Below are positions 1 through 64,000 of a DNA stretch of 64,000 nucleotides, piece by piece. Made by a program: the position numbers and the translations under genes. Within the stretch, counting starts at the first letter, position 1, and each line of letters begins with the position of its first letter. The DNA is taken from assembly GCF_002077945.1 (NCBI RefSeq), contig NZ_LVYD01000061.1, forward strand, positions 50,663 to 114,662. Direction: 5' to 3'. This DNA is from Niastella vici. Its GTDB lineage: Bacteria > Bacteroidota > Bacteroidia > Chitinophagales > Chitinophagaceae. The notes beneath the pieces were generated by a model. That model had not been told where the DNA came from. It saw only the letters and a list, made by a program, of their open reading frames with translations, and did not search any database.

Positions 1-2318
1 GGAGGCAGCACTATAATTTCGATCTGCACGGCTGATTTATTCCATTGACCTTCGGCATTGGTGTTTTTTACCCTGAAAGTGTAGGTGCCTTCGGAAAGAT
101 GGCTATAAACTACTTTTCTTGTATTGCCGCAATAGATCCAGTCTTTATCCGAACCCTGCATATAATAGGCATATTGAATTTTATCAGGGGCAGAATATTC
201 CAGCGCTGCAAACTCAAATGAAAGAACCGCTTTATTATAAGGGATCCTGATGAGCTCAATACGATTGAAATTCGTTTGGGTTTCAAGCTCAGCATCCTTT
301 TCAAGAGAAGTGTTGGCAACTTTCACATCTGTTAAATAAATTTCCGGATTGCCGTTGGCTGCGGCGATGCTTTCGGGGCGGAACAAAGAAAATCCCTTAA
401 TACCACCAAAAGCAAATTCGCCGGAACGTAATTTTAATGCAGCATGATAATTGAACTGGTTGCTTTGCAATCCATCGCCCTGATAATAGTTCTTGAAGGT
501 TTTGTTTTTAGGATTGAATTTGGCAATGCCATTAAAAGTGCTCATCCACAAATTACCTGCTGCATCTTCTAAAATGGTTAATATAGAATTGCTGCAAAGT
601 CCTTCATCTGTAGTATAGCGGGCAATGATCTTTCCCTGCTTTCTATCGAACAGGATCAATCCCCCTCCTTCCGTACCCACCCAGAAGTTACCTGCGCGGT
701 CTTCCATTATAACACTAACCGGTTTACCAATGAAATAAGAAAGATGTTTTTTGCCGGCTTTATCAATTTGAACCAGGTGGTTTATGCCGCCTCCCCAAAA
801 AACATTGCTCCTGTCTTCCCTCAATACATACAGATCTTTAAGCCTGCCATCAAACAATTCAAAAACGCCCTTTTGCCTGTTCAGTTTGAACAGGCCGTAT
901 TGCTGGGCGCTTAGCCAGATTTTTTTCTCCCCATCTTCAAGAAGGTTCGGGCCTATAGGATGAAAAGTAAGGGTAGTGTTATCAGGATCAACACAGCTAT
1001 AATGCTCAAACTTTCCGTTGTTGTAACGATTTACGCCTCCCCGGTAAGTGGTTATCCAGATGTTATTTTGAAAATCTGACTGAATGTCGGTAACAAAATT
1101 GTCGCTTAATGAATAGGGATCCCCACTGTCGTGGCGGTAATTGGTAAAGGAGTTCAATGTCCTGTTCCAGATACTGAGTCCGCCACCATCTGTGCCAATC
1201 CACAAATCATTGTTGGGTGCTTCGTAAAACGATAAAATATAATTGCTGATCAGCGTATTGGTTGTGGCAGGATTGGAAACAATATTTTGAAAACGATCTT
1301 TACTGGGATCAATAACATTGATGCCGCCTCTTAAAGTGCCAATCCATTTTCTTGATTGTCTGTCAATCCAAATAGAATAGACAGCATTGCTTGATAACGA
1401 ATTAGGCTCTCTTGTACTCGATAAAAATTGTGCTTCATCCGTTTCTGTATTTAAGATAACAACGCCACCGCCATTTGTTGCAATCCACAATTCATTGTTT
1501 TTACCTACAGTGATCCCTGAAACAGTATTGTAGTTTAATTTTTTATTCGCTACATTATATACTTTGTCGAAGGAATTGGAAGCGATGTTGTACCGGAATA
1601 ATCCATCATTCGTTCCTATCCATAAATAACCATTTGCCGCTTCAATACAATTGGCTGATTTGATGGTTGCATTTACCAATTTTGCCTTATTGGTTTTATA
1701 CTCATAAGCATACAAGCCTTTATTTGCGACAAAGAGCCAGACTTTTTTATCATTGCCTGCTTTGACTGAAGTAGCATTATAAGGGGAATTGGCATCGTTC
1801 TCTAATGGTATTCTGTAAGCAATGCTTTGGCCATTTGGGAAAAAAAACAAGCCTTTGTCGGCTGTAGCAACAAACATATTGCCTTGCCCGTCCGCTTCTA
1901 TGTCATTGGTGACCGAATTTAGCGGTTCCACTTTTTTTTCAGGGGTATAATAATAAAGAAATGAAAATTTGTCAGAGATACTTTGGTAAACACATGCGCC
2001 CTGCCTTGTGCCTACCCACAAATTTCCTTTTGCATCTTCACCGATGGTGTTGATCCAGTTGTTAATGAGAGAGCGGTTGTTTTTGAAATTATTTCTGAAG
2101 ATCCTGAATTCATATCCATCATAGCGGTTTAGTCCGTCATAGGTGCCAAACCACATAAAACCATTTTTGTCCTGGTAAATACATCTTACAAAATTGTTCG
2201 ACAAGCCCTGATCGATCCCCAGATAGGCACTCACCCGATAGCCGGCAAAAGAGGTATACGAGGCAAGAAACAGAAAGAACACTACAAAGAAGATATGCTT
2301 TTGAAAAAGCCTTTTCAT
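1..2318 (-). CDS. Hybrid two-component system regulator (N-terminal sensor part, cut by window edge)
   Basis: The reading frame starts at an ATG at 2318 and stays open to the window edge, giving about 772 residues. It begins with a signal peptide (MKRLFQKHIFFVVFFLFLAS) and continues with motifs typical of two-component regulator propeller repeats: DQGLSNNFVRCIYQDKNGFMW, FGTYDGLNRYDGYEF, and DAKGNLWVGT. The last visible residues (TFRVKNTNAEGQWNKSA) are the end of a Y_Y_Y domain. In this family a membrane helix, histidine kinase, receiver and AraC-type DNA-binding domain follow; these lie outside the window. Such proteins sense PUL-derived oligosaccharides in the periplasm and activate PUL promoters. 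It may control the neighbouring GH95 operon or another locus to the left. I checked the frame at the N-terminus and at the edge, not at every codon. Confidence 0.85.
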   Translation of the reverse strand, partial: MKRLFQKHIFFVVFFLFLASYTSFAGYRVSAYLGIDQGLSNNFVRCIYQDKNGFMWFGTYDGLNRYDGYEFRIFRNNFKNNRSLINNWINTIGEDAKGNLWVGTRQGACVYQSISDKFSFLYYYTPEKKVEPLNSVTNDIEADGQGNMFVATADKGLFFFPNGQSIAYRIPLENDANSPYNATSVKAGNDKKVWLFVANKGLYAYEYKTNKAKLVNATIKSANCIEAANGYLWIGTNDGLFRYNIASNSFDKVYNVANKKLNYNTVSGITVGKNNELWIATNGGGVVILNTETDEAQFLSSTREPNSLSSNAVYSIWIDRQSRKWIGTLRGGINVIDPSKDRFQNIVSNPATTNTLISNYILSFYEAPNNDLWIGTDGGGLSIWNRTLNSFTNYRHDSGDPYSLSDNFVTDIQSDFQNNIWITTYRGGVNRYNNGKFEHYSCVDPDNTTLTFHPIGPNLLEDGEKKIWLSAQQYGLFKLNRQKGVFELFDGRLKDLYVLREDRSNVFWGGGINHLVQIDKAGKKHLSYFIGKPVSVIMEDRAGNFWVGTEGGGLILFDRKQGKIIARYTTDEGLCSNSILTILEDAAGNLWMSTFNGIAKFNPKNKTFKNYYQGDGLQSNQFNYHAALKLRSGEFAFGGIKGFSLFRPESIAAANGNPEIYLTDVKVANTSLEKDAELETQTNFNRIELIRIPYNKAVLSFEFAALEYSAPDKIQYAYYMQGSDKDWIYCGNTRKVVYSHLSEGTYTFRVKNTNAEGQWNKSAVQIEIIVLP

Positions 2319-2539
2319 ATATAAGCAGTTGGCAACCGTTTGCAATCATTTTCTCAACCAACAGAACAAAACAATCATTTTTATTGAACGTACTTTCCCT
2401 AACCCAAAGCAGTATCACCAGGCATAAGCCGTTTCCTCAAATTTATCATTTACCTTTTGGGCTTTTGTTGTATTAAAAAGACTTTGTTTTATACAAATCC
2501 GACCATTTTTAGCAAAAACATTAAGAGAAACGACCCGTT

Positions 2540-3553
2540 TTACATATCGATCATTGCCTTTATAACTCCATTGGCAGGATCTAACCATTGCTCAAATTTA
2601 TCCTTAACTTCTTCAAACATCACCCGGTGTGTAATATAAGTGGTTGGATCGACCAGTTTGGCTTTCATAGAACCAATCACCTGCTCAAAATCAGCTCTTG
2701 TTGCATTGCGGCTGCTCATTAATGTAGCTTCTCTTTTGTGAAACTCGGGGTGACTAAAGCATATCTCTCCTTTTTGTAAGCCAATTAAAACATACCTGGC
2801 TCCATGCGCCATATAATTAAAAGCACTGTTGATGGCTTTTAAATTTCCGGTTGCGTCGATAACTACCGTTGGCATATCGCCATATGTTATTTTCTTTAAT
2901 TGCTCCGCAACATGGGGATCAAGGGCATTGACAGTATGAGCCACCTGTATCTTTTCCCTGCAAAATTTCAAACGCGCTACGTTTACATCAAGCGCTATTA
3001 CGTTAGCGCCGGCAATGCGTGCAAACTCCATGGTTCCCAACCCGATTGGCCCGGCCCCTATTACCAACACATATTCTCCGGGGCTTACACCCGCGCGGCG
3101 CACCCCATGTGCGCCAATGGCCAGGGGTTCAACAAGCGCCAGTTCGTCAAAACTTAATCCTTCGCCATGAACAAGAGACCAGGAAGGAACAGACAGATAT
3201 TCTACCATACCCCCATGCTGATGCACCCCACATACTTTTATAGAGCTGCAGCAATTAGGCTTTCCCGACCGGCAGGCAATACATTTGCCACAATTGAAAT
3301 ATGGAATAAAAGTTACAGCCTCGCCAATTTCAAAACCAGGCGCCTCATCAAAGGCGACCAGCTCACCGGCCAGCTCGTGGCCCAGGATGCGGGGATATTC
3401 AAAAAAGGGTTGTGTGCCTTCGTAAGCGTGCAGATCGGTTCCACAAATGCCAATCCGCCTTATTTTTATAATAGCCTGTCCTTTTTGTAATTCCGGTTGT
3501 TCTCCGGTTACATATTCAAACTCTCCGGGCTTTATACATACCAGCGTTCTCAT
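2540..3553 (-). CDS. Zinc-dependent medium-chain dehydrogenase, resembling L-galactonate 5-dehydrogenase (LgoD/YjjN type)
   Basis: The 337-residue protein has the family's catalytic zinc motif (GICGTDLHAYEG and GHELAGE), four closely spaced cysteines for the structural zinc (NCGKCIACRSGKPNCC, residues about 89-105) and an NAD(P)-binding Rossmann motif (VLVIGAGPIGLG, about 160-172). No signal peptide is seen, so it is cytoplasmic. Stretches such as GVHQHGG, FHKREATLMSSRNAT and EPLAIGAHGVRRA match, from memory, the E. coli L-galactonate dehydrogenase group. It lies 42 bp downstream of the GH95 alpha-L-fucosidase gene and is probably co-transcribed with it. A role in oxidising L-fucose- or L-galactose-derived acids is therefore reasonable, but this substrate is inferred. 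Confidence 0.8.
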   Translation of the reverse strand: MRTLVCIKPGEFEYVTGEQPELQKGQAIIKIRRIGICGTDLHAYEGTQPFFEYPRILGHELAGELVAFDEAPGFEIGEAVTFIPYFNCGKCIACRSGKPNCCSSIKVCGVHQHGGMVEYLSVPSWSLVHGEGLSFDELALVEPLAIGAHGVRRAGVSPGEYVLVIGAGPIGLGTMEFARIAGANVIALDVNVARLKFCREKIQVAHTVNALDPHVAEQLKKITYGDMPTVVIDATGNLKAINSAFNYMAHGARYVLIGLQKGEICFSHPEFHKREATLMSSRNATRADFEQVIGSMKAKLVDPTTYITHRVMFEEVKDKFEQWLDPANGVIKAMIDM

Positions 3554-3594
3554 TGAATATAAAGTTGATTATTACATTATTAATTTGATGCAGG

Positions 3595-6114
3595 CTATTT
3601 TACATTTACCTGGTACCCTTTACCTTTTTCGGTGTCAAAAGAAGTTACAAAGCCATAGGCTGTTTTTTGCGAATTTGCTTTCACGCCAATAACTGTTACC
3701 GGTACATTGGTCCTTACAATACACCTGCCGCCACTGAGTGATTTAACAGTAGCTGTTGACAGCCCATTGTTTTTCCATTGTATACTTATTTCAAAATTGC
3801 CCCTGGCTTTCAGGCCGGTGACTTTTCCTTCCTTCCAGGCATGGGGCAGTGCAGGCAGTAAATGTATTTCGCCAAACTGGCTTTGCAGCAGCATCTCGGC
3901 CATACCAGCAGTGCCTGCAAAATTTCCATCGATCTGAAAGGGAGGATGCGCATCAAAGAAATTAGGATAGGTGCCGCCACCGTTGTGCATTTCCGTTCTG
4001 CCGGTATTGGTATAAGTCAATAGCTGACGTATTAAAGTATAGGCATGATCGCCATCGAGCAACCTGGCCCACCAGTTAATTTTCCAGCCTTTGCTCCATC
4101 CGGTGCCGCCATCACCCCGCAGTTCCAGGGTTTTCCTGGCCGCATTAAAAAATTCAGGATTATTGGTAACAGATAACTCTTTGCCAGGATACAAGCCAAA
4201 CAAATGCGACACATGCCGGTGCAGCGGATCGGTTTCTTCAAAATCTTTATACCACTCCTGCAATTGCCCTTTACCGCCAATATGCATGGGATATAACTTT
4301 TTACTTTTTTCCTTTAGTGTATTTCTGAATTCAGCATCAATTCCCAGTACTTCAGAAGCATTTATCAAATTAGCAAACAAATCACGGATGATCGACATAT
4401 CCATGGTGGTGGCAACTGATACCGATTGCTGCGTACCGTTCTTATCTTTGAACTTATTTTCCGGGGAAGTAGAAGGCGCCGTAACAAGATAACCGTCTTT
4501 ATCTTCTACCAGCCAGTCTAATGTAAACAGCCCTGCTTCTTTCATGATGGGATAGGCTTCGGCAAGGAATTTTTTATCTCTGGTAAATGCATAGTGTTCC
4601 CACAAATGCTGGCAAAGCCAGTTACCGCCCATGTACCAGTTAGCCCATACAGGATCACCGGCGCCTACATCTCCCACCGGATTTGATGTACACCAGATCT
4701 CAGAATTATGATGCGCCACCCATCCCCTCGCCTGGTAAAACTCTTTTGCGGTATTGGCGCCTGTTACGGAAAGGTTTTTGATGAAACCAAGTAAAGGCTG
4801 GTGCATCTCCGGCAGGTTGGTTTCCTCCGCCGGCCAGTAATTCATTTGCGTGTTAATATTGATGGTATAGTTCGAACTCCAGGGCGCTCTCAATTCCCTG
4901 TTCCAGATGCCTTGTAAATTAGCCGGCGGCCCGCCGGGTCTTGAGGAAGAGATGAGCAGGTAACGCCCATACTGAAAATACAATGTTTCCAGTGCCGGGT
5001 CATAAGCGCCTTTGGTATAAGCCTGTAAACGTTCATCGGAAGGCAAAGGATTAATTTGGCCTGTAGTTGCAGTGTCTTTTATAGTGAAGGATACGCGATT
5101 AAAATATTTCTGATAATCCTGTATGTGTGCCTGTACTAAAGAAGCATAGGGCAATTTAATGGCATTATTGATGAGGGCAGCAGCAATGGCTTTTTCATCC
5201 TTCCCCGCTTTATCGGGACATTTATCAAAGCCATTAAAGCTGGTAGCTGCTGCTACATACAGCATAACCTCACTGGCGTTTTGCACATGAATACCCAAAG
5301 TGTCAGTAACCACTTTACCATCTTTCGCTATTGCTTTAATGCGGTATTGAAACCGCATGCCATTGCAACCGGTAGTATCTTCATATATAATATGCTCCCT
5401 GTCTTTCGGATTATAATAACTGGGATCTACATGGGCGGGCGCCTTCCCATTTACTAAAAGCTCATTGCTACCATTCACCGATAACTTATAATGCAACTGG
5501 CTTTTGGTCAACACATCAAAATTCAAAGCGCCTTTACGGCCCGATGTTATGCGAATCAACATAATGTTGCCGGGAGCTGCGGTAAAAACTTCCCGCTTAT
5601 ACTCAATACCATCAACAGTAAAACGGGTTATTGCAATGGCCCGTTGCAGATCGAGGTCGCGGTAATAAGCAGATGGAACTGCATTGTGAAAGTTCTGTTT
5701 TATCACCAGGTCGCCCAGGGGCATGTATGATTCGGTAAACAGGCCCTGCATTTTTTTCGTTAGCTGATTGGCTTTTGTATAGTCTTCTTCTTTCAGCAAG
5801 GCTTCCCTTATTTGAGGAAGATAAGCCGGCGCTTCGGAATTGATGTTCCTTTTTACCGGACCGCCACTGTATAAAGTACTTTCATTGAGCTGGATCAATT
5901 CCTCCTCTACCCCGCCGAAGATCATACCGCCAATATGCCCGTTGCCAACGGGCAAGGCTTCTACCCATTGTGTGGCGGGTTTATTGTACCAGAGCTTTAA
6001 AGAAGATTGGGCATTAACGAATGAAGTTGTAATGGAAAGAAAAGCAAAAAACAGGGCATGTTTTTTTCCCGGATGTCGCATTTTCACTGGCAATTTTGGG
6101 TTGAAAATGCTCAA
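3595..6114 (-). CDS. GH95 alpha-L-fucosidase
   Basis: This 839-residue protein has the full length of family GH95, inverting alpha-1,2-L-fucosidases that remove terminal fucose (or L-galactose) from xyloglucan or milk glycans. Family signatures are present: NINTQMNYWPAEETNL near residue 420 (the catalytic asparagines), PSTSPENKF near 551 (general acid Glu) and FQIDGNFAGTAGMAEM near 730 (catalytic Asp). A hydrophobic signal (HALFFAFLSITTSFVNAQ) places it in the periplasm. The annotated ORF start gives an unusual leader before this signal; the ATG at 6081 (MRHPGKKHAL) is the more likely start. It heads a two-gene operon with the zinc dehydrogenase. Its promoter lacks the operator shared by the other PUL units. 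Confidence 0.93.
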   Translation of the reverse strand: MSIFNPKLPVKMRHPGKKHALFFAFLSITTSFVNAQSSLKLWYNKPATQWVEALPVGNGHIGGMIFGGVEEELIQLNESTLYSGGPVKRNINSEAPAYLPQIREALLKEEDYTKANQLTKKMQGLFTESYMPLGDLVIKQNFHNAVPSAYYRDLDLQRAIAITRFTVDGIEYKREVFTAAPGNIMLIRITSGRKGALNFDVLTKSQLHYKLSVNGSNELLVNGKAPAHVDPSYYNPKDREHIIYEDTTGCNGMRFQYRIKAIAKDGKVVTDTLGIHVQNASEVMLYVAAATSFNGFDKCPDKAGKDEKAIAAALINNAIKLPYASLVQAHIQDYQKYFNRVSFTIKDTATTGQINPLPSDERLQAYTKGAYDPALETLYFQYGRYLLISSSRPGGPPANLQGIWNRELRAPWSSNYTININTQMNYWPAEETNLPEMHQPLLGFIKNLSVTGANTAKEFYQARGWVAHHNSEIWCTSNPVGDVGAGDPVWANWYMGGNWLCQHLWEHYAFTRDKKFLAEAYPIMKEAGLFTLDWLVEDKDGYLVTAPSTSPENKFKDKNGTQQSVSVATTMDMSIIRDLFANLINASEVLGIDAEFRNTLKEKSKKLYPMHIGGKGQLQEWYKDFEETDPLHRHVSHLFGLYPGKELSVTNNPEFFNAARKTLELRGDGGTGWSKGWKINWWARLLDGDHAYTLIRQLLTYTNTGRTEMHNGGGTYPNFFDAHPPFQIDGNFAGTAGMAEMLLQSQFGEIHLLPALPHAWKEGKVTGLKARGNFEISIQWKNNGLSTATVKSLSGGRCIVRTNVPVTVIGVKANSQKTAYGFVTSFDTEKGKGYQVNVK

Positions 6115-6204
6115 AAGTAAAAAGATAATAACCTTAAAAAATTACCTAAAATCGACTTTCTATGGTACAATTCCGACTTTTTCAACAACAACCGTTTAAG
6201 GATA

Positions 6205-6212
6205 CAAAATTA
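6205..6212 (-). promoter_or_regulatory. Putative -7 box of the GH95 promoter
   Basis: On the minus strand this reads TAATTTTG, an exact match to the Bacteroidota -7 consensus TAnnTTTG. It would give a leader of roughly 80-115 nt depending on the start used. No convincing TTG at -33 was found, and the box lies just past the terminator hairpin of GH97. Confidence 0.35.
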
Positions 6213-6221
6213 CTTAGAAAA

Positions 6222-6243
6222 GGAAGGAGTAGAAACTCCCTCC
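6222..6243 (-). terminator. Hairpin terminator after GH97
   Basis: GGAAGGAGT (6222-6230) pairs with ACTCCCTCC (6235-6243), one G-T pair, loop of 4. On the minus strand the hairpin is followed by TTTTC. It lies about 140 nt after the GH97 stop and just before the GH95 promoter. Confidence 0.5.
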
Positions 6244-6381
6244 GGATCTGCTTTAAAATTGCTGGTTACCCAACAACTATTAAAACCAACGAAGGTTGCA
6301 ACAAATGCTTTTTCTGGTTTTATAGTGATTAAAAAAATCTGGTTCGAAAGTTTTCGATTCAACGATCTTTCTTTTTAAAAA

Positions 6382-8319
6382 TCACTCAACGACCATTACA
6401 AAACCACTGTTTACTTTCATTGTTATATCGCACTTTTTTTGTGCTGCGGTGTTCAGGGCTGATTTTGAGAACAGTTCTCCCTTTGCACCATCCATAAAAA
6501 GCGTAGCCATGCTTTTCCTGAATATAGTGAGGTCAACACTTATTTTCTTTTCTGTAGTGCCGCCATTAATGCCAGCTATGTACCAACGGTTGCCACTTCT
6601 TCTGGCAACAACAATGTATTTTCCCGGATAGCCGTCTAAAAACATAACGTCATCCCAATAATCGGGAAGGGTTCTTAAAAAATCCTTCACATCATTGGGC
6701 ACCATCGCCATGCCTTCGGGTGAGGTGGCATAATGCTGAACGCCCGACAAAAACAGAACGGATAACGCCAGTTCGAATGCCGACGTAGTTTTTCTTTCGC
6801 AAGGACTGTAGGTAAGCTTATACAGATTCATTGGGGTGAAATCCATAGGATCGTAGATGTTGCGCGCAAATGGCAGCATGCTGCAATGATTCGCCTGCAC
6901 ATTGGCATGCTCCTGGCTAAAGGTTACCATCTCCATTCCTACTACGGCTTCTGTAGTGACCAGGTTTGGGTAAGTTCGATGCCAGCCTCTTGGCAGCGTG
7001 GCGCCATGAAAATTCACCAATAATTTGTATTCCGCTGCATCTTTTAAAATGTCCAGATAATATTTCATCATACTTTGGCCATCACCGCCAAAGAAGTCAA
7101 CTTTAACCCCTTTTATTCCCATACCGCTGATCCTTGAAAACTCCTTTATCCTGGCTTCATGTGTAAGCAGTTTATCTTTGGGATGATAGGGTACGGTATT
7201 CCAGTCGCCCGCGGAGTTATACCATAATAGCAAACCCACATTTTTTCCGGCGGCATAATCGCTCAGCATCTTTATACTATCGTACCCGATCTTTGTATCC
7301 CAGTCGGCATCTATGAGGCAGTATTGCCAGTGCATGTCAGCCGCATAATCGATATACTTTTTTTGTTCGGCGAACGTGATGTAATCATCCTTGCTATTGA
7401 TCCAGCTCCAGCTGGCCTTTCCGGGTTTTACAAATGCGGCATCGTTTAATATAGCTGCCGGCGCCAGATCGGTACCCAGCGTAGATTCCATTATAGTTTT
7501 CAAACTGCCCACTGCAATAATTCTCCAGGGTGTATACCAGGGCTGGTTGTTTACGGGAAGAGATCCGCCCCCGGTAAACACTTCTCTTGGATCGGGCATG
7601 CCAATGCGGTAGACCGGGCTGAGTGAATCATTTACCAGCCTGCTGGCACAATAATGTTCGTCAACCGCCGCTTCTGTGATCAAAGCCCATACCCCATTGG
7701 TTTTAAAAAGCGCCGGGAACACCCAGCCGGCATGAAAGGGCGGCATTGTACCTACGGCAACATCCTGGCTATAATGTTCTTCGTAGCTTGGGTATGTGTG
7801 ATTCCATCCCTCCTTGGCCGCAGACATAGGCTGCAGCCATGCGCTGGCTTTTTTGTTGAAGCAAAAGGAAGATATTTCCTGCTGAATGACCTGTTCTTCC
7901 CCATTGATCCAGGGAAAGAAATAACGGAAAGCCACCCCGTCATTCGATAGCCGGAAAATGATGTCCATCTTCTTCTGTTCATCATTTACAAAAGATACGG
8001 TCAACTGATTCGCCTGGTAATGAATGTTGCTTTTTTTTGCGTTTTGTATCTGGTAGCTATCAAGCACCTGCTTAGGGCCCGCCAGGGTGACCAGCTTCAT
8101 GCGCCGGGTAAAATCGTGCCCTTTCATGAGTACCCCCAACGCCGAAGGTTCAATGACGTTTATGCCCGATTTTTGTACCCCATATTGAATTTCGCCTTCA
8201 GCAGATAACGACACATTTAGCACAATTGACTTATCGGGACTTGCCAGGTTGGCCACCTGCTGTGCCTGCATTCTTATTGCTGTGCACAAAATCAAAAAAA
8301 GAACTAATTTCCTGCCCAT
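6382..8319 (-). CDS. GH97 glycoside hydrolase, retaining type (probable alpha-galactosidase)
   Basis: The 645-residue protein has a signal peptide (LVLFLILCTAIRMQAQQ) and the three GH97 parts: an N-terminal beta-sandwich, a (beta/alpha)8 barrel from about residue 280, and a C-terminal beta-sandwich. The barrel carries GIKGVKVDFFGGDGQ (Asp near 407) and LVTTEAVVGMEM (Glu near 457). In GH97 an Asp at the first position marks the retaining, alpha-galactosidase-like branch, whereas the inverting SusB-type alpha-glucosidases lack it. Calcium-binding glutamates are probable but not mapped. It forms its own transcription unit with the shared PUL operator upstream and a hairpin terminator downstream. 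Its likely job is to remove alpha-linked galactose or a similar sugar from imported oligosaccharides. Confidence 0.88.
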   Translation of the reverse strand: MGRKLVLFLILCTAIRMQAQQVANLASPDKSIVLNVSLSAEGEIQYGVQKSGINVIEPSALGVLMKGHDFTRRMKLVTLAGPKQVLDSYQIQNAKKSNIHYQANQLTVSFVNDEQKKMDIIFRLSNDGVAFRYFFPWINGEEQVIQQEISSFCFNKKASAWLQPMSAAKEGWNHTYPSYEEHYSQDVAVGTMPPFHAGWVFPALFKTNGVWALITEAAVDEHYCASRLVNDSLSPVYRIGMPDPREVFTGGGSLPVNNQPWYTPWRIIAVGSLKTIMESTLGTDLAPAAILNDAAFVKPGKASWSWINSKDDYITFAEQKKYIDYAADMHWQYCLIDADWDTKIGYDSIKMLSDYAAGKNVGLLLWYNSAGDWNTVPYHPKDKLLTHEARIKEFSRISGMGIKGVKVDFFGGDGQSMMKYYLDILKDAAEYKLLVNFHGATLPRGWHRTYPNLVTTEAVVGMEMVTFSQEHANVQANHCSMLPFARNIYDPMDFTPMNLYKLTYSPCERKTTSAFELALSVLFLSGVQHYATSPEGMAMVPNDVKDFLRTLPDYWDDVMFLDGYPGKYIVVARRSGNRWYIAGINGGTTEKKISVDLTIFRKSMATLFMDGAKGELFSKSALNTAAQKKCDITMKVNSGFVMVVE

Positions 8320-8350
8320 CGATTTGAATGTTTGTTTGAATAGAGGTACT

Positions 8351-8419
8351 GTAAAACTATTGCTGTGCAGCGTAGAATATGGCCCTCAAATGTTGCAGAT
8401 GATGGCATGAAATGTTGCA
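8351..8419 (-). promoter_or_regulatory. PUL operator-promoter module, GH97 unit
   Basis: Two direct repeats AAATGTTGCA (plus-strand reading; 8388-8397 and 8410-8419) are spaced 22 bp apart, with ATGGCATG between. After 28 bp comes the -7-like box TAGTTTTAC on the minus strand (8351-8359), 32 bp before the GH97 start codon. The same module recurs at 17221, 21840, 30149 and 43247. It is inferred to be the binding site of the hybrid regulator encoded at 43355-47467. Confidence 0.7.
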
Positions 8420-8533
8420 GAGTTACTATAGAACAAGACATAAGTAACTTTTTATTTTTCATCAGTAGCTTTTTATGCAGTGTCCCTTGCTTATTATGAG
8501 TTATCCCTGCATTTTATAGGGTCTGAAAAAAGA

Positions 8534-8561
8534 ATTGCACCAACCCGAAAGCTGGTGCAAT
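8534..8561 (-). terminator. Rho-independent terminator of the GH31-SusCD operon
   Basis: Perfect 9-bp stem ATTGCACCA (8534-8542) / TGGTGCAAT (8553-8561) with a 10-nt loop. On the minus strand it is followed by TCTTTTTTC. It lies 47 nt after the end of the surface-lipoprotein gene. Confidence 0.8.
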
Positions 8562-8607
8562 ATTGAAATTTTAACATCCGAGGCCTGGCCTCATTACTTA
8601 AACAGCT

Positions 8608-9432
8608 CTAATGTGTGTCGTAATACTGTTTTGTTATATAATTGTAGACGAGCCAGTTATTGGCATCTTTTTTAGCAATAAGTTGCATTGTACTGTCGGT
8701 AAGTGTTTTGACTGTCATTCTTGCATTCCAGTTGGCCACCTGACCACCTTGTGCTTTGTCATGTAAAACCTGGGCATCAATAGTTGCCAACTCATTTGTA
8801 CCTGGGTACAACATGAATTTACCTGTTCCCGACAGGTCAGGAAACATTTTATTATCGGATTTAAAATTTGCATTACCAATCAAATCAAAGGTCATGGTAC
8901 CATAATCGCCTGCAGAAACGCCAGCCCAGGGAATATCTTTAAAGGCAGGGTCCCATTCCCACCCGGTACCACCAAAGTAAAATGGTCCCGTAAAATATTT
9001 ACTCACCCCCTTAGCATCCAGATCCAACACCCATGTTTTCGAATTTCCTAACCCACCGCTGAGTTTAATCCACATTGGGTCGCTTACGGTCTTTTTATCA
9101 ATAGTATTTATAGTTACAAGAGTTGTATCGGCCAGAACAAGACCACCTCCACTTTCAACTCCATACACAAATTTGTAAGTTCCGGGGAAAGGAACATTGG
9201 TAGTATCATTTAATTTTATGGATTGTCCATAAGGAGTAACCCAGTATGGAGTAACATTGGGTGTTAAACTTGTTAAAACAATATCATTAGGATTTGCCGA
9301 TGAAGGCGCTATGGTGAACTTCAGATCACCCTTGTTGGCTAATCCACCCAATTCAAATATTTGGGGCCTGCACGAAGCATACAGCAGTGCTGATCCTAAA
9401 AATGCAAGTACTATTATTAAATTATTTTTCAT
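8608..9432 (-). CDS. Surface lipoprotein in the SusE-like position, function unknown
   Basis: This 274-residue protein has a lipoprotein signal with the lipobox ending in YASC (Cys about residue 21), so it is probably displayed on the outer membrane like SusE/SGBP proteins. An Ig/PKD-like N-terminal part (about 35-110) is followed by a region rich in aromatics and glycines (MWIKLSGGLGNSKTWVLDLD, FGGTGWEWDP), as found in carbohydrate-binding beta-sandwiches of PUL lipoproteins. I recognise no named family. It is the last gene of the GH31-SusC-SusD operon, 31 bp after SusD, followed directly by a terminator. A role as accessory glycan-binding protein for the adjacent SusCD pair is inferred from position. 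Confidence 0.7.
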   Translation of the reverse strand: MKNNLIIVLAFLGSALLYASCRPQIFELGGLANKGDLKFTIAPSSANPNDIVLTSLTPNVTPYWVTPYGQSIKLNDTTNVPFPGTYKFVYGVESGGGLVLADTTLVTINTIDKKTVSDPMWIKLSGGLGNSKTWVLDLDAKGVSKYFTGPFYFGGTGWEWDPAFKDIPWAGVSAGDYGTMTFDLIGNANFKSDNKMFPDLSGTGKFMLYPGTNELATIDAQVLHDKAQGGQVANWNARMTVKTLTDSTMQLIAKKDANNWLVYNYITKQYYDTH

Positions 9433-9463
9433 TTCCTTTTATTTTTTGGTTAAGACATATCTA

Positions 9464-11068
9464 TTACCAGCCGGCATTTTGCTTCAGGGTACCTGACGCT
9501 AAAGTAATTTGGTCGTTAGGTATTTGCTGAAACCCGCGGGTTGCTTTAATGTTTGCCTGCAATTTTGAAGCAGACGGTGGATTTGCAGTACCATCCTGGA
9601 ATAATGAAACAGTTGTATTGGCAGCAATTGTGGAAGCTGCCACATCAATACCCTGGCGCAATAAATCCCAATAGCGTAGACCTTCACCCGCAAATTCCAA
9701 CCTGCGTTCTGCTAAAATATCCGCTTTAGATACAGCAGTAGCAGGAGCAGCTGAAGGATCAGCTCTATGGTGTACCAGATTGTAATAACTTACAGCGTTG
9801 GGACTTCCCAATTCTGCAGCCATCAGCAAAACATCTGAATAGCGAATGGCGAAAAAATCCTGGTACTGTCCGGTTTGAAAATTGGAAACAATAGAAGTTC
9901 CGCTCTTGTCACACAGCATCGAATATTTTTTCATAAAATATCCTGTGTATTCGCGACAGTCACTTGATTTAGTGTAAGCAAGATTTTCGTCAGCTATAGA
10001 AGTGATGGTAGCAAAACGGCGTGTATCCGTTGATGCATAAAGGTTCCAAAATTTAGGATCAACAGTACATGCACCCCAGCCAGCCTGGTAAGGATAGATA
10101 CTCTGTGAACGTATTCCTTCCATTACCATCCACCTGTTTCCGGTAGCATCTGCAGACCAGTTATCTGTTGAAGAATACTTAATTGCAAATACCACTTCCG
10201 GATTGTCTTCACCTGCATAAGCAACACTTTTTGCTGTTGAAGGTGCCGGCCATAAAGTGTTGAAATCGCTTACCAATGAATGTCCGCTATGGGCAATTAC
10301 ATCTTCTACTGCTGCTAAAGCAGTAGCTGCTGTTTCCTTGGCAATAGTAGTTTTCCCATACAAACCAGCATAGTACAGATAGGCACGCGCCAATAAAGAT
10401 TCCGCAGCCCATTTGGTTATTCTTCCACTGGGTACACTTTTGTACGAAGCTGAAGGAAGACTATCCGAGGCCTCACGTAAGTCAGTCATGATTTGATTAA
10501 ACGTTTCATCAGGACTGGCTTGTGGCACATTGGCAAGGGTAGGTGTTATTACCAGGGGAACATTTTCGAACAACCGAACCAGATCTAAATAACAGTAAGC
10601 ACGAATGAATTTCGCTTCGGCAGCATATTTTGTTTTTAATGCAGTACTGTCGCCCCATGCCACCTTATCAATATTTTGCAACAATACATTACAGCGGTAA
10701 ATGGTTTGGTAATACGCTTTCCAGCCTCCAGAATGCACCGAAATATCAGAAGGAGAAACTGATTTATCAAATTCATCCATCATTGCCCATCCGTACCCGT
10801 CGAAAGTTCCCGTGCCGCCAAAACTGTTGTCAGAGAAAACTTCCAGCAAAGAAGGGATCGCATCATTGTTATAGATCTGATCGAGCCCATTGTAACAACC
10901 TGTCAGGGCAGTATATGCTTGAGAAGGCGTTTTATAATAGGACACAGTGGTCTGCTTGGCATCAGTCAATTCGGTTGTAACAAATTTTTTACACGAATTA
11001 AATGTTATTATTGCAACAACTGCAATAATGACAACTCTATATCTTTTCATGATTTTTCTTTTTCTCAA
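9464..11068 (-). CDS. SusD-family glycan-binding lipoprotein (first pair)
   Basis: SusD-like proteins form the extracellular lid of the SusC transporter and bind glycan. The sequence has a lipoprotein signal (VVAIITFNSCKKF), the N-terminal SusD segment (YKTPSQAYTALTGCYNG) and TPR-like helices (AEAKFIRAYCYLDLVRLFENVPL), then the C-terminal RagB/SusD core with ERRLEFAGEGLRYWDLLRQG, the hallmark of the family. The ORF begins at a TTG directly after the SusC stop; the ATG at 11050 (MKRYRV) is the better start and gives 528 residues. It follows the SusC gene without a real gap, as is usual for these pairs. Specificity cannot be read from the sequence. Confidence 0.95.
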   Translation of the reverse strand: MRKRKIMKRYRVVIIAVVAIITFNSCKKFVTTELTDAKQTTVSYYKTPSQAYTALTGCYNGLDQIYNNDAIPSLLEVFSDNSFGGTGTFDGYGWAMMDEFDKSVSPSDISVHSGGWKAYYQTIYRCNVLLQNIDKVAWGDSTALKTKYAAEAKFIRAYCYLDLVRLFENVPLVITPTLANVPQASPDETFNQIMTDLREASDSLPSASYKSVPSGRITKWAAESLLARAYLYYAGLYGKTTIAKETAATALAAVEDVIAHSGHSLVSDFNTLWPAPSTAKSVAYAGEDNPEVVFAIKYSSTDNWSADATGNRWMVMEGIRSQSIYPYQAGWGACTVDPKFWNLYASTDTRRFATITSIADENLAYTKSSDCREYTGYFMKKYSMLCDKSGTSIVSNFQTGQYQDFFAIRYSDVLLMAAELGSPNAVSYYNLVHHRADPSAAPATAVSKADILAERRLEFAGEGLRYWDLLRQGIDVAASTIAANTTVSLFQDGTANPPSASKLQANIKATRGFQQIPNDQITLASGTLKQNAGW

Positions 11069-14000
11069 TTAAAAATTAATATTCACACCTGCCATGTACA
11101 CTCTGGGGCGGGGATAAAATCCATTATCAACACCCTGGCCAAAAGAATGAGGATTATTAGCAGTGGCGCCGTTGCCGGTTCCATCCGGAGCGGAAGCACC
11201 AACCTCAGGATCCATACCACTGTATTTTGTAAAAGTGATCAGATTTTGTGCAGCTACGTATAAGCGGAACTGACTTAAATATTTCCATTTTATAAGTTTA
11301 GCCACGTCGTATCCGAGGGTAATGTTTGAAACTCTTAAATAGCTTCCATCATGAATATAGAGATCTGAAAATTCTACCCAGTTAGAACTGTTCTGCGTGA
11401 TGCGGGGCATTTTATTCGAAGTTCCCTCACCATGCCAACGGCTAAGAATATCAGTTGTATAGTTAGCCCATTGACCCGGACTACGGTAAGACTGAACAAT
11501 TTTATTACCTGCTACGCCATTGGTTGTAACAGAAAGATCAAAGTTTTTGTAGTTGGCTGAAAACCGGATACCAAAAATATGATGCGGATTGGGATCACCG
11601 ATATTGGTCTTATCTTTCGCATCAATTACTCCATCACCATTTAAATCTACCAATTTCAGGTCACCGGGTTGTGCATTCGGCTGAAGTAATCCGTTTTTAC
11701 CATTCCATGCCTGAACATCGGCGGTATTCTGAAAAATTCCTGCAGTTTTATAACCCCAGAAATAACCAATAGGATTTCCGGCAGCAGCACGGAAAAATTC
11801 AGGACCATTAACAAATAAACTGTTTGTACCGCCGTGAATGATGCCATCGGCAGTTGGAATATTGTTCACCACATTTTTATTGTAGGCATAAGAACCCGAA
11901 ACGGTATAGGTAAAATCGCGGCCAACATTTCCGTTATAAGCCAACTGAAGCTCTATTCCTTTATTGGTAACAAGTCCGCCATTGATGTATGGAGCATTGG
12001 GAACACCAGTAGTTGCCAACAAAGGCGCCTGAACCAACCAGTCTTTCGTGGATTTGTTGTACCAGTCAAGGCTCACGTCTAATTTATTATTCAGGAACCT
12101 TGCGTCAAAACCGATATTGGTTTGATGAGAACTTTCCCATCTGGTGTCTATAACACCAATTGTTTGAGGAAATGCCCCCTGAGTTAAAGTAGTATTATCA
12201 TTACCAAAATTGTACCGGGCATTAGATAAGGAAATTAAAGACAGGTAGTTAAAGGCATCAATACGATCATTACCATTAGTACCCCAGCCTGCTCTTAGTT
12301 TCAGGAAGTTCAACCAGGTATGGGTTGATGCCATGAAATCTTCATTGCTGGCTACCCAACCGGCAGAAAGCGATGGAAAATATCCCCATTGACGAAAACC
12401 GGGAGCAAACATGGTAGACATATCAGCACGGAAAACAGCAGTAGCTAAATATTTTTCTTTGAAACTGTAATTCACCCGGCCGAAGAATGAAGACAGGGCG
12501 TATACAGCATTGGCATTTCCGTTAAGCGATATGCTATTAGTGAGGGTTTGCCTGTTGGCTGCGGAAGTATCTGCACTCATTGTATAACCGGTTACCATGG
12601 AATTAGTCAGATAGCCACGATCAAAAGAACTGAACAGCGTAGCTCCTGTATTACTTCCGTTTATCCATGTTCCCTGAGCTTTTCTGATTGAAGTACCGGC
12701 CAACACATCAAAACTGTGCTCTTTAACCTTGAAAAGATAGTTGATCGTATTATCAAAGTTCCAGGTGTATCCCTGAGATCCGCCCTGGCTAATGTTTTCA
12801 TAAAGGTTATAAGCATATATCGACAACTTATCATATGCAGGCCTGTAGCTATGATTTGCCGATGAAGAATAATCCAAACCGAAGGTTGACCTTATTCTTA
12901 AGTTTTTGATGGGCTCAAGCTCTGCATAAACGTTTCCCAGCACTCTTTGCGTTTTGGTAGCATTCTGATTATTGTATTTCATCAACGCATACGGGTTGGC
13001 TTCGGTGTTATTCCAACTTCCGCCATTATATATAGTTGAATTGAGACTGCTCAGGTAATTGCCTTTTGCATCGTACATCGCCAATAAGGGGCTTGTACCT
13101 ATGGCGCCGGCCAACACGTTACCCGAATACAATCCGCCGTCGGCTACTCCTTTTTGATCGATCATAGAAAAAGTGAGATTTTCACCTACTTTCAATGCGC
13201 CGCCGTACATTTTACGTTCAGAGTTTGCTTTAAAGTTGATACGTTTATAATCTGACAGGTTTGCACCGCCAATGATGCCACCCTGTTCAGTATATGACCC
13301 GCCCAACGAATAAGATGATACGTCAGATCCGCCATTAGCTGATACATTGATATTCTGGATCGGCACATTGGAAGAAAACAGCTGGTGCAACCAGTCGGTT
13401 CCGTGAGCCTGCAAAATGCTGCTCCCTTTGGCTAAATCGTCAATTTGAGCCTGCGTGAAGAGCGGTGCTTTACCACTATTAATGGCTGCTTCATTTTGTA
13501 TGGTAGCATATTGTTCAGCATTCAGCAAAGGCAGTTTACGGGCAATGTTTTGAACACCGTAATAAGCATCAATTGAAATTTGCCCGTCTTTTTTACCTGA
13601 TTTTCCATTGCGGGTAGTAATTAATACAACACCGTTTGCACCATTAACACCATAGATGGCACACGATGCAGCATCTTTCAGGATATCGACCGAAGCAATA
13701 TCTGAATTGTTTAAGTAGGTAATGTCGCCGGTGAGAACCCCGTCCACAACATACAGTGGATTTGGATTCCCGATAGTTCCGGCGCCGCGGATAAGTACTT
13801 TAAAACCGCCGCCGGGTTGCCCTGAAGTAGAGGTTATGTTAACACCGGCTGCCTGCCCCTGCAATGCCTGTAAAGCATTTGTTGTGTTTAATTTGGCAAG
13901 GTCTTCCCCTTTTACCTGGGAAGTAGCGCCTGTAACTAATTTTTTCTTTTGGGTACCGTAACCGATCACAATTACATTTTCCAGTGAATTGTCGGCTTCC

Positions 14001-14308
14001 TGCAAAAGAATTCTTATTTCTCCGGAACCCACGTTTACTTCCTGGGTGGTAAAACTAATGGAAGACACCACCAGTACTTCGCCGGCATCTGCATTGATAG
14101 CAAACTTTCCGTTCATGTCTGAAACGGCGGAGCGGCTCGTTTTTTTCACCGTAATGGTAGCGCCCACAATGGGCTCACCTGAACGTTTAGATAACACTGT
14201 ACCGGTAACCTTTGCTGTTTGCGCAAAAGCACTTGTGCCCGAGAGGAATACCGATAATATTCCCCATAGCAGTAATGATCGCAAGCGAATCGTTTTGGTT
14301 GATTTCAT
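11069..14308 (-). CDS. SusC-family TonB-dependent outer-membrane transporter (first pair)
   Basis: The 1079-residue protein imports oligosaccharides across the outer membrane using TonB energy. It has a signal peptide (to about residue 30, SGTSAFAQ), a carboxypeptidase-regulatory-like domain (about 32-112, VTGTVLSKRSGEPIVGATI), a TonB-box-like stretch (ENVIVIGYGTQKKK), a plug domain with DVLKDAASCAIYGVNGANGVVLITT (about 205-235) and a 22-strand type beta-barrel ending in an aromatic residue (NINF). The regulatory-like domain and length are typical of SusC. It lies 25 bp after GH31 and directly before its SusD partner, linking this pair to alpha-xylosidase activity. Confidence 0.96.
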   Translation of the reverse strand: MKSTKTIRLRSLLLWGILSVFLSGTSAFAQTAKVTGTVLSKRSGEPIVGATITVKKTSRSAVSDMNGKFAINADAGEVLVVSSISFTTQEVNVGSGEIRILLQEADNSLENVIVIGYGTQKKKLVTGATSQVKGEDLAKLNTTNALQALQGQAAGVNITSTSGQPGGGFKVLIRGAGTIGNPNPLYVVDGVLTGDITYLNNSDIASVDILKDAASCAIYGVNGANGVVLITTRNGKSGKKDGQISIDAYYGVQNIARKLPLLNAEQYATIQNEAAINSGKAPLFTQAQIDDLAKGSSILQAHGTDWLHQLFSSNVPIQNINVSANGGSDVSSYSLGGSYTEQGGIIGGANLSDYKRINFKANSERKMYGGALKVGENLTFSMIDQKGVADGGLYSGNVLAGAIGTSPLLAMYDAKGNYLSSLNSTIYNGGSWNNTEANPYALMKYNNQNATKTQRVLGNVYAELEPIKNLRIRSTFGLDYSSSANHSYRPAYDKLSIYAYNLYENISQGGSQGYTWNFDNTINYLFKVKEHSFDVLAGTSIRKAQGTWINGSNTGATLFSSFDRGYLTNSMVTGYTMSADTSAANRQTLTNSISLNGNANAVYALSSFFGRVNYSFKEKYLATAVFRADMSTMFAPGFRQWGYFPSLSAGWVASNEDFMASTHTWLNFLKLRAGWGTNGNDRIDAFNYLSLISLSNARYNFGNDNTTLTQGAFPQTIGVIDTRWESSHQTNIGFDARFLNNKLDVSLDWYNKSTKDWLVQAPLLATTGVPNAPYINGGLVTNKGIELQLAYNGNVGRDFTYTVSGSYAYNKNVVNNIPTADGIIHGGTNSLFVNGPEFFRAAAGNPIGYFWGYKTAGIFQNTADVQAWNGKNGLLQPNAQPGDLKLVDLNGDGVIDAKDKTNIGDPNPHHIFGIRFSANYKNFDLSVTTNGVAGNKIVQSYRSPGQWANYTTDILSRWHGEGTSNKMPRITQNSSNWVEFSDLYIHDGSYLRVSNITLGYDVAKLIKWKYLSQFRLYVAAQNLITFTKYSGMDPEVGASAPDGTGNGATANNPHSFGQGVDNGFYPRPRVYMAGVNINF

Positions 14309-14333
14309 ATGTATATATTTAACGTGACTTTGA

Positions 14334-17204
14334 CTAGATTTTTATTGTTAGTTTCTTCCCTTCATACATTATTTCCTTATCGCATTTGGCATCAAATTCC
14401 AAATGCTTTGCTTCATTAGGTGTTATCACATTGATGCGAAACGTTCTTTTTGGCAGCATTCCATTAAAAGTGCCTTTACGGTCGCCTATTGTAATAGTTT
14501 TTGCGGCTTCATTATACTTTACCGGAATGATGGTGAATGCACCTTTCTCATAATTATAGTTGGCGCCTTCATCTTCATACAAATTGAAAGAAGCATCTGC
14601 GCCGGTGTATACATTCAATGTTATGGTATCAGCCGGTTTTTCTGAGGTATACTGCAACCCGGGTCCAAAAGGAATGATGGAACCTGCTTTTACAAACACA
14701 GGCATGCGTTCGTATGAAGCTTCCGCATTTATTTTTTGGCCGCCGGTATACCATTTGCCCGAATACAGATCGTACCAGCCTGCGCATTTTGGCAAATACA
14801 GTTCACGGTTGCGTTGTTTGTATTGGTAAACAGGATTTACAAGCAACGAAGGCCCGAACAGGTACTGATCACCGATGTTCAAAACCGCCGTGTCTTTTGC
14901 AAAATCCATTACCAGCCCGCGCATGATCGTGTAATTCTCGTGATAAGCGGCGCCTGCCAATGAATAGATATAAGGCATCAGGCGATATCGCAATTTATCG
15001 TAGTATAGGAAACTTTTGTAAGCGGCATGATCATCAGGAGCTATGTTAAAGATCTCGCGGTAGGGAAACTGCCCATGCGAACGGAATAAAGGAACAAATG
15101 CGCCAAACTGGTACCAGCGTGCATTCAGCTCCCGCCATTCTTCCAGGCTTTCTGCGTTGGGTTTTTCAAATTTTTCCGGCACCACAAAACCGCCAATGTC
15201 CATCGTCCAGTAAGGAAGTCCCGACATAGAAAAATTAACGCCGGCGGCAATTTGATTTTTCATATCCTGCCATGTACTCCCAATGTCGCCGCTCCATATC
15301 GATGCAGCATAACGTTGGGAACCTGCAAAACCCGAACGGGTGAGTAAGAACACCCGCTTGTTGGGGTCTACCGACCGCTGTCCTTCATAAAATCCTTTTG
15401 CATTCTGTAAGGGATACGCATTGAGGTATTCTGCTGAAGGACCTAATGCAGTAGGCGACATTTGCGCTTTCCTTTTTTCGGGACTTACATTAGAAAGAAT
15501 ATCGGGTTCGCTGGCGTCTACCCACCAGGCATCGATGCCTTTGCTGTAAATTTTATTGCTGATCAAATTCCAGAATCCTTTCCTGGCTTCGGGGTTGAAC
15601 GCGTCGTAAAAAGAGGAAATATATCCCTGTCCTATCCAATCTCTTTGCCGGTCGGCTATGTTCCTTTTATAGAGCCACCCCTTTTTGTTGAATTCATTGT
15701 AGGTTGAGATGCCTTCGTAAAATTTCGGCCATACCGAGATCATGATCTGCGTGTTGTACTTTTTATGCAGCACATCGATCATACTATCGGGAGCAGGAAA
15801 ACGTTTTTCATCAAAATCCTGGCTGCCCCATTCGGCTTCGCGCCAGTAGCTCCAGTCCAATACAATATTATCTATCGGGATTTGTCTTTTACGGAATTCA
15901 TCAATGGTGGTGAGTATTTCATTCTGTGTTTTATACCGCTCGCGGCTTTGCCAGAAACCCAATGCCCATTTTGGAACGATGGGCGCCTTGCCGGTAAGAT
16001 CACGATATCCGGAGATCACTTCATCCATGTTGTTGCCATAGATAAAATAATAGTCAATTTGCTGACCTGCTTCGGAAGAAAAACTGAAACTGTTTTGCTC
16101 CGTTGCGCTCAATGGTTCCTGCCATTTCAACGAACAATAGGATTCGCCGCCTTCAGGGGTCCATTCAATTTTGACAGGTATTTTTTCTCCCTTTTTAAAA
16201 TTGCAGGAAAGCAAAGCAGGCGCAGGGTTCCATGCTTTTCGCCAGTGGTCCAGAACAAGGTTTCCACCGAGCCAAACTTTCAGCGAGCCGCCAAATGTAA
16301 ACCGGAATTGATGAAGGCCCGAGAGATTACTGGCCAGGCTGCCTTCCCAGGTTACGAGGCCGGTTGCAGGTGTAAATATAGCAGGAAGGTTGATCTTTGA
16401 ATCACCTAAAAACGGCATATCGATGCTCGTCTCGGCTCTTTCGGTAATTACTTCCTGTGGTTGCAGTTTGTTGTTGGCATAGGAGGCCGTAAGCCATCCG
16501 GCCTCTCCTTTTTTTGAATAAAGCTGTAAAGCAGCAAGCTGGTGAAGCGGCCTGGTATCGCCAGCCGTTGTAAGTGAATAATTATCCCAAAGGATGCCGT
16601 AATTTTTGGGTGACACTAAAAAAGGAATGGCCACTTCGGTATTGTTTTGAAAAAAACTAACCTGCTGACCTCTATAATTATATATTCCGTCCTGGTGCTG
16701 GCCTAATCCATACCATGCATCATCTGCGGTTGTTTGAAATGATTGAGTAAGATTGTAGTATCTTTTTCCGTCAAATACCACAGGCCCGAAATGCCGGCCC
16801 AATGGCTGTTTTTCAGCCAGTATTTTTTCACCTTTCGAGTCCCGGAAAGAAACGGCGCCTGTTTTCAGGTCAACAACAGCAGTCAACTTTTTTGTTTTTA
16901 CTGTTATGCTTTCTTTAGTGGGAATCACGTTCCAGAAAACGTCGGGCCTTTTTGTATAAACGGTGATTAAACTTTCAGTTGGGGTGATCTCTTTTTCCGG
17001 AGCTGCAATCACTCTTATAATATTGTCTGTGATCACCTCCAGCTTAACGGCGTTGGATGTACCGGTAACAAGCGGATCGGTATAAATTATTACGCCATTG
17101 GGCGTTGTTTTGTAAGCAGGGGGAGTTGCTGCCAATAATGTATTAATGATAACAACATTGAATAAGCCAAACAGCAGTGTTCGTAATTTCATATAAACAA
17201 TCAA
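14334..17204 (-). CDS. GH31 alpha-xylosidase with PA14 insert
   Basis: GH31 alpha-xylosidases remove xylose from the non-reducing end of xyloglucan oligosaccharides. The 956-residue protein has a signal peptide (LFGLFNVVIINTLLAA), an N-terminal galactose-mutarotase-like sandwich and a (beta/alpha)8 barrel with nucleophile motif DAWWVDASEPDIL (Asp near 561) and acid/base motif SIWSGDIGSTW (Asp near 639). Between about residues 260 and 370 lies a PA14-like domain (WEGSLASNLSGLHQFRF, GSLKVWLGGNLVLDHW). Xyloglucan-specific GH31 enzymes of Cellvibrio and Bacteroides carry this same insert, where it reaches toward the active site and favours long oligosaccharides. The start may be 17204 or the ATG at 17192 (MKLRTL). 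It leads the operon with SusC/SusD and follows a shared PUL operator. Confidence 0.92.
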   Translation of the reverse strand: MIVYMKLRTLLFGLFNVVIINTLLAATPPAYKTTPNGVIIYTDPLVTGTSNAVKLEVITDNIIRVIAAPEKEITPTESLITVYTKRPDVFWNVIPTKESITVKTKKLTAVVDLKTGAVSFRDSKGEKILAEKQPLGRHFGPVVFDGKRYYNLTQSFQTTADDAWYGLGQHQDGIYNYRGQQVSFFQNNTEVAIPFLVSPKNYGILWDNYSLTTAGDTRPLHQLAALQLYSKKGEAGWLTASYANNKLQPQEVITERAETSIDMPFLGDSKINLPAIFTPATGLVTWEGSLASNLSGLHQFRFTFGGSLKVWLGGNLVLDHWRKAWNPAPALLSCNFKKGEKIPVKIEWTPEGGESYCSLKWQEPLSATEQNSFSFSSEAGQQIDYYFIYGNNMDEVISGYRDLTGKAPIVPKWALGFWQSRERYKTQNEILTTIDEFRKRQIPIDNIVLDWSYWREAEWGSQDFDEKRFPAPDSMIDVLHKKYNTQIMISVWPKFYEGISTYNEFNKKGWLYKRNIADRQRDWIGQGYISSFYDAFNPEARKGFWNLISNKIYSKGIDAWWVDASEPDILSNVSPEKRKAQMSPTALGPSAEYLNAYPLQNAKGFYEGQRSVDPNKRVFLLTRSGFAGSQRYAASIWSGDIGSTWQDMKNQIAAGVNFSMSGLPYWTMDIGGFVVPEKFEKPNAESLEEWRELNARWYQFGAFVPLFRSHGQFPYREIFNIAPDDHAAYKSFLYYDKLRYRLMPYIYSLAGAAYHENYTIMRGLVMDFAKDTAVLNIGDQYLFGPSLLVNPVYQYKQRNRELYLPKCAGWYDLYSGKWYTGGQKINAEASYERMPVFVKAGSIIPFGPGLQYTSEKPADTITLNVYTGADASFNLYEDEGANYNYEKGAFTIIPVKYNEAAKTITIGDRKGTFNGMLPKRTFRINVITPNEAKHLEFDAKCDKEIMYEGKKLTIKI

Positions 17205-17220
17205 TCGTTAAACGGATAGT

Positions 17221-17289
17221 GTAAAGCTATCGTCGTGCGGTGTAAAACAAGGGTCCAAAATGTTACAGATTATGGTATGATTTGTTACA
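17221..17289 (-). promoter_or_regulatory. PUL operator-promoter module, GH31-SusCD unit
   Basis: Repeats AAATGTTACA (17258-17267) and ATTTGTTACA (17280-17289) are 22 bp apart in plus-strand reading, with TATGGTATG between. Exactly 28 bp separate them from the -7-like box TAGCTTTAC on the minus strand (17221-17229). The box lies only 17 bp before the 17204 start codon, so the leader would be very short, or the ATG at 17192 is used. Confidence 0.7.
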
Positions 17290-17317
17290 GATGCATGATT
17301 TTCAAGGGCAAAAAGAA

Positions 17318-17360
17318 GCCCACAACATGGTCACTTCAAAAAAGTGATCGCGTTGCGGGC
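17318..17360 (-). terminator. Rho-independent terminator of the GH43-GH39-acyltransferase operon
   Basis: Long hairpin: outer arms GCCC-CAAC / GTTG-GGGC and inner arms GTCACTT / AAGTGAT around an A-rich loop. On the minus strand it is followed by TTCTTTTTG. It lies about 85 nt after the acyltransferase stop. Confidence 0.75.
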
Positions 17361-17443
17361 GTAACTGAAAGGGCATAATCAGCCCCCGGATGTTTCATAA
17401 ATAGCTACAAATGTCTTACTTAAGGCAACATTCTTATGACATT

Positions 17444-18619
17444 TTAGTCCCTCGAAGGAATGAATGTAAATTGCCTTTTCAACTGTAGAAATGGCTTTTC
17501 AAAAAATCTATAAGACAATAGTGAGATAATTACTGTGGCCGCGAAAGCGATTATGAAGCCAACCTCGTTACGCCAGTCAAACAAACCAATCATTTTACTA
17601 AAAGACGCCAGTTCATCCTTAAATATTTCATAAACGAACCAAAACATGGTGATGTGAAACACATACATTCCATAAGATATACGCCCCAGATACACTAACG
17701 CAGGTGGCAGATATGCTGACGGTGTTCCATACAGGGAAAGAAAAAACAGTAGAACTCCGGCAAGTATCAGCAACCAGCCGCAAACAGCTTGTGGAATCGT
17801 TGAAAGGTGTGGGGCATCGGCATGAATTTCACAAACAATGGAGGCTAATAACCAACATACCAATCCGGTTGTAAATAGTACCATCCTGGAGGCTATGTGC
17901 CATTTTGGTTGCCACCCTTTTAAATAAACAGAGAGGAGAATTCCTGCAGCAAAAAATTGAAAATGTACAAAACTATTTGTCCACTGGCCACTAAATCCTT
18001 TTGTGGGGTTTTGAGCATAGTAAAAAACAGCTGCGTATGCCAGCAGAAGGGCAAGAAATGAAAAAATCTTCAGCCCTCTTTTGCCGGCATAAAACACCAC
18101 TAACGGAAGTAAAATATATAATTGTTCTTCAACAGAAATACTCCAAAGCGGATTAATAGGATAAGACGGAAGCCAGTCATTAAAAGTAATATACCAGTTT
18201 CCGGAAAACAAAGTGAATGCAAGTTGTGTTCCGGGTGAAATATAACCGAATTTGTGTGAAAAGTGCGTAACCAATACCATTCCAAAAAAGAAGGTAAAAT
18301 ACAATGGCCAAATACGAAGGATGCGTCTTATGTAAAAAGCCCTGATACTGATCTTTCCAAACTGGTCCTGTTCTTTGGTGAGTAATTCTGTTATTAAAAA
18401 GGCGCTAAGAAAAAAGAAGAGCGGTACGCCAAAAACGCCCACCAAACTAATATGGTATCCCCAGTAATATTTTCCCGAATCAATTGGTGCAAGGTCCATC
18501 CGGTGCGTAAAGAACACAAACAGAAATGCACAAAGGCGAAGCAGGTCTAACTCAGGTTTGTAATATCTTATTGGTGTCATTTTTACCGTTATGAAATTCT
18601 TATAAAATGCAGATGGCAA
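17444..18619 (-). CDS. Membrane acyltransferase, acyltransferase-3 family (O-acetylation type)
   Basis: This 391-residue polytopic protein has about ten hydrophobic segments and the acyltransferase-3 N-terminal signature: RYYKPELDLLRLCAFLFVFFTHR, in which the membrane-embedded histidine is conserved in the family. SISVEEQLYILLPLVVFY matches the second family hallmark (sxEeqFY/L). These enzymes move acyl groups, usually acetyl, onto exported sugars at the inner membrane. The ATG at 18580 (MTPIRYYKPELD) is a more natural start than 18619. It is the third gene after GH43 and GH39, 40 bp behind GH39, and ends at a terminator, so it is part of the PUL transcription unit. Its role in glycan breakdown is unclear; transferring acetyl groups released from the substrate is one guess. 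Confidence 0.85.
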   Translation of the reverse strand: MPSAFYKNFITVKMTPIRYYKPELDLLRLCAFLFVFFTHRMDLAPIDSGKYYWGYHISLVGVFGVPLFFFLSAFLITELLTKEQDQFGKISIRAFYIRRILRIWPLYFTFFFGMVLVTHFSHKFGYISPGTQLAFTLFSGNWYITFNDWLPSYPINPLWSISVEEQLYILLPLVVFYAGKRGLKIFSFLALLLAYAAVFYYAQNPTKGFSGQWTNSFVHFQFFAAGILLSVYLKGWQPKWHIASRMVLFTTGLVCWLLASIVCEIHADAPHLSTIPQAVCGWLLILAGVLLFFLSLYGTPSAYLPPALVYLGRISYGMYVFHITMFWFVYEIFKDELASFSKMIGLFDWRNEVGFIIAFAATVIISLLSYRFFEKPFLQLKRQFTFIPSRD

Positions 18620-18658
18620 TTACTGCCTACCTTCCACATCCTGTTGCTAAGCAGAAAT

Positions 18659-20254
18659 TTAAAGTTTGATCAAATTGAGAAAGTACACATCGTTTTCGCG
18701 CAGTTCCAATTCTTTTGAAAAAGGAATGCCATTTTTTACAGTAATGATCTCTTTATAAACCGGTGAACCATCGTTTTGTTTTTTTATCTGTTCTACCTGT
18801 TGCCTGTTCAGCTGTGACGGCCTTCCCATCGACAAATAGTTTGCATAAGCATCGTTATTGTGGTAACCGACCTTATAAATTTCAAGCGCATATGACCCTT
18901 CGGGCACATTGGCGATATTGACCTGCAGCTTTCCTTTGGCCTTTGCCGGCAGATCGCGGATATAATAATCCTGGTTGTGCACTGAATCGCCCGGGTGGGT
19001 GTTGGTGAAATCCCAGATCAACGCCTGGATATTTCCCGGTAAATCCCTGCACACCCAGGAAGCGGAATCCTTATTCACCAGTTCAATATTTCCTAACCGG
19101 TTCAGGAACTGGTATGCATAAAACACGGGCTTATTAATGCCCTGGATACTCAACATGCCAAACCCGCCATGAAAGGGCGTGAACCGGGGCCCGGCTTCTT
19201 CAAAAATATCGGTGAATACCCAATACGACATGGAGTTGGCCGCATTGCCAACCTGTTTCAGTTTTTGCAGCACATACGCTGCTTCGTGGTAGCTATCATG
19301 GATGGGATCGGCAGGCGTATAGGAGGCGCTCCATTCGGTATAATGCAGTTCCAGGTTTGGCATTGGCGACCGGGCAATTTCATTACGCGACTCAAGCACT
19401 TCGCCACTTACACTCCCAGGGTTTTTATCGAGCACGGTGCCCGAGTTGCCAAACTCATCGAGGTATCCCTGTTTCACCCCATAGGCATGGGTGCTTATAA
19501 AGTCAATGGGCACCTTGTTCTTATGGCAAAAATCGATCAGTTCAGGTTCCCATGCGGCGCCGGCAGTAGCCGGACCGCCCACCCGGTAATCCTTATTTAC
19601 GCTTTTAATTGCCTGCGCAGTGTACTGGTATAATTTGAAATAATCCTGCTGTGAACCCGACCAGAAGCCTGGTGAAAGATTGGGTTCATTCCATACTTCA
19701 AAATACCAGGTCTTTACTTCTTCAACACCATACCGTTCGGTAAAGTGTTGTGTAAGGGTACGGATCAAACCTGCCCATTTATCGTAATTCTTTGGCGGCG
19801 TAACATTGCCCCGCCACCAGAAAATGGTTTGATTACCGCTGGCGAGCCCACCAGGCATGAATCCCAATTCAACAAAAGGTTTCATACCGATGCTTTGCAA
19901 AAAATCGAACAGCACATCTACATACATGAAATTGTATTCCGGGTTTCCATTTCTATCCTCTTTATAAACGGCCATGTCATCTGTTAAAAGGCCGTGCATG
20001 CGAATGTACCTGAAACCACATTCTTTTTTTACGTAAGCCAGTTGCTGCTGCCAGTCGGCCCGCAATCCTTCATTGGCCCTGCCGGCGCCTACACATTCTT
20101 TGAACATCGTATTCAAAGGGCCTTTTTGCTGGCTGAAATCAATACTGATGCGCCTTTCGGCTGGCTCGGCCTTTTTAGGTGATTTACTTTGCGCAAAAGC
20201 AAAAGTTGCAGTAAGAGAAGTAAGCACAAATAAAATGATCCTGTTCCTTTTCAT
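18659..20254 (-). CDS. GH39-like glycoside hydrolase (beta-xylosidase clan)
   Basis: The 531-residue protein has a signal peptide (IILFVLTSLTATFAFAQ) and a (beta/alpha)8 barrel with the clan GH-A pair of catalytic glutamates: TWYFEVWNEPNLSPGFW (acid/base, near residue 188) and LELHYTEWSASYTP (nucleophile, near 305). The start of the barrel, CVGAGRANEGLRADWQQQL and YIRMHGLLTDDMAVY, matches GH39 beta-xylosidases and alpha-L-iduronidases. A C-terminal beta-sandwich follows from about residue 400. Known GH39 activities include beta-xylosidase and some arabinosidases, so the exact bond is open. It lies 55 bp after GH43 in the same operon. A GH39 is not a standard member of the well-studied xyloglucan loci. 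Confidence 0.85.
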   Translation of the reverse strand: MKRNRIILFVLTSLTATFAFAQSKSPKKAEPAERRISIDFSQQKGPLNTMFKECVGAGRANEGLRADWQQQLAYVKKECGFRYIRMHGLLTDDMAVYKEDRNGNPEYNFMYVDVLFDFLQSIGMKPFVELGFMPGGLASGNQTIFWWRGNVTPPKNYDKWAGLIRTLTQHFTERYGVEEVKTWYFEVWNEPNLSPGFWSGSQQDYFKLYQYTAQAIKSVNKDYRVGGPATAGAAWEPELIDFCHKNKVPIDFISTHAYGVKQGYLDEFGNSGTVLDKNPGSVSGEVLESRNEIARSPMPNLELHYTEWSASYTPADPIHDSYHEAAYVLQKLKQVGNAANSMSYWVFTDIFEEAGPRFTPFHGGFGMLSIQGINKPVFYAYQFLNRLGNIELVNKDSASWVCRDLPGNIQALIWDFTNTHPGDSVHNQDYYIRDLPAKAKGKLQVNIANVPEGSYALEIYKVGYHNNDAYANYLSMGRPSQLNRQQVEQIKKQNDGSPVYKEIITVKNGIPFSKELELRENDVYFLNLIKL

Positions 20255-20309
20255 ACTAAATGATTATATCGTCTATTGTATTCCAGTGTGTTCACCGAAA
20301 GGTCGTTTT

Positions 20310-21821
20310 CTATTTTATTGAACTGTATTTAAAATGTTTAAACGTTACTTTGCCATCGCCTGTGGCACACAGCCCTATTCGCAAACTTAAAAATCCGCTG
20401 AGCACATTATGGTGCATTCCTGAAACCTCCAGCGAGTTCTCGATCTTTTTCCAGGTAAGCCCGTCTGTGCTGTAATACATATCGACCGTGTTGTTGAAAT
20501 TTTTCAGGCGAAGATATACGTGATTGTTGATTACATTCTTTTCTGTTGCAAACTGCCAGCTGTGAAGATTTACCAAAATATTCTCCTTATCGGCCAGTAT
20601 GCCCGACCAGGCATTGTTATTATAAAAAAGCACTAATCCCCCGGTTGCCTTTCCTTCGATCAACAGCTCTGCTTCGGCTATATAAGAATGGTGCGATGGG
20701 ATGCAAAGCAAGGGGGATGAATTGCCCACTGCATTCCCTTTCGCTTTTATCACAATACTATTATCAACCAATTGAAATCTTGTTGTATCGTATTCTTCAA
20801 AGAATTTCCAGTGCGGCTTTAATTTATTGCCTTCAAAATTATCGTTCAATGTAAAGGCAGGCACGGAAGCCGCGGCATTGGGTTTTTCAATTGGCTTGCT
20901 GTCACCTGTTCCCGCAGCTATTTTATACCAGCCGTCTTTTGTCCATTCAATGGGTTGCAGCAAAGTCTGGCGTCCCTTATTATAAAACCCTTTTTCATAT
21001 GCGTGGTACACCATCCACCATTTTCCCTTCGCGTCTTCGAAAATAGTACCGTGACCTTTTGAACACCACTGCTCATTATTATTTGTAGTGCGGATGATGG
21101 GATTATAAGGCGAATTTTCCCAGGGGCCGGCCAGTGATCGGGAACGGGCAGAAATTACCATGTGGCCTGTTACCGGACCGGCCGTTCCTCCCTCTGCAAC
21201 GGTGAGGTAATAATATTCACCACGCTTTACCAGTTTGGGGCCTTCCATGCAAAAACACTCGATAGACCATGCCCGTGGTATCGTAAAGCCGCTGTAGGAA
21301 GGCCTGTATTCACCTGCAAGGGAAAGTCCGTCGTCAGCTAAGGGAACATATCCGCCATTGCTGAAAAATAAATACCGCTTTCCATTTTCATCTACCACAT
21401 GGCCAGGGTCTATGTTGCCAATTTTGAGATCAACGGGATCACTCCATTTGCCATTTATTGAATCGGCTGCAACTACATAGTTGGTATTATTGGCCGGGAA
21501 ATAGATGTAGTATTTATTTTTATATTTCACCAGGTCGGGCGCCCATACAGAACCAACATACTTGTATAAGGCATTTGTTACCGGTTCCCAGTTGATCAGG
21601 TCTTTTGAATGCCAGATCAGCAAACCGGGATAATACTCGAATGACGAATGCACCATGTAATAATCATTGCCATCCCGTAATATACTGGGGTCTGGGTAAT
21701 CGCCTGCAAAAACCGGGTTCAAATAATAACCAGGGCCTGTTTCTCCGGCCCTGGTTTGATATTGTGCAGATGCATTAATTGTAACAAGGATCAGTAAAAC
21801 AGCTAATATGATCTTATTCAT
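20310..21821 (-). CDS. GH43 glycosidase with C-terminal beta-sandwich (alpha-L-arabinofuranosidase/beta-xylosidase)
   Basis: GH43 enzymes remove arabinofuranose or xylose. The five-bladed propeller is visible with its three acidic residues: AGDYPDPSILRDGNDYYM (base Asp near residue 41), WAPDLVKYKNKYYIYF (Asp near 95) and IECFCMEGPKLVKRGEYY (acid Glu near 195). A signal peptide (IILAVLLILVTINASAQ) precedes it, and a concanavalin-like module with FNNTVDMYYSTDGLTWKKI fills residues about 320-503. GH43 enzymes in Bacteroides ovatus xyloglucan loci are arabinofuranosidases acting on solanaceous-type side chains. It is the first gene of the GH43-GH39-acyltransferase unit, behind the shared operator. 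Confidence 0.92.
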   Translation of the reverse strand: MNKIILAVLLILVTINASAQYQTRAGETGPGYYLNPVFAGDYPDPSILRDGNDYYMVHSSFEYYPGLLIWHSKDLINWEPVTNALYKYVGSVWAPDLVKYKNKYYIYFPANNTNYVVAADSINGKWSDPVDLKIGNIDPGHVVDENGKRYLFFSNGGYVPLADDGLSLAGEYRPSYSGFTIPRAWSIECFCMEGPKLVKRGEYYYLTVAEGGTAGPVTGHMVISARSRSLAGPWENSPYNPIIRTTNNNEQWCSKGHGTIFEDAKGKWWMVYHAYEKGFYNKGRQTLLQPIEWTKDGWYKIAAGTGDSKPIEKPNAAASVPAFTLNDNFEGNKLKPHWKFFEEYDTTRFQLVDNSIVIKAKGNAVGNSSPLLCIPSHHSYIAEAELLIEGKATGGLVLFYNNNAWSGILADKENILVNLHSWQFATEKNVINNHVYLRLKNFNNTVDMYYSTDGLTWKKIENSLEVSGMHHNVLSGFLSLRIGLCATGDGKVTFKHFKYSSIK

Positions 21822-21839
21822 TCCAATTTCTTTATTGCC

Positions 21840-21907
21840 ACAAAACTAGCACGCTGCTGTTTCAACAGGGTGAACAAATGTTTCTGATTGGGGTGCGAAA
21901 TGTTATT
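21840..21907 (-). promoter_or_regulatory. PUL operator-promoter module, GH43 unit
   Basis: Repeats AAATGTTTCT (21876-21885) and AAATGTTATT (21898-21907) are 22 bp apart in plus-strand reading. The -7 box on the minus strand is TAGTTTTG (21841-21848), an exact TAnnTTTG. Spacing between operator and box is 27 bp, one less than in the other four copies, and the repeat halves are the most diverged. Confidence 0.6.
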
Positions 21908-21924
21908 GCTACGGCTTACAAAAA

Positions 21925-21961
21925 GGACCAGGCACCTCAATATTTCAGACATACCTGATCC
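21925..21961 (-). terminator. Rho-independent terminator of the SusC-GH5 operon
   Basis: GGACCAGG (21925-21932) pairs with CCTGATCC (21954-21961) with one G-T pair. On the minus strand it is followed by TTTTTG. It lies about 100 nt after the GH5 stop. Confidence 0.65.
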
Positions 21962-22064
21962 TTTTATTCCTCTATTTCATTTTAAAAACCTTACATGATT
22001 TTAACCAATCTGTTCCATGCACCTCAATTATATATATACCGCTTTTAAGCGAGGCTTATTTATT

Positions 22065-23573
22065 TCATTTGCCCCCTGCGATGATTGCATCGATCGTACG
22101 CTGGTCCTTTACCGTATTGTTCTGCCGGTCCAACGCGCCACCTGTATCCCACCAGAAAGGTTTTATGCCACGGGCCAGTGCTTCTTTCGTTGTAAAGGTT
22201 ATCCAATAGTCCACCGAAGCGTTATGCAGGGCCAGCTCTTTTGGAATATTGGCGGAACCATCACGCCTGTAGGCGCCATACTCCCCCATCAGCACCGGGA
22301 TCCCTTTATCGACAAATTTTGTTTTCATCTTATTATAGTCAGCAATGTGGTCGTTCTCTTCTCCGTAGGTAGCGTTACGATCAGGCTCAATGGATGAATG
22401 ATAGCCGTTGCCCCAGTAGTAAGCCATTTTACCCCAGCTCACGTCCTGGTTAAGGAAACAAAACTGTGCCGGCGTATAATTATGCACTTCAACCATCAGG
22501 CGATTGGTCACCGGATCTTTAGGAAGTGTATTCATAAGGTCGTATGTCAATGACATAGATGTACTTGGCCCCTGAAGAATAAGAACGCGGTAGCTGTTTT
22601 TTCCGCCTGTTGAACGTACAGCATCAACGAAGGTCTGGTGATAAACTGCTAACACGCCCATCTCCTCAGCATTATCAGCAGCCGGTTCATTAGCGCTTGC
22701 AAACATCAGATGCTCGTCAAAGTCGCGCATGGCGGTAGCGATCTGCTCCCATAATGCTTTTTGTTTAGCACTTACAGAATCCTGCTTTAGTTTACTGATG
22801 TTATTTTCGAGCCAGCCACCGTCCCAGTGAATATTAAGCATAACATACATGCCATTATTTACACAATAACCCACCACCTCTTTTACCCTGTTAACCCAAT
22901 TTTGATCAATGTGCGCAGTTGCACTATTATCAATATGTAAATTCCAGGCGCATGGAATGCGAATAGCAGTAAAGCCCAACTGTTTTACAGCTTTTACATA
23001 CGATTCGGTGATCAGGGGATTGCCCCAGCCTGTTTCTCCGCCTGTAGCTTCCAGGGTATTCCCAATGTTCCATCCCAATTTGAATTTGGCTGCCAGTGGC
23101 ACAGCGGCACTCATTCCTGTTGAATCAGGGGTTTTGGGTGAAGTATTATAGGACGGATAGATCTGGCTGAGCTGCGAAACGGTAACTCTGCGGGCCTGGC
23201 CGTTATCAGCGCTTACGGTTACTACAGTTGAGCGCGAAGCGCCGGTTGTGTTGGCCGTTGCAGTCACCTGAATCGTGTTGTTGCCGCTATTGCCGGTTGT
23301 TTTACTTAATTGCAACCAGGCAGCAGCATTACTGACGCTCCAGTGTGCATTTCCGTTAATGGCAAGGTCTGCCGTACCTCCGCCGGCCGGAAGATTGATT
23401 TCAGCGGGCGACACCGAAAGTTCCGGTGCTGCGGCCGACCCACTTTTATGACAACCGGTAAAAAACAATACGGCAACCAGAAATCCTGTCATTGCAAATC
23501 CCTTTGTGAGCTTATCACTTTTTGTATTCATAGAAAGGTAATTTTCTCCTAATAGACCTGAAGGATGGAACAA
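22065..23573 (-). CDS. GH5 endo-xyloglucanase-like lipoprotein with BACON domain
   Basis: This is the likely surface backbone-cutting enzyme. From the ATG at 23531 (MNTKSDKL) a lipoprotein signal ends in VLFFTGC, anchoring it to the outer membrane. A BACON domain follows (about residues 45-145, ELSVSPAEINLPAGGG and WSVSNAAAWLQLS), then a GH5 subfamily-4-like barrel: FKLGWNIGNTLEATGGETGWGNP, TAIRIPCAW, acid/base in FASANEPAADN (near 296) and nucleophile in PVLMGEYGAYRR (near 430). The BACON-GH5_4 lipoprotein layout is that of the endo-xyloglucanase BoGH5A of Bacteroides ovatus. It is the last gene of the SusC-SusD-SGBP-GH5 operon. The first ATG at 23573 would add an unlikely leader in front of the signal. 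Confidence 0.92.
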   Translation of the reverse strand: MFHPSGLLGENYLSMNTKSDKLTKGFAMTGFLVAVLFFTGCHKSGSAAAPELSVSPAEINLPAGGGTADLAINGNAHWSVSNAAAWLQLSKTTGNSGNNTIQVTATANTTGASRSTVVTVSADNGQARRVTVSQLSQIYPSYNTSPKTPDSTGMSAAVPLAAKFKLGWNIGNTLEATGGETGWGNPLITESYVKAVKQLGFTAIRIPCAWNLHIDNSATAHIDQNWVNRVKEVVGYCVNNGMYVMLNIHWDGGWLENNISKLKQDSVSAKQKALWEQIATAMRDFDEHLMFASANEPAADNAEEMGVLAVYHQTFVDAVRSTGGKNSYRVLILQGPSTSMSLTYDLMNTLPKDPVTNRLMVEVHNYTPAQFCFLNQDVSWGKMAYYWGNGYHSSIEPDRNATYGEENDHIADYNKMKTKFVDKGIPVLMGEYGAYRRDGSANIPKELALHNASVDYWITFTTKEALARGIKPFWWDTGGALDRQNNTVKDQRTIDAIIAGGK

Positions 23574-23636
23574 TTTTCATTGCCCATCCTCAGGTCATTG
23601 TGTGCTTATGAGCGGGTTTATCAGTCAGAAATAATA

Positions 23637-25163
23637 TTATCTTTTCACCACCCTGAAATTATCAAAGGCGGCTTTAAAGGCAGTCGCTGTTGGCGAAGTG
23701 CCGTAATTATGCATAACCAGTATCATGTCGCTGGTGCCTGAGCTTCCCACCAGGTCGCTAATGCTTGTTACGGGCGCTCCTTTACCATCGCCCAGCGTAG
23801 CATCATTTTTACGGAACGATGAGAGCGGAATGGTTACGGTTTGCCACCCCTTTGTTTTATAGGGGGCGGTGGAAGTTTCAGTAATCTTCCAGGGTTCATA
23901 GCGCGCCATATAACCATTGGAACTTTTAATACCAATGGTACCGCCATTCCATGAAGCAGGAACATTGATCTCGAATTTGAGGGCCCAGGCATTAACGTTG
24001 TCTCCAACATTACCTGCAGGCAACCATTGCACACCACCCATGCGAATGGCAGTACTAAACTCATCACCGGCCCCGGCGTTCATTACATTAGTTTTCAGCG
24101 CGAGAAACATTGATGAATTGCCTGTGAAAGCAGCGTCATATGGCGGCCATCCAGAACTGGGGTCGCCGCTTGTGAGTTCAGCGCCGCCCCACCAATCCCA
24201 GTGAAACAGTGGCCCCCACTCAAAATTGGATACTATTCCAGTAGTAACATCATTTACATTGTAAGCTGTGGTGAAAGTGCCCGCGGTAGTTTTAATTACG
24301 ACCGGCCCGCTTTGAGAAAGCGATGGCACAACAAATCCAACAGAAGATCCATCATCAGCAGCTTTCCAGGAAGTAATTGTTGCCCCGGCAAAGCTGAGGT
24401 TTTGAACAGCGAAGAAATTATTCCCATACAGGTAAACCGAATCACCGGCGGCCGGGTTCTCATTAGACACACCTGTAATGATCGGCGGGCCAATTATTGC
24501 GATAGCGAAAGTGCCGGTGCCAACATTGTTTGTATAACTGATCATATTGGCTAACGTAGCATCGCCACCCGACAGATCAGCCGGCACCGTTACAATAGCG
24601 CTTGAATCGGTATACACTATACTCGTTAAATCAGCGGCAACGCCCTGGAATGCTATTTTCACCGGATTCTTAATATTGAATCCAAGTATATTTACCTTTT
24701 CTCCGGGAAATATAGCTTTCGCAATGGTGTCGTTGGGGGAAGGAGAAGCGCTTCTTACATAAGAAATGAACGGCGCCCCAATGATACTGAGCTTGAAAGT
24801 AGCCGTGCCACCGTCGCCCACTACCATAATTTCATCCATCTTATCTTTTGGCACCGATTGAAAGGCAATGGAAGGTATTTGAATAACAATACTTTGGTCG
24901 GTTGTAAAAGTTGATTTAACGGAAGCAGGAACGCCGTCAAAAAAGGCCCTGCTAACGTTGCTTAAATTATTCCCCATCACAACAACCCACTGGCCGGCAT
25001 TCACCGTTTGCACAACGGTATCGTTAGGTGCAGCGGCATAATTCCTCACACTTGTAATAACAGGTGCGCTCATTTTATCTTTTTTGCATGCAGGCAGCAT
25101 GGAAGCTGCAACAAGCAATAAAAGCAGTAAACAAGGTATGCGATTATATATATTCTTGTTCAT
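23637..25163 (-). CDS. Surface glycan-binding protein with IPT/TIG repeats (SGBP-B type)
   Basis: A lipoprotein signal (LLLLVAASMLPAC, Cys about 26) is followed by three IPT/TIG-like beta-sandwich repeats (about residues 33-125, 130-225 and 226-305; VQTVNAGQWVVVMGNNLSN, IFPGEKVNILGFNI, PAAGDSVYLYGNNF) and a C-terminal domain rich in tryptophan (FEWGPLFHWDWWGG). This is the layout of SGBP-B of the B. ovatus xyloglucan locus, where the C-terminal domain binds xyloglucan at the cell surface. It sits between SusD and GH5, the same gene order as in that locus. It has no catalytic role. Confidence 0.9.
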   Translation of the reverse strand: MNKNIYNRIPCLLLLLLVAASMLPACKKDKMSAPVITSVRNYAAAPNDTVVQTVNAGQWVVVMGNNLSNVSRAFFDGVPASVKSTFTTDQSIVIQIPSIAFQSVPKDKMDEIMVVGDGGTATFKLSIIGAPFISYVRSASPSPNDTIAKAIFPGEKVNILGFNIKNPVKIAFQGVAADLTSIVYTDSSAIVTVPADLSGGDATLANMISYTNNVGTGTFAIAIIGPPIITGVSNENPAAGDSVYLYGNNFFAVQNLSFAGATITSWKAADDGSSVGFVVPSLSQSGPVVIKTTAGTFTTAYNVNDVTTGIVSNFEWGPLFHWDWWGGAELTSGDPSSGWPPYDAAFTGNSSMFLALKTNVMNAGAGDEFSTAIRMGGVQWLPAGNVGDNVNAWALKFEINVPASWNGGTIGIKSSNGYMARYEPWKITETSTAPYKTKGWQTVTIPLSSFRKNDATLGDGKGAPVTSISDLVGSSGTSDMILVMHNYGTSPTATAFKAAFDNFRVVKR

Positions 25164-25186
25164 TCTATTTTTTTTATCGGTTAATA

Positions 25187-26764
25187 TCAGAAATAATGTA
25201 CCGGTGGTTCAGCCAGCTTTGGATTGGCTGTTACTTCAGCCGATGGCAACGGGAATAAGAATGTATTGCTGTTAGCCGGTGTAATAATACCGAAAGGGGT
25301 TTCGGGTGTTACCGTACCGTTGTCATAGGTAAACGTACCCCGGTCTTGCTTGTTTAAAATACTTATTGCCTTTTGAGGATTGTAGTAAGACAGCCGAACC
25401 AGGTCGTACCAGAAATGGCCTTCCCCCGCCAGCTCAATCCTTCTTTCATTAAAAATGCTATCGGCATTGAGCACGGTCACCGGATCAATGCCTGCCCGTT
25501 GACGTACTTTATTGAAATATAAAAGTGCGTCGGCATCTGCGGTTGTTGCATTATTACCCAGGATAGATTCTGCATAGATCAGGTACACATCTGCCAGTCT
25601 TAATAAAGAATTATGCTCGGCAGATGAGGTCAGGTTCATGGTAGGCGCATTGTTATCTACATTTGTGCCTATGATATGTTTCTTTAAACCGTTATTACCT
25701 TTAAAGGTATATCCACCGCCTGCAGCATTGAGCTCGGGATAATAATCACCCTTAAGCATGAAAGTTGCTTTGCGCCGTACAGAATCATTTTTCGTGTATA
25801 ACTGAAACATATCAACTGTAGGCCGGATACTAAACCAACCAGCTGATCCATTTGCCGAGATCTCGGCACCGCCGGGCGAATAGATCTGTAACATATTTCC
25901 TTCGAGCCAGCCACCACCGGGCGCCCATTGCAACGCAAACAATGATTCGGGATTATCATTATACTGTGTTCTGAAAAGATTGGCATAAGAAGGCAACAGG
26001 GATAAACCGCTTTTTTTACAAACATTGCCCGCATATTTTTTTGCACTGTCTAAAAAAGCCTGGTTGCGCACACCTGAAGTTTGTCCCAGGCCGGCCATCG
26101 TTAAATACACTTTTGCCAACATACCCTGGGCCGACCAGGTTGTTGCTCTTCCTGGTGCATCGGTAACAGGCAGGGTTTGGGCGGCAAACATAAGGTCATT
26201 GGTAATAAACTTAAAAACATCTTCCACGGCAACCCGGTTAACCAATGGGGAATTGATCAGTTTGCTATTATCTTCGATAATAGGCACTGCACCCCATAAG
26301 GTAGCCAGGCTGTAATAAGCAAACCCCCGAATGAACTTGGCCTCGGCAATAGCGGCGTTCTTGTCTTTTTCAGCAAGCGTAGCCGGTGATTTTTGCTGAA
26401 TGGCATTAATAGTAACATTGCAATGCGCAATCACTTTATACATGCCGCTCCAGTTGGCGGCCATGATGGAATTTTGACCGGTAACTGAAAATGTAAGCAA
26501 TTGAACGGCATCGCCCCAATACCCTACCGCCATATTACCACTCAGCACTTCACCAACCGGAAGATAACAGTTATAATTCCAGTCGCCCCAGATCTTTCCT
26601 CCATACAATGCAGCAGTGGCCAACCTGAGGTCATTGGAGGTTTGATAAAAATTATCGGTGCTGATCTGTGACAATGGGGGGCGGTCGAGAAACTGTTTAT
26701 TACAGGCTGCCGAAAACGTGGCAGCAACGAATAAGCAGAAATATACTTTATATATGAGTTTCAT
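25187..26764 (-). CDS. SusD-family glycan-binding lipoprotein (second pair)
   Basis: The 525-residue protein has a lipoprotein signal (CLFVAATFSAACNKQF), the SusD N-terminal segment (TDNFYQTSNDLRLATAALYGG), TPR-like helices (EAKFIRGFAYYSLATLWGAVPI) and the family's C-terminal core (IFNERRIELAGEGHFWYDLVRLSYYNPQ). The central tryptophan-rich loop (KIWGDWNYNCYLP, WAPGGGWLEGN) probably contributes to the flat binding face seen in xyloglucan SusD proteins, though this is inferred. It follows SusC by 9 bp and precedes the IPT glycan-binding protein by 23 bp. Confidence 0.95.
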   Translation of the reverse strand: MKLIYKVYFCLFVAATFSAACNKQFLDRPPLSQISTDNFYQTSNDLRLATAALYGGKIWGDWNYNCYLPVGEVLSGNMAVGYWGDAVQLLTFSVTGQNSIMAANWSGMYKVIAHCNVTINAIQQKSPATLAEKDKNAAIAEAKFIRGFAYYSLATLWGAVPIIEDNSKLINSPLVNRVAVEDVFKFITNDLMFAAQTLPVTDAPGRATTWSAQGMLAKVYLTMAGLGQTSGVRNQAFLDSAKKYAGNVCKKSGLSLLPSYANLFRTQYNDNPESLFALQWAPGGGWLEGNMLQIYSPGGAEISANGSAGWFSIRPTVDMFQLYTKNDSVRRKATFMLKGDYYPELNAAGGGYTFKGNNGLKKHIIGTNVDNNAPTMNLTSSAEHNSLLRLADVYLIYAESILGNNATTADADALLYFNKVRQRAGIDPVTVLNADSIFNERRIELAGEGHFWYDLVRLSYYNPQKAISILNKQDRGTFTYDNGTVTPETPFGIITPANSNTFLFPLPSAEVTANPKLAEPPVHYF

Positions 26765-26773
26765 ACTATTATT

Positions 26774-29700
26774 TTATTTGGTTAACGCAACGTTCGCTCC
26801 AATGGTAAATACACGCGGCTGGGGATAATAACCATTATCCATACCTGCACTAAGCGGGTCCCAGGAACCAATTTCAGGGTCCATGCCTTTATACTTTGTA
26901 ATAATGAAGGCATTGGTCACATTCACATAAAGCCTGAGCGCATGCAGGTGTGCTTTTGACAATAATTTTTCTGATAAATTATAACCCAGTGCAATGGTCT
27001 TGCATCTTACAAAAGAGCCATCTTCAATGAATTTATCCGAGATCCTGTTGTTTTCATTGGTGTTGTCATTTCGGATGCCTACGATCCGGGTTTCGGGGTT
27101 CACTACATACACATTATTAATATCAGTAGCCGATCCATTGGGGTCTTTTAAAGCAAGCTTCGCATAACCTGTCAATGACTTCAGGTAACCATAGCTTGTT
27201 CCGGGATACTCGCCATTGATGCGCATGCCATTCAGCACTTTGTTGCCAATATTGGCGCTGAAAAAGATGTTCAGGTCAAAATTTTTGTATGTGAAGGTAT
27301 TGCCTAATCCCAACTGGAATTTTGGAATGGGCGATCCAAGGAATGTTTGGTCTTTTTCATCAATGATGCCATCGCCATTCATATCCCTGAACATAAGGTC
27401 GCCATACCAGATACTACCACCGGCTGCGCCCACAGGCAGCTTCACGCCGGCCTTTGCCGGAATAGCATGTGTTTTAAAGTCATCGGGAGTGGCAAAAACA
27501 CCATCTACCATATACCCATAAAATTCACCGATAGATCTTCCCACCACTGAGTTCGATGCAATGCTGCCGCCGTAATAACCAGGCAGCGAGGCGCCGTCGG
27601 TATTGAGCTTTAAGATCTCATTGATATTGTGCGAAGCAACAAAGTCTGTTTTCCAACTGAAGTTTTTCTTCCTGATCATTTGAGCGCTTATTCTCAGATC
27701 AAATCCTTTGTTGCTGATGGAGCCAACGTTTACATAAGGTGATTCCATGGCGCCGGGAGAGTATCCGGTTGCTACGCCTGAATACGTAGGCAGCGGAATT
27801 TTCATCAACAGCCCGTCGGTTTTGCGATTATAATAATCAAGCGAGAAATTGATACGCCAGTTAAGGAAGGCACCATCGAGGCCAATGTTCGCATAATTTG
27901 TTTTTTCCCATTTTACATAGGGGTTAGCCATGTTGGTAGTAAGCTGGGCTATGCCCGACAAGCCGGTAGCAATTGTACCCAGCGTTGAGGTGTAAGCGTA
28001 GTCCCTGATGTTCTGGTTGTTTGTTAAACCATAACCGGCACGCAGTTTCAGCTCATTTACAAAACTCACCGTCTTTAAAAATTCCTCATTATTGAGCTTC
28101 CAGGCGAACGCACCTGACCAGGTGGCCACCCAACGATTGTCGGGAGCAAATTTTGACGACCCGTCGGCACGGAAATTACCTGTAAACAGGTACTTGTCGT
28201 TTATTCCCAAATTCAACCGGCCGAACCAGGATTCCTGCGCACTTTGTCCTTTATCGCCTGAGTTGGAGGCGGTAGTGGGATCGCCGCTGCTGATCACCTG
28301 TACATTGTTCGACGGGAAGTTGTTGCGGGCGGCGCTTACATTTTCATAAGTGCTCAGTTGCGCCTCATGGCCTGCCATTATATTGGCATTGTATTTATTG
28401 TTGAATAAATGATTATAAGTAAGATAATTCCTTACTGTAGTATAATAGTTTTGGCCATAGTTGTAAGATGCGCTGTTCGTGTTGCGCACTACAAGGCCAA
28501 AGGTATAAGAGGGATAAAAGCGGTCTTCAGTGCCCATAGAAAAACTTCCGGTCACTTCATTTCTCAAAACCAGGTCTTTGATAAAGGAGATCTCAGCATA
28601 GGCATTACCGAAAAGCTGGTTTCTTTTTCCCTGGTCTTTATTTATAAGAGCGATAGCATACGGGTTCACGGTGGGGTTCACCCATCCGTTTGGATTATAG
28701 GCGCCGCCCCAACTGCCATCTGCATTCTTTACCGGTATATCGGGGGTTTGGCTGAGTGCTGTATTAATTACGTTACTGCTGGTGCTATTGACATTCTCTT
28801 TGATGTTTACCAATTGCAGGCTTGTTCCTATTTTCAACCAGTTGGTTGTTTTATTATCGAGGTTCAGCCGCACAGAGATCCTTCTGAAGTCTGATCCCAA
28901 TGCAATTCCCTCCTGTTTGAATAAAGTACCTGAAAGGAGATATTGCGTTCTTACATCGCCACCACTTACAGAAACTGAATGATTCGACATGGGTGCATTC
29001 CTGAATAATTCTTTTTGCCAGTCGGTTCCCTTACCCAGGTACTGCGGATTGGCAAACTCGGGCCTTGTATCGAAGCCCCAGCCCATGCCGGAATTTCTGT
29101 CGTTAATGAAAGCTGCAAACTCGCTCAAATTCATCAGGGGTAATCTTCTTAATATTTGTTGAAAACCAGCATAGCCATCATAAGTTATACGGGGCGCTGC
29201 TACCTGGCCTCTTTTTGTGGTGATGACGATAACCCCATTGGTAGCCTGAGAGCCATAAATGGCCGTGGCAGATGCGTCTTTCAACAGATCTACCGACTCA
29301 ATCTCAGAGGTATTGATGGCAGCCAAAGGATTTGCTCCCGGGCCGGTAATACCGGCGCCGCCTACAATTACTCCATCGATCACATATAATGGGTTAGTGG
29401 AACCGAAAGAAGATACACCCCGGATCTGAACAGACACAGCGCCACCGGGCTGGCCGGAGATCTGTTGTACCACTACACCGGCCATCTTTCCCTGCAAAGC
29501 CTGGTCAAATGTAGCAGGCTGTACTTTACGCAACTCATCGCCGGTAACAGAAGAAATGGCGCCGGTAACGTCTTTTCGTTTTACCCGGCCATAACCAATT
29601 ACCACCACATCGTCGAGTTTGACGGAAGTTTGGTCCAGTTTCACTTCGATGGTAGTACCCTTGCCTACTTTCACCTCTTTGGGCTGGTAACCGATCATGG

Positions 29701-29956
29701 AGATCATCAGTTTGTCGCCGGGGGCGGCTACAATGGTAAACTCGCCGTTCTGGTTAGAAACTGTGATTGCAGAGCTCCCGGGAATAGAAACGGAAGCATC
29801 GGCTAATGGCTTGTTATCGGCAGAAGCGAGAACTTTTCCGGTAATCTTTATTTTACCGGCCTTTTCCTGTGCCTGGCTGTTCAAGCCTATCAGCAGGCAG
29901 CAGGAGAAACTCCATAACAGAGTTTTCTGTACAATCGTTGAAAATCTCATAAGCAA
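26774..29956 (-). CDS. SusC-family TonB-dependent outer-membrane transporter (second pair)
   Basis: The 1060-residue transporter has a signal peptide ending near NSQAQ (residue about 29), a carboxypeptidase-regulatory-like domain (about 36-115, ITGKVLASADNKPLADASV), a TonB-box-like stretch (LDDVVVIGYGRVKRKD), a plug domain with SVDLLKDASATAIYGSQATNG (about 220-245) and a long barrel. A start at 29950 (MRFSTIV) is equally possible. It opens the operon that also encodes SusD, the IPT protein and BACON-GH5, which makes this pair the probable main xyloglucan importer. Its transcript appears to have a long leader (about 185 nt), unlike the other units. Confidence 0.96.
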   Translation of the reverse strand: MLMRFSTIVQKTLLWSFSCCLLIGLNSQAQEKAGKIKITGKVLASADNKPLADASVSIPGSSAITVSNQNGEFTIVAAPGDKLMISMIGYQPKEVKVGKGTTIEVKLDQTSVKLDDVVVIGYGRVKRKDVTGAISSVTGDELRKVQPATFDQALQGKMAGVVVQQISGQPGGAVSVQIRGVSSFGSTNPLYVIDGVIVGGAGITGPGANPLAAINTSEIESVDLLKDASATAIYGSQATNGVIVITTKRGQVAAPRITYDGYAGFQQILRRLPLMNLSEFAAFINDRNSGMGWGFDTRPEFANPQYLGKGTDWQKELFRNAPMSNHSVSVSGGDVRTQYLLSGTLFKQEGIALGSDFRRISVRLNLDNKTTNWLKIGTSLQLVNIKENVNSTSSNVINTALSQTPDIPVKNADGSWGGAYNPNGWVNPTVNPYAIALINKDQGKRNQLFGNAYAEISFIKDLVLRNEVTGSFSMGTEDRFYPSYTFGLVVRNTNSASYNYGQNYYTTVRNYLTYNHLFNNKYNANIMAGHEAQLSTYENVSAARNNFPSNNVQVISSGDPTTASNSGDKGQSAQESWFGRLNLGINDKYLFTGNFRADGSSKFAPDNRWVATWSGAFAWKLNNEEFLKTVSFVNELKLRAGYGLTNNQNIRDYAYTSTLGTIATGLSGIAQLTTNMANPYVKWEKTNYANIGLDGAFLNWRINFSLDYYNRKTDGLLMKIPLPTYSGVATGYSPGAMESPYVNVGSISNKGFDLRISAQMIRKKNFSWKTDFVASHNINEILKLNTDGASLPGYYGGSIASNSVVGRSIGEFYGYMVDGVFATPDDFKTHAIPAKAGVKLPVGAAGGSIWYGDLMFRDMNGDGIIDEKDQTFLGSPIPKFQLGLGNTFTYKNFDLNIFFSANIGNKVLNGMRINGEYPGTSYGYLKSLTGYAKLALKDPNGSATDINNVYVVNPETRIVGIRNDNTNENNRISDKFIEDGSFVRCKTIALGYNLSEKLLSKAHLHALRLYVNVTNAFIITKYKGMDPEIGSWDPLSAGMDNGYYPQPRVFTIGANVALTK

Positions 29957-30024
29957 ACAATTGCGTTAGCGTTAAAAAAATAAACTGTTTAGTTTTGGTC
30001 GTTTTTCCCTTTGCGGGTGGCTCA

Positions 30025-30120
30025 TTAAAACGCTTGAAGTTGTTGTGGTGAAAACAGCCATTGCTGCCAATAAGACTTGGCTACTGAAGAATTCCCAAAA
30101 TGAGACAGCTGTTGTTTCAT
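30025..30120 (-). CDS. Possible 31-residue leader peptide in the SusC mRNA leader
   Basis: An ATG at 30120 opens a short frame reading MKQQLSHFGNSSVAKSYWQQ and ending 11 residues later. It lies wholly between the inferred transcription start (about 30142) and the SusC start codon at 29956. No clear ribosome binding site is seen, but Bacteroidota often lack one. It could be a chance frame, or a translated leader that affects SusC expression. I recognise no homologue. Confidence 0.25.
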   Translation of the reverse strand: MKQQLSHFGNSSVAKSYWQQWLFSPQQLQAF

Positions 30121-30148
30121 ACCGCAAAACAATCGTCAAATGAACACT

Positions 30149-30217
30149 GTAAAAATATTGCCGGGAAGTTTAAAGTATGGTCTCAGAATGTTACAGACTA
30201 TGGTAATAAATGTTGCA
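30149..30217 (-). promoter_or_regulatory. PUL operator-promoter module, SusC-GH5 unit
   Basis: Repeats GAATGTTACA (30186-30195) and AAATGTTGCA (30208-30217) are 22 bp apart in plus-strand reading with TATGGTAAT between. After 28 bp comes the -7-like box TATTTTTAC on the minus strand (30149-30157). In contrast to the other modules, the gene start is 193 bp away. Confidence 0.7.
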
Positions 30218-30261
30218 AACAGATGATTTTCATTCCATCATGCATTACCGTCAAAAAAAAA

Positions 30262-30288
30262 CGCTACGAAACGTTGAGTCTCGTAGCG
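30262..30288 (-). terminator. Rho-independent terminator of the GH3-to-GH29 operon
   Basis: Perfect 8-bp stem CGCTACGA (30262-30269) / TCGTAGCG (30281-30288). On the minus strand a run of nine T follows. It lies about 30 nt after the GH29 stop. Confidence 0.9.
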
Positions 30289-30317
30289 CATTATAGTATA
30301 GTTGTAATGGGGTGAAC

Positions 30318-31973
30318 TTAAGAAAGGACCTTTATCACATTTGCATACGACAATTCATCAGAAGTTTTGCCGGGCAGCAGCACTACCAGGCCCTTCTCCG
30401 TTCTTTCGAAAACCAATGATTGCTTTGTGGGTAACCACTCTACTTTTTGAATTTCTTTCGGGAAATGCGGACTGTTCTTCGCCAGGCTTTTTATTACAAT
30501 TTTTCCGTCTTCGGGCCAGCCCATGGCTGTAGCATACAACACCTCTCCTTTTACATTAAAGCGAATGTCTTCATGGGTAAATGGTTTTCCATTTCCTTCA
30601 TTAAAGCCCTGCTCGGCCAGTTTTTTTTCCTGTGCAGGCCCTTCCCCAAATATTTTCCATGGCCTGGTTCCATAAATGCTTTCACTATTTACATTCATCC
30701 AGGCACCAATTTGTTCAACAACCTTTCTTTCTTTTTCATCGATGGTGCCATCACCGCGTACAGGTATGTTCAACATTAAATTGCCATTCTTGCTCACAAT
30801 ATCAACCAAACTATGAATAACCGTTTTAGCTGTTTTGTAACCGTTGCGTTCATATATTCCACGATCATAATGCCAGCCGCCAATGCAGGTATCGGTTTGC
30901 CAGGGCAGCGGTTTAATTTCGCTTGCCTGTCCTCTTTCAATATCCCATACCATGGCCTTGCGTTGATCTTCATTCAGCTTTTTTCCATTGAGCACTGCCC
31001 GAAGCGCTCCATGTTCTTTAATGCTTTTGTTGTACAAATGAGCGGCAATGCGCAAGCCCACATCGCTAACAGGCCATAAGGGAAGCTGGTCATCGTCGAA
31101 ATAAACAAGCTCAGGATTGTATTTATTGATAAGGTCAATAGTGCGGTTGTAAAACTTTTCGATGTATGCCTTGCCGGGCGGGCATACCCCATTGCCCCAA
31201 TCCCATTGCCCGACGTCGAAATTATTATCCCAACTGTTCTCGCTTAAGGGATGGTCCTGTGCATATAATTCCTGGGGGTTCAATCCATTCCACCATTTTC
31301 CTTTGCCATCTGCGCTGGTCAGTTTTCCATCGTAAGGAATGCCGGCATACTGACCGGTTTTATCGGCCCGTTGCGCCACTTCGTACCAACGCCATGCATG
31401 TGAAGCATGAACGCTTACGCCAAAGGGAAGGCCATTATTGCGGGCTGCCTTTGCCCAACCGCCGATCAGATCTTTTTTAGGGCCGATTTTGGTAGCATTC
31501 CAATGCTGCTGATACTTACTATCGTACAAATCAAAATTGTCGTGGTGATTGGCAAGGGCCATAAAATATTTTGCACCTGCTTTTTTGTACAGGCTCACTA
31601 ATTCCTCAGGGTCCCAGTTTGCGGCCTTCCATTCGTTGATCACATCTTTAAAACCAAATATTGAAGGATGGCCGTATTTTTGAAGATGGACCTTATATTG
31701 TCCTGATCCTTCCTCGTACATATTTCTTGCATACCAGTCGCCCGCTTCGGGCTGGCATTGTGGCCCCCAGTGCGCCCACATGCCAAACTTGGCATCCCTG
31801 AACCATTCGGGGGTTTTATAATGCTGCAACGATTCCCACGAAGGCAGGAATGGGCCTTTTGCAATGGCCTCACCTGAAAATGGCGCTTCAATGAAATTAT
31901 TTCCCAGCGCCCGTGATAACCAAAGAGAAGGCAGTGTGACCGCCATTCCTTTTATTAATGTTCGGCGTTTCAT
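30318..31973 (-). CDS. GH29 alpha-L-fucosidase-like hydrolase
   Basis: Family GH29 enzymes are retaining alpha-L-fucosidases (some act on alpha-L-galactose). Visible signatures: WFRDAKFGMWAHWGPQ near residue 57, FMALANHHDNFDLYDS near 140 and the nucleophile region NPELVYFDDDQLP near 291. Length (551) fits the catalytic barrel plus a C-terminal beta domain. The N-terminus MKRRTLIKGMAVTLPSLWL carries twin arginines and may use Tat export. It is the last gene of the large enzyme operon, followed by a strong terminator. With GH95 it gives this locus two unrelated fucosidases, perhaps for different linkages or for L-galactose. Confidence 0.88.
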   Translation of the reverse strand: MKRRTLIKGMAVTLPSLWLSRALGNNFIEAPFSGEAIAKGPFLPSWESLQHYKTPEWFRDAKFGMWAHWGPQCQPEAGDWYARNMYEEGSGQYKVHLQKYGHPSIFGFKDVINEWKAANWDPEELVSLYKKAGAKYFMALANHHDNFDLYDSKYQQHWNATKIGPKKDLIGGWAKAARNNGLPFGVSVHASHAWRWYEVAQRADKTGQYAGIPYDGKLTSADGKGKWWNGLNPQELYAQDHPLSENSWDNNFDVGQWDWGNGVCPPGKAYIEKFYNRTIDLINKYNPELVYFDDDQLPLWPVSDVGLRIAAHLYNKSIKEHGALRAVLNGKKLNEDQRKAMVWDIERGQASEIKPLPWQTDTCIGGWHYDRGIYERNGYKTAKTVIHSLVDIVSKNGNLMLNIPVRGDGTIDEKERKVVEQIGAWMNVNSESIYGTRPWKIFGEGPAQEKKLAEQGFNEGNGKPFTHEDIRFNVKGEVLYATAMGWPEDGKIVIKSLAKNSPHFPKEIQKVEWLPTKQSLVFERTEKGLVVLLPGKTSDELSYANVIKVLS

Positions 31974-31998
31974 TTAAAAAAGTTTATGTTTTATACAA

Positions 31999-34353
31999 TC
32001 ATTTCATCAACCGCACATAATAAACGCCCCGCATCTTTGAGTTGCCGGAAGCCGAAAATTTTACCTCAACAGCTTCGGTTTCCCGGTTAAGCATATTATC
32101 CGGTATAACATAATCAACATCAAAGAACGAATTTCCCTTTGCGCCATCTAAATTTTCGTTCTTTAATAAAGCGCCGTTTATAAAAATCTCAAAGCTGCTT
32201 TTATCGGCTCCGTAATACGTTACCCGCAACTTCTTTGCTGCATGCCGGCTATTTTTTAATTGATAGCTGAACCATCCACCCGCACTGCGCCAATGTTTGT
32301 CTTTGAATATTCCGGCTTCTGTATTCTCACCTTTGAACTGATGATCTACCTCCGATTGTTGTTCGCCCGGTGCAACCTGATCAACAGTGTTATTCTCGAG
32401 TTCAAGCTTTTGTTTTTCCTGTTGCGCTAAATTTTGCAGCATTTCTTTCAACCCTTTTTCGTCAGTCACCCGCCAGTAGATCATGTAGCGGGCATCGTGA
32501 ATGGTAGAGAAAGGCTGGAGTATTAAATTCCTGGATGTAGCCGGATATATTACATTAGCCGCGGTGAAATGAAGGGGTTTATCTTTCACCGCCTTTAATT
32601 GTAAAGCAGGATTGCCCTGGGAAGAAACGATCACCGGCGCTTTGTCAATTGCATAAAGCGGCCCGCCGGCTACATGTCCCATTCTGCTTCCGCCGGCTCT
32701 CAACCCAACAAGGTTCGAAGTATCTGTTTTAGCAGCCAGTACAATTGGCCCATACAAAAAGGAAGCCCATGGTGACCCATCTGGTAAATACTCCATGGCA
32801 GCATGCATAGGCAGCCGAACGGCAATCACATCGCCTGTTTTCCATGTTCTGTTTATGACCACAAAGCCATTTTCATCTTTCGTTGCAGGTAAACGCCGGC
32901 CATTCACGGTTAGCTGCATTTGCCCGTTTGGCACCCATCCAGGATACCGCACATGCACTTTAAATTGTTTAGGTTCTTTTATAGTAAACTTAAGCAAAGA
33001 TGTTTCCTGGTATGGAAAGTTCGTTTGCTGCACCAATGAAATGCCTTTCTCTTTCCATTCAAGCTTTGATGCCATAAACAGGTTCACAAAAAGATCATTG
33101 GCGTCATGGGCGTAAATGAGTTCGCCATATTTCCCATGATTTTCCATGCCGGTACCCACGCAGCACCAAAAACATTCCTGCGGCTGCGAATACACGCGGT
33201 AATGTTGTGGCCGCATGGGCGTGAAATAAACAAATCCTCCTTCAGGGCTTTGGGAAGATAAAATATGATTGTAGAGGGCCCTTTCAAAATAATCGAGGTA
33301 AGCGCTTTTAGGATTGGAAAGAAACAATTTCTCTGTAAGGCGCAGCATATTGTAGGTGTTACAGCTTTCGGGCCCCTGCACATCATCGATCATGGAAGAA
33401 AAGTCGGCGGCCGGATGAAAATGCTCGCGAACACTATTGCCGCCAATGGAAACGGTTCGGTGTTGAACAACCGTGTGCCAAAAAAAATCTGCGGCATTCG
33501 CCCAGGCAGTATCTCCGTCGATCTCGGCAATGCGCTTAAAACCGATCACTTTGGGTATTTGTGTATTCGCATGCAAACCAGTCAAAGAATCCTTTCCCTG
33601 CAAAAGCGGGGACAATATGGCTTTATGCGATAGCTTCCTGGCCATTTCCAAATATTTATGATCGCCGGTGATAGCTGCTACATCGGCAAACACTTCATTG
33701 ATACCGCCCTGTTCGGTCTTCAATATTTGCTGCATTTGATCATTGGTGAGCGCTGCGGTGATGGAAATAAACCAATCGGACAATTTAATGAGAATTGCTT
33801 TTGCTTTTTCATTGCCTGCAATCAAATACGCATCGCGCAGCCCGGCAAACAATTTGTGAATATTGTAAAGTGGTACCCACCGGTTGCCCAATGAAAAACT
33901 GCCTGCTTTTATTTTTCCTTCTGCCATTTCTTTCCACAAATCTTTTCCACGAGGTACTCCGCTTACATATCCATGCCCATCTTTTCGCTGGCACGAATCG
34001 AGCCAGTCAATCATATAATTCAACCGGCCCAACACATCTTTGTTGCCGGTTGCGGCATACATGTTTGCAAGGGCCGACAAATAATGCCCGCCAGTGTGGC
34101 CATCCAACCCGATACTTTCCCAATTACCGTAATTTTCTTTGATGGGTGCTATGCCGGCTTCTTTTAAGAAGGGGGCCAAAAGACGATCGGGGTCCAGTTG
34201 CAGCAGGTATTGCAGATCGATTTGCTGCGCCTCTTTAAACGGACTGTTCAACAATTCAACGGACGATAACGGAAAAGCGGATAATCCCGGCTGGGAAAAG
34301 CAGGCAATGGAAAGAAGAAATAAAACGGTAAACAGGCTTACGATCTTCATCAT
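31999..34353 (-). CDS. GH127/GH146-family beta-L-arabinofuranosidase (DUF1680)
   Basis: The 784-residue secreted protein (signal to about residue 20, LLSIACFSQ) has the (alpha/alpha)6 barrel motifs of DUF1680 enzymes: LDPDRLLAPFLKEAGI, GHTGGHYLSALANMYAATG and NIHKLFAGLRDAY. The metal and nucleophile cysteines are visible: GPESCNTYNMLRLT near residue 327 and ECFWCCVGTGMENHGKYGE near 397. In characterised members a zinc held by Glu and three Cys activates a Cys nucleophile. The length and the PDRLL motif look closer to GH146 than to the shorter GH127 founder. The expected substrate is beta-L-arabinofuranose, unusual for xyloglucan. C-terminal residues after about 640 form an extra domain. Confidence 0.87.
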   Translation of the reverse strand: MMKIVSLFTVLFLLSIACFSQPGLSAFPLSSVELLNSPFKEAQQIDLQYLLQLDPDRLLAPFLKEAGIAPIKENYGNWESIGLDGHTGGHYLSALANMYAATGNKDVLGRLNYMIDWLDSCQRKDGHGYVSGVPRGKDLWKEMAEGKIKAGSFSLGNRWVPLYNIHKLFAGLRDAYLIAGNEKAKAILIKLSDWFISITAALTNDQMQQILKTEQGGINEVFADVAAITGDHKYLEMARKLSHKAILSPLLQGKDSLTGLHANTQIPKVIGFKRIAEIDGDTAWANAADFFWHTVVQHRTVSIGGNSVREHFHPAADFSSMIDDVQGPESCNTYNMLRLTEKLFLSNPKSAYLDYFERALYNHILSSQSPEGGFVYFTPMRPQHYRVYSQPQECFWCCVGTGMENHGKYGELIYAHDANDLFVNLFMASKLEWKEKGISLVQQTNFPYQETSLLKFTIKEPKQFKVHVRYPGWVPNGQMQLTVNGRRLPATKDENGFVVINRTWKTGDVIAVRLPMHAAMEYLPDGSPWASFLYGPIVLAAKTDTSNLVGLRAGGSRMGHVAGGPLYAIDKAPVIVSSQGNPALQLKAVKDKPLHFTAANVIYPATSRNLILQPFSTIHDARYMIYWRVTDEKGLKEMLQNLAQQEKQKLELENNTVDQVAPGEQQSEVDHQFKGENTEAGIFKDKHWRSAGGWFSYQLKNSRHAAKKLRVTYYGADKSSFEIFINGALLKNENLDGAKGNSFFDVDYVIPDNMLNRETEAVEVKFSASGNSKMRGVYYVRLMK

Positions 34354-34431
34354 TTAAAAATATTTATGACTATTGCTGTGTAATAGTCAATAGAACCAAA
34401 GTTCACCCTAAACGAAAGCCGGATTTTCTTT

Positions 34432-36852
34432 TTATTCCGCCTTCAGGACCGCCGTTGCTACCGGAAGCTTTCCGCTTCTGGCGGTAATGATTATTTCGCC
34501 TTTTTTGTCTGTTGATTGAATAATGGCCATACATTTTCCCTGCCAGGCTTCCATCTGGGTCCCTTTTAACGGGGTATGGCTTTGCTGATCACCGTTGCCT
34601 ACTGCTGCCAGTTTTCCGGCGCCGGTAACTTGAAATGTGATGTTATTGCCGGCAAAAGGCACCGGTACGCCGTTGGCGTCAAGGAGCTGTACAGCAACAT
34701 AACTTACATCCTGCCGGTTTGCTTTCAGCGCTTTCCGGTCGGGCGAAAGTTTTATTGTAGCTGGTTCGCCCGCAGTTTGCACAGCAAAGGAAACTCTTTT
34801 TCCATCTGCTGTTTTCCCAATGGCTTCCAGCTTACCTGGTTCATACGGTATTTCCCAGAAAAGAAAGGCTTCCCTGTTAAGGTCCCATTTGCGCGTTCCC
34901 AATGACCTTCCATTCAATTTCAATTCAACTTCGGGCACATTGGTATACACATGTACCGCCAGCGTATCGCCCTTTCTGTTATGGTTCCAATGGGTTTCCA
35001 CTTTTGGCCAGCTCCAGAAAGAACAAAGGTCCCTGTCTCTTGCCGAAGGATCGGTTTGAACAGCAATATGAACCATTGGTTCATCATTCCAAAGCGCCTT
35101 CCTGAACCAATACCCGGGTTTTGGAAAACCGCACATATCAACGACGCCACAGGAAGCGCCACGCCAGGGCCAGGTTGGCCATTTTCTCCAGAATTCACAA
35201 CCTGTACCCACATCGCCAATACCTGCTTCGCCAATATAATCGAAGCCGGTCCAAAGAAATTCGCCGGCCACATAATCTTTTAGCTGCCCCTCGAGCCATT
35301 GCTCATAAGAGTGCAATTGGTTGCAATTGCCGGGGTGGTATGGATACATCACCGTTTCAGTACCAAAGATCACGCGGTTGGGATATTTTTCATGGTCAGG
35401 CCTGTAATACGCTTCCTGGTAGTTATAACCAACTATATCGAGCAGTTCGCCCATTCCAAAGGAATTCACATTGAGGATCTCATTACAGGCTGCGGTAAAC
35501 GGGCGCGTAGTATCATACATGCGCGAAGCATCCATCAGCATTTTTGTGATCTTCAATGCATTTTCTTTATTATACTGCTCTCTTACTTCATTGCCAATGC
35601 TCCAGGCAATAACAGCGGGATGGTTGCGGTCGCGCCTGATCCAGTTTGCCACATCCTTTTGGTACCAGTTGGTAAATTGCAGGGCATAACCGGCAGGCGT
35701 TTTTCCGTCCATCCATTCATCAAAGATCTCGTCGATTACCAAAAAACCGAGACTGTCGGCATACGAAAGTAATTCAGGTGAGGGCGGGTTATGGCTCATA
35801 CGAAGCGCATTACAGCCCATGCTTTTCAATATTTGCAGGCGGCGTTTATACGTGCCATCCAGTACGGCGGCGCCCAGGGGCCCGCCATCGTGATGGTTGT
35901 TCACCCCCTTCAGTTTCACGTGTTTCCCATTTAACAAAAAACCTTTACTGGCATCGAAATGAGCTATTCTGATGCCAAATGGAGTAACATGCTGATCGAT
36001 CAGTTTTCCACCCGATCGCACTTCTACCTGTAACCGATACAAATTGGGTTGTTCAACAGACCATAAAGCAGGTTTGTTGATCGTGATATGTTGATCTATT
36101 TTTTGTGTTACACCTGATGCGGCTTTCACATTGAATTGGGCCCGGCCCGCTTCCTTTCCTGTTGCATCTATCAGTTTTGTGATCACGGTGCATGACTGAT
36201 CAACATTGTTTTCATTGCGCAATTCAGCAGATACGTCAATGCTGGCTTTTTCATCGTTTGCTTCCGTTGTATGGGCAAAAACACCCCATTGTTCAAGATG
36301 CAGGCTGTTCTTTGCAACCAGCCATACATGCCGGTAAATACCCGAACCCGTATACCATCTTGAATTTGGTTGTTGGGTGGTATTCACTTTTACCGCGATG
36401 ATATTTTGCTGACCCACGGGTTTTAAATAGGGCGTGAGGTCATAATAAAAAGAAGAATAACCGTATGGCCTTATGCCCAGGTAATGCCCGTTGATCCAGA
36501 CTTCGCTGTTGCGATAAACGCCGTCGAACAACACCCATACTTTTTTGCCCGAAAGATTGGCTGCGGTTTTAAAATGTTTCCGGTACCAGCCAATACCGCT
36601 ATACGTATAACCGCCACCGGGGCCGGTGGTATAGGCGGAATCGAAAGCATGCTCTATGCTGAAATCGTGCGGAACATCGAGTACCCGCCATTTGGCATCA
36701 TCAAATTCAGGCTGCTCAGCGCCGGGCTGATCGTTCAAAGCAAACCGCCAGTCAAAATCGAAGGAAATTTTGGTATTACTGTTCTGCGCTGTTGCAGCTG
36801 ATACAAATAACAGGCAAAGAAACAACAGCGGCAGCCAGGAAATTCTGATCAT
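34432..36852 (-). CDS. GH2 beta-galactosidase
   Basis: The 806-residue protein has a signal peptide (LPLLFLCLLFVSAATAQ), a GH2 sugar-binding domain (about 30-190, FDFDWRFALNDQPG and GIGWYRKHFK), an Ig-like domain and a GH-A barrel with acid/base in VIAWSIGNEVREQ (near 420) and nucleophile in RVIFGTETVMYPY (near 500), then C-terminal beta domains (DUF4982-type, about 620-800). This is the layout of Bacteroidota GH2 beta-galactosidases that remove galactose from xyloglucan side chains. It lies 11 bp after the second GH2 gene. Its N-terminal domain is the best local match to the broken GH2 fragment at 42911. Confidence 0.9.
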   Translation of the reverse strand: MIRISWLPLLFLCLLFVSAATAQNSNTKISFDFDWRFALNDQPGAEQPEFDDAKWRVLDVPHDFSIEHAFDSAYTTGPGGGYTYSGIGWYRKHFKTAANLSGKKVWVLFDGVYRNSEVWINGHYLGIRPYGYSSFYYDLTPYLKPVGQQNIIAVKVNTTQQPNSRWYTGSGIYRHVWLVAKNSLHLEQWGVFAHTTEANDEKASIDVSAELRNENNVDQSCTVITKLIDATGKEAGRAQFNVKAASGVTQKIDQHITINKPALWSVEQPNLYRLQVEVRSGGKLIDQHVTPFGIRIAHFDASKGFLLNGKHVKLKGVNNHHDGGPLGAAVLDGTYKRRLQILKSMGCNALRMSHNPPSPELLSYADSLGFLVIDEIFDEWMDGKTPAGYALQFTNWYQKDVANWIRRDRNHPAVIAWSIGNEVREQYNKENALKITKMLMDASRMYDTTRPFTAACNEILNVNSFGMGELLDIVGYNYQEAYYRPDHEKYPNRVIFGTETVMYPYHPGNCNQLHSYEQWLEGQLKDYVAGEFLWTGFDYIGEAGIGDVGTGCEFWRKWPTWPWRGASCGVVDMCGFPKPGYWFRKALWNDEPMVHIAVQTDPSARDRDLCSFWSWPKVETHWNHNRKGDTLAVHVYTNVPEVELKLNGRSLGTRKWDLNREAFLFWEIPYEPGKLEAIGKTADGKRVSFAVQTAGEPATIKLSPDRKALKANRQDVSYVAVQLLDANGVPVPFAGNNITFQVTGAGKLAAVGNGDQQSHTPLKGTQMEAWQGKCMAIIQSTDKKGEIIITARSGKLPVATAVLKAE

Positions 36853-36863
36853 TTTTATATTCT

Positions 36864-38663
36864 TTATCGAATCGAATTATAATACTCTTTAATTATATAC
36901 CAGGCCTTCTTCTTTTCTCCTTTATCCGACAACAATCCTTTCCGGTTGTATCCTTTCTGATATACAGGGTGCATTCTGCCTGGCGACCGGTAGTCGAACA
37001 ACAGCCAGGGACATACTCCGCATAAATCAGGCACCGTATTAAACATTTCAATTTGATCGGTATATATTTTTGCCTGGTACGCTTCGGTCCAATAAGCAGC
37101 TTCATCCGTTGGCACGTTTTTATTGCCATATAATGCTTCACCGCCAAACTCTGAGATAAATACCGGTTTTTCGGGGCAAACCAATGTCCATTTTGTAGCA
37201 GCCGGTAAACCCTGCCAGGGAGTATACCAGCCAATATATTCATTGATGGCAATAATATCAGCCTGCCGGTAAAGCGTATCCCACAAATCGAAAGTATTGT
37301 TTTGGTAACGCTGGGTATTTATAACATGGGTGATCAATCTTGCAGAATCAATGGCTTTGCATTTTTTTGTAAGTTCAGCAAGCGCTTTATCGCGGCCCGG
37401 AGTTCCCGGATAGGTTTCGTTCGAAAGGCTCCAGATTATGATCGCGCAGCGATTCCTGTCGCGCCGCACCATCTCTTTAAGCATTCCCTCCATTTTAGAC
37501 GGAAGGGAACTGTCGGCAAAATCAATATGCTGGTATACCGGAATTTCGCTCCATACCATTAACCCCATCTTTTCAGCTTCTTTAATCATATGCTCATTGT
37601 GCGGATAGTGGGCCAGCCGAACAAGATTACAGCCTAACTCTTTAGCCGCATTCAGTAATAAAACAGCATCCTTCGCTGAAGATGCCCGGGCTCCTTTAAA
37701 TGGATTTTCTTCATGAATATTTACCGCTTTCAAAAAGAGCTGTTTTCCGTTTAGCACTACTTTACTTCCTTTCACTTCAATACTTCTGAACCCTATATTA
37801 TCTTCAACGGTATCTGTTTCACTTTCGATCATTACCTTATACCGTTTAGGAGATCCGGGACTCCATAGCTTAAAAGCGGCTGAAAATTCCACCTTTGCCA
37901 CACCCTCATTATCCGTTCTTGCTTTATAAAAGATGTTGAGTTCCGGAATTTTTACTGTAATGTTTTGGGCCAATTGGCTTCCATTTAACTGCACCCAACC
38001 TGAAACAGTATTTAAACTGCCCTTTTTTAATTGAATGTTATAATCTTCAATAAAAGTGTTGCCGGTTTCTATAAGGTCAACATCACGTGTTATGCCGCCA
38101 TAGTTTAACCAATCGTACCCCAGGCCAGGCAATCCGCTCTTATAACGCCCATTATTTACTTTAACAACTAATGCGTTTGGCCCATCCTTTACTTTGCCGG
38201 TAATTTCGAACTGAAAAGGAGTAAAACCACCTTCATGGCTTCCTGCTTTTTCACCATTCACATACACATCGGCCCAATAATTAACAGCCCCGAAATGGAG
38301 GAACAGCCTCCTCCCCTTTTGGGCCCTGTAATTAAATTCTTTTTTGTACCAGACTGTTCCTTCATACCAGGTCAATTCGCACAATTGGGAATTAAAGTCA
38401 CCCGGTACTTTCAATACCGGGGCGCCCTGAAACGAATACTCAAAAAAATCGGTTTTCTTTTGTGGCTGTTTTTCTAACCAAACCTGCTGCCATTGACCAC
38501 TACCAGCGGGGTCAATAATAACGCTCCAATCGCCATTTAAACTTGTTACATTCCTCGATTGTACATTTATCATTGCCGTTTGGGCGTTAGCCAGCTCTAC
38601 TGTAATAAGAATGAAAAAAAGAGCAAGAACCCATTCTTCCGATCTTTTTTTGTACCTGTTCAC
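36864..38663 (-). CDS. GH2 glycosidase, short form (beta-glucuronidase/beta-galactosidase type)
   Basis: This 599-residue GH2 enzyme has a signal peptide (LALFFILITVELANAQ), sugar-binding jelly roll (about 30-200, WYKKEFNYRAQKGRRLFLHFGAVNYWADVYVNG), Ig-like domain and barrel with acid/base in IIWSLSNETYPG (near 415) and nucleophile in PVFISEFGGEAL (near 504). It lacks the extra C-terminal domains of the neighbouring GH2, and its size matches beta-glucuronidase-like GH2 proteins. It could act on beta-galactosyl or beta-galacturonosyl/glucuronosyl side groups; the sequence alone does not decide. It ends 11 bp before the next GH2 and begins 11 bp after the esterase gene. Confidence 0.85.
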   Translation of the reverse strand: MNRYKKRSEEWVLALFFILITVELANAQTAMINVQSRNVTSLNGDWSVIIDPAGSGQWQQVWLEKQPQKKTDFFEYSFQGAPVLKVPGDFNSQLCELTWYEGTVWYKKEFNYRAQKGRRLFLHFGAVNYWADVYVNGEKAGSHEGGFTPFQFEITGKVKDGPNALVVKVNNGRYKSGLPGLGYDWLNYGGITRDVDLIETGNTFIEDYNIQLKKGSLNTVSGWVQLNGSQLAQNITVKIPELNIFYKARTDNEGVAKVEFSAAFKLWSPGSPKRYKVMIESETDTVEDNIGFRSIEVKGSKVVLNGKQLFLKAVNIHEENPFKGARASSAKDAVLLLNAAKELGCNLVRLAHYPHNEHMIKEAEKMGLMVWSEIPVYQHIDFADSSLPSKMEGMLKEMVRRDRNRCAIIIWSLSNETYPGTPGRDKALAELTKKCKAIDSARLITHVINTQRYQNNTFDLWDTLYRQADIIAINEYIGWYTPWQGLPAATKWTLVCPEKPVFISEFGGEALYGNKNVPTDEAAYWTEAYQAKIYTDQIEMFNTVPDLCGVCPWLLFDYRSPGRMHPVYQKGYNRKGLLSDKGEKKKAWYIIKEYYNSIR

Positions 38664-38674
38664 GGCTTTCTGTT

Positions 38675-40645
38675 TTATTTCTCAGTAATTCCTTTCCACA
38701 CATCCGTTCTGAAAGGAATAGCAGGCAGTTTTTCTGAATTCACCAGGTTACACACCGGGTTATCGGCCCAGGCATAGCGCACGGCTTCAGGCTCAGCCAC
38801 TTTATCGCAGGAAACGATCACATGGTCTCCTTCAATAATGGCTTTTGCCCAATAAAATTGTTTGTCTTTACCCGCTATGGCAAAACCCGTGAGCTCTTTT
38901 CCATCTTTGGTTGAAAGACCTGCCCCTGTATTGGTAAAATTGATGCGGATGCGATTCCCTTCTTTCTTAAATTCTTTAAATAGTGGCCCTGATGCAATAA
39001 CATTTTGTTTGTACACCTGTTTATTGGCAATTAATGCCAACCGGCGGCCCACCTCCTGCTTGTTTTTTGGATGAATATCATTCGCTTCACCAATATCTAT
39101 GATGCATGCCATGCCGGTGTTAGGCAGAGATAAGGTGAGCGTTTGCGCTTCACGCAATTCGGCCCATTCACTTTCAGTGGGAAGCGGTTTTGTTTTCATA
39201 AAATTCGCCAGCTGAACAAACAAAAATGGACAATCGCCCTGTTGCCAGCGTTGCCGCCAATCGGTGATGAGCATGGGAAATAATTTTCTATAATTGTAAG
39301 CCGCCTGTGCATTGGCTTCGCCCTGGTACCAGATAAATCCTTTAATGCCATAAGGAATAACCGGGTTTATCATGGCATTGAAAAGCACGGTGGGGTAATA
39401 CTGATAGTTGAGTATTTTCGGAAAAGCGGGCTCAAGGTCTTTTTTATACAACCATTTCCCCGCTAAAGAAATGGTAGAAGCGCCATCGGTAATATAAAGA
39501 TCATCTGCCGGCTGATTCAGGCCGCCACCGCCCCACAGCATGGCCACCCGCACAGCAATGGTATTTTCTCCACGCTGCAGCAAACGCGCCGGAATGGTAT
39601 AAGAATGAGAGGGACTGGAATTCCAGATATTCTTACAGATCTCCTGTCCATTTACATAAAGCGAATAGTTCATCTCCGGATGGCCCAGGTTCACCGTGAG
39701 GTCTTTTCCCGCAAAGGATTCAGGCAATGTTATCTTTTTCCGCAGCCAAACCATTCCTTCATAATATCCAATCCCAAAATCTTTTAGCACACCGGGCATT
39801 TCAACAGGCGCCCATCCTGCATCGTTATATTCCGGAGCCGGAAATATTTTATCGGCATTATTCTGCGGATTGTAAACAAGATGCCAAATGCGGATCCAGT
39901 TCAAACTATCGGTCACAAAATCTTCCCGGTCAAAACTAAGGGTATCATTACTGAGTGTACGAGCCCTGGTAATGGGCGATGTAAGCAACTTATCGCGGCT
40001 CGTCCAGGCTTCTACCGGCGTTCCGCCCCAGGTGCTTTGAATAATACCAACCGGAACATGCTGGTCACCGTGCAGCTTACGCGCAAAATAATAAGCCACC
40101 GCCGAGAAGTCCTTTACATTTGCGGTATCACAAACTTTCCATTTACCGGCCAGAATAGCTGATTGAGGCTTTAATTTTTTATCATGCTCAACCACAAAAA
40201 AACGTATTTGAGGGAAATTAGCATTTTCAATTTCCTTACGCGCATCCGCTGCCTGCTGCACCTGCCATTCCATATTCGATTGTCCTGAAGCCAGCCAAAC
40301 ATCACCTATAAGAACTCCCTTTAACTCAATTGCCGTATTGGGCTTTCCCTGTTCATTTATTTTGAGCGTATAAGGGCCGCCTGCGATAAACTTTGGAAAG
40401 TGAAGCGTCCACATCCCGTCTTTTCCGGCTTTTGCCGTTGCACCCACTGTTCCCAATTGCCCTGATATAACTGATCCGGGATTTGCGGTTCCCCAAACAG
40501 GAATTGAGATCCCTCTCTGTAAAACCATATTGTCGCCAAATACTTTTGACAATGTGAGCTGCGCATTACACAGCAAAGGGAATAAAAATATTGATACTAT
40601 AAAAACTGACCGGCTAATTGCTTTATTCATTGTCATTCTGATCAT
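38675..40645 (-). CDS. SGNH carbohydrate acetylesterase (sialate O-acetylesterase family)
   Basis: The 656-residue protein has a signal peptide (VFIVSIFLFPLLCNAQ) and an SGNH hydrolase fold split by a jelly-roll insert. Nucleophile motif DVWLASGQSNMEWQ lies near residue 120 and the catalytic Asp/His motif ANDIHPKNKQEVG near 522. The insert (about 250-390, YNDAGWAPVEMPG and MVWLRKKITLPESFAGKDL) resembles a GH2-type sugar-binding domain. Family members remove acetyl groups; related enzymes in plant-glycan loci (CE20 type) deacetylate galactose on xyloglucan. The position between GH3 and two GH2 genes supports such a role: deacetylation before galactose removal. It ends 11 bp before the short GH2. 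Confidence 0.85.
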   Translation of the reverse strand: MIRMTMNKAISRSVFIVSIFLFPLLCNAQLTLSKVFGDNMVLQRGISIPVWGTANPGSVISGQLGTVGATAKAGKDGMWTLHFPKFIAGGPYTLKINEQGKPNTAIELKGVLIGDVWLASGQSNMEWQVQQAADARKEIENANFPQIRFFVVEHDKKLKPQSAILAGKWKVCDTANVKDFSAVAYYFARKLHGDQHVPVGIIQSTWGGTPVEAWTSRDKLLTSPITRARTLSNDTLSFDREDFVTDSLNWIRIWHLVYNPQNNADKIFPAPEYNDAGWAPVEMPGVLKDFGIGYYEGMVWLRKKITLPESFAGKDLTVNLGHPEMNYSLYVNGQEICKNIWNSSPSHSYTIPARLLQRGENTIAVRVAMLWGGGGLNQPADDLYITDGASTISLAGKWLYKKDLEPAFPKILNYQYYPTVLFNAMINPVIPYGIKGFIWYQGEANAQAAYNYRKLFPMLITDWRQRWQQGDCPFLFVQLANFMKTKPLPTESEWAELREAQTLTLSLPNTGMACIIDIGEANDIHPKNKQEVGRRLALIANKQVYKQNVIASGPLFKEFKKEGNRIRINFTNTGAGLSTKDGKELTGFAIAGKDKQFYWAKAIIEGDHVIVSCDKVAEPEAVRYAWADNPVCNLVNSEKLPAIPFRTDVWKGITEK

Positions 40646-40649
40646 AGTC

Positions 40650-42821
40650 TTACTTAACTGAAATTTTTACCTGTTGAAAAATATGGCGCGACGAATTACC
40701 TAACTGCAAAACATACTCGCCTGACTCTGTATTCCAGGCTTTTTTTGATTCGTCATAAAATGCCAGGTCGGCCACTTTCACTTCCATGCTCACCGTCATT
40801 GTTTCGCCGGGCTTCAAAAATATTTTTTCAAAAGCCTTCAACTCTTTCTCCGGACGCAATACCGAACAAACCGGGTCGCTTGCATATAACTGCATTACTT
40901 CACCACCGTAAACACTGCCCGTATTTTTAATAGTGAAGCTGGCATGAATGATGTCATTTTTTCCATAACTTATTTTATCTGTTGCAAAATGACTAACGGA
41001 AAAACCCGTATACGAAAGCCCATACCCAAAGGGAAATTGCGGTTGTATTTTCTTTGTATCGAACCAGCGGTACCCTACCAGGATATCTTCTTCATACTTC
41101 ACTTTCAGGTCACGGCCCGGGTAATTACCGAGGGCATGTGCAGGCGATTGTGCTAAGGATACCGGCAACGTGAATGGCAGCTTGCCCGAGGGATTTACTT
41201 TACCACTTAGTACATCGGCCACTGCATTGCCCGCTTCCATGCCACCAAACCACGACCACACAATAGCAGGCACCCGGTTAACTATGCCGGCCAGTTGTAC
41301 CGGCGACCCGGCAATGATCACTACTACGGTATTGGGATTAGCTTTCGCTACTTCCTGCATCAGGATCTCCTGCCCGTACGGCAGGTCCATATTTTGTTTA
41401 TCAGAAGATTCGGTATCAAAATCATGGTTTAACCCGCCAAAGATGAGCACTACATCCGACTCCTTTGCAACGGCCACCGCTTCATCGATCAGCTTCCAGT
41501 TTACGTTGGCCGAACCGGACTGGCCTGCGTTATTGCCTTCTTTAAATGTAGATTGCTTTTCGTACCCCTGTGCATAGTTTATTTTCACCTTGTCGCCAAA
41601 CTTTTGCTGCAGGGCCTGCAGGGGCGTAATTTCATACAGGGTCTTTATTTCTGAACTGAGCCCGCCGCCGCAATGTTTGCGGGTAGCATTATCACCAATA
41701 ACGGCAATCGATCTTAATTTATCAAAATGCAACGGCAGCAGCTTTCCATTATTTTGTAAAAGCACTGCCGCCTCGGCAGCGGAATTATAGGCAGCCTGCT
41801 GATGTTCGGGCGTATTCATTTTACCGGCTGCCCTTTTTTGCTCATCAAACATTTTTGTATTGAACATAACACGCAATACGTTGGCCACTTTTTCATCAAC
41901 CACCGATTGAGGTACCTTTCCTTCTTCTACTGCTTTAATTAACGGGTCGGCAAAATACCATTCGTTGTAATTGTTTTTATCGGTGCCCATTTCAAGGTCG
42001 AGCCCGGTTAAAGCCGCTTTTACGGTTGTATGGGCAGCAGACCAATCGGTCATGAGCACGCCTTTAAAGCCAAACTCCTTACGCAGCAGTTGGCGGTTCA
42101 GGTATTCATTTTCTGAACACCATTCGCCTCTGAACCGGTTGTAAGCAGCCATTACGGTATAGGCGCCGCCTTCCATTACCGCAGCTTTGAATGCCGGCAA
42201 ATATATTTCGCGCAAGGCCCTTTCGCTCATGCTTACGTCAACAGAGTCGCGATGCGCTTCCTGGTTATTGGCCAGCCAGTGCTTCACACTTACTGCCACA
42301 TCTTTCGATTGCAGCGCTTTAATATATGCAACGGCCATCCTTGAAACCAGCAAGGGGTCTTCACTCATGTACTCAAAATTCCTTCCGCACAATGGTGAAC
42401 GAATAATGTTTACGCCGGGGCCCAATAAGATATCTTTCTTGCGAAAACGGGCTTCTTCACCCAACACCAACCCCTGCTTATAGGCCAGCGCCGGGTTCCA
42501 GGTAGCGGCCAGCGCTGTTCCCGGGGGAAAGCAGGTGGCTGAATCGTTCGTCCAACCGGCATATGCCCAATCGTGCCGGTTAACCTCGGCGCGTACCCCA
42601 TGTGGCCCGTCGCTCAGCGCCCATTCGGGAATGCCCAGCCTTTTTATACCTGCTACATAAAACTTCGAATTGCCATGCAGCAGGCTCACTTTTTCGGGCA
42701 GGGTCATCTGGCTTATAAGTTCACTTATCTTTTGTTCTGTAGCCGAACCGCCTTTTACTGATTGCTGCGCATAACCTGCGTACATCGTTAACAAAAAAAG
42801 GGTGGAAACAAATGCTTTCAT
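40650..42821 (-). CDS. GH3 beta-glucosidase
   Basis: The 723-residue exo-enzyme has a signal peptide (TLFLLTMYAGYAQQ), an N-terminal barrel, an alpha/beta sandwich and a C-terminal fibronectin-III-like domain (about 635-720, HASFTIKNTGSVYGGEVMQLY). The nucleophile motif GVLMTDWSAAHT lies near residue 260 and KHWLANNQEAHRDSVD near 180 matches the substrate-binding KH. It would cleave glucose from the backbone once side chains are gone, the last step of xyloglucan breakdown in the periplasm. It lies 4 bp before the esterase gene in transcription order and follows the broken GH2. Confidence 0.93.
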   Translation of the reverse strand: MKAFVSTLFLLTMYAGYAQQSVKGGSATEQKISELISQMTLPEKVSLLHGNSKFYVAGIKRLGIPEWALSDGPHGVRAEVNRHDWAYAGWTNDSATCFPPGTALAATWNPALAYKQGLVLGEEARFRKKDILLGPGVNIIRSPLCGRNFEYMSEDPLLVSRMAVAYIKALQSKDVAVSVKHWLANNQEAHRDSVDVSMSERALREIYLPAFKAAVMEGGAYTVMAAYNRFRGEWCSENEYLNRQLLRKEFGFKGVLMTDWSAAHTTVKAALTGLDLEMGTDKNNYNEWYFADPLIKAVEEGKVPQSVVDEKVANVLRVMFNTKMFDEQKRAAGKMNTPEHQQAAYNSAAEAAVLLQNNGKLLPLHFDKLRSIAVIGDNATRKHCGGGLSSEIKTLYEITPLQALQQKFGDKVKINYAQGYEKQSTFKEGNNAGQSGSANVNWKLIDEAVAVAKESDVVLIFGGLNHDFDTESSDKQNMDLPYGQEILMQEVAKANPNTVVVIIAGSPVQLAGIVNRVPAIVWSWFGGMEAGNAVADVLSGKVNPSGKLPFTLPVSLAQSPAHALGNYPGRDLKVKYEEDILVGYRWFDTKKIQPQFPFGYGLSYTGFSVSHFATDKISYGKNDIIHASFTIKNTGSVYGGEVMQLYASDPVCSVLRPEKELKAFEKIFLKPGETMTVSMEVKVADLAFYDESKKAWNTESGEYVLQLGNSSRHIFQQVKISVK

Positions 42822-42910
42822 TACTGTGATTATATATATTTTTTAAATCTGTAAAATTTAAAGAACGGGCGCTATAGAAATAGGCCCGTTTCGTGTGCTA
42901 ATGTGAACAT

Positions 42911-43225
42911 TTAAGTATTAGCATCAACCAAAATTTTTTCGTAATGTGCTTTCCGGTACCAGCCAATGCCGCCCCGTAAAACGCCGCAGCCCGTACCGGT
43001 TGGGTTGGTACTGTCAAAAAGCGTTTCAATACACCAGTTGTGGGGCAGGTTTAATTTTAGCCAGTTGTTATCGGGGAAAGAAGGTTCATCAGCCGGCGCA
43101 TCACCTAAAAAGAATTTCCAGCCGTCATTAAATGATCTTGTTCGTATGAAGTTGGATTGTGCAACAACGGAATTGTAAAATAATAACACAGGCAACAGCC
43201 ATAGTCGCATTTTCATATACAGCAA
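42911..43225 (-). pseudogene. Truncated GH2 gene (N-terminal sugar-binding segment only)
   Basis: The 104-residue frame has a signal peptide (LWLLPVLLFYNSVVAQ) and the start of a GH2 sugar-binding domain: FNDGWKFFLGDAPAD, NNWLKLNLPHNWCIE and GIGWYRKAHYEK. It stops where the jelly roll of the intact GH2 at 34432-36852 continues for about 700 more residues. No barrel or catalytic residue is present, and no GH2 sequence was seen in the 89 bp before GH3. It is the first frame after the shared operator, so the promoter of the GH3 operon is probably that of a former GH2 gene whose 3' part was deleted. Confidence 0.8.
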
Positions 43226-43246
43226 TCTTTGATAGATTTTGATGCT

Positions 43247-43315
43247 GTAAAACTATTCTTCTGCCTGCTCAGCCAGGGGGGCCAATTGTTTCAGAATAGT
43301 GCATGAAATGTTGCA
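43247..43315 (-). promoter_or_regulatory. PUL operator-promoter module, GH3-to-GH29 unit
   Basis: Repeats AATTGTTTCA (43284-43293) and AAATGTTGCA (43306-43315) are 22 bp apart in plus-strand reading. After 28 bp comes the -7-like box TAGTTTTAC on the minus strand (43247-43255), 22 bp before the start of the broken GH2. The module lies between the regulator gene and the operon it probably controls. Confidence 0.7.
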
Positions 43316-43354
43316 AAATACTGATCTTCAAGAGACTTTTGTCAAAAACAGCCC

Positions 43355-46300
43355 TTAAACGGGTTTGTCTTTTTTACTGGCAACATATTGCGAGGGAGTT
43401 ACATTGAATTCTTCTTTAAAGAATTTAGTGAATACTTTTGGGCTATTGAACCCCACTTCGTAGGCGATCTCACTAACCGACTTCCCGCTTTTTTCAAGTA
43501 ATTGAACGGCCCTTTTCAACCTGATGGAACGGATAAATTCCAGGGGCGATTTACCGGTAAGCGACTGCACCTTCCGGTACAGGGTTACCCGGTTCATACA
43601 CATGTCGCGGCTGAGGTCCTCTACCGAAAAATCGGGATTATCGAGTTGCTTTTCTACAATTTCCAGCGCCTGCTGCAGGAATTTTTCATCAACAGAGGTT
43701 ACTGTTACTTCTGAAGGATTGACCTCAATTTGCTTCTGGAACCTTTTCTGCAGTAATTTTTGCTGGGCCAGCAGATTCCTAATGCGGGAGGCCAGTATTT
43801 CAAAAGTGAACGGTTTGGTTATGTAATCGTTTACGCCCACTTTAAAGCCTTCCAACTGTTTCTCCTCGCTACCCATGGCCGTAAGCAAAATAACCGGAAT
43901 GTGGGCGGTAAGCGTTTCCGTCTTGATCTTCCGGGCCAGCTCAACGCCGTCCATCAAAGGCATCATAATGTCACTCACTACCAGGTCGGGATTCAACTGT
44001 TTTATTTTTTCCCACCCTTCCTTTCCATTCGTGGCTTCTTCAACATGGTATTGTGCTTTCAAATTGTCTTTTAAATAAAACCGCAGGTCTTCATTATCTT
44101 CTACTACTACGATCGTTTTCTTTTTATCGGTCTTTTTACTTTCTTCAGCCAGTACTTCTTCCATATCCTGTACCGGTATGGAAGTAGCGGCTGTGCGCAC
44201 CACAGGTTCGTAGATCTTTTTGGCCGGAAGCAAAACCGTAAAGCAGGTGCCTTTCTCGGGTTCGCTTTTTACGGTTATTACGCCATTGTGCAGTTTTACA
44301 AACTCCTTTGTAATGGCCAAACCAATACCGGTTCCCTGGTTGGCCATACTTTGGGGAACGTCTGTTTGAAAGAACCGTTCGAAGATCTTTTCCTGCATAT
44401 CGGCAGGAATGCCTATACCTGTATCTTTTACGGCTATGGCCAGCGTTCCATCCACTTCATTATTAACAGGCGCATTGTACTCCAGGTTGATACTCACCTG
44501 TCCGTTATCCTGGGTATATTTGAAGGCGTTCGACAACAGGTTAAACAGGATCTTTTCTATTTTATCCTTATCGAAATAAATTTCAAGACTGCTCACATTT
44601 GATGAAAAGGCGAATTGAATGCCTTTTTTTTCGGCGATATCCATAAACGAGTGGCTCACATCTTCACTAAACCTTACTATATCGCCTATTGCGGGATGTA
44701 ATTTTACTTCCTGCACCTCCATTTTTCTGAAATCGAGCAACTGGTTTACCAGGTTCAACAACCGTTTTGCATTTCGCTGAACCAGGTTCAACTGCTTTTT
44801 CTGCTCTTCATCTGCTGTATTTTTAATGATCCTGTCTAAAGGAGCAATGATGAGGCTCAATGGGGTACGAAACTCATGGCTAACGTTGGTAAAGAATTTT
44901 GTCTTTAACTGTTCCAGCGCATGGGCCCTTTCCGCCTCCCGCCGCTGCTGCTTTACTTCATAGCGCATATGGATCCTTTCAAGGAAAAAACGCCGGGCCA
45001 ACAGCAACAATACAGCAGTAACCAGGGTATAAATAATGTAGGCAAGCGGTGTTCGCCAGAAAGGGGGATGAATATTGATCTGTAAATTCTTTACGTCACT
45101 CCAGGTCCCATCTCCATTCAGCACTTTTACTTTAAAATTATAATGGCCCGGATCGAGGTTGGTATAGGTGACTCTTCTATGATCGCCATCGGTATACAAC
45201 CAATCTGAATTAAAGCCTTCCATCATATAGGCGTATTTTTCACGGGGGCCGTAAGCAAAACCCAATGAAGCGAATTCGATGGAAAAAACGTTCTCTTTAT
45301 ACTTCAGATCAATAGTTTGCGATTGGGTTACAGATTGCTGCAGCAGTACCCGGCCGTTCATCAATTCACCGGGCGCTACATCATTATTCAGGATCTGCAA
45401 ACCCGTGAACACAATTTTTCGATGGTAAACCGGTTTGCGGATGTCGCCGGGGTTAATGATATTAAAACCCGACGGCCCTCCGAAGATCAATTCACCGGCC
45501 TTTGTTTTCAGCGCTGCACTTTCGTTGAACTCTCTATTCTGCAGGTTGTTCATTTCATCGTAAGCAATGATAGAAAAAGCCGGGCCACTTTCTTTTTGCC
45601 GGGGAATAGCATTATATAGCCCGTTGGGGGTAGAAAGCCAGAATGTTCCATGATCATCTTCAAGAATATCGAGGATAATATTATGCGGCAAACCATCTGA
45701 AGTTGTAAATACCTGAAAGTTTTTTGTTTGCTCATTAAACAGGTCGATCCCTTCCCGGGTAGCTACCCACATCCGTCCTTTACTGTCTTCTAAAAAACAG
45801 AAAATATTATTGTTGCTTAAACTCTTTTTATCGTTGGTATGGTAATAAAATACCGGAGCCGTTTTATTTTTTTCCAGCACCACGATCCCAGAAGCAGTTC
45901 CGATCCATAAATTACCTTTCCTGTCCTGAAGCAGTGCAGAAATATAAGTAAGGGGGAATGGGCTGCGGCCGGCATCGTTAAAGGTGAAATGTTCAAACCG
46001 GTTCGTTTTCCGGTCAAGCTTATCGAGCCCGCTGCCCAGCGTGCCTATCCATAACTGCTGATCGCGGTCTTCATATAGTTCCCATACATTATCATTAGAC
46101 AGGCTTGACGAATCGTTGTCATTATGCCGGTAGCGCGTGAAAGTTTTTCCATCGAAACTATTAAGGCCGCCAAAGTAAGTACCGATCCACAGTACGCCTG
46201 CATGATCGATGCACAGGCTTACAATTACATTATTACTGAGGCTGTTCTTATTGCCGGGATCGTGCTGGTATTGTTTGAAGGTGTTGTTCCTGCGGTCAAA

Positions 46301-47467
46301 ATAGATTAAACCGCCGCCATTTGTGCCAATCCACAAATTCCCCCACTTATCTTCCACAAAACGGTTCACATCATCGTACTGAATACTCTTTGCATTTGCC
46401 TCCTGGTGGTGATACCTCGGAAACGTGACAATGTTGCTGTTAAAATAATTAACGCCCTGTTTATAGGTGCCCAGCCAAATGATGCCGTCATCATCTTTAT
46501 ACGATGCATTAATGCTGTTTTGGCTGATGCTGTTGGGATCTTTGGGATTGTTTAACAAATAACTGGTGCTGAAATTGTTCTTCTTATCGATCAAAGTGAC
46601 TCCACCATGATCGGTAGACACCCAAATTAAACCATTGTTATCCTGAACTATCTGGCTTACCAGGTTAGAACTCAATCGCGTGGGTAACGAATTTTCATTA
46701 AACTGTTTTATCGAATTATCATGCGGATCGTAATAAACAACGCCGTATCTAAAGCTGTAGAGCCAGAGATCTCCTTCATTATCTACAAAAAGAGAATGAA
46801 CATCATTTTCTTTATGCAATTTTTGAAAAGCATCCGTCGAGAAAATAACCTTTTTGGAAGCAATGTCATATTGCTGCAATAAACCATTTTGATACACCAG
46901 CCATAATTTGCCGTCTGCAGTTTCTTTAACGGAAGTTATTTTTTCCCCCTCATTGGGCTTAAAACCCGGCCGTCTGAAAGGTTCCGCTTTTCTTTCTGTA
47001 GCCGAGTACTGGTATAGATCAAGCACGTCGTATAAAAACCAATATCGCCCGTTGTTTCCTTTTACTATAGTTTTAACATCACCCGCAGGTAACCCAAGCG
47101 TTTGTAAGTATTTGTTTAAATCAGCATCGAATTTCTCCGTTTTGGGATCGTAAATACAGCCGCCGCCTCTATTAAACACCCACATTTTTCCATCGGGCAG
47201 TTCAGCAAGCGAGAGTACAAAATTGTCGTACAGCGAAGTACTGTCACCAGGTATTTTACTGTATATTTTAAAGGAATATCCATCATAGCGGTCGAGGCCC
47301 CACTGAGTACCGAACCATAAAAATCCATCCTTATCTTTCAGAATAGCATTTACCTGGTTATGGGAAAGTCCGGTATGAATATCGAGTTTGGAAAAATTAT
47401 AGTGCTCACTTTGGGCAAAAACAGCAAGCGACAGCAGCAGTAATACAATCGATGTAAAAAAACGCAT
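43355..47467 (-). CDS. Hybrid two-component system regulator of the PUL (complete)
   Basis: This 1370-residue protein joins sensor, kinase, receiver and DNA-binding domain in one chain. After a signal peptide (FFTSIVLLLLSLAVFAQ) come repeated propeller motifs (NGLIWVSTDHGGVTL, WGNLWIGTNGGGLIYFD, AGVLWIGTYFGGLNSFDG) forming two seven-bladed periplasmic propellers, a Y_Y_Y domain (about 735-800), a membrane helix (about 805-825), HisKA with NVSHEFRTPLS (His near 863), HATPase with FNLLSNAFKYT and DTGIGIP, a receiver with VVVEDNED and VVSDIMMP (Asp near 1165), and a C-terminal AraC-type HTH (YEVGFNSPKVFTKFFKEEF). Such proteins bind an oligosaccharide and switch on their own PUL. It lies directly upstream of the PUL, and the direct-repeat operator fits its AraC domain. 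Confidence 0.96.
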   Translation of the reverse strand: MRFFTSIVLLLLSLAVFAQSEHYNFSKLDIHTGLSHNQVNAILKDKDGFLWFGTQWGLDRYDGYSFKIYSKIPGDSTSLYDNFVLSLAELPDGKMWVFNRGGGCIYDPKTEKFDADLNKYLQTLGLPAGDVKTIVKGNNGRYWFLYDVLDLYQYSATERKAEPFRRPGFKPNEGEKITSVKETADGKLWLVYQNGLLQQYDIASKKVIFSTDAFQKLHKENDVHSLFVDNEGDLWLYSFRYGVVYYDPHDNSIKQFNENSLPTRLSSNLVSQIVQDNNGLIWVSTDHGGVTLIDKKNNFSTSYLLNNPKDPNSISQNSINASYKDDDGIIWLGTYKQGVNYFNSNIVTFPRYHHQEANAKSIQYDDVNRFVEDKWGNLWIGTNGGGLIYFDRRNNTFKQYQHDPGNKNSLSNNVIVSLCIDHAGVLWIGTYFGGLNSFDGKTFTRYRHNDNDSSSLSNDNVWELYEDRDQQLWIGTLGSGLDKLDRKTNRFEHFTFNDAGRSPFPLTYISALLQDRKGNLWIGTASGIVVLEKNKTAPVFYYHTNDKKSLSNNNIFCFLEDSKGRMWVATREGIDLFNEQTKNFQVFTTSDGLPHNIILDILEDDHGTFWLSTPNGLYNAIPRQKESGPAFSIIAYDEMNNLQNREFNESAALKTKAGELIFGGPSGFNIINPGDIRKPVYHRKIVFTGLQILNNDVAPGELMNGRVLLQQSVTQSQTIDLKYKENVFSIEFASLGFAYGPREKYAYMMEGFNSDWLYTDGDHRRVTYTNLDPGHYNFKVKVLNGDGTWSDVKNLQINIHPPFWRTPLAYIIYTLVTAVLLLLARRFFLERIHMRYEVKQQRREAERAHALEQLKTKFFTNVSHEFRTPLSLIIAPLDRIIKNTADEEQKKQLNLVQRNAKRLLNLVNQLLDFRKMEVQEVKLHPAIGDIVRFSEDVSHSFMDIAEKKGIQFAFSSNVSSLEIYFDKDKIEKILFNLLSNAFKYTQDNGQVSINLEYNAPVNNEVDGTLAIAVKDTGIGIPADMQEKIFERFFQTDVPQSMANQGTGIGLAITKEFVKLHNGVITVKSEPEKGTCFTVLLPAKKIYEPVVRTAATSIPVQDMEEVLAEESKKTDKKKTIVVVEDNEDLRFYLKDNLKAQYHVEEATNGKEGWEKIKQLNPDLVVSDIMMPLMDGVELARKIKTETLTAHIPVILLTAMGSEEKQLEGFKVGVNDYITKPFTFEILASRIRNLLAQQKLLQKRFQKQIEVNPSEVTVTSVDEKFLQQALEIVEKQLDNPDFSVEDLSRDMCMNRVTLYRKVQSLTGKSPLEFIRSIRLKRAVQLLEKSGKSVSEIAYEVGFNSPKVFTKFFKEEFNVTPSQYVASKKDKPV

Positions 47468-47472
47468 CCCTA

Positions 47473-47480
47473 CAAATTTA
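47473..47480 (-). promoter_or_regulatory. Putative -7 box of the hybrid regulator gene
   Basis: The minus strand reads TAAATTTG, an exact TAnnTTTG match, ending 5 bp before the ATG at 47467. Transcription from it would start almost at the start codon, giving a leaderless mRNA. No -33 TTG at normal spacing was seen. Confidence 0.3.
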
Positions 47481-47761
47481 TTAAGAAAGACCCCGTGTTG
47501 TTCAGCACAAGAATCCCCTGATAGTACACAAAATCGCGATTTACCCAGTAATAGCGACGATTTTTTTTTCGAATATAAGGAATTTTATATCGATGCATTA
47601 CCGGCTTCCACCGGAAGCTGTTGCTAAAACGTGAAACTGACTATATTGCAATCGATTACATTAAGTAAGGTAAAGCTACTTGAGGTCTGATGCAGCATCC
47701 CGCGAATTGAATTCCTGGCCGGTTGCAACGTAAGGAATAACCGGCAACGAGATCCAGAAGA

Positions 47762-48409
47762 TCAAATGTTATAAAATACGCCGCACAGGGCAAGCATTAT
47801 CAACAGGGTAATTACACCTCCTGTAAGGCTGATGCCAATAGTTTCCCGATTATACTTCCGTAATAATTTCTCTGCGGTGGCTGCATCCGGCATCTTCTGA
47901 AGATATTCCATTCTTTTTACATAATGCACGCAGGCAATATGTGCAAACAGGCATACAAGCGAAAGCGTATAATAGGGAATGAAAAATAATTTTTCGGGAT
48001 ACCGGTTGGCCACCCCGGCCGCAAAATAAAAATCTGTATTAACCTTCCACATGTAGCGGCCCAGCATCACAGCCCGCACATGGTAGATCATGAAAAAAGA
48101 CAGGTATAACCCGCTCAAAACCTGGATAATAACATAAACAGGCTGCCTTAAAAATCCTTTCTTAATAACCAGTACCGGACCGCTTATAACCTGAAACAGG
48201 ACACTTGATAATAAAAGGATCTCTATTGGCCAAAACCTGTAAATAGGACGGAACAGGTTCATTACAGCTATGTGCAGCGAAGGGCCTCCCAAAGCAAAAA
48301 GGTGATTAAGTACATGAAACAATAAGAAAGTTGCGATGATAATGCCTGAGCGGCGGTGCCATTTTTTTAAGGTCGTATTCATATTATAATGCCGGAGCAA
48401 CCGGTTCAA
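47762..48409 (-). CDS. Five-helix membrane protein, possibly SdhC/FrdC-like cytochrome b
   Basis: The protein has about five hydrophobic helices. Histidines occur in helices or at their edges: WHRRSGIIIATFLLFHVLNHL, FFMIYHVRAVMLGRYMW and LFAHIACVHYVKR. This pattern resembles membrane anchors of succinate dehydrogenase/fumarate reductase, where histidines bind haem b. No flavoprotein or iron-sulfur subunit gene is nearby, so the assignment is tentative. The ATG at 48382 (MNTTLKKWHRR) is the likely start, giving 206 residues. Inverted repeats follow the gene (47718-47745) without a T-tract. Confidence 0.5.
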   Translation of the reverse strand: MNRLLRHYNMNTTLKKWHRRSGIIIATFLLFHVLNHLFALGGPSLHIAVMNLFRPIYRFWPIEILLLSSVLFQVISGPVLVIKKGFLRQPVYVIIQVLSGLYLSFFMIYHVRAVMLGRYMWKVNTDFYFAAGVANRYPEKLFFIPYYTLSLVCLFAHIACVHYVKRMEYLQKMPDAATAEKLLRKYNRETIGISLTGGVITLLIMLALCGVFYNI

Positions 48410-48545
48410 TTGCTAATTATGCCGGTTTCTTATATAATAAAGTGCCAATTTTTATCACATATGATTACCAAAGCAATATACGAATACCAGGAATATTATT
48501 GTTCGGTTTTGGTAAGCGGGTGTGCGGTTTTGATACAAAGGAAAA

Positions 48546-48580
48546 GGCCGGTTTGACATATAAAAATATGACAGCCGGCC
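48546..48580 (-). terminator. Rho-independent terminator after the SMP-30 lactonase gene
   Basis: GGCCGG (48546-48551) / CCGGCC (48575-48580) outer stem with an inner TCATAT/ATATG-type stem. On the minus strand TTTTCCTTT follows. It lies 30 nt after the stop at 48611. Confidence 0.7.
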
Positions 48581-48610
48581 ATCCTCTGAACCCTTACTGC
48601 TTATTGTTAA

Positions 48611-49708
48611 CTAATTGAATTTTTCCACGCCTTTTACATTCATCTTTAACGCAGTTAACTTGTCAACCGGTCCGGTGATAAATAAGGTCTTATTATTGTT
48701 TCCCCCAAAAACATTGTTCGTTGCGCCGCCACCTGTAGGCACATTGAATATCCTGGTGCCATTGGGAGCAAAAGCGGTTACCCCATATGAGTTGCTTATA
48801 TAAATATTACCCCGTTCATCCATCGACATTCCGTCGCCACCCATATCTATAAACTTCTTCATGTTGGCAAGGGTTCCGTTAGGTTTAATATCAAAAACCC
48901 AGGTACCGGCAGTATTGATATCGGGCGCCCATTTGTTCACGTACAGCTTTTTTCCATCAGGCGTTCCTACAACACCGTTTGGCCAACCGTCAGCGTCCCA
49001 GCCCATTGCCTCGGTTGTTACCCTTACCAGGTTGTGGCTGCCGCGAGCCAGGTAATATACATAACCGCCTTTGCCACTTGCAGCCTGTTCAGAATGAGTA
49101 GGCGGCCATGCCTGCTGGCGGGGGTCACCGGCATCCCAATAACTTCTTGGAAATATCGGGTCAGTAATATACATACCCCCATTTTGAGGATTGATCCATA
49201 CATCATTGGGACCATTCAGTAATTTGCCATTGTAATTATTTACCAGCACGGTATGGCTTCCATTTGGAGCGATCTTCCATAATTCACCATGCATATCGGC
49301 ACAGGTAATGAGATTTCCATCTCGGTCAAATTCCATTCCGTTCGAGCGGCCGGTACCCGTTAAAAATGGGGTGATCATGCCGGTGTTTGATGACCACTTA
49401 TAGATCTTGTCATTGGGCTGATCAGTAAAAAAAATATTGCCATGTTTATCAACAGCAGGGCCTTCCGTGAAACTAAAACCTTCACCTAATTGCGTTAAGT
49501 GCGAATTGGGCGCCACCAAACAGGTTGCATCAAAGATACTGGAGTCAGCAGGTACACATCCGCATTTAGCAGCATACGATTCAGTATGGGCAGCGTTAAT
49601 ATCCAGTGTACTATCTCCTGCCTTGTTTTTTGAACATGAAGAAAATGCGAAGCAGCATAGTGCTCCGCCGAAAAGTAGCAGCGTTTTTTTCATAGCAAAC
49701 AATTTCAT
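48611..49708 (-). CDS. SMP-30/gluconolactonase-family lipoprotein
   Basis: The six-bladed propeller family hydrolyses sugar lactones using a bound metal ion. Motifs: EGFSFTEGPAVDKHGNIFFTDQ (metal Glu), GRSNGMEFDRDGNLITCADM, LLNGPNDVWINPQNGGMYITDP (metal Asn/Asp) and DGMSMDERGNIYISN. A lipoprotein signal (GGALCCFAFSSCSKN) places it in the cell envelope. The ATG at 49693 (MKKTLLLF) is the natural start. It stands alone between a membrane protein and a short exported protein, with its own terminator. A link to the PUL (for example hydrolysing an aldonolactone made from a released sugar) is possible but not supported by shared regulation. Confidence 0.87.
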   Translation of the reverse strand: MKLFAMKKTLLLFGGALCCFAFSSCSKNKAGDSTLDINAAHTESYAAKCGCVPADSSIFDATCLVAPNSHLTQLGEGFSFTEGPAVDKHGNIFFTDQPNDKIYKWSSNTGMITPFLTGTGRSNGMEFDRDGNLITCADMHGELWKIAPNGSHTVLVNNYNGKLLNGPNDVWINPQNGGMYITDPIFPRSYWDAGDPRQQAWPPTHSEQAASGKGGYVYYLARGSHNLVRVTTEAMGWDADGWPNGVVGTPDGKKLYVNKWAPDINTAGTWVFDIKPNGTLANMKKFIDMGGDGMSMDERGNIYISNSYGVTAFAPNGTRIFNVPTGGGATNNVFGGNNNKTLFITGPVDKLTALKMNVKGVEKFN

Positions 49709-50091
49709 ACAATGTAGTATAGGCTGCTATAAAAAACTTCCAATAAAAAACTATGAAGAATGTTACACAAGCCTTATGCGGCCATATCAGGGCTTCTCTC
49801 CCCCACTTTGCTAACAAGATGTTTATGCCAGCCTGGGGTAATATGTAAATTTTAAAGTTTTGTTTTCTTAATATCACCCGGCCACGTGGGACCAGAGACG
49901 CGCGATTTTTACTGCATTTTAACATTAAAACTACCGGGCGCTATTTGCACGTTAGTACGAAGAAATTACTTTTGAGAGTTCTTTGATGATATGTGGAAAA
50001 GGCGAATACTATTACTATGATCAGGCAAAGGCGATTGACGGCATATACTTAAGTGCAAACGGCAATTATTCCGCACAACAAAAAATAAACT
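49709..50091. other. Intergenic region, 383 bp
   Basis: Divergent intergenic region between the lactonase gene (minus) and a small exported protein (plus); promoters for both must lie here. I see no TAnnTTTG box with good spacing, no strong hairpin and no convincing small gene. Confidence 0.4.
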
Positions 50092-50577
50092 ATGACGAAG
50101 AAATTTTTACTCACATTGTTCTTTATGGTATTCTTTGCTCTATCTTCATTTAATTTGCTTCATGCGCAAAAAGACACTTCAATTCAGGTAAAGCAATTTT
50201 CTTTAGAGACAGGGAATTTATTTGCGCTGAAACAAAAGATTGTAAACGACCCATCCCTTAGCTGGCTTGCTACTTTCTTTGATAATATAGACCAACTAAA
50301 AAACTCAAAATACACAGTTACCGGACATGAAAATTTTCCACCAAAGTATCGCAGGCAGTTGTCAAAACAAGTAGACAAAGCAGCTGCGATTATTATTCAA
50401 TTGTTTGATAAACCGGAAAAGGAATATTCCCTAATACCCAAACTGGAAAAGATCACAGAACAAATAGAAGACATAGTATCGACGGTAGAGGATAAGTATA
50501 ATATGAACCTTAGCGGACAAAAACTTACCATTAAATTCCCAGACATCAAATTGGGCACAGCAAAGCAAACTCAATAA
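50092..50577 (+). CDS. Small exported protein, unknown function
   Basis: The 161-residue protein has a signal peptide (FLLTLFFMVFFALSSFNLLHAQ) and a mainly helical, charged mature part (YRRQLSKQVDKAAAIIIQLF, LIPKLEKITEQIEDIVSTVE) with possible coiled coil. I recognise no family. It is the first plus-strand gene of the window and stands alone, divergent from the lactonase gene. An imperfect hairpin (50637-50665) lies downstream. Confidence 0.6.
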   Translation: MTKKFLLTLFFMVFFALSSFNLLHAQKDTSIQVKQFSLETGNLFALKQKIVNDPSLSWLATFFDNIDQLKNSKYTVTGHENFPPKYRRQLSKQVDKAAAIIIQLFDKPEKEYSLIPKLEKITEQIEDIVSTVEDKYNMNLSGQKLTIKFPDIKLGTAKQTQ

Positions 50578-50636
50578 AACTGCCGCTTATGTTGCCCTGG
50601 CGAAAATTGCAATACCGATTATTTAAATCAAATAAA

Positions 50637-50665
50637 ACTATCGCTACCATTTTGCCAGTGATAGT
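50637..50665 (+). terminator. Weak hairpin after the small exported protein gene
   Basis: ACTATC (50637-50642) pairs with GATAGT (50660-50665), extended by an inner CT/AG. The downstream sequence is AT-rich but has no T-run, so terminator function is doubtful. Confidence 0.25.
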
Positions 50666-50832
50666 AATTATATATTATATCTATCTACTCAAATCTGGAA
50701 TTCTATTTGAAATCAGATAAGTAAGGCGTGCGCACGTTCCAGTTTTCATCTTTCGTCAGGGCCCAACTTTACATATACTCTTCAAAGCGTTGAGGATGAA
50801 TTATTTCTGTTTACAGGAAAAGGTGGGCGGAG

Positions 50833-51108
50833 TCATTGATTTAAAAATGAAATAATCTTGTCTCTTTCCTTATCGGTAAGCTGTGCCCTTGTTTGCATAT
50901 GCATGCCAATCGTTATCCATTGCTCGTGGGAAAATGAATTCGCAAATGGAGTATTATGACATCTCTGGCAATTTTCAGCCCAAAGCTGTGCCCCTGTTTT
51001 TTCAGCAACTTTCCGGCTTTCCACGCAGCTATTTATAAGAACAACCAGCAATATGCTCAACCCCGCTACCATGACCAATGTGTTTTTTTTAATTTTATAC
51101 ATTTTCAT
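50833..51108 (-). CDS. Small monohaem c-type cytochrome (lipoprotein)
   Basis: The 91-residue protein has a hydrophobic N-terminus ending in VVLINSCVES, a probable lipobox, then a single haem motif ENCQRCHNTPF and a downstream GMHMQTR that can supply the sixth, methionine ligand. It ends with IISFLNQ, the usual C-terminal helix of class I cytochromes. It is the last gene of a three-gene operon, 11 bp after the porin gene. Confidence 0.85.
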   Translation of the reverse strand: MKMYKIKKNTLVMVAGLSILLVVLINSCVESRKVAEKTGAQLWAENCQRCHNTPFANSFSHEQWITIGMHMQTRAQLTDKERDKIISFLNQ

Positions 51109-51119
51109 ATGCTGATTTA

Positions 51120-52343
51120 TTAAAGTTGAATGGAAAATTGTAAATACAGATTGTTCGTATCTGTTGTACCAGGAATGCCTCCGGCCGAAACATTAGCCGT
51201 ACTTGTAGAGTGTGTCCAGGCGTAGGTAAACTTAAGTACAGACCTCCATGATAACCAGTAATCCAGTCCGATATCTTCTTCATTGTATTTTTGTCCCCAG
51301 TTAGAATTTTCGGGAGTCTTAAAATTAACATATCGGAATGCCAGCTCAAGATTCTTTACCAGGTTACTTTCCGCAGATACAGGTCTGATAGATATTTGTG
51401 CAAAAGCCGAAGAACTTTTGTTGTCGAAGGTGTAAAGCGTTGAATCGGTAGGTTTGATATATTGCTGGTTATCGGTGGTGCTTCTGTTATATTGTCCTTT
51501 CACGTTTATAAGAATAGGCGTGAAAGTTTTAACATAGTTTAGGTCGACCCCATACATTGTGCTGTTTGCTTTACTAAATCGGGAGTCGGCATCACCTGTA
51601 CCACCATAAAGCCCGGAAATACCTATTTCAAGAGATGAGTTGGAAAAAGGCAGCAATCCAAGACGACCGCACACTGTTTTTTTGGTATTGTTATCTGTAA
51701 CGCCTGCTGTTTGAAGCTCTCCATCGGGCAAAAGTTGCAGTCCATTCGTAAGGCTTACTGCATAGCTCCATTTCATATTGCCCAGAGGAAGCCCACCGCT
51801 TACTTCTATACCGAAATCGGTTCCTGGCAGATCAATTCCTTCGGGGTCAGGGGCCAATTTATTGATCCAGCCTGCTGCCAATCGCCTGTTATAAATACCG
51901 AAGGGCAATACAAAATAACCACCTCTAATGATTAGTCCGGGAGCGGCATAATAACTTAAATCAGCCCAGTTCACTTCCAGGTTGCCGCCGGTATAGGATG
52001 GCTCAAATTCAAGAAGCCATTTTGTGCCATGCCGCCAAAGCAGCATGGGGCTGAATTCGTACCGGTCAGCATCAGGAAAACTGTTTGTTTTAATAATTTG
52101 ATGTGGCCCTGACGGCGGTTTGTATTTTGATGTTGAAGAAACATAGCCAAATGTGGCCAGCCCCACAACCATAAAATGGCTTTCGGCGGGTTTGATATCT
52201 GCAACCTGCTTTTCCAGCGCAGCTACGCGTTCAATAAGAGCTGAATCTGCTGCTGTAACAAGTTGTGCGTTTACTATGCTTGTCGTTACAGAAGAAACAA
52301 GTGTAAAGATCATCAATCGCGTTATGGTTTTTACCGGGGTCAT
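51120..52343 (-). CDS. Outer-membrane porin-like beta-barrel protein
   Basis: The 407-residue protein has a signal peptide (to about residue 26, TSIVNAQ), a short coiled coil (ALIERVAALEKQVADIK) and then alternating amphipathic strands with many aromatics, ending in NNLYLQFSIQL. This fits porins of the OprO/OprP type or the related Bacteroidota outer-membrane beta-barrel proteins. The solute cannot be told. It lies between two c-type cytochrome genes, 41 bp after one and 11 bp before the other, so the three are probably one transcript and may work together in the envelope. Confidence 0.75.
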   Translation of the reverse strand: MTPVKTITRLMIFTLVSSVTTSIVNAQLVTAADSALIERVAALEKQVADIKPAESHFMVVGLATFGYVSSTSKYKPPSGPHQIIKTNSFPDADRYEFSPMLLWRHGTKWLLEFEPSYTGGNLEVNWADLSYYAAPGLIIRGGYFVLPFGIYNRRLAAGWINKLAPDPEGIDLPGTDFGIEVSGGLPLGNMKWSYAVSLTNGLQLLPDGELQTAGVTDNNTKKTVCGRLGLLPFSNSSLEIGISGLYGGTGDADSRFSKANSTMYGVDLNYVKTFTPILINVKGQYNRSTTDNQQYIKPTDSTLYTFDNKSSSAFAQISIRPVSAESNLVKNLELAFRYVNFKTPENSNWGQKYNEEDIGLDYWLSWRSVLKFTYAWTHSTSTANVSAGGIPGTTDTNNLYLQFSIQL

Positions 52344-52384
52344 AAAAATTCATTTAAATTATAAATTTCATTTAGCGGTTAGTG

Positions 52385-52828
52385 CTATTTTTTCTTAGCC
52401 ATTTTTGCAAGCGATCGGATATAAGTGACAAGCTCCCATCGCTGTTCGTCGGTAAATACCTTTTTATAGGAGGGCATTGGAGTGCGGCCCTCAGTGATTT
52501 TCCAGAAAAGGGAGCCGTCTGTTTCGTTTTGCACAGTACCAGAAGTGTGATCGGCTGGCCTGGGATTTAAGCCGGAAGCCGCAGGGCCATCACCACGACC
52601 TTTATCGCCATGACAGGGGCCACAATTTGCAGTATACAAAGCTTTGCCAGCCGCCAATACGCTTCTGTTGGCCACCAGTGGATTCTTCAAATTATCGGCG
52701 TCTTTAGGGGCTATCCATCTGGCCGTTTGAGCAGCAGATCGGGAGAACATTGCATTAAATGCAAGGAAAACGAGTAAAAACAAACTAATGACGGAAAGAA
52801 TATTTGCAAGGAAATGCCTTTTAATCAT
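52385..52828 (-). CDS. Monohaem cytochrome c
   Basis: The 147-residue protein has an N-terminal membrane helix (LANILSVISLFLLVFLAFNAMF), a class I cytochrome c domain with haem motif YTANCGPCHGDKGRGDGP (about residues 68-85), methionine ligand in GRTPMPSYKKVF, and the final helix QRWELVTYIRSLAK. The helix may remain as a membrane anchor. The sequence style matches cytochromes that serve as electron carriers or fused oxidase subunits in Bacteroidota. It is the first gene of the cytochrome-porin-cytochrome operon. Confidence 0.88.
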   Translation of the reverse strand: MIKRHFLANILSVISLFLLVFLAFNAMFSRSAAQTARWIAPKDADNLKNPLVANRSVLAAGKALYTANCGPCHGDKGRGDGPAASGLNPRPADHTSGTVQNETDGSLFWKITEGRTPMPSYKKVFTDEQRWELVTYIRSLAKMAKKK

Positions 52829-53360
52829 ACTATTATAGATTTTTATTCAAAATCGGATGATTATAATACCAACGTCTCTCCTCCTCCGGGAAAGACAAAT
52901 AGCCAGTCATTCCTTTGATAATGATCTTGGGATAATATAGGGTTTTAAAACAGGTTGGCGAGGTGCGGGTTTCTTTAGGTGATACCTGATTGGAATTAAT
53001 TTATTACTGCTAATAGAGCCTGAACATTGCTACATGTAAATTAAGCCTTGATCAGTAAAAAATTCTGTAACGTATATTTAATATAAAAGTAGGAATAAAA
53101 ATGAACCAGAAATGTTGATTGTTATCAATAAAAGCAGTCATAACTCGGAATGATCCGGTTTATTAGGGTATGACCAGTGGATTGTATTTGAAATTCCTAT
53201 AAAAAAGTATGAAGGAAGAAACACATTTCGGCTATTGCAAAATGATTTCCCACGCTACCTCTGGGACCTGCCTGAGTACCTTTGATCATCGCCACTATAG
53301 CCCCTTTTTGGCCTATAGCCGACGATCCTTCAAACCGATAGACGGAACGGAAAGATTTTC
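52829..53360. other. Intergenic region, 532 bp, with one long imperfect inverted repeat
   Basis: No coding frame is credible here. An imperfect inverted repeat spans 53284-53327 (GATCATCG ... CGACGATC arms and CTATAGCC/GGCCTATAG inner arms). It lies 34-77 nt after the stop of the winged-helix regulator and lacks a T-run. The part near 52829 must hold the promoter of the cytochrome operon, but I see no clear box. Confidence 0.4.
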
Positions 53361-54266
53361 TTAAGAGCTGATTTCCAGCTTATATCCTTTGCCGCGTATA
53401 ACAGCAATTTTGATAGTTGGATCAGGTTCCAGTTTTTTTCTAAGTTTTGAAATGAACATATCCAGACTGCGGCCTACTATAACACCTTCATCTTCCCATA
53501 TCTCTTTTTGTAGCCGGCTTCGCTCTATAGCCACGTTAGGCGACAACGCGAAAATGCGTAGTACACGGGTTTCAGTTCTGGTCAGGTCGATAGTCTGTCC
53601 ATTTATCATGAGCTTACGGGCCTCCGCGTTGAACGACATTGAACCCATAGTGAACATTTCATTATGCTTGCTTTCATCATTATGCTGATTGTCAGGTAAG
53701 GCCTTCTTCGGTTTAGCATATCTAAAAAACATAAATCCAACAAATGCTAAAAATGAAAGGCCGCCCAGTAAATATCCATTCTTTGCTGTAATGATACCCG
53801 TTGGTTTAAATTTAATGTTGATCATATAACATCCTACGGGTTGCCTTCTTCCTTTACAGGCTATAATATCATCTTTCTTATTTTTTGATATAGCATATCC
53901 ATAGGCTACACTGGCATTGGCACAGTTCAGTACATTAACAACGTAATCACTGGCGAGCGGGTCTTTGGCTAACAAGCGCTGGGTAGTATTCACCAGGGAT
54001 TCTGGTTGAAAAGTAAACGCATTCTCAAAACTGATCTGGTATTCATTTTCAGCGATCTTTTTTACCGGCAGTATCCGTGATGTACTATCGCCCGACTGCA
54101 GGAGTATTTCATGTCCGATCCGGCGGAGTAAAACCTCCCTCCGGGAAATATCAAAATCGTCACTACCCATACTGAAAGCCACGCAGATTACGGAGATAAA
54201 TGAGACCAGTATCAATGCGAACAGGTATTTCCGTCGTCCGGGGTGCAGATTTTGCCTAAGATGCAT
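53361..54266 (-). CDS. Membrane-anchored winged-helix transcription regulator with periplasmic sensor
   Basis: The 301-residue protein has two membrane helices (about 14-32, YLFALILVSFISVICVAFS, and about 170-188, GYLLGGLSFLAFVGFMFF) that enclose a periplasmic domain of some 135 residues with three cysteines (LNCANAS, IACKGRRQPVGCY). The cytoplasmic C-terminus is an OmpR/PhoB-type winged helix (LTRTETRVLRIFALSPNV, GRSLDMFISKLRKKLEPDP, IRGKGYKLEI). No receiver or kinase is present, so it is a one-component membrane regulator, with the order reversed from ToxR/CadC, where the winged helix is N-terminal. It lies upstream of the cytochrome-porin operon on the same strand; control of that operon is only a guess. 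Confidence 0.82.
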   Translation of the reverse strand: MHLRQNLHPGRRKYLFALILVSFISVICVAFSMGSDDFDISRREVLLRRIGHEILLQSGDSTSRILPVKKIAENEYQISFENAFTFQPESLVNTTQRLLAKDPLASDYVVNVLNCANASVAYGYAISKNKKDDIIACKGRRQPVGCYMINIKFKPTGIITAKNGYLLGGLSFLAFVGFMFFRYAKPKKALPDNQHNDESKHNEMFTMGSMSFNAEARKLMINGQTIDLTRTETRVLRIFALSPNVAIERSRLQKEIWEDEGVIVGRSLDMFISKLRKKLEPDPTIKIAVIRGKGYKLEISS

Positions 54267-54370
54267 AGTGTCAAGCTTTTATTTACAAAGTTTACATTCT
54301 TATTTACAATCAGAATTTCCGCAAGGAAAGATATCAAACTAATATCGCCGGATCAATGATGATATGATAA

Positions 54371-54680
54371 ACGGTTTTTTATGATGGAAAAACATTTACC
54401 GTTTTCAAAAACAAAGACGGTAAAGCGTTTAACAACGTTTGGTCAATAATCAAAGATAAAAAAGGAAACATTTGGCTTGGTGACAATTATGGCCTTTGGC
54501 GCCATGACGGCAGAACCTTTACTAAGGTATCGCAGAGGTGGGCTTTTGCAATAATCGAAGATAAAAAAGGAAACATCTGGCTACTGGTGAAGTAAATCCG
54601 AAGGTCTGGGCACTTTCACGTTATGATGCAAAATCCTTGTACAATAAAATGCCCACTGTAACCGAAATCATGTCAGGACC
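54371..54680 (+). pseudogene. Remnant of a propeller-repeat (Reg_prop) protein, frameshifted
   Basis: A frame without start codon reads YDGKTFTVFKNKDGKAF, VWSIIKDKKGNIWLGDNYG, LWRHDGRTFTKVS and IIEDKKGNIWL, the repeat pattern of two-component regulator propeller proteins. It hits a stop at 54593-54595. One base shift near 54581 restores the pattern: TGEVNPKVWALSRYDAKSLY and so on to about 54680. Both ends of the parent gene are missing. It runs tail to tail into another truncated gene. Confidence 0.75.
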
Positions 54681-55051
54681 ATGTGGCCGCAAACAATATA
54701 CCCGCCATCGTTCGTTTGTTTTATATCAAGCCCATCTTCATAACCGGTACCACCTATTGTTCTTTTCCATGAAATATTTCCGACGGGGTCGGTTTTTATA
54801 ATCCAGCAATCGCCATCACCGCCAGTATGTTGCCCGGTAACATCTCCATTATTGGAGTATGTCCACCCTAAAATGATATATCCGCCATCGTTAGTTTGAA
54901 TAATCTTTTCCGCTTCATCATTGTCGGTGCCTCCATACGTTTTTTGCCATTCGATATTGGGAGCCTGAGCAAGACATTTTACACCAGGTAATAAACACAA
55001 CAATAATATGGAAGTGACATAAGTAAAATGCAGTAGATATTTAGAGGGCAT
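54668..55051 (-). pseudogene. N-terminal fragment of a secreted repeat protein
   Basis: From the ATG at 55051 (MPSKYLLHF) there is a signal peptide (TSILLLCLLPGVKCLAQ) and two copies of a repeat pattern: WQKTYGGTDNDEAEKIIQTNDGGY and WKRTIGGTGYEDGLDIKQTNDGGY. Large Bacteroidota secreted proteins with a C-terminal sorting domain consist of many such repeats. Here the chain stops after about 127 residues, in the middle of a repeat (YIVCGHMVLT), exactly where the propeller remnant ends on the other strand. It is therefore probably broken. An upstream in-frame start at 55093 exists but would precede the signal peptide. Confidence 0.65.
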
Positions 55052-55320
55052 AAGGACGTAGGGTGTTTTAAAAGGAACGGTACGACAAACCACGAATCAA
55101 ATGTATAGAATGAATTCTAATAAACACAATGTGCCGGTCATGTTCCTCCGGTTGTGCGTGTCATTGAGTATGTCAATTATGCGTCAGAAATAGTGGTAGA
55201 AAGCGTAAAAAAGTGACACATTTTTGACAAGCACTAAACTAAAAAGCCCTGTAAATAAATGACTTACACAGCTTTCAAGTGCCCAGAACAGGAATCCTTA
55301 AGTTCTGGGTATCAGTTAGG

Positions 55321-55396
55321 GGCATTTTGCATTTGGGAGGGTGGCGAGCTTGCTCGCCAAGCCGGACAAATGGAAAATGCCAGGCGCGATAGCGCC
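55321..55396. repeat. Complex palindromic element (REP- or small-RNA-like)
   Basis: Outer arms GGCATTTTGCATTTG (55321-55335) and CAAATGGAAAATGCC (55367-55381) pair at 14 of 15 positions. Inside lies a perfect GGCGAGC/GCTCGCC stem (55343-55349, 55352-55358) with a 2-nt loop, and directly beside it a second small hairpin GGCGC/GCGCC (55383-55387, 55392-55396). The sequence is more GC-rich than its surroundings. There is no T-run, so it is not a simple terminator. Confidence 0.6.
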
Positions 55397-55483
55397 AGCA
55401 CTTGTTTTTGCGTTTAGCCCCTGCTTGTGTAAAATTTACAATATTATTAAGCTCTATGGTTCAGGGTTCGAAGTGTTTTAGAA

Positions 55484-55513
55484 TTATCGAACCAGGAGTT
55501 ATCGAACCAGGAG
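55484..55513. repeat. Exact 15-bp tandem duplication
   Basis: TTATCGAACCAGGAG occurs twice head to tail (55484-55498, 55499-55513). GGTTCGA at 55465-55471 is the inverted partner of its TCGAACC core and could form a hairpin. Confidence 0.7.
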
Positions 55514-55781
55514 ATAGAAGATTTAAAAGACATCTATTCATTAAAACAATTGATTTTGAATCATTTATAACTTAGATGATGGTACCTCACACTATTTTTA
55601 GCACATTGCAAGGCACACAAAACCTCGACACAAAGCCCACCCACCCAAGCAGACGAATATCTATCTCAGTAGTCCGGACACTTCAACAATAACTAGCAAT
55701 ACTACATTTATCAGCTTAGTATCCGTAAAAATGTATCACACTTCCATACTTCTGTATAACAACCACGGTATACCCTAAAGG

Positions 55782-55789
55782 TAGCTTTG
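55782..55789 (+). promoter_or_regulatory. -7 box of the short-chain dehydrogenase gene
   Basis: TAGCTTTG matches the Bacteroidota consensus TAnnTTTG exactly and lies 33 bp before the ATG at 55823. The alternative upstream ATG at 55787 falls inside this box, which argues for the 55823 start. Confidence 0.45.
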
Positions 55790-55822
55790 CCTCATTATTT
55801 CAACAACAAAATAAATATAATA

Positions 55823-56626
55823 ATGAGCAAGACAATTTTAATTACCGGGGCATCATCAGGTTTTGGATTGATGCTGGCGACACAACTGCATCAAAAAGGG
55901 TTTAATGTAATAGGCACCAGCCGTGAACCCGAAAAATACAAAGGCAAAATTGCATTCCAATTATTACGGTTGGATATTGCTGATGATAATTCCATTCAGG
56001 CATTTGCCAAAGAATTATTTTCAAAAATTTCAACCCTTGATGTATTAGTGAACAATGCCGGTTATATGGTAACGGGCATTGCAGAAGAAACACCTATTGA
56101 ATTAGGAAGGCAGCAGCTTGAAACAAACTTTTGGGGAACTGTTAGAGTAACCAATGCCTTATTGCCTTATTTCAGGAAGCAACGTTATGGGAAAATTATT
56201 ACTGTAAGTTCTATTGTTGCATTGATTGGTCCGCCAAATCTGTCTTTCTATTCTGCTTCAAAACATGCAGTGCAAGGTTATTTCGAATCACTGCGGTATG
56301 AATTAAATCAATTCAATATTAAAGTAAGCGTTGTTGAACCAGTATGGTTTAAAACCAATATTGGGCAACATTCTGTTACCCCCAAAGGCAATGAAATTGC
56401 AGATTACAACAATTACAGAAAGAAAGTAAATGCACTCACGCAAAAAGGGTTAGATGATGCACAGTCTCCTGAAGCAGTAGTAAATACAATAACGAAATTA
56501 ATTGGTACTAAAGAGCCCAAATTCAGTAACCCTGTTGGAAAGCAGTCAGGTATGATTGTTTTTTTACGCAGTTTCGCCCCAAAAATGTTTGAAAGTACGA
56601 TGCTGAAAAGCCTGGACAAATTTTAG
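55823..56626 (+). CDS. Short-chain dehydrogenase/reductase (classical SDR)
   Basis: The 267-residue protein has the NAD(P)-binding motif TILITGASSGFGLML (residues about 4-18), the NNAG motif (VLVNNAGYMVTG), catalytic serine in ITVSSIVALIG and the catalytic YSASKHA pair near residue 143. Arg at the end of the second strand (GTSREPEKYKG) suggests NADP preference. Substrate is unknown; the C-terminal part resembles SDRs acting on lipophilic alcohols or ketones. It opens the plus-strand gene group, 66 bp before the channel gene. Confidence 0.9.
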   Translation: MSKTILITGASSGFGLMLATQLHQKGFNVIGTSREPEKYKGKIAFQLLRLDIADDNSIQAFAKELFSKISTLDVLVNNAGYMVTGIAEETPIELGRQQLETNFWGTVRVTNALLPYFRKQRYGKIITVSSIVALIGPPNLSFYSASKHAVQGYFESLRYELNQFNIKVSVVEPVWFKTNIGQHSVTPKGNEIADYNNYRKKVNALTQKGLDDAQSPEAVVNTITKLIGTKEPKFSNPVGKQSGMIVFLRSFAPKMFESTMLKSLDKF

Positions 56627-56692
56627 CCTCTTAGGGCAATGGATAATGTTTACACAACAAGGTAATTGCAGGTAAGCTGCTAACATAGAGCC

Positions 56693-57301
56693 ATGAACAA
56701 AAACAGAATAGATGCGCTAACGGACGGAATCATCGCCATCATTATTACAATTATGGTGCTGGAGATGAAAACACCACACGAAGCAAGCTGGAAAGCGCTT
56801 GCAGCAATGTTGCCAGTGTTTGTAAGTTATGTATCAAGCTATATCTCTATTGGCATTTACTGGGGAAATCATCATCATATAATGCACACTTTACCCCTTG
56901 TAAACAGTAAAATCATTTGGGCAAACTTTACCCTTTTGTTTTTTCTATCATTAGTTCCTTTTACTACTAAGTGGATGGGTGAAACACATTTTGATAAAAT
57001 TCCTGTTTTCTTATATGCTTTGAATTTCGTGTTCACCGGGGCGGCTTACTACATTTTACAACAAACTATAATAGCCTCATGGCAACATGAAACCAGTTTA
57101 ATGACAGCTTTAAAAAAACAGGGAAAGAGAGGAAGGATTACGGGAGCAATTTATTTTGTCGCAATGCTATTTGCCTTATTCATTCCGCAGATCTCAGCAG
57201 TCTGTTTTCTGGTTATAAATATCGTTTGGCTAATACCGGATAGAAATATTGAAAAGGCACTTTTGGTAAAAGTAAAACACAATAAACAACAGCACGATTA
57301 A
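56693..57301 (+). CDS. TMEM175-family membrane channel (DUF1211)
   Basis: The 202-residue protein starts with RIDALTDGIIAIIITIMVLEM, a form of the RxxxFSD signature of bacterial TMEM175 potassium channels, and has about six membrane helices (LPVFVSYVSSYISIGIYW, FTLLFFLSLVPFTTKW, YFVAMLFALFIPQISAVCFL). Family members form tetramers that pass potassium. The usual FSD is LTD here. It lies between the two SDR genes, 16 bp before the second; a functional link with them is not evident. Confidence 0.85.
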   Translation: MNKNRIDALTDGIIAIIITIMVLEMKTPHEASWKALAAMLPVFVSYVSSYISIGIYWGNHHHIMHTLPLVNSKIIWANFTLLFFLSLVPFTTKWMGETHFDKIPVFLYALNFVFTGAAYYILQQTIIASWQHETSLMTALKKQGKRGRITGAIYFVAMLFALFIPQISAVCFLVINIVWLIPDRNIEKALLVKVKHNKQQHD

Positions 57302-57317
57302 TCTAAAAATATACGAA

Positions 57318-58061
57318 ATGAATATCACGAATAAAACAGTTCTCATTACCGGAGGCGGTTCTGGTATTGGATATGAAATTGCAAAACTGCTCCATGCAAA
57401 CGGCAACAAAATTATTATTGTTGGAAGAACAGAAAGCAAATTAAAAGCAGCCGCAGAAACATTGCCTGGTGCAACAGCCATTCGTTGCGACATCAATAAC
57501 GAGGATAATGTACAAAGTTTAGTGCAGAAAGTAACGGAAGAACATGCTGACTTAAGTGTGCTAATTAACAACGCAGGCCGGGCCTTTGCCTATACGCATA
57601 ACGAAAATGCAACAGCCTTTGAAAAAGCTACCGAAGAGTTTGCTACCAATTATTTTTCGGTAATAAGGCTTACAGAAAAATTGCTGCCGCTGTTAAAGAA
57701 GCAGAAGGATGCTGCCATTGTAAACGTATCTTCTATTGTGGCTTATTCGCCCCAATCTTTATTGCCTACCTATTCTGATAGCAAAGCGGCGGTGCATTCC
57801 TATACACTTTCTCTCAGGCATAGTTTAGCAAAGGATACAGCAATTAAAGTGTTTGAACTGTTGCCCCCGATGGTGAACACAGAATTTTCAAAAGATATAG
57901 GTGGCGAGCATGGAATGCCGGCAGGCGAAGTAGCACAAGCACTAAAAGATGCTATTGAAAACAATGTTTATGAAATTCAGGTTGGGCAAACAGCCGAATT
58001 TCGAAAATTCTTTTTGGATTCACCATCGGAAGCCTTTGCCATGATGAACCAGGCAAAATAA
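57318..58061 (+). CDS. Short-chain dehydrogenase/reductase (DltE-like)
   Basis: The 247-residue protein has the cofactor motif TVLITGGGSGIGYEIAK, an NNAG motif (VLINNAGRAFAY), serine in VNVSSIVAYSP and YSDSKAA with the catalytic Tyr/Lys near residue 154. The closing part (ELLPPMVNTEFSKDIGG) resembles the DltE/YdfG-like SDR group common in Bacteroidota. No signal peptide, so cytoplasmic. It lies 16 bp after the channel gene and is probably co-transcribed with it. Confidence 0.9.
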   Translation: MNITNKTVLITGGGSGIGYEIAKLLHANGNKIIIVGRTESKLKAAAETLPGATAIRCDINNEDNVQSLVQKVTEEHADLSVLINNAGRAFAYTHNENATAFEKATEEFATNYFSVIRLTEKLLPLLKKQKDAAIVNVSSIVAYSPQSLLPTYSDSKAAVHSYTLSLRHSLAKDTAIKVFELLPPMVNTEFSKDIGGEHGMPAGEVAQALKDAIENNVYEIQVGQTAEFRKFFLDSPSEAFAMMNQAK

Positions 58062-58131
58062 GATAGACAGTCAATTTTAAAAAAGGGGGTACTTCTCTGC
58101 CAGAATTGAAATTTATTTCAAATAAATAAAA

Positions 58132-59064
58132 ATGAAAAAAATACAATTAGTAGCTATATTATTTATAGCTCTTTGTTTCAATTCAATAACCGGTTATTCA
58201 CAAAATGTAGCAGGTAAAACCGTCCAATCGCTTTCTTTAAAAGCAACAACGCAATTTGCAATTGTAAACCATCACAAAGTTGCGTATAGAAAATTTGGAA
58301 GCGGTGTACCGCTAATTATGGCAAATCGTTTCAGGGGTACATTAGACACCTGGGACCCACTGTTTCTTGACTTATTAGCAAAGCAGAATACGGTGATCAC
58401 TTTTGATTATTCAGGAATCGGTTATTCTGAAGGAGAATTACCGTTAACCATGCAAGACTTATCTGCGGAAGTAATCAGCCTGGCAGATTACCTGAAGATT
58501 GACAAGTTTAATATGTTGGGCTGGTCTTATGGTGGCTGGATCGCTCAATATGTCACATTTTTATACCCTTCACGAATTGCAAAAACAGTAGTTATTGATG
58601 CCAATGCGATGGGTAAAAATGAAATCCCTATGGATCCTGCTTTTGCTAAAAGTGGGATGAAGCCAAATAAAGAGCTCCAATTGGAGGATTATGTAATCTT
58701 ATTCTTCGAACCAAAGTCAGAAAAAAGCCGGGAAGCCGCACGTAAATCAATCGAAAGAATTTCAAAAAGACTGGATGAATCCAAAGTACCTGAAAAGCCT
58801 GAAGTGCTTCAAAGATACTTTGCACCAAATGCAGCAGTTGTAGAAGATAAAGAAAATTTCAGGGCTGCTTATGCTACACTCAGAACGTCTGTAATGGTAA
58901 TTTCTGGCGACCATGATATCTCTTTTGCCGTAGATAACTGGTATCCGCTGGTTCGTAAAGCCCCAACCATGCAACTCATTGTCTTTCCTGATGCCGGCCA
59001 CGGGCCACAACATCAATATCCTGAACTAGCTGCTGGGTACATCTCCACTTTTCTTAAAAACTAA
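58132..59064 (+). CDS. Exported alpha/beta hydrolase
   Basis: A signal peptide (MKKIQLVAILFIALCFNSIT GYSQ) precedes an alpha/beta hydrolase fold with the full catalytic triad: nucleophile elbow GWSYGGW (Ser near residue 132), Asp in VISGDHDIS (near 258) and His in DAGHGPQHQ (near 289). VAYRKFGSGVPLIM and FDYSGIGYSEG match the family core found in esterases, epoxide hydrolases and C-C hydrolases. It acts in the periplasm or outside. It lies 70 bp after the second SDR and 46 bp before the enoyl-CoA hydratase-like gene. Confidence 0.88.
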   Translation: MKKIQLVAILFIALCFNSITGYSQNVAGKTVQSLSLKATTQFAIVNHHKVAYRKFGSGVPLIMANRFRGTLDTWDPLFLDLLAKQNTVITFDYSGIGYSEGELPLTMQDLSAEVISLADYLKIDKFNMLGWSYGGWIAQYVTFLYPSRIAKTVVIDANAMGKNEIPMDPAFAKSGMKPNKELQLEDYVILFFEPKSEKSREAARKSIERISKRLDESKVPEKPEVLQRYFAPNAAVVEDKENFRAAYATLRTSVMVISGDHDISFAVDNWYPLVRKAPTMQLIVFPDAGHGPQHQYPELAAGYISTFLKN

Positions 59065-59110
59065 ATAAGTAAAAAAATAAAGATTAATTATCATTAAATA
59101 AAACAACAAA

Positions 59111-60028
59111 ATGAAAAATTTACAAGTATTACTGGTATTATTTTTTGGTTCGGTTTTCAATATAAACAGTTATGCTCAAACAACTCCGAAGAGCACCATA
59201 AGCGTAGAGAAAGTATCAGCAGAAATTCGCAAGGTAAAATTTGCAAATCCACCTATTAATGTGATCGTGCCTGAAACAATTTCTTCTTTAAATGAAATAA
59301 TTAAAGATTTAAGTAAAGACTCAACAGTAAAAGTGGTCATCTTTTCAAGCGATGTGAAAGGGTATTTCTTTAACCATTTTGATTTGACACAATTTGCAAA
59401 TTTTGCAGCTCAAAGAACTGCTGATGGGAAACCAATGTGGGTTGATTTAATCACTAATATTCATAGTGCACCGTTTATTACAATTGCTTCTATAAAGGGG
59501 CGTACACAAGGTGGTGGCGATGAATTAACTATGGCTTTTGACCTGAGATATGCAAGTAAAGAATTGGCAGTTTTTGAACAACCAGAGGTTGGCGTTGGTC
59601 TGTTCCCTGGCGGTGGTGGCACCAATATGCTTCCAAGATTAATTGGGAAAGACAGAGCCCTGGAAGTATTTGCAACTGGAAATGATTACGATGCTACGAT
59701 AGCAGAAAAATATGGCATGGTTACAAGAACATTACCAAATGCTGAATTGGATTCATTTGTAAATAAATTGGCAAATCGCCTGGCTACATTTGATAAAACA
59801 GCATTGCTTACTATTAAGCAACAACTTAATTTGGTGGCTGCACCTTCTGAGGCTGAACGTTTAGCGTCCTATGCTGAATTTCTTAAATCATTATCGTGGC
59901 CAGGTTTACAACTAAGAGTGCCGATTTTCGGAGCAATGTATGGTAAAATAGGTGTAGAGAAATTAGAGCAAAATATGGGGTTCTATCTTGGTGAAGGAAA
60001 CAAACAAGTACAGCAGCAGAAGAAATAA
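59111..60028 (+). CDS. Exported enoyl-CoA hydratase/isomerase-family protein
   Basis: The 305-residue protein starts with a clear signal peptide (LLVLFFGSVFNINSYAQ), followed by a crotonase fold. Both catalytic glutamates of crotonase are kept: GGGDELTMAFDLRYA (about residue 140) and FEQPEVGVGLFPGGGG (about 160). The first oxyanion segment (FSSDVKGYFFNHFDLTQF) is altered from the usual G-xx-FSAG-xD. Crotonases act on CoA esters in the cytoplasm, and export is unusual because CoA esters are not expected in the periplasm. It may have been recruited for another carbonyl or dienyl substrate. A strong terminator follows. Confidence 0.85.
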   Translation: MKNLQVLLVLFFGSVFNINSYAQTTPKSTISVEKVSAEIRKVKFANPPINVIVPETISSLNEIIKDLSKDSTVKVVIFSSDVKGYFFNHFDLTQFANFAAQRTADGKPMWVDLITNIHSAPFITIASIKGRTQGGGDELTMAFDLRYASKELAVFEQPEVGVGLFPGGGGTNMLPRLIGKDRALEVFATGNDYDATIAEKYGMVTRTLPNAELDSFVNKLANRLATFDKTALLTIKQQLNLVAAPSEAERLASYAEFLKSLSWPGLQLRVPIFGAMYGKIGVEKLEQNMGFYLGEGNKQVQQQKK

Positions 60029-60041
60029 TTATATAACAATT

Positions 60042-60076
60042 AATAGCGGTGTGAAAAATAAAGTAACACCGCTATT
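60042..60076 (+). terminator. Rho-independent terminator after the exported crotonase-like gene
   Basis: Perfect 11-bp stem AATAGCGGTGT (60042-60052) / ACACCGCTATT (60066-60076) with a 13-nt AT-rich loop, followed by TTAAATTTT. It separates the upstream genes from the NTF2-fold gene starting at 60093. Confidence 0.8.
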
Positions 60077-60092
60077 TTAAATTTTAGAAAGA

Positions 60093-60497
60093 ATGGAACA
60101 ATTCAATTTAGATGAAATAAAACAAAGCATTAAGGAAAATCACATTGCTTACGGTGAGAATTTTGCAAAAGGCGATGCTATGCAATTTGCAAAACATTAT
60201 GCAAACGATGGCTGTATATTTCCAACTAACTTTCCGAAAATGTGCGGCACAGATGCCATCAATTCATTTTTTGATGGTGCATATAAAATGGGGGTGCGTT
60301 ATATCAAATTAACGGCAAACGAAGTAATGGGCGGACCAGAACTGGTTGTAGAAACAGGCAATTATGAACTTTTTGTTGAGAACAATATCTCTATTGATAA
60401 AGGCAAATTTGTTGTGATTTGGAAACAGGAAAATAGCGAATGGAAAATGTACAGAGATATTTGGAATTCTGATATCCCAGCTAAACCATCAATTTAA
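60093..60497 (+). CDS. NTF2-like protein (SnoaL/DUF4440 type)
   Basis: The 134-residue protein has the NTF2-like pattern: an N-terminal helix (ENHIAYGENFAKGDAMQFAKHYANDG) followed by strands (VMGGPELVVETGNYELFV, GKFVVIWKQENSEWKMYRDIWNS). Family members are small cone-shaped dimers that can be isomerases, cyclases or binding proteins. No signal peptide, unlike its two upstream neighbours. It lies 5 bp before the small monooxygenase gene, a strong sign of co-expression. Confidence 0.82.
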   Translation: MEQFNLDEIKQSIKENHIAYGENFAKGDAMQFAKHYANDGCIFPTNFPKMCGTDAINSFFDGAYKMGVRYIKLTANEVMGGPELVVETGNYELFVENNISIDKGKFVVIWKQENSEWKMYRDIWNSDIPAKPSI

Positions 60498-60502
60498 AAA
60501 TT

Positions 60503-60799
60503 ATGAGAAACGATAAAATTATTACGCATGTAGAACTCCAGGTAAATCCTGAATTTATCAGCGAGGTGTTGGTAAAGGCATCAGCAGCAAGAGATATTAT
60601 TTTGCTTGAGGAAGGTTGTAAAGCATTTAACCTCACAAGAAAAAAAGATGAACCAAATACTCTTGTCATATTTGCAATTTATACTTCAAAAGACACATAC
60701 GAGTGGCATTTGGAGCAGGATTATATTAAAACGTTTTTTGCTTTTTTGAATGATAAACTTATGGCTGCCCCTGTTGTTACTTATCTTGAAGAAGTTTGA
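60503..60799 (+). CDS. Antibiotic biosynthesis monooxygenase-like protein (ABM, YgiN type)
   Basis: The 98-residue protein has the dimeric alpha/beta-barrel pattern of the ABM family: THVELQVNPEFISEVL, EEGCKAFNLTRKKDEPNTLVIFAIY and KDTYEWHLEQDYIKTFFAFLNDKLMA (within which Trp and His sit at the pocket). Members include cofactor-free quinol monooxygenases and stress proteins. Its gene follows the NTF2-like gene by 5 bp and precedes the AraC regulator. Confidence 0.82.
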   Translation: MRNDKIITHVELQVNPEFISEVLVKASAARDIILLEEGCKAFNLTRKKDEPNTLVIFAIYTSKDTYEWHLEQDYIKTFFAFLNDKLMAAPVVTYLEEV

Positions 60800-60864
60800 A
60801 GAATTTAGTAAATTTCACATTTATACAGTTATTGTAAATCTATGCTTCAAAGCGAAGATTATGA

Positions 60865-60872
60865 TAATTTTG
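60865..60872 (+). promoter_or_regulatory. Putative -7 box of the AraC regulator gene
   Basis: TAATTTTG matches TAnnTTTG exactly and lies 13 bp before the ATG at 60886, implying a very short leader. No -33 TTG at normal spacing was seen. Confidence 0.35.
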
Positions 60873-60885
60873 AAATGACAATACA

Positions 60886-61782
60886 ATGAAACATTATAAA
60901 ACAATCACCGAATTATATACCGGAAACGGTTTTCCGCCACCGGAAAATCCTTTACTTGGTTTGGTAACCTTTGACGATATAAGGGGTTGCAAATTTGCAG
61001 AAACAGAATTTACATTGGGCTTTTATAAAATAGCCTTGAAAAAGGTAAAGTCAGGTACAGTTATGTACGGCAAAACAAAATATGACCACGATAATGGTTC
61101 TATGTTTTTTTTAAAGCCCAATCAGATTATACAAATGAACGATATAGAACTGACAGAAAAAGGCTTTATGATTTATATTCACGAAGATTTTTTGACCAAT
61201 CATGCTTTGCACTCCAGCATTCAAAAATATGGTTACTTTGATTACGAAACCAACGAAACCCTGCATTTATCACCAAAAGAGGAAGAAACACTTTGGGATC
61301 TGTTCAATAAAATAAAAGGCGAATACTATAACAACCAGGATGAGTACAGCAGAGAAATTATTTTAACACATATTGACTCTATCTTAAAATATTCACAACG
61401 ATTTTACAAAAGGCAGTTTTTAAATAGAACAGTATTGTCAGGCACGACGGTATCTAAATTTACTGAAATTTTGAAACAGTATTTTGAAAGTGGTATGCTT
61501 CAGAAAAAGGGATTGCCAACCGTAAAATACATGGCATCAGAACTTGCTCTGTCTGCAAGGTATTTAAGCGACTTACTAAAACAGGAGACTGGCAAAACTG
61601 CATTAGACCATATACACATTGCCTTGGTGAATGAGGCTAAAAATATTTTGATGAGTACAGATAACACCGTTGCAGAAATAGCCTATCAATTAGGCTTTGA
61701 AAACCCACCTTATTTTTCCCGGTTGTTTAAGAAGGAAATTGGTCTTACTCCAACAGAATACAGAGAACAATTTTTGAATTAG
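60886..61782 (+). CDS. AraC-family transcription regulator
   Basis: The 298-residue protein has an N-terminal cupin-like sensing part (about 1-160) and a C-terminal AraC domain with two helix-turn-helix motifs: MASELALSARYLSDLLKQETG and VAEIAYQLGFENPPYFSRLFKKEIGLTPTEYRE (about 215-298), the latter being the family signature. Regulators of this type often control the adjacent oxidoreductase genes. It closes the plus-strand group and is followed by a hairpin terminator. Confidence 0.93.
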   Translation: MKHYKTITELYTGNGFPPPENPLLGLVTFDDIRGCKFAETEFTLGFYKIALKKVKSGTVMYGKTKYDHDNGSMFFLKPNQIIQMNDIELTEKGFMIYIHEDFLTNHALHSSIQKYGYFDYETNETLHLSPKEEETLWDLFNKIKGEYYNNQDEYSREIILTHIDSILKYSQRFYKRQFLNRTVLSGTTVSKFTEILKQYFESGMLQKKGLPTVKYMASELALSARYLSDLLKQETGKTALDHIHIALVNEAKNILMSTDNTVAEIAYQLGFENPPYFSRLFKKEIGLTPTEYREQFLN

Positions 61783-61796
61783 TAATGTAAATTGCC

Positions 61797-61832
61797 AAAA
61801 AAGAACAACACGGATTCGTATTGCTCTTTTTT
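61797..61832 (+). terminator. Rho-independent terminator after the AraC regulator
   Basis: AAAAAGA-CAA-ACG pairs with CGT-TTG-TCTTTTT around GATT, with two single mismatches. The 3' arm and tail give a run of seven T on the plus strand; the A-rich 5' arm allows some function in the other direction. Confidence 0.7.
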
Positions 61833-61837
61833 TCTGA

Positions 61838-61952
61838 TTAAACAGCGCATTGGAATTAGCAGAATTGCAGGCGCTCAACCGCAAAACTATCTATATGAAA
61901 GACTGGGATTGAGCGGCTGGATGACTTTCTGAAAATGACAGGTGAATTCTAG
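61838..61952 (+). pseudogene. C-terminal remnant of a RhuM-family protein, frameshifted
   Basis: The frame reads LNSALELAELQALNRKTIYM then KDWD and a stop at 61910-61912. Shifting by one base at the GGG run (61905-61907) gives IERLDDFLKMTGEF and a stop at 61950. Joined, MKDW-IERLDDFLKMTG matches the conserved C-terminal region of RhuM (virulence/mobile-island) proteins as I remember it. No start and no upstream part are present; the remnant begins directly after the AraC terminator. Confidence 0.6.
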
Positions 61953-62140
61953 ACTACGGTAATGCATGATCGTTGCTTTTCATATTGAGTTACACCACTC
62001 TTCGCATATTCAACACTTCGTTACACCATATCATGTATTTTTCATCACCAGCCCTCGGTCCTGGAATCGAACCGTCTAAACTATTCCGAATCAATGGATA
62101 GAATATTGGGGCGTAAAAAATAAAAAATTGACCTATCGAT

Positions 62141-62218
62141 CGAGTAGGCGGCCGTGAGCCATAGGCTCACGGTGCGCCTCTCACACCACCGTACGTGCCG
62201 TTCGGCATACGGCGGTTC
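62141..62218 (-). ncRNA. Group II intron domains V and VI
   Basis: Domain V: minus-strand ACCGCCGTATGCC-GAAC-GGCACGTACGGTGGT, about 62185-62216, a stem with the bulge typical of the catalytic hairpin. Domain VI: CCGTGAGCC/GGCTCACGG hairpin (62152-62172) followed by CGCCTACTCGAT, where the branch-point A of the lariat is expected in CTACTC. Confidence 0.75.
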
Positions 62219-62235
62219 ATTAAACATAAACAGTT

Positions 62236-63489
62236 TCAGGAGGGCTTTACGATGTCCATCAGACTAGTAAAGCCTTCTTTCTTTAAGTAGCTTTTACTCA
62301 GTGCTCGTCTAAGTAATGGACTTTGTACGCTTCGCCATTTCCCTTTGCGGGTATTACCCCATTGGTAGGCTTGATTGGGCGATATACCCAACTTCGTCAG
62401 TCCTTCGATTCTGGTTCGGGTCCTTTTCCATTGCTGCCAGTAGCATAGGCGGATGCGGCTCCTCACCCATCTGTCCAGATCCTCAAACACCGTTCTTGCG
62501 TCGCTTAGTCTAAAGTAATGACCCCATCCCTGATTTAGTTGACGGATGCGCTCCAGCCGCAGTGACATACTATAAGGTTTGCTTCTACATGTAATTACAC
62601 GGATTTTATCCTTATACGCTGCAATGCTTTTGCGGTGAACGCTAAGCCCCTTTTCTCCTTTCCGGTGGTAAAAGGTAAACCCCGGCAACTTCATCTACCA
62701 TGGGCGGGTTACACTGCTCTTTTCGGTATTTACCTTTAGCTTCAATTCCTTCTCTATGTAACGGGTTATGCTTTCCTTTACACGATCTCCAGAACGTTTG
62801 CTCTTTACGTAAATACTACAGTCATCGGCATACCTTACATATCGGAGGCCTCGCTTTTCCAGCTCTTTGTCCAGTTTATCAAGGATAATATTTGACAATA
62901 GGGGACTTAGCGGGCCGCCTTGAGGAACGCCTTGTTTGCAGGGTATGCGGTTTGTTCCCTCTACTATCTCACTTCGAAGTATTTTGTGGATCAGCTTTAG
63001 CACTCGCTTGTCCGTTATTCGACGGCTTAGCTCGTTCATCAGGTAGTCATGGTTGACACGATCAAAGAACTGCGACAGATCAAGGTCTACTACATGGCTG
63101 TAACCAGCATTGATGTATTCCTTTGCCTTCAAGGCTGCCTGATGTGCGTTCTTTTCACTGCGGAACCCATAACTGTTTTCTGAGAACGTAGGCTCGTATT
63201 GTTTCACTAATACTTGCGAGATAGACTGCTGGATCAGCCGGTCCATGTACGCGGGTATCCCTAAATGTCGTTCACCTCCATTGGGTTTGGGGATCGTTAC
63301 TCGCTTTACTGCTCCAGGTTGGTAGCTCCCATTTTCCAGTTGGAGTTTGACCTGTGCCCAGTCTCGTTGTAACTGAGACTGGAAGTCTCCGGCTTCTACT
63401 CCATCTATGCCGGCAGCTCCTTTGTTGCCAACCACACGGTCGTAAGCAGCTAGCATGTTTGACCTGCTTAAGATTTCTTCCAATAACAT
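62236..63489 (-). pseudogene. ltrA: Group II intron reverse transcriptase/maturase, interrupted by one TAG codon
   Basis: Residues 1-264 (63489-62698) contain the reverse transcriptase: NKGAAGIDGVEAGDF, PKPNGGERHLGIPAYMDRLIQQ, YGFRSEKNAHQAA, VDLDLSQFFDRVNH, KQGVPQGGPLSPLLSNIILD and the catalytic RYADDCSIYV. A TAG at 62695-62697 stops the frame after SVTRPW. The next codon is ATG and the same frame continues for 152 residues (MKLPGFTFYHRKG, then the maturase domain GWGHYFRLSDARTVFEDLDRWVRSRIR) to 62236. Intact relatives have a continuous K-x-LGF region here. The combined length, about 416 codons, is normal. Single nonsense mutation is the simplest explanation; translation of the two halves separately is possible but less likely. 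Confidence 0.85.
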
Positions 63490-64000
63490 TCCATCTACTT
63501 TTTTTTCTCCTGTTTCCTTGTTTCCTTCCTTCTTTCAAGATGTCGCTCAGCGCTCCCTGGTACCCTTCTGCTTCCAGCATAGCTCTTGCAGGGCAGCTCT
63601 CCATTCGAAGTTTTCTGCTTTCTTTACGATCATCCCATTTCCGGAGATACTCCGCGGACGTTTAATGTTCGGCCCTTCTCCCGCTGGTGCGGGATACTAT
63701 GGCTTCGGCTGACTTCTGTTAAACGAGCATATATCACTATATGCTCTTGCTCCTTCGGGCGGCGCTTCTCCCTCCGTCCACGGTTTAACAGATCTCCCCG
63801 GGTAAGATGCGCAAACTTTCTCTCCATATACCTGTCAGATATACAACTACCTGTTTCGGATAGTTTAGGGCTTTGTTTTGATTTGCAAACTCGCCCACAG
63901 ATAATTGCCTCATCCGCCTCCTGTTCGTCAGGCCGGAGATTTACCGCCGGCTTCCTTCAGATTCCTCCTCACGGAGGACACCCTTGCCTTTGGTTAACGC

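Follow-up and report, generated by a model that had tools for sequence, protein, structure and literature searches.

A 69-bp operator-promoter module predicted for a hybrid two-component regulator of xyloglucan-type genes in Niastella vici, and its covariation with the recognition helix

Hybrid two-component regulators (HTCSs) are a major class of glycan-use switches in Bacteroidota. In Bacteroides, operators have been predicted for 16 HTCS regulons, and in that survey 20 of the 36 HTCSs of B. thetaiotaomicron are without a predicted motif (Ravcheev et al. 2013, PMC3878776). The stretch of the Niastella vici genome analysed here (64,000 nucleotides; hereafter the window) raises the question of whether one HTCS addresses several gene groups through a common operator. 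Five promoters in the window share a 69-bp module, and an HTCS is encoded next to one of them (Table 1). Judged from sequence, the module is very probably the operator-promoter of this regulator, by which a xyloglucan-type PUL would be switched on. The five gene groups are predicted to serve xyloglucan breakdown, and their common two-copy tag likely docks one sensor-regulator.

Table 1. Positions of the modules, stub ORFs, regulator and covarying codons in the window.
Feature	Position	Strand	Elements, genes and remarks
Module 1	8351..8419	minus	distal unit 8398-8419; proximal unit 8376-8397; -7 box 8352-8359; before GH97 (Pfam)
Module 2	17221..17289	minus	distal unit 17268-17289; proximal unit 17246-17267; -7 box 17222-17229; genes GH31, then SusC-like (Plug, TonB barrel) and SusD (Pfam)
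Module 3	21840..21907	minus	distal unit 21886-21907; proximal unit 21864-21885; -7 box 21841-21848; genes GH43, GH39, acyltransferase (Pfam)
Stub ORF, 31 codons	30025..30120	minus	between module 4 and SusC-like gene
Module 4	30149..30217	minus	distal unit 30196-30217; proximal unit 30174-30195; -7 box 30150-30157; genes SusC-like, SusD, SGBP-B with xyloglucan-binding domain, GH5 (Pfam)
5' stub of GH2-type gene, 101 codons	42914..43216	minus	between module 5 and GH3
Module 5	43247..43315	minus	distal unit 43294-43315; proximal unit 43272-43293; -7 box 43248-43255; genes GH3, SASA/GH2-like, GH2, GH2, GH127, GH29 (Pfam)
HTCS, 1370 aa	43355..47467	minus	Pfam domains
Codon Arg1298	43574..43576	minus	lies in NRVTLYRK, the first recognition helix; linked by covariation to operator bases 1-2 (TG)
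Codon Val1294	43586..43588	minus	same helix as Arg1298; linked by covariation to operator base 5

The five modules were found on the minus strand where the initial annotation had placed them. Of the direct repeats described there, the 22-bp spacing is exact in all five modules, while the sequence AAATGTTnCA is exact in just five of the ten copies; the module at 21840 is the most degenerate of the five. The element TATGGYATG, described in that annotation as semi-conserved and lying between the repeats, is in fact box B (CC) of the promoter-distal unit. As box B is present again after the second repeat in an alignment of 32 sites, each 22-bp repeat unit contains two conserved elements: box A (TGnAACATTT) and, about one helical turn downstream, box B (CC). 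The two units of a module are oriented head-to-tail, and their information profiles correlate with r = 0.66 in register, 0.61 after a shift of one base and at most 0.36 at other offsets (32 sites). In a set of 202 promoter regions (window, HTCS neighbourhoods and control stretches), repeats spaced by 22 bp together with a -7 box occurred in 12, ten of which are modules themselves; any other spacing between 12 and 33 gave at most three. Box A and box B would be fitting targets for the two helix-turn-helices of one AraC domain.

Bacteroidota promoters of the primary σ factor carry TAnnTTTG at -7 and TTTG at -33. In the window, the -7 box TAnnTTT[A/G] lies at module offset 60 in four cases and 59 in one (21840-21907), as had been claimed. 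TAnnTTT occupies offset 59 or 60 in all 32 aligned sites, its final base being mostly A, not G; 13 of the 14 sites of this genome also match search patterns that had the -7 box built in. For the -33 box, TTTG was found in none and TTG in four of the 32 sites (background 0.21 per 12-mer). A -33 box was likewise not identified in Flavobacterium johnsoniae (PMC7366714). By position, the module would suit a class II activator site of the AraC family, in which the proximal half-site covers the location of the upstream promoter element and the box for helix-turn-helix 1 is further upstream. Because the promoter-proximal box B would occupy the -33 place, the regulator likely replaces the -33 contacts (class II activation). 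Alternatively, the block might function at the RNA level: ACAGCA...TGCTGT, an inverted repeat that follows the -7 box, would form a 5' stem-loop governing the transcript, and the direct repeats would be incidental. All three exact genome-wide matches to TTTACAGCA-N10-24-TGCTGT do lie in module promoters, but the arms are absent from four of the five window modules whereas the double unit is present in all five. An RNA leader was rejected on this ground as the main element, and we regard it as highly improbable.

When each site was scored with a matrix trained on the other four, all five held-out sites ranked above all non-module sequence of the window, with 21-41 bits as compared to at most 10.2 bits for the best other sequence outside the training sites. 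In the 10.06-Mb genome, the two-repeat pattern with up to three mismatches, which misses the 21840 site, gave ten matches, four of them in the window, and none with reversed-pattern controls. A -7 box accompanies nine of the ten matches, though it was absent from the pattern. The tenth match (C44:12132) is a repeat pair that points away from the adjacent gene and is devoid of a -7 box, and was excluded from the module count for these reasons. The genome total is 14 modules: five in the window, three on contig C89, two on C44 and one each on C59, C124, C66 and C63. Reversed-pattern controls in the three genome pattern searches yielded 0, 1 and 0 matches; in the later genome and family patterns CC stood a base away from its best column, so that additional mismatches were incurred and some sites may have been overlooked. 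A chance repeat was ruled out by the control searches in this genome and in family genomes; a scan of viral contigs returned nothing. All 14 modules precede glycan-use genes. Targets outside the window comprise two GH74 xyloglucanases on one other contig; SASA esterase and GH5; GH31; GH5 and GH3; and SusC-like/SGBP_B_XBD and GH44. Contrary to the earlier proposal, the regulon cannot be defined from one window: nine of the 14 modules lie on six other contigs. Five of these nine show the base-5 signature associated with a paralogous regulator.

The protein encoded at 43355-47467 contains Reg_prop, Y_Y_Y sensor, HisKA, HATPase_c, Response_reg and HTH_18 (AraC type) domains, all above the cut-off. 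Sensor, histidine kinase, receiver and AraC-type domain are joined in a single chain, which makes it an HTCS. It carries the motifs VSHEFRTPL and, in the receiver, VVSDIMMP. A hydrophobic stretch was noted by eye near residues 808-824.

The module tracks orthologues of this regulator elsewhere. Among 40 loci from genome contigs across genera, the 11 with at least 61% identity all have a module, which in nine lies 34-69 bp past where the regulator match stops. Of the remaining 29, one reaches 10.5 bits without a -7 box, the top control being 7.5 bits. All 18 sites in the orthologous loci have a -7 box, an element ignored by the matrix and occurring at a rate of 0.0034 per position. The module pattern (up to two mismatches) was detected in six of 117 family genomes and in no control. 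An HTCS of at least 64% identity is present in six of the 117 genomes; five of these have the pattern module and the sixth (G039) a 33.9-bit site by matrix. One genome (G015) has a lone two-mismatch site and no close HTCS. Around more distant HTCSs, direct-repeat searches produced few clear motifs. The proposal of tandem operators for the adjacent AraC-type hybrid regulator fits these loci, their -7 boxes and the helix covariation described below, and the mechanism is likely to be binding by the adjoining HTCS, because the module resembles the known tandem-repeat operator of AraC-type HTCSs.

Another protein might bind instead, either a free AraC protein, of which the window encodes a candidate (a second AraC-type protein at 60886-61782), or, for the C44 and C124 modules, the HTCSs that adjoin them. 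The DNA-binding domains of the latter are just 40% and 33% identical to that of the window regulator, and these HTCSs were rejected as binders on that account; their modules are still of the window type (base 5 A, and TG, with TA in one C124 unit). As the sites moreover follow the orthologous HTCS between species and covary with its helix, a different binder appears very unlikely.

The modules could also be alike merely through recent promoter copying, their shared letters reflecting ancestry and not a binding site. In some pairs similarity does extend beyond the module (70% over 422 bp between w17221 and C89:22705; 87% over 135 bp in the C44 pair). All five modules are upstream of a PUL unit, as initially annotated, with the qualification that short stub ORFs stand between the 43247 and 30149 modules and the first full gene. 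The longer stub is 59.6% identical over 89 amino acids to the GH2 protein of a paralogous PUL on contig C89, and the stubs suggest that gene starts moved together with promoters. Across genera, however, the sequence separating the boxes changes, whereas box A, box B, the 22-bp spacing and the -7 distance are kept, and operator base changes track the regulator helix residue. Copying may explain how the module spread but not the conservation of these particular positions, and as a full account we consider it very unlikely.

Operator bases were compared with helix residues at 102 HTCS loci. An operator was obtained for 62; the other 40 (3 Arg, 37 Lys) fell below the threshold of a matrix trained on Arg-type sites. 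Arg1298 goes with TG in both units in 26 of 29 loci, Lys or Asn in none of 33. With Val1294, base 5 is A in both units in 50 of 51 loci, and with Ser or Lys it is non-A in both (4/4). The pattern was retained after removal of 12 training loci (Arg 15/17, Lys or Asn 0/33; Val 39/40 A/A, Ser or Lys 3/3 non-A) and when bases 1-3 and 5 were left unscored (59 loci: Val 48/48 A/A, Ser or Lys 4/4, Arg 26/29 versus 0/30; reversed control 1/102). Residue 1294 alone of 256 positions fully separates the base-5 classes (Val: A; Ser or Lys: C/T), and Ala1294 is intermediate, five of six loci having one non-A unit. Ser/Lys1294 arises three times on a quick tree, with just one pair on well-supported branches, which leaves too few independent, well-supported changes to apply a sign test. 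For Arg1298-TG the tree shows just one change, confined to one clade, and D1276 ties with R1298. Two other Arg helices (L162, L217) lack TG, and one Lys-type HTCS (L166) has a TA/TG site nearby in a genome that also has an Arg-type HTCS. The DNA-binding domain matches the AraC-family structures of MarA and AdpA (PDB 1bl0, 3w6v). V1294 and R1298 align with two AdpA arginines four residues apart, which we take to contact DNA.

Contig C89 encodes a sister HTCS with Ser1294, and the same genome holds the base-5-shifted operators. This sister, like the bipartite unit and the covariation of operator and recognition helix, goes beyond the initial annotation. The Ser-type operator occurs in three of 394 family genomes, namely the three in which a Ser1294 HTCS was found, and in no control; all five Ser-type sites were known before this search, so that the search adds just the lack of sites in the remaining genomes, and as only two HTCSs were scored per genome, Ser-type HTCSs may have been missed. 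The sister regulator would control another xyloglucan-type regulon, base-5-shifted and housed in the same cell. The variant tag, set apart mainly by a single base per copy, and the sister sensor together would let one cell keep two circuits apart.

The phosphorylated window regulator would sit on the module as a tandem pair, two monomers on one DNA face, helix-turn-helix 1 of each reading box A and helix-turn-helix 2 reading box B. It would also act in trans on the GH74, GH5 and esterase genes of other contigs. We lean, by a modest degree, towards a joint reading in which residue 1294 reads base 5 and this single pair insulates two coexisting paralogous xyloglucan-type regulons in an otherwise alike promoter architecture, Arg1298-TG marks the divergence from the wider HTCS clade, and regulons expand by acquiring whole promoter-plus-gene-start cassettes, which have left stubs before GH3, SusC and other genes, together amounting to a readable HTCS specificity code. 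A fixed promoter grammar of 22-bp units, two boxes and a -7 box starting at offset 59-60, combined with the residue-base rule, would make operators predictable from regulator sequence and allow regulons to be assigned between paralogues of one genome. If true, such a code would serve a class of regulators most of whose targets lack assignment, and the covariation suggests how a sensing circuit gets duplicated yet stays separate.

The idea of direct-repeat HTCS operators has been published: PMC3878776 describes two conserved sites at an average distance of 21 bp, a dimer that binds from one face of the DNA with its sites two turns apart, and motif groups that follow regulator groups. The present modules resemble these operators as tandem direct repeats before PUL genes and differ in the 22-bp spacing, the fixed -7 box distance, a box A and box B per unit, and the residue-to-base covariation. 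The main text of PMC3878776 contains neither 'recognition helix' nor 'xyloglucan', and its lone 'residue' passage concerns sugars. The openly licensed literature, in the portions covered, yielded no HTCS recognition code and no xyloglucan HTCS operator in Chitinophagaceae, nor did that literature offer a usable account of residue-level contacts in AraC proteins. The window regulator has its AraC-type domain after the receiver, as do the HTCS response regulators BT4124 and BT4663, whose binding to promoters with predicted sites is raised by phosphorylation, and it has AHIP where S/CHIP is described in that report (PMC11253607). Like MarA and AdpA, it combines two helix-turn-helices per monomer with two sub-boxes one turn apart. 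This sub-box arrangement is that of MarA, which acts as a monomer; unlike in MarA, the operator here consists of two units in tandem. The Bacteroides xyloglucan PUL ascribed to Larsbrink 2014 reportedly combines SusC/SusD, SGBP-B, GH5, GH31, GH2, GH3, GH43 and an HTCS. The same set, with a xyloglucan-binding domain in SGBP-B, is found here, but unlike in Bacteroides two to three such loci plus scattered GH74, GH44 and GH5 genes share two operator types in one genome.

The initial annotation had proposed that five promoters of the window share one operator-promoter module of 69 bp, and all five modules (predicted, minus strand; starting at 8351, 17221, 21840, 30149 and 43247, the last being module 5) were present there. 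On the gene strand the module approximates TGYAACATTT-N4-CC-N4-T(C/T), a 22-bp unit (box A and box B) that occurs twice and is followed by 15-16 bases and the -7 box TAnnTTTA. When a 44-bp matrix was built from four sites and the fifth was scored across the window, the held-out site surpassed all non-module window sequence in each of five trials (21-41 bits vs at most 10.2).

The genome from which the window derives (10.06 Mb; the window is 50663-114662 of contig C61) was then scanned as a whole. The repeat pattern with up to three mismatches gave 10 matches vs none in reversed controls, the repeat pattern with -7 box gave 11 matches and one control match, and the version with -7 box and a gap one base shorter gave two matches and no control match. 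Together with module 21840, which was missed by the patterns, 14 modules were obtained; the weakest, on contig C63, has three mismatches, a level that the one control match also reached. Window modules precede genes for GH97, GH31, GH43, SusC/SusD and GH3, and modules on other contigs are listed in the table. Two further modules on C44 precede two GH74 genes, the catalytic parts of which match solved xyloglucanases (best match 6p2l, E=0 and 1.5e-244; for the second gene the structure-match search covered the first 699 residues). Xyloglucan is the predicted substrate because the window PUL and the C66 locus have the SGBP-B xyloglucan-binding domain in common. A good double unit without -7 box was also seen in reversed orientation before a GH44 gene (locus L011).

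Modules outside the window, gene stubs and further features (C, contigs of the same genome; L, individual loci)
Feature	Location	Context
Module	C59	before esterase gene
Module	C124	before GH5
Modules	C89	before GH31, GH5, GH3
Module	C66	before SusC-like gene with SGBP-B
Module	C63	before GH44
GH2-type 5' gene stub, 101 codons	window 42914-43216	between module 5 and GH3
GH31 5' gene stub	L127 8588-8818	before C66 SusC-like gene
Short GH31-like 5' gene stub	L017 near 10200	before C89 GH3
Inverted repeat ACAGCA...TGCTGT	window 43219-43251	from just past -7 box to just before start codon
Reversed double unit	L011 12132-12163	before GH44 gene
22-bp direct repeats, other letters	L092 2311-2360	same -7 distance; near other HTCS-type gene
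22-bp direct repeats, other letters	L103 near 12937	same -7 distance; near other HTCS-type gene
Free AraC-type regulator (HTH_18)	window 60886-61782	
N-terminal part of another HTCS (G000:C61:48829-52947)	window 3-2345	beside zinc dehydrogenase and GH95

Several module promoters are separated from the functional gene by a gene stub (see table), and the C59 and 30149 modules likewise open short stubs; this suggests that promoters may have been moved or captured together with gene starts. The inverted repeat past the -7 box of module 5 recurs with full or shorter arms at C44 (twice), C59, C66, C89, L050, L051, L059 and L062, and all three of its exact matches in the genome lie in module promoters. 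A 5' stem-loop and a second operator are candidate readings of this element.

Alignment of 32 sites (14 from this genome and 18 from 11 regulator loci of other species, all retrieved with search models of which box A was a part) revealed that A4, C6 and A7 hardly vary in either unit; a CC occupies positions 15-17. When the information profile of one unit was compared with that of the other, the correlation was r=0.66 in register, 0.61 one base off and at most 0.36 in other rotations. Box A and box B lie about one helical turn apart, a distance that fits an AraC domain with its pair of helix-turn-helices. TTTG was found at the -33 place in none of the 32 aligned sites; a -33 motif was likewise not identifiable in Flavobacterium johnsoniae (PMC7366714). 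In a survey of 202 promoter regions around the HTCSs (hybrid two-component systems) of this genome and of control stretches, direct repeats with -7 box peaked at 22-bp spacing (n=12; other spacings at most three each). Ten of these 12 regions are the modules described here, and the other two, on C113, have different letters. The repeats at L092 and L103 are probably operators of other regulators.

Conservation was assessed in one scan of genome contigs with the HTCS regulator (window 43355-47467), which gave 40 loci; relatives by regulator sequence belong to Niastella, Chitinophaga and other Chitinophagaceae. The module was present in all 11 loci with a regulator identity of at least 61%, 34-69 bp beyond the point where the regulator match stops in nine of them and 363 and 529 bp beyond it in two. 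The -7 box, which had not been used in that search, was correctly placed in 18 of 18 sites of these loci. In the remaining 29 loci a single match reached 10.5 bits, without -7 box. Full modules with up to two mismatches occurred in six of 117 family genomes, with no match in any reversed control. An HTCS at least 64% identical was likewise found in six of the 117, five of them among the module-bearing genomes; the sixth, G039, has a matrix match of 33.9 bits. The additional module-bearing genome, G015, lacks such an HTCS and has one weak site. Two other regulators were seen in the window, a free AraC-type protein and part of a second HTCS (see table); the latter and its neighbours are possibly part of another PUL.

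A PUL on C89 (GH31, GH39, GH2, GH29, GH5, GH43, GH3, SusC-like, SusD), predicted to belong to a second regulon in the same cell, carries an HTCS 75% identical to the window regulator, with Ser1294 in place of Val1294. Base 5 of the unit is A/A in all nine window-type modules of the genome, and one or two non-A bases occur there in the three C89 modules and in those of C66 and C63. The exact C/T-type pattern gave five sites in three of 394 genomes (no control matches), the same three in which a Ser1294 HTCS was found; these sites were known before the pattern search, and the independent part is the absence of any site from the other genomes.

To relate residues to bases, 102 distinct HTCS loci were collected from the 394 family genomes (92 of 106 listed HTCSs) and from earlier loci, with flanks of about 1.5, 4 or 10 kb searched. 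An operator (at least 18 bits with -7 box) was found in 62 loci and in none of the other 40 (3 Arg, 37 Lys). TG at bases 1-2 of both units accompanied Arg1298 in 26 of 29 loci vs Lys or Asn in 0 of 33. Of 51 Val1294 loci, 50 had A at base 5 of each unit; both units were non-A in 4 of 4 loci with Ser or Lys and in 0 of 7 with Ala or Gly; upon rescanning, five of six Ala1294 loci had one non-A unit. Omitting the 12 loci that contributed training sites left 15/17 for Arg, 0/33 for Lys or Asn, 39/40 for Val and 3/3 for Ser or Lys, and a rescan with bases 1-3 and 5 unscored (59 loci) gave the same picture. Of the 256 positions compared in the receiver and DNA-binding domains, 1294 is the only one to separate the base-5 classes fully; for TG, R1298 ties for top with D1276, and further clade markers follow. 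On a quick tree built from the kinase and receiver domains alone, three changes lie behind the base-5 rule and one behind the TG rule, and a sign test is possible for neither. Operators of the Arg and Lys clades differ mainly at bases 1-3. Those of Lys1298 sister HTCSs (L146, L147, L150, L168, L184, L187 and others) resemble GTTAACATTT / ATAAACAT, with spacing and -7 distance unchanged. The operator of L180 (helix SRKALYNK), CTACCCAATT/GTACCCATTT, is changed at bases 1-2 and at base 5. Read from sequence, this natural covariation of residue and base turns the site into a testable, predicted code.

No residue-to-base rule for HTCSs was found in the parts of the literature searched. Tandem direct repeats with an average distance of 21 bp, to which HTCS dimers would bind on one face, are a prediction from 2013 (PMC3878776). 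A study from 2024 (PMC11253607) showed for two HTCS response regulators that binding to such promoters depends on phosphorylation. The proposal of a shared module is correct and of a familiar kind; the analysis adds a predicted regulon that extends beyond the window, the division of each unit into two boxes, and the covariation of residue and base seen in nature.
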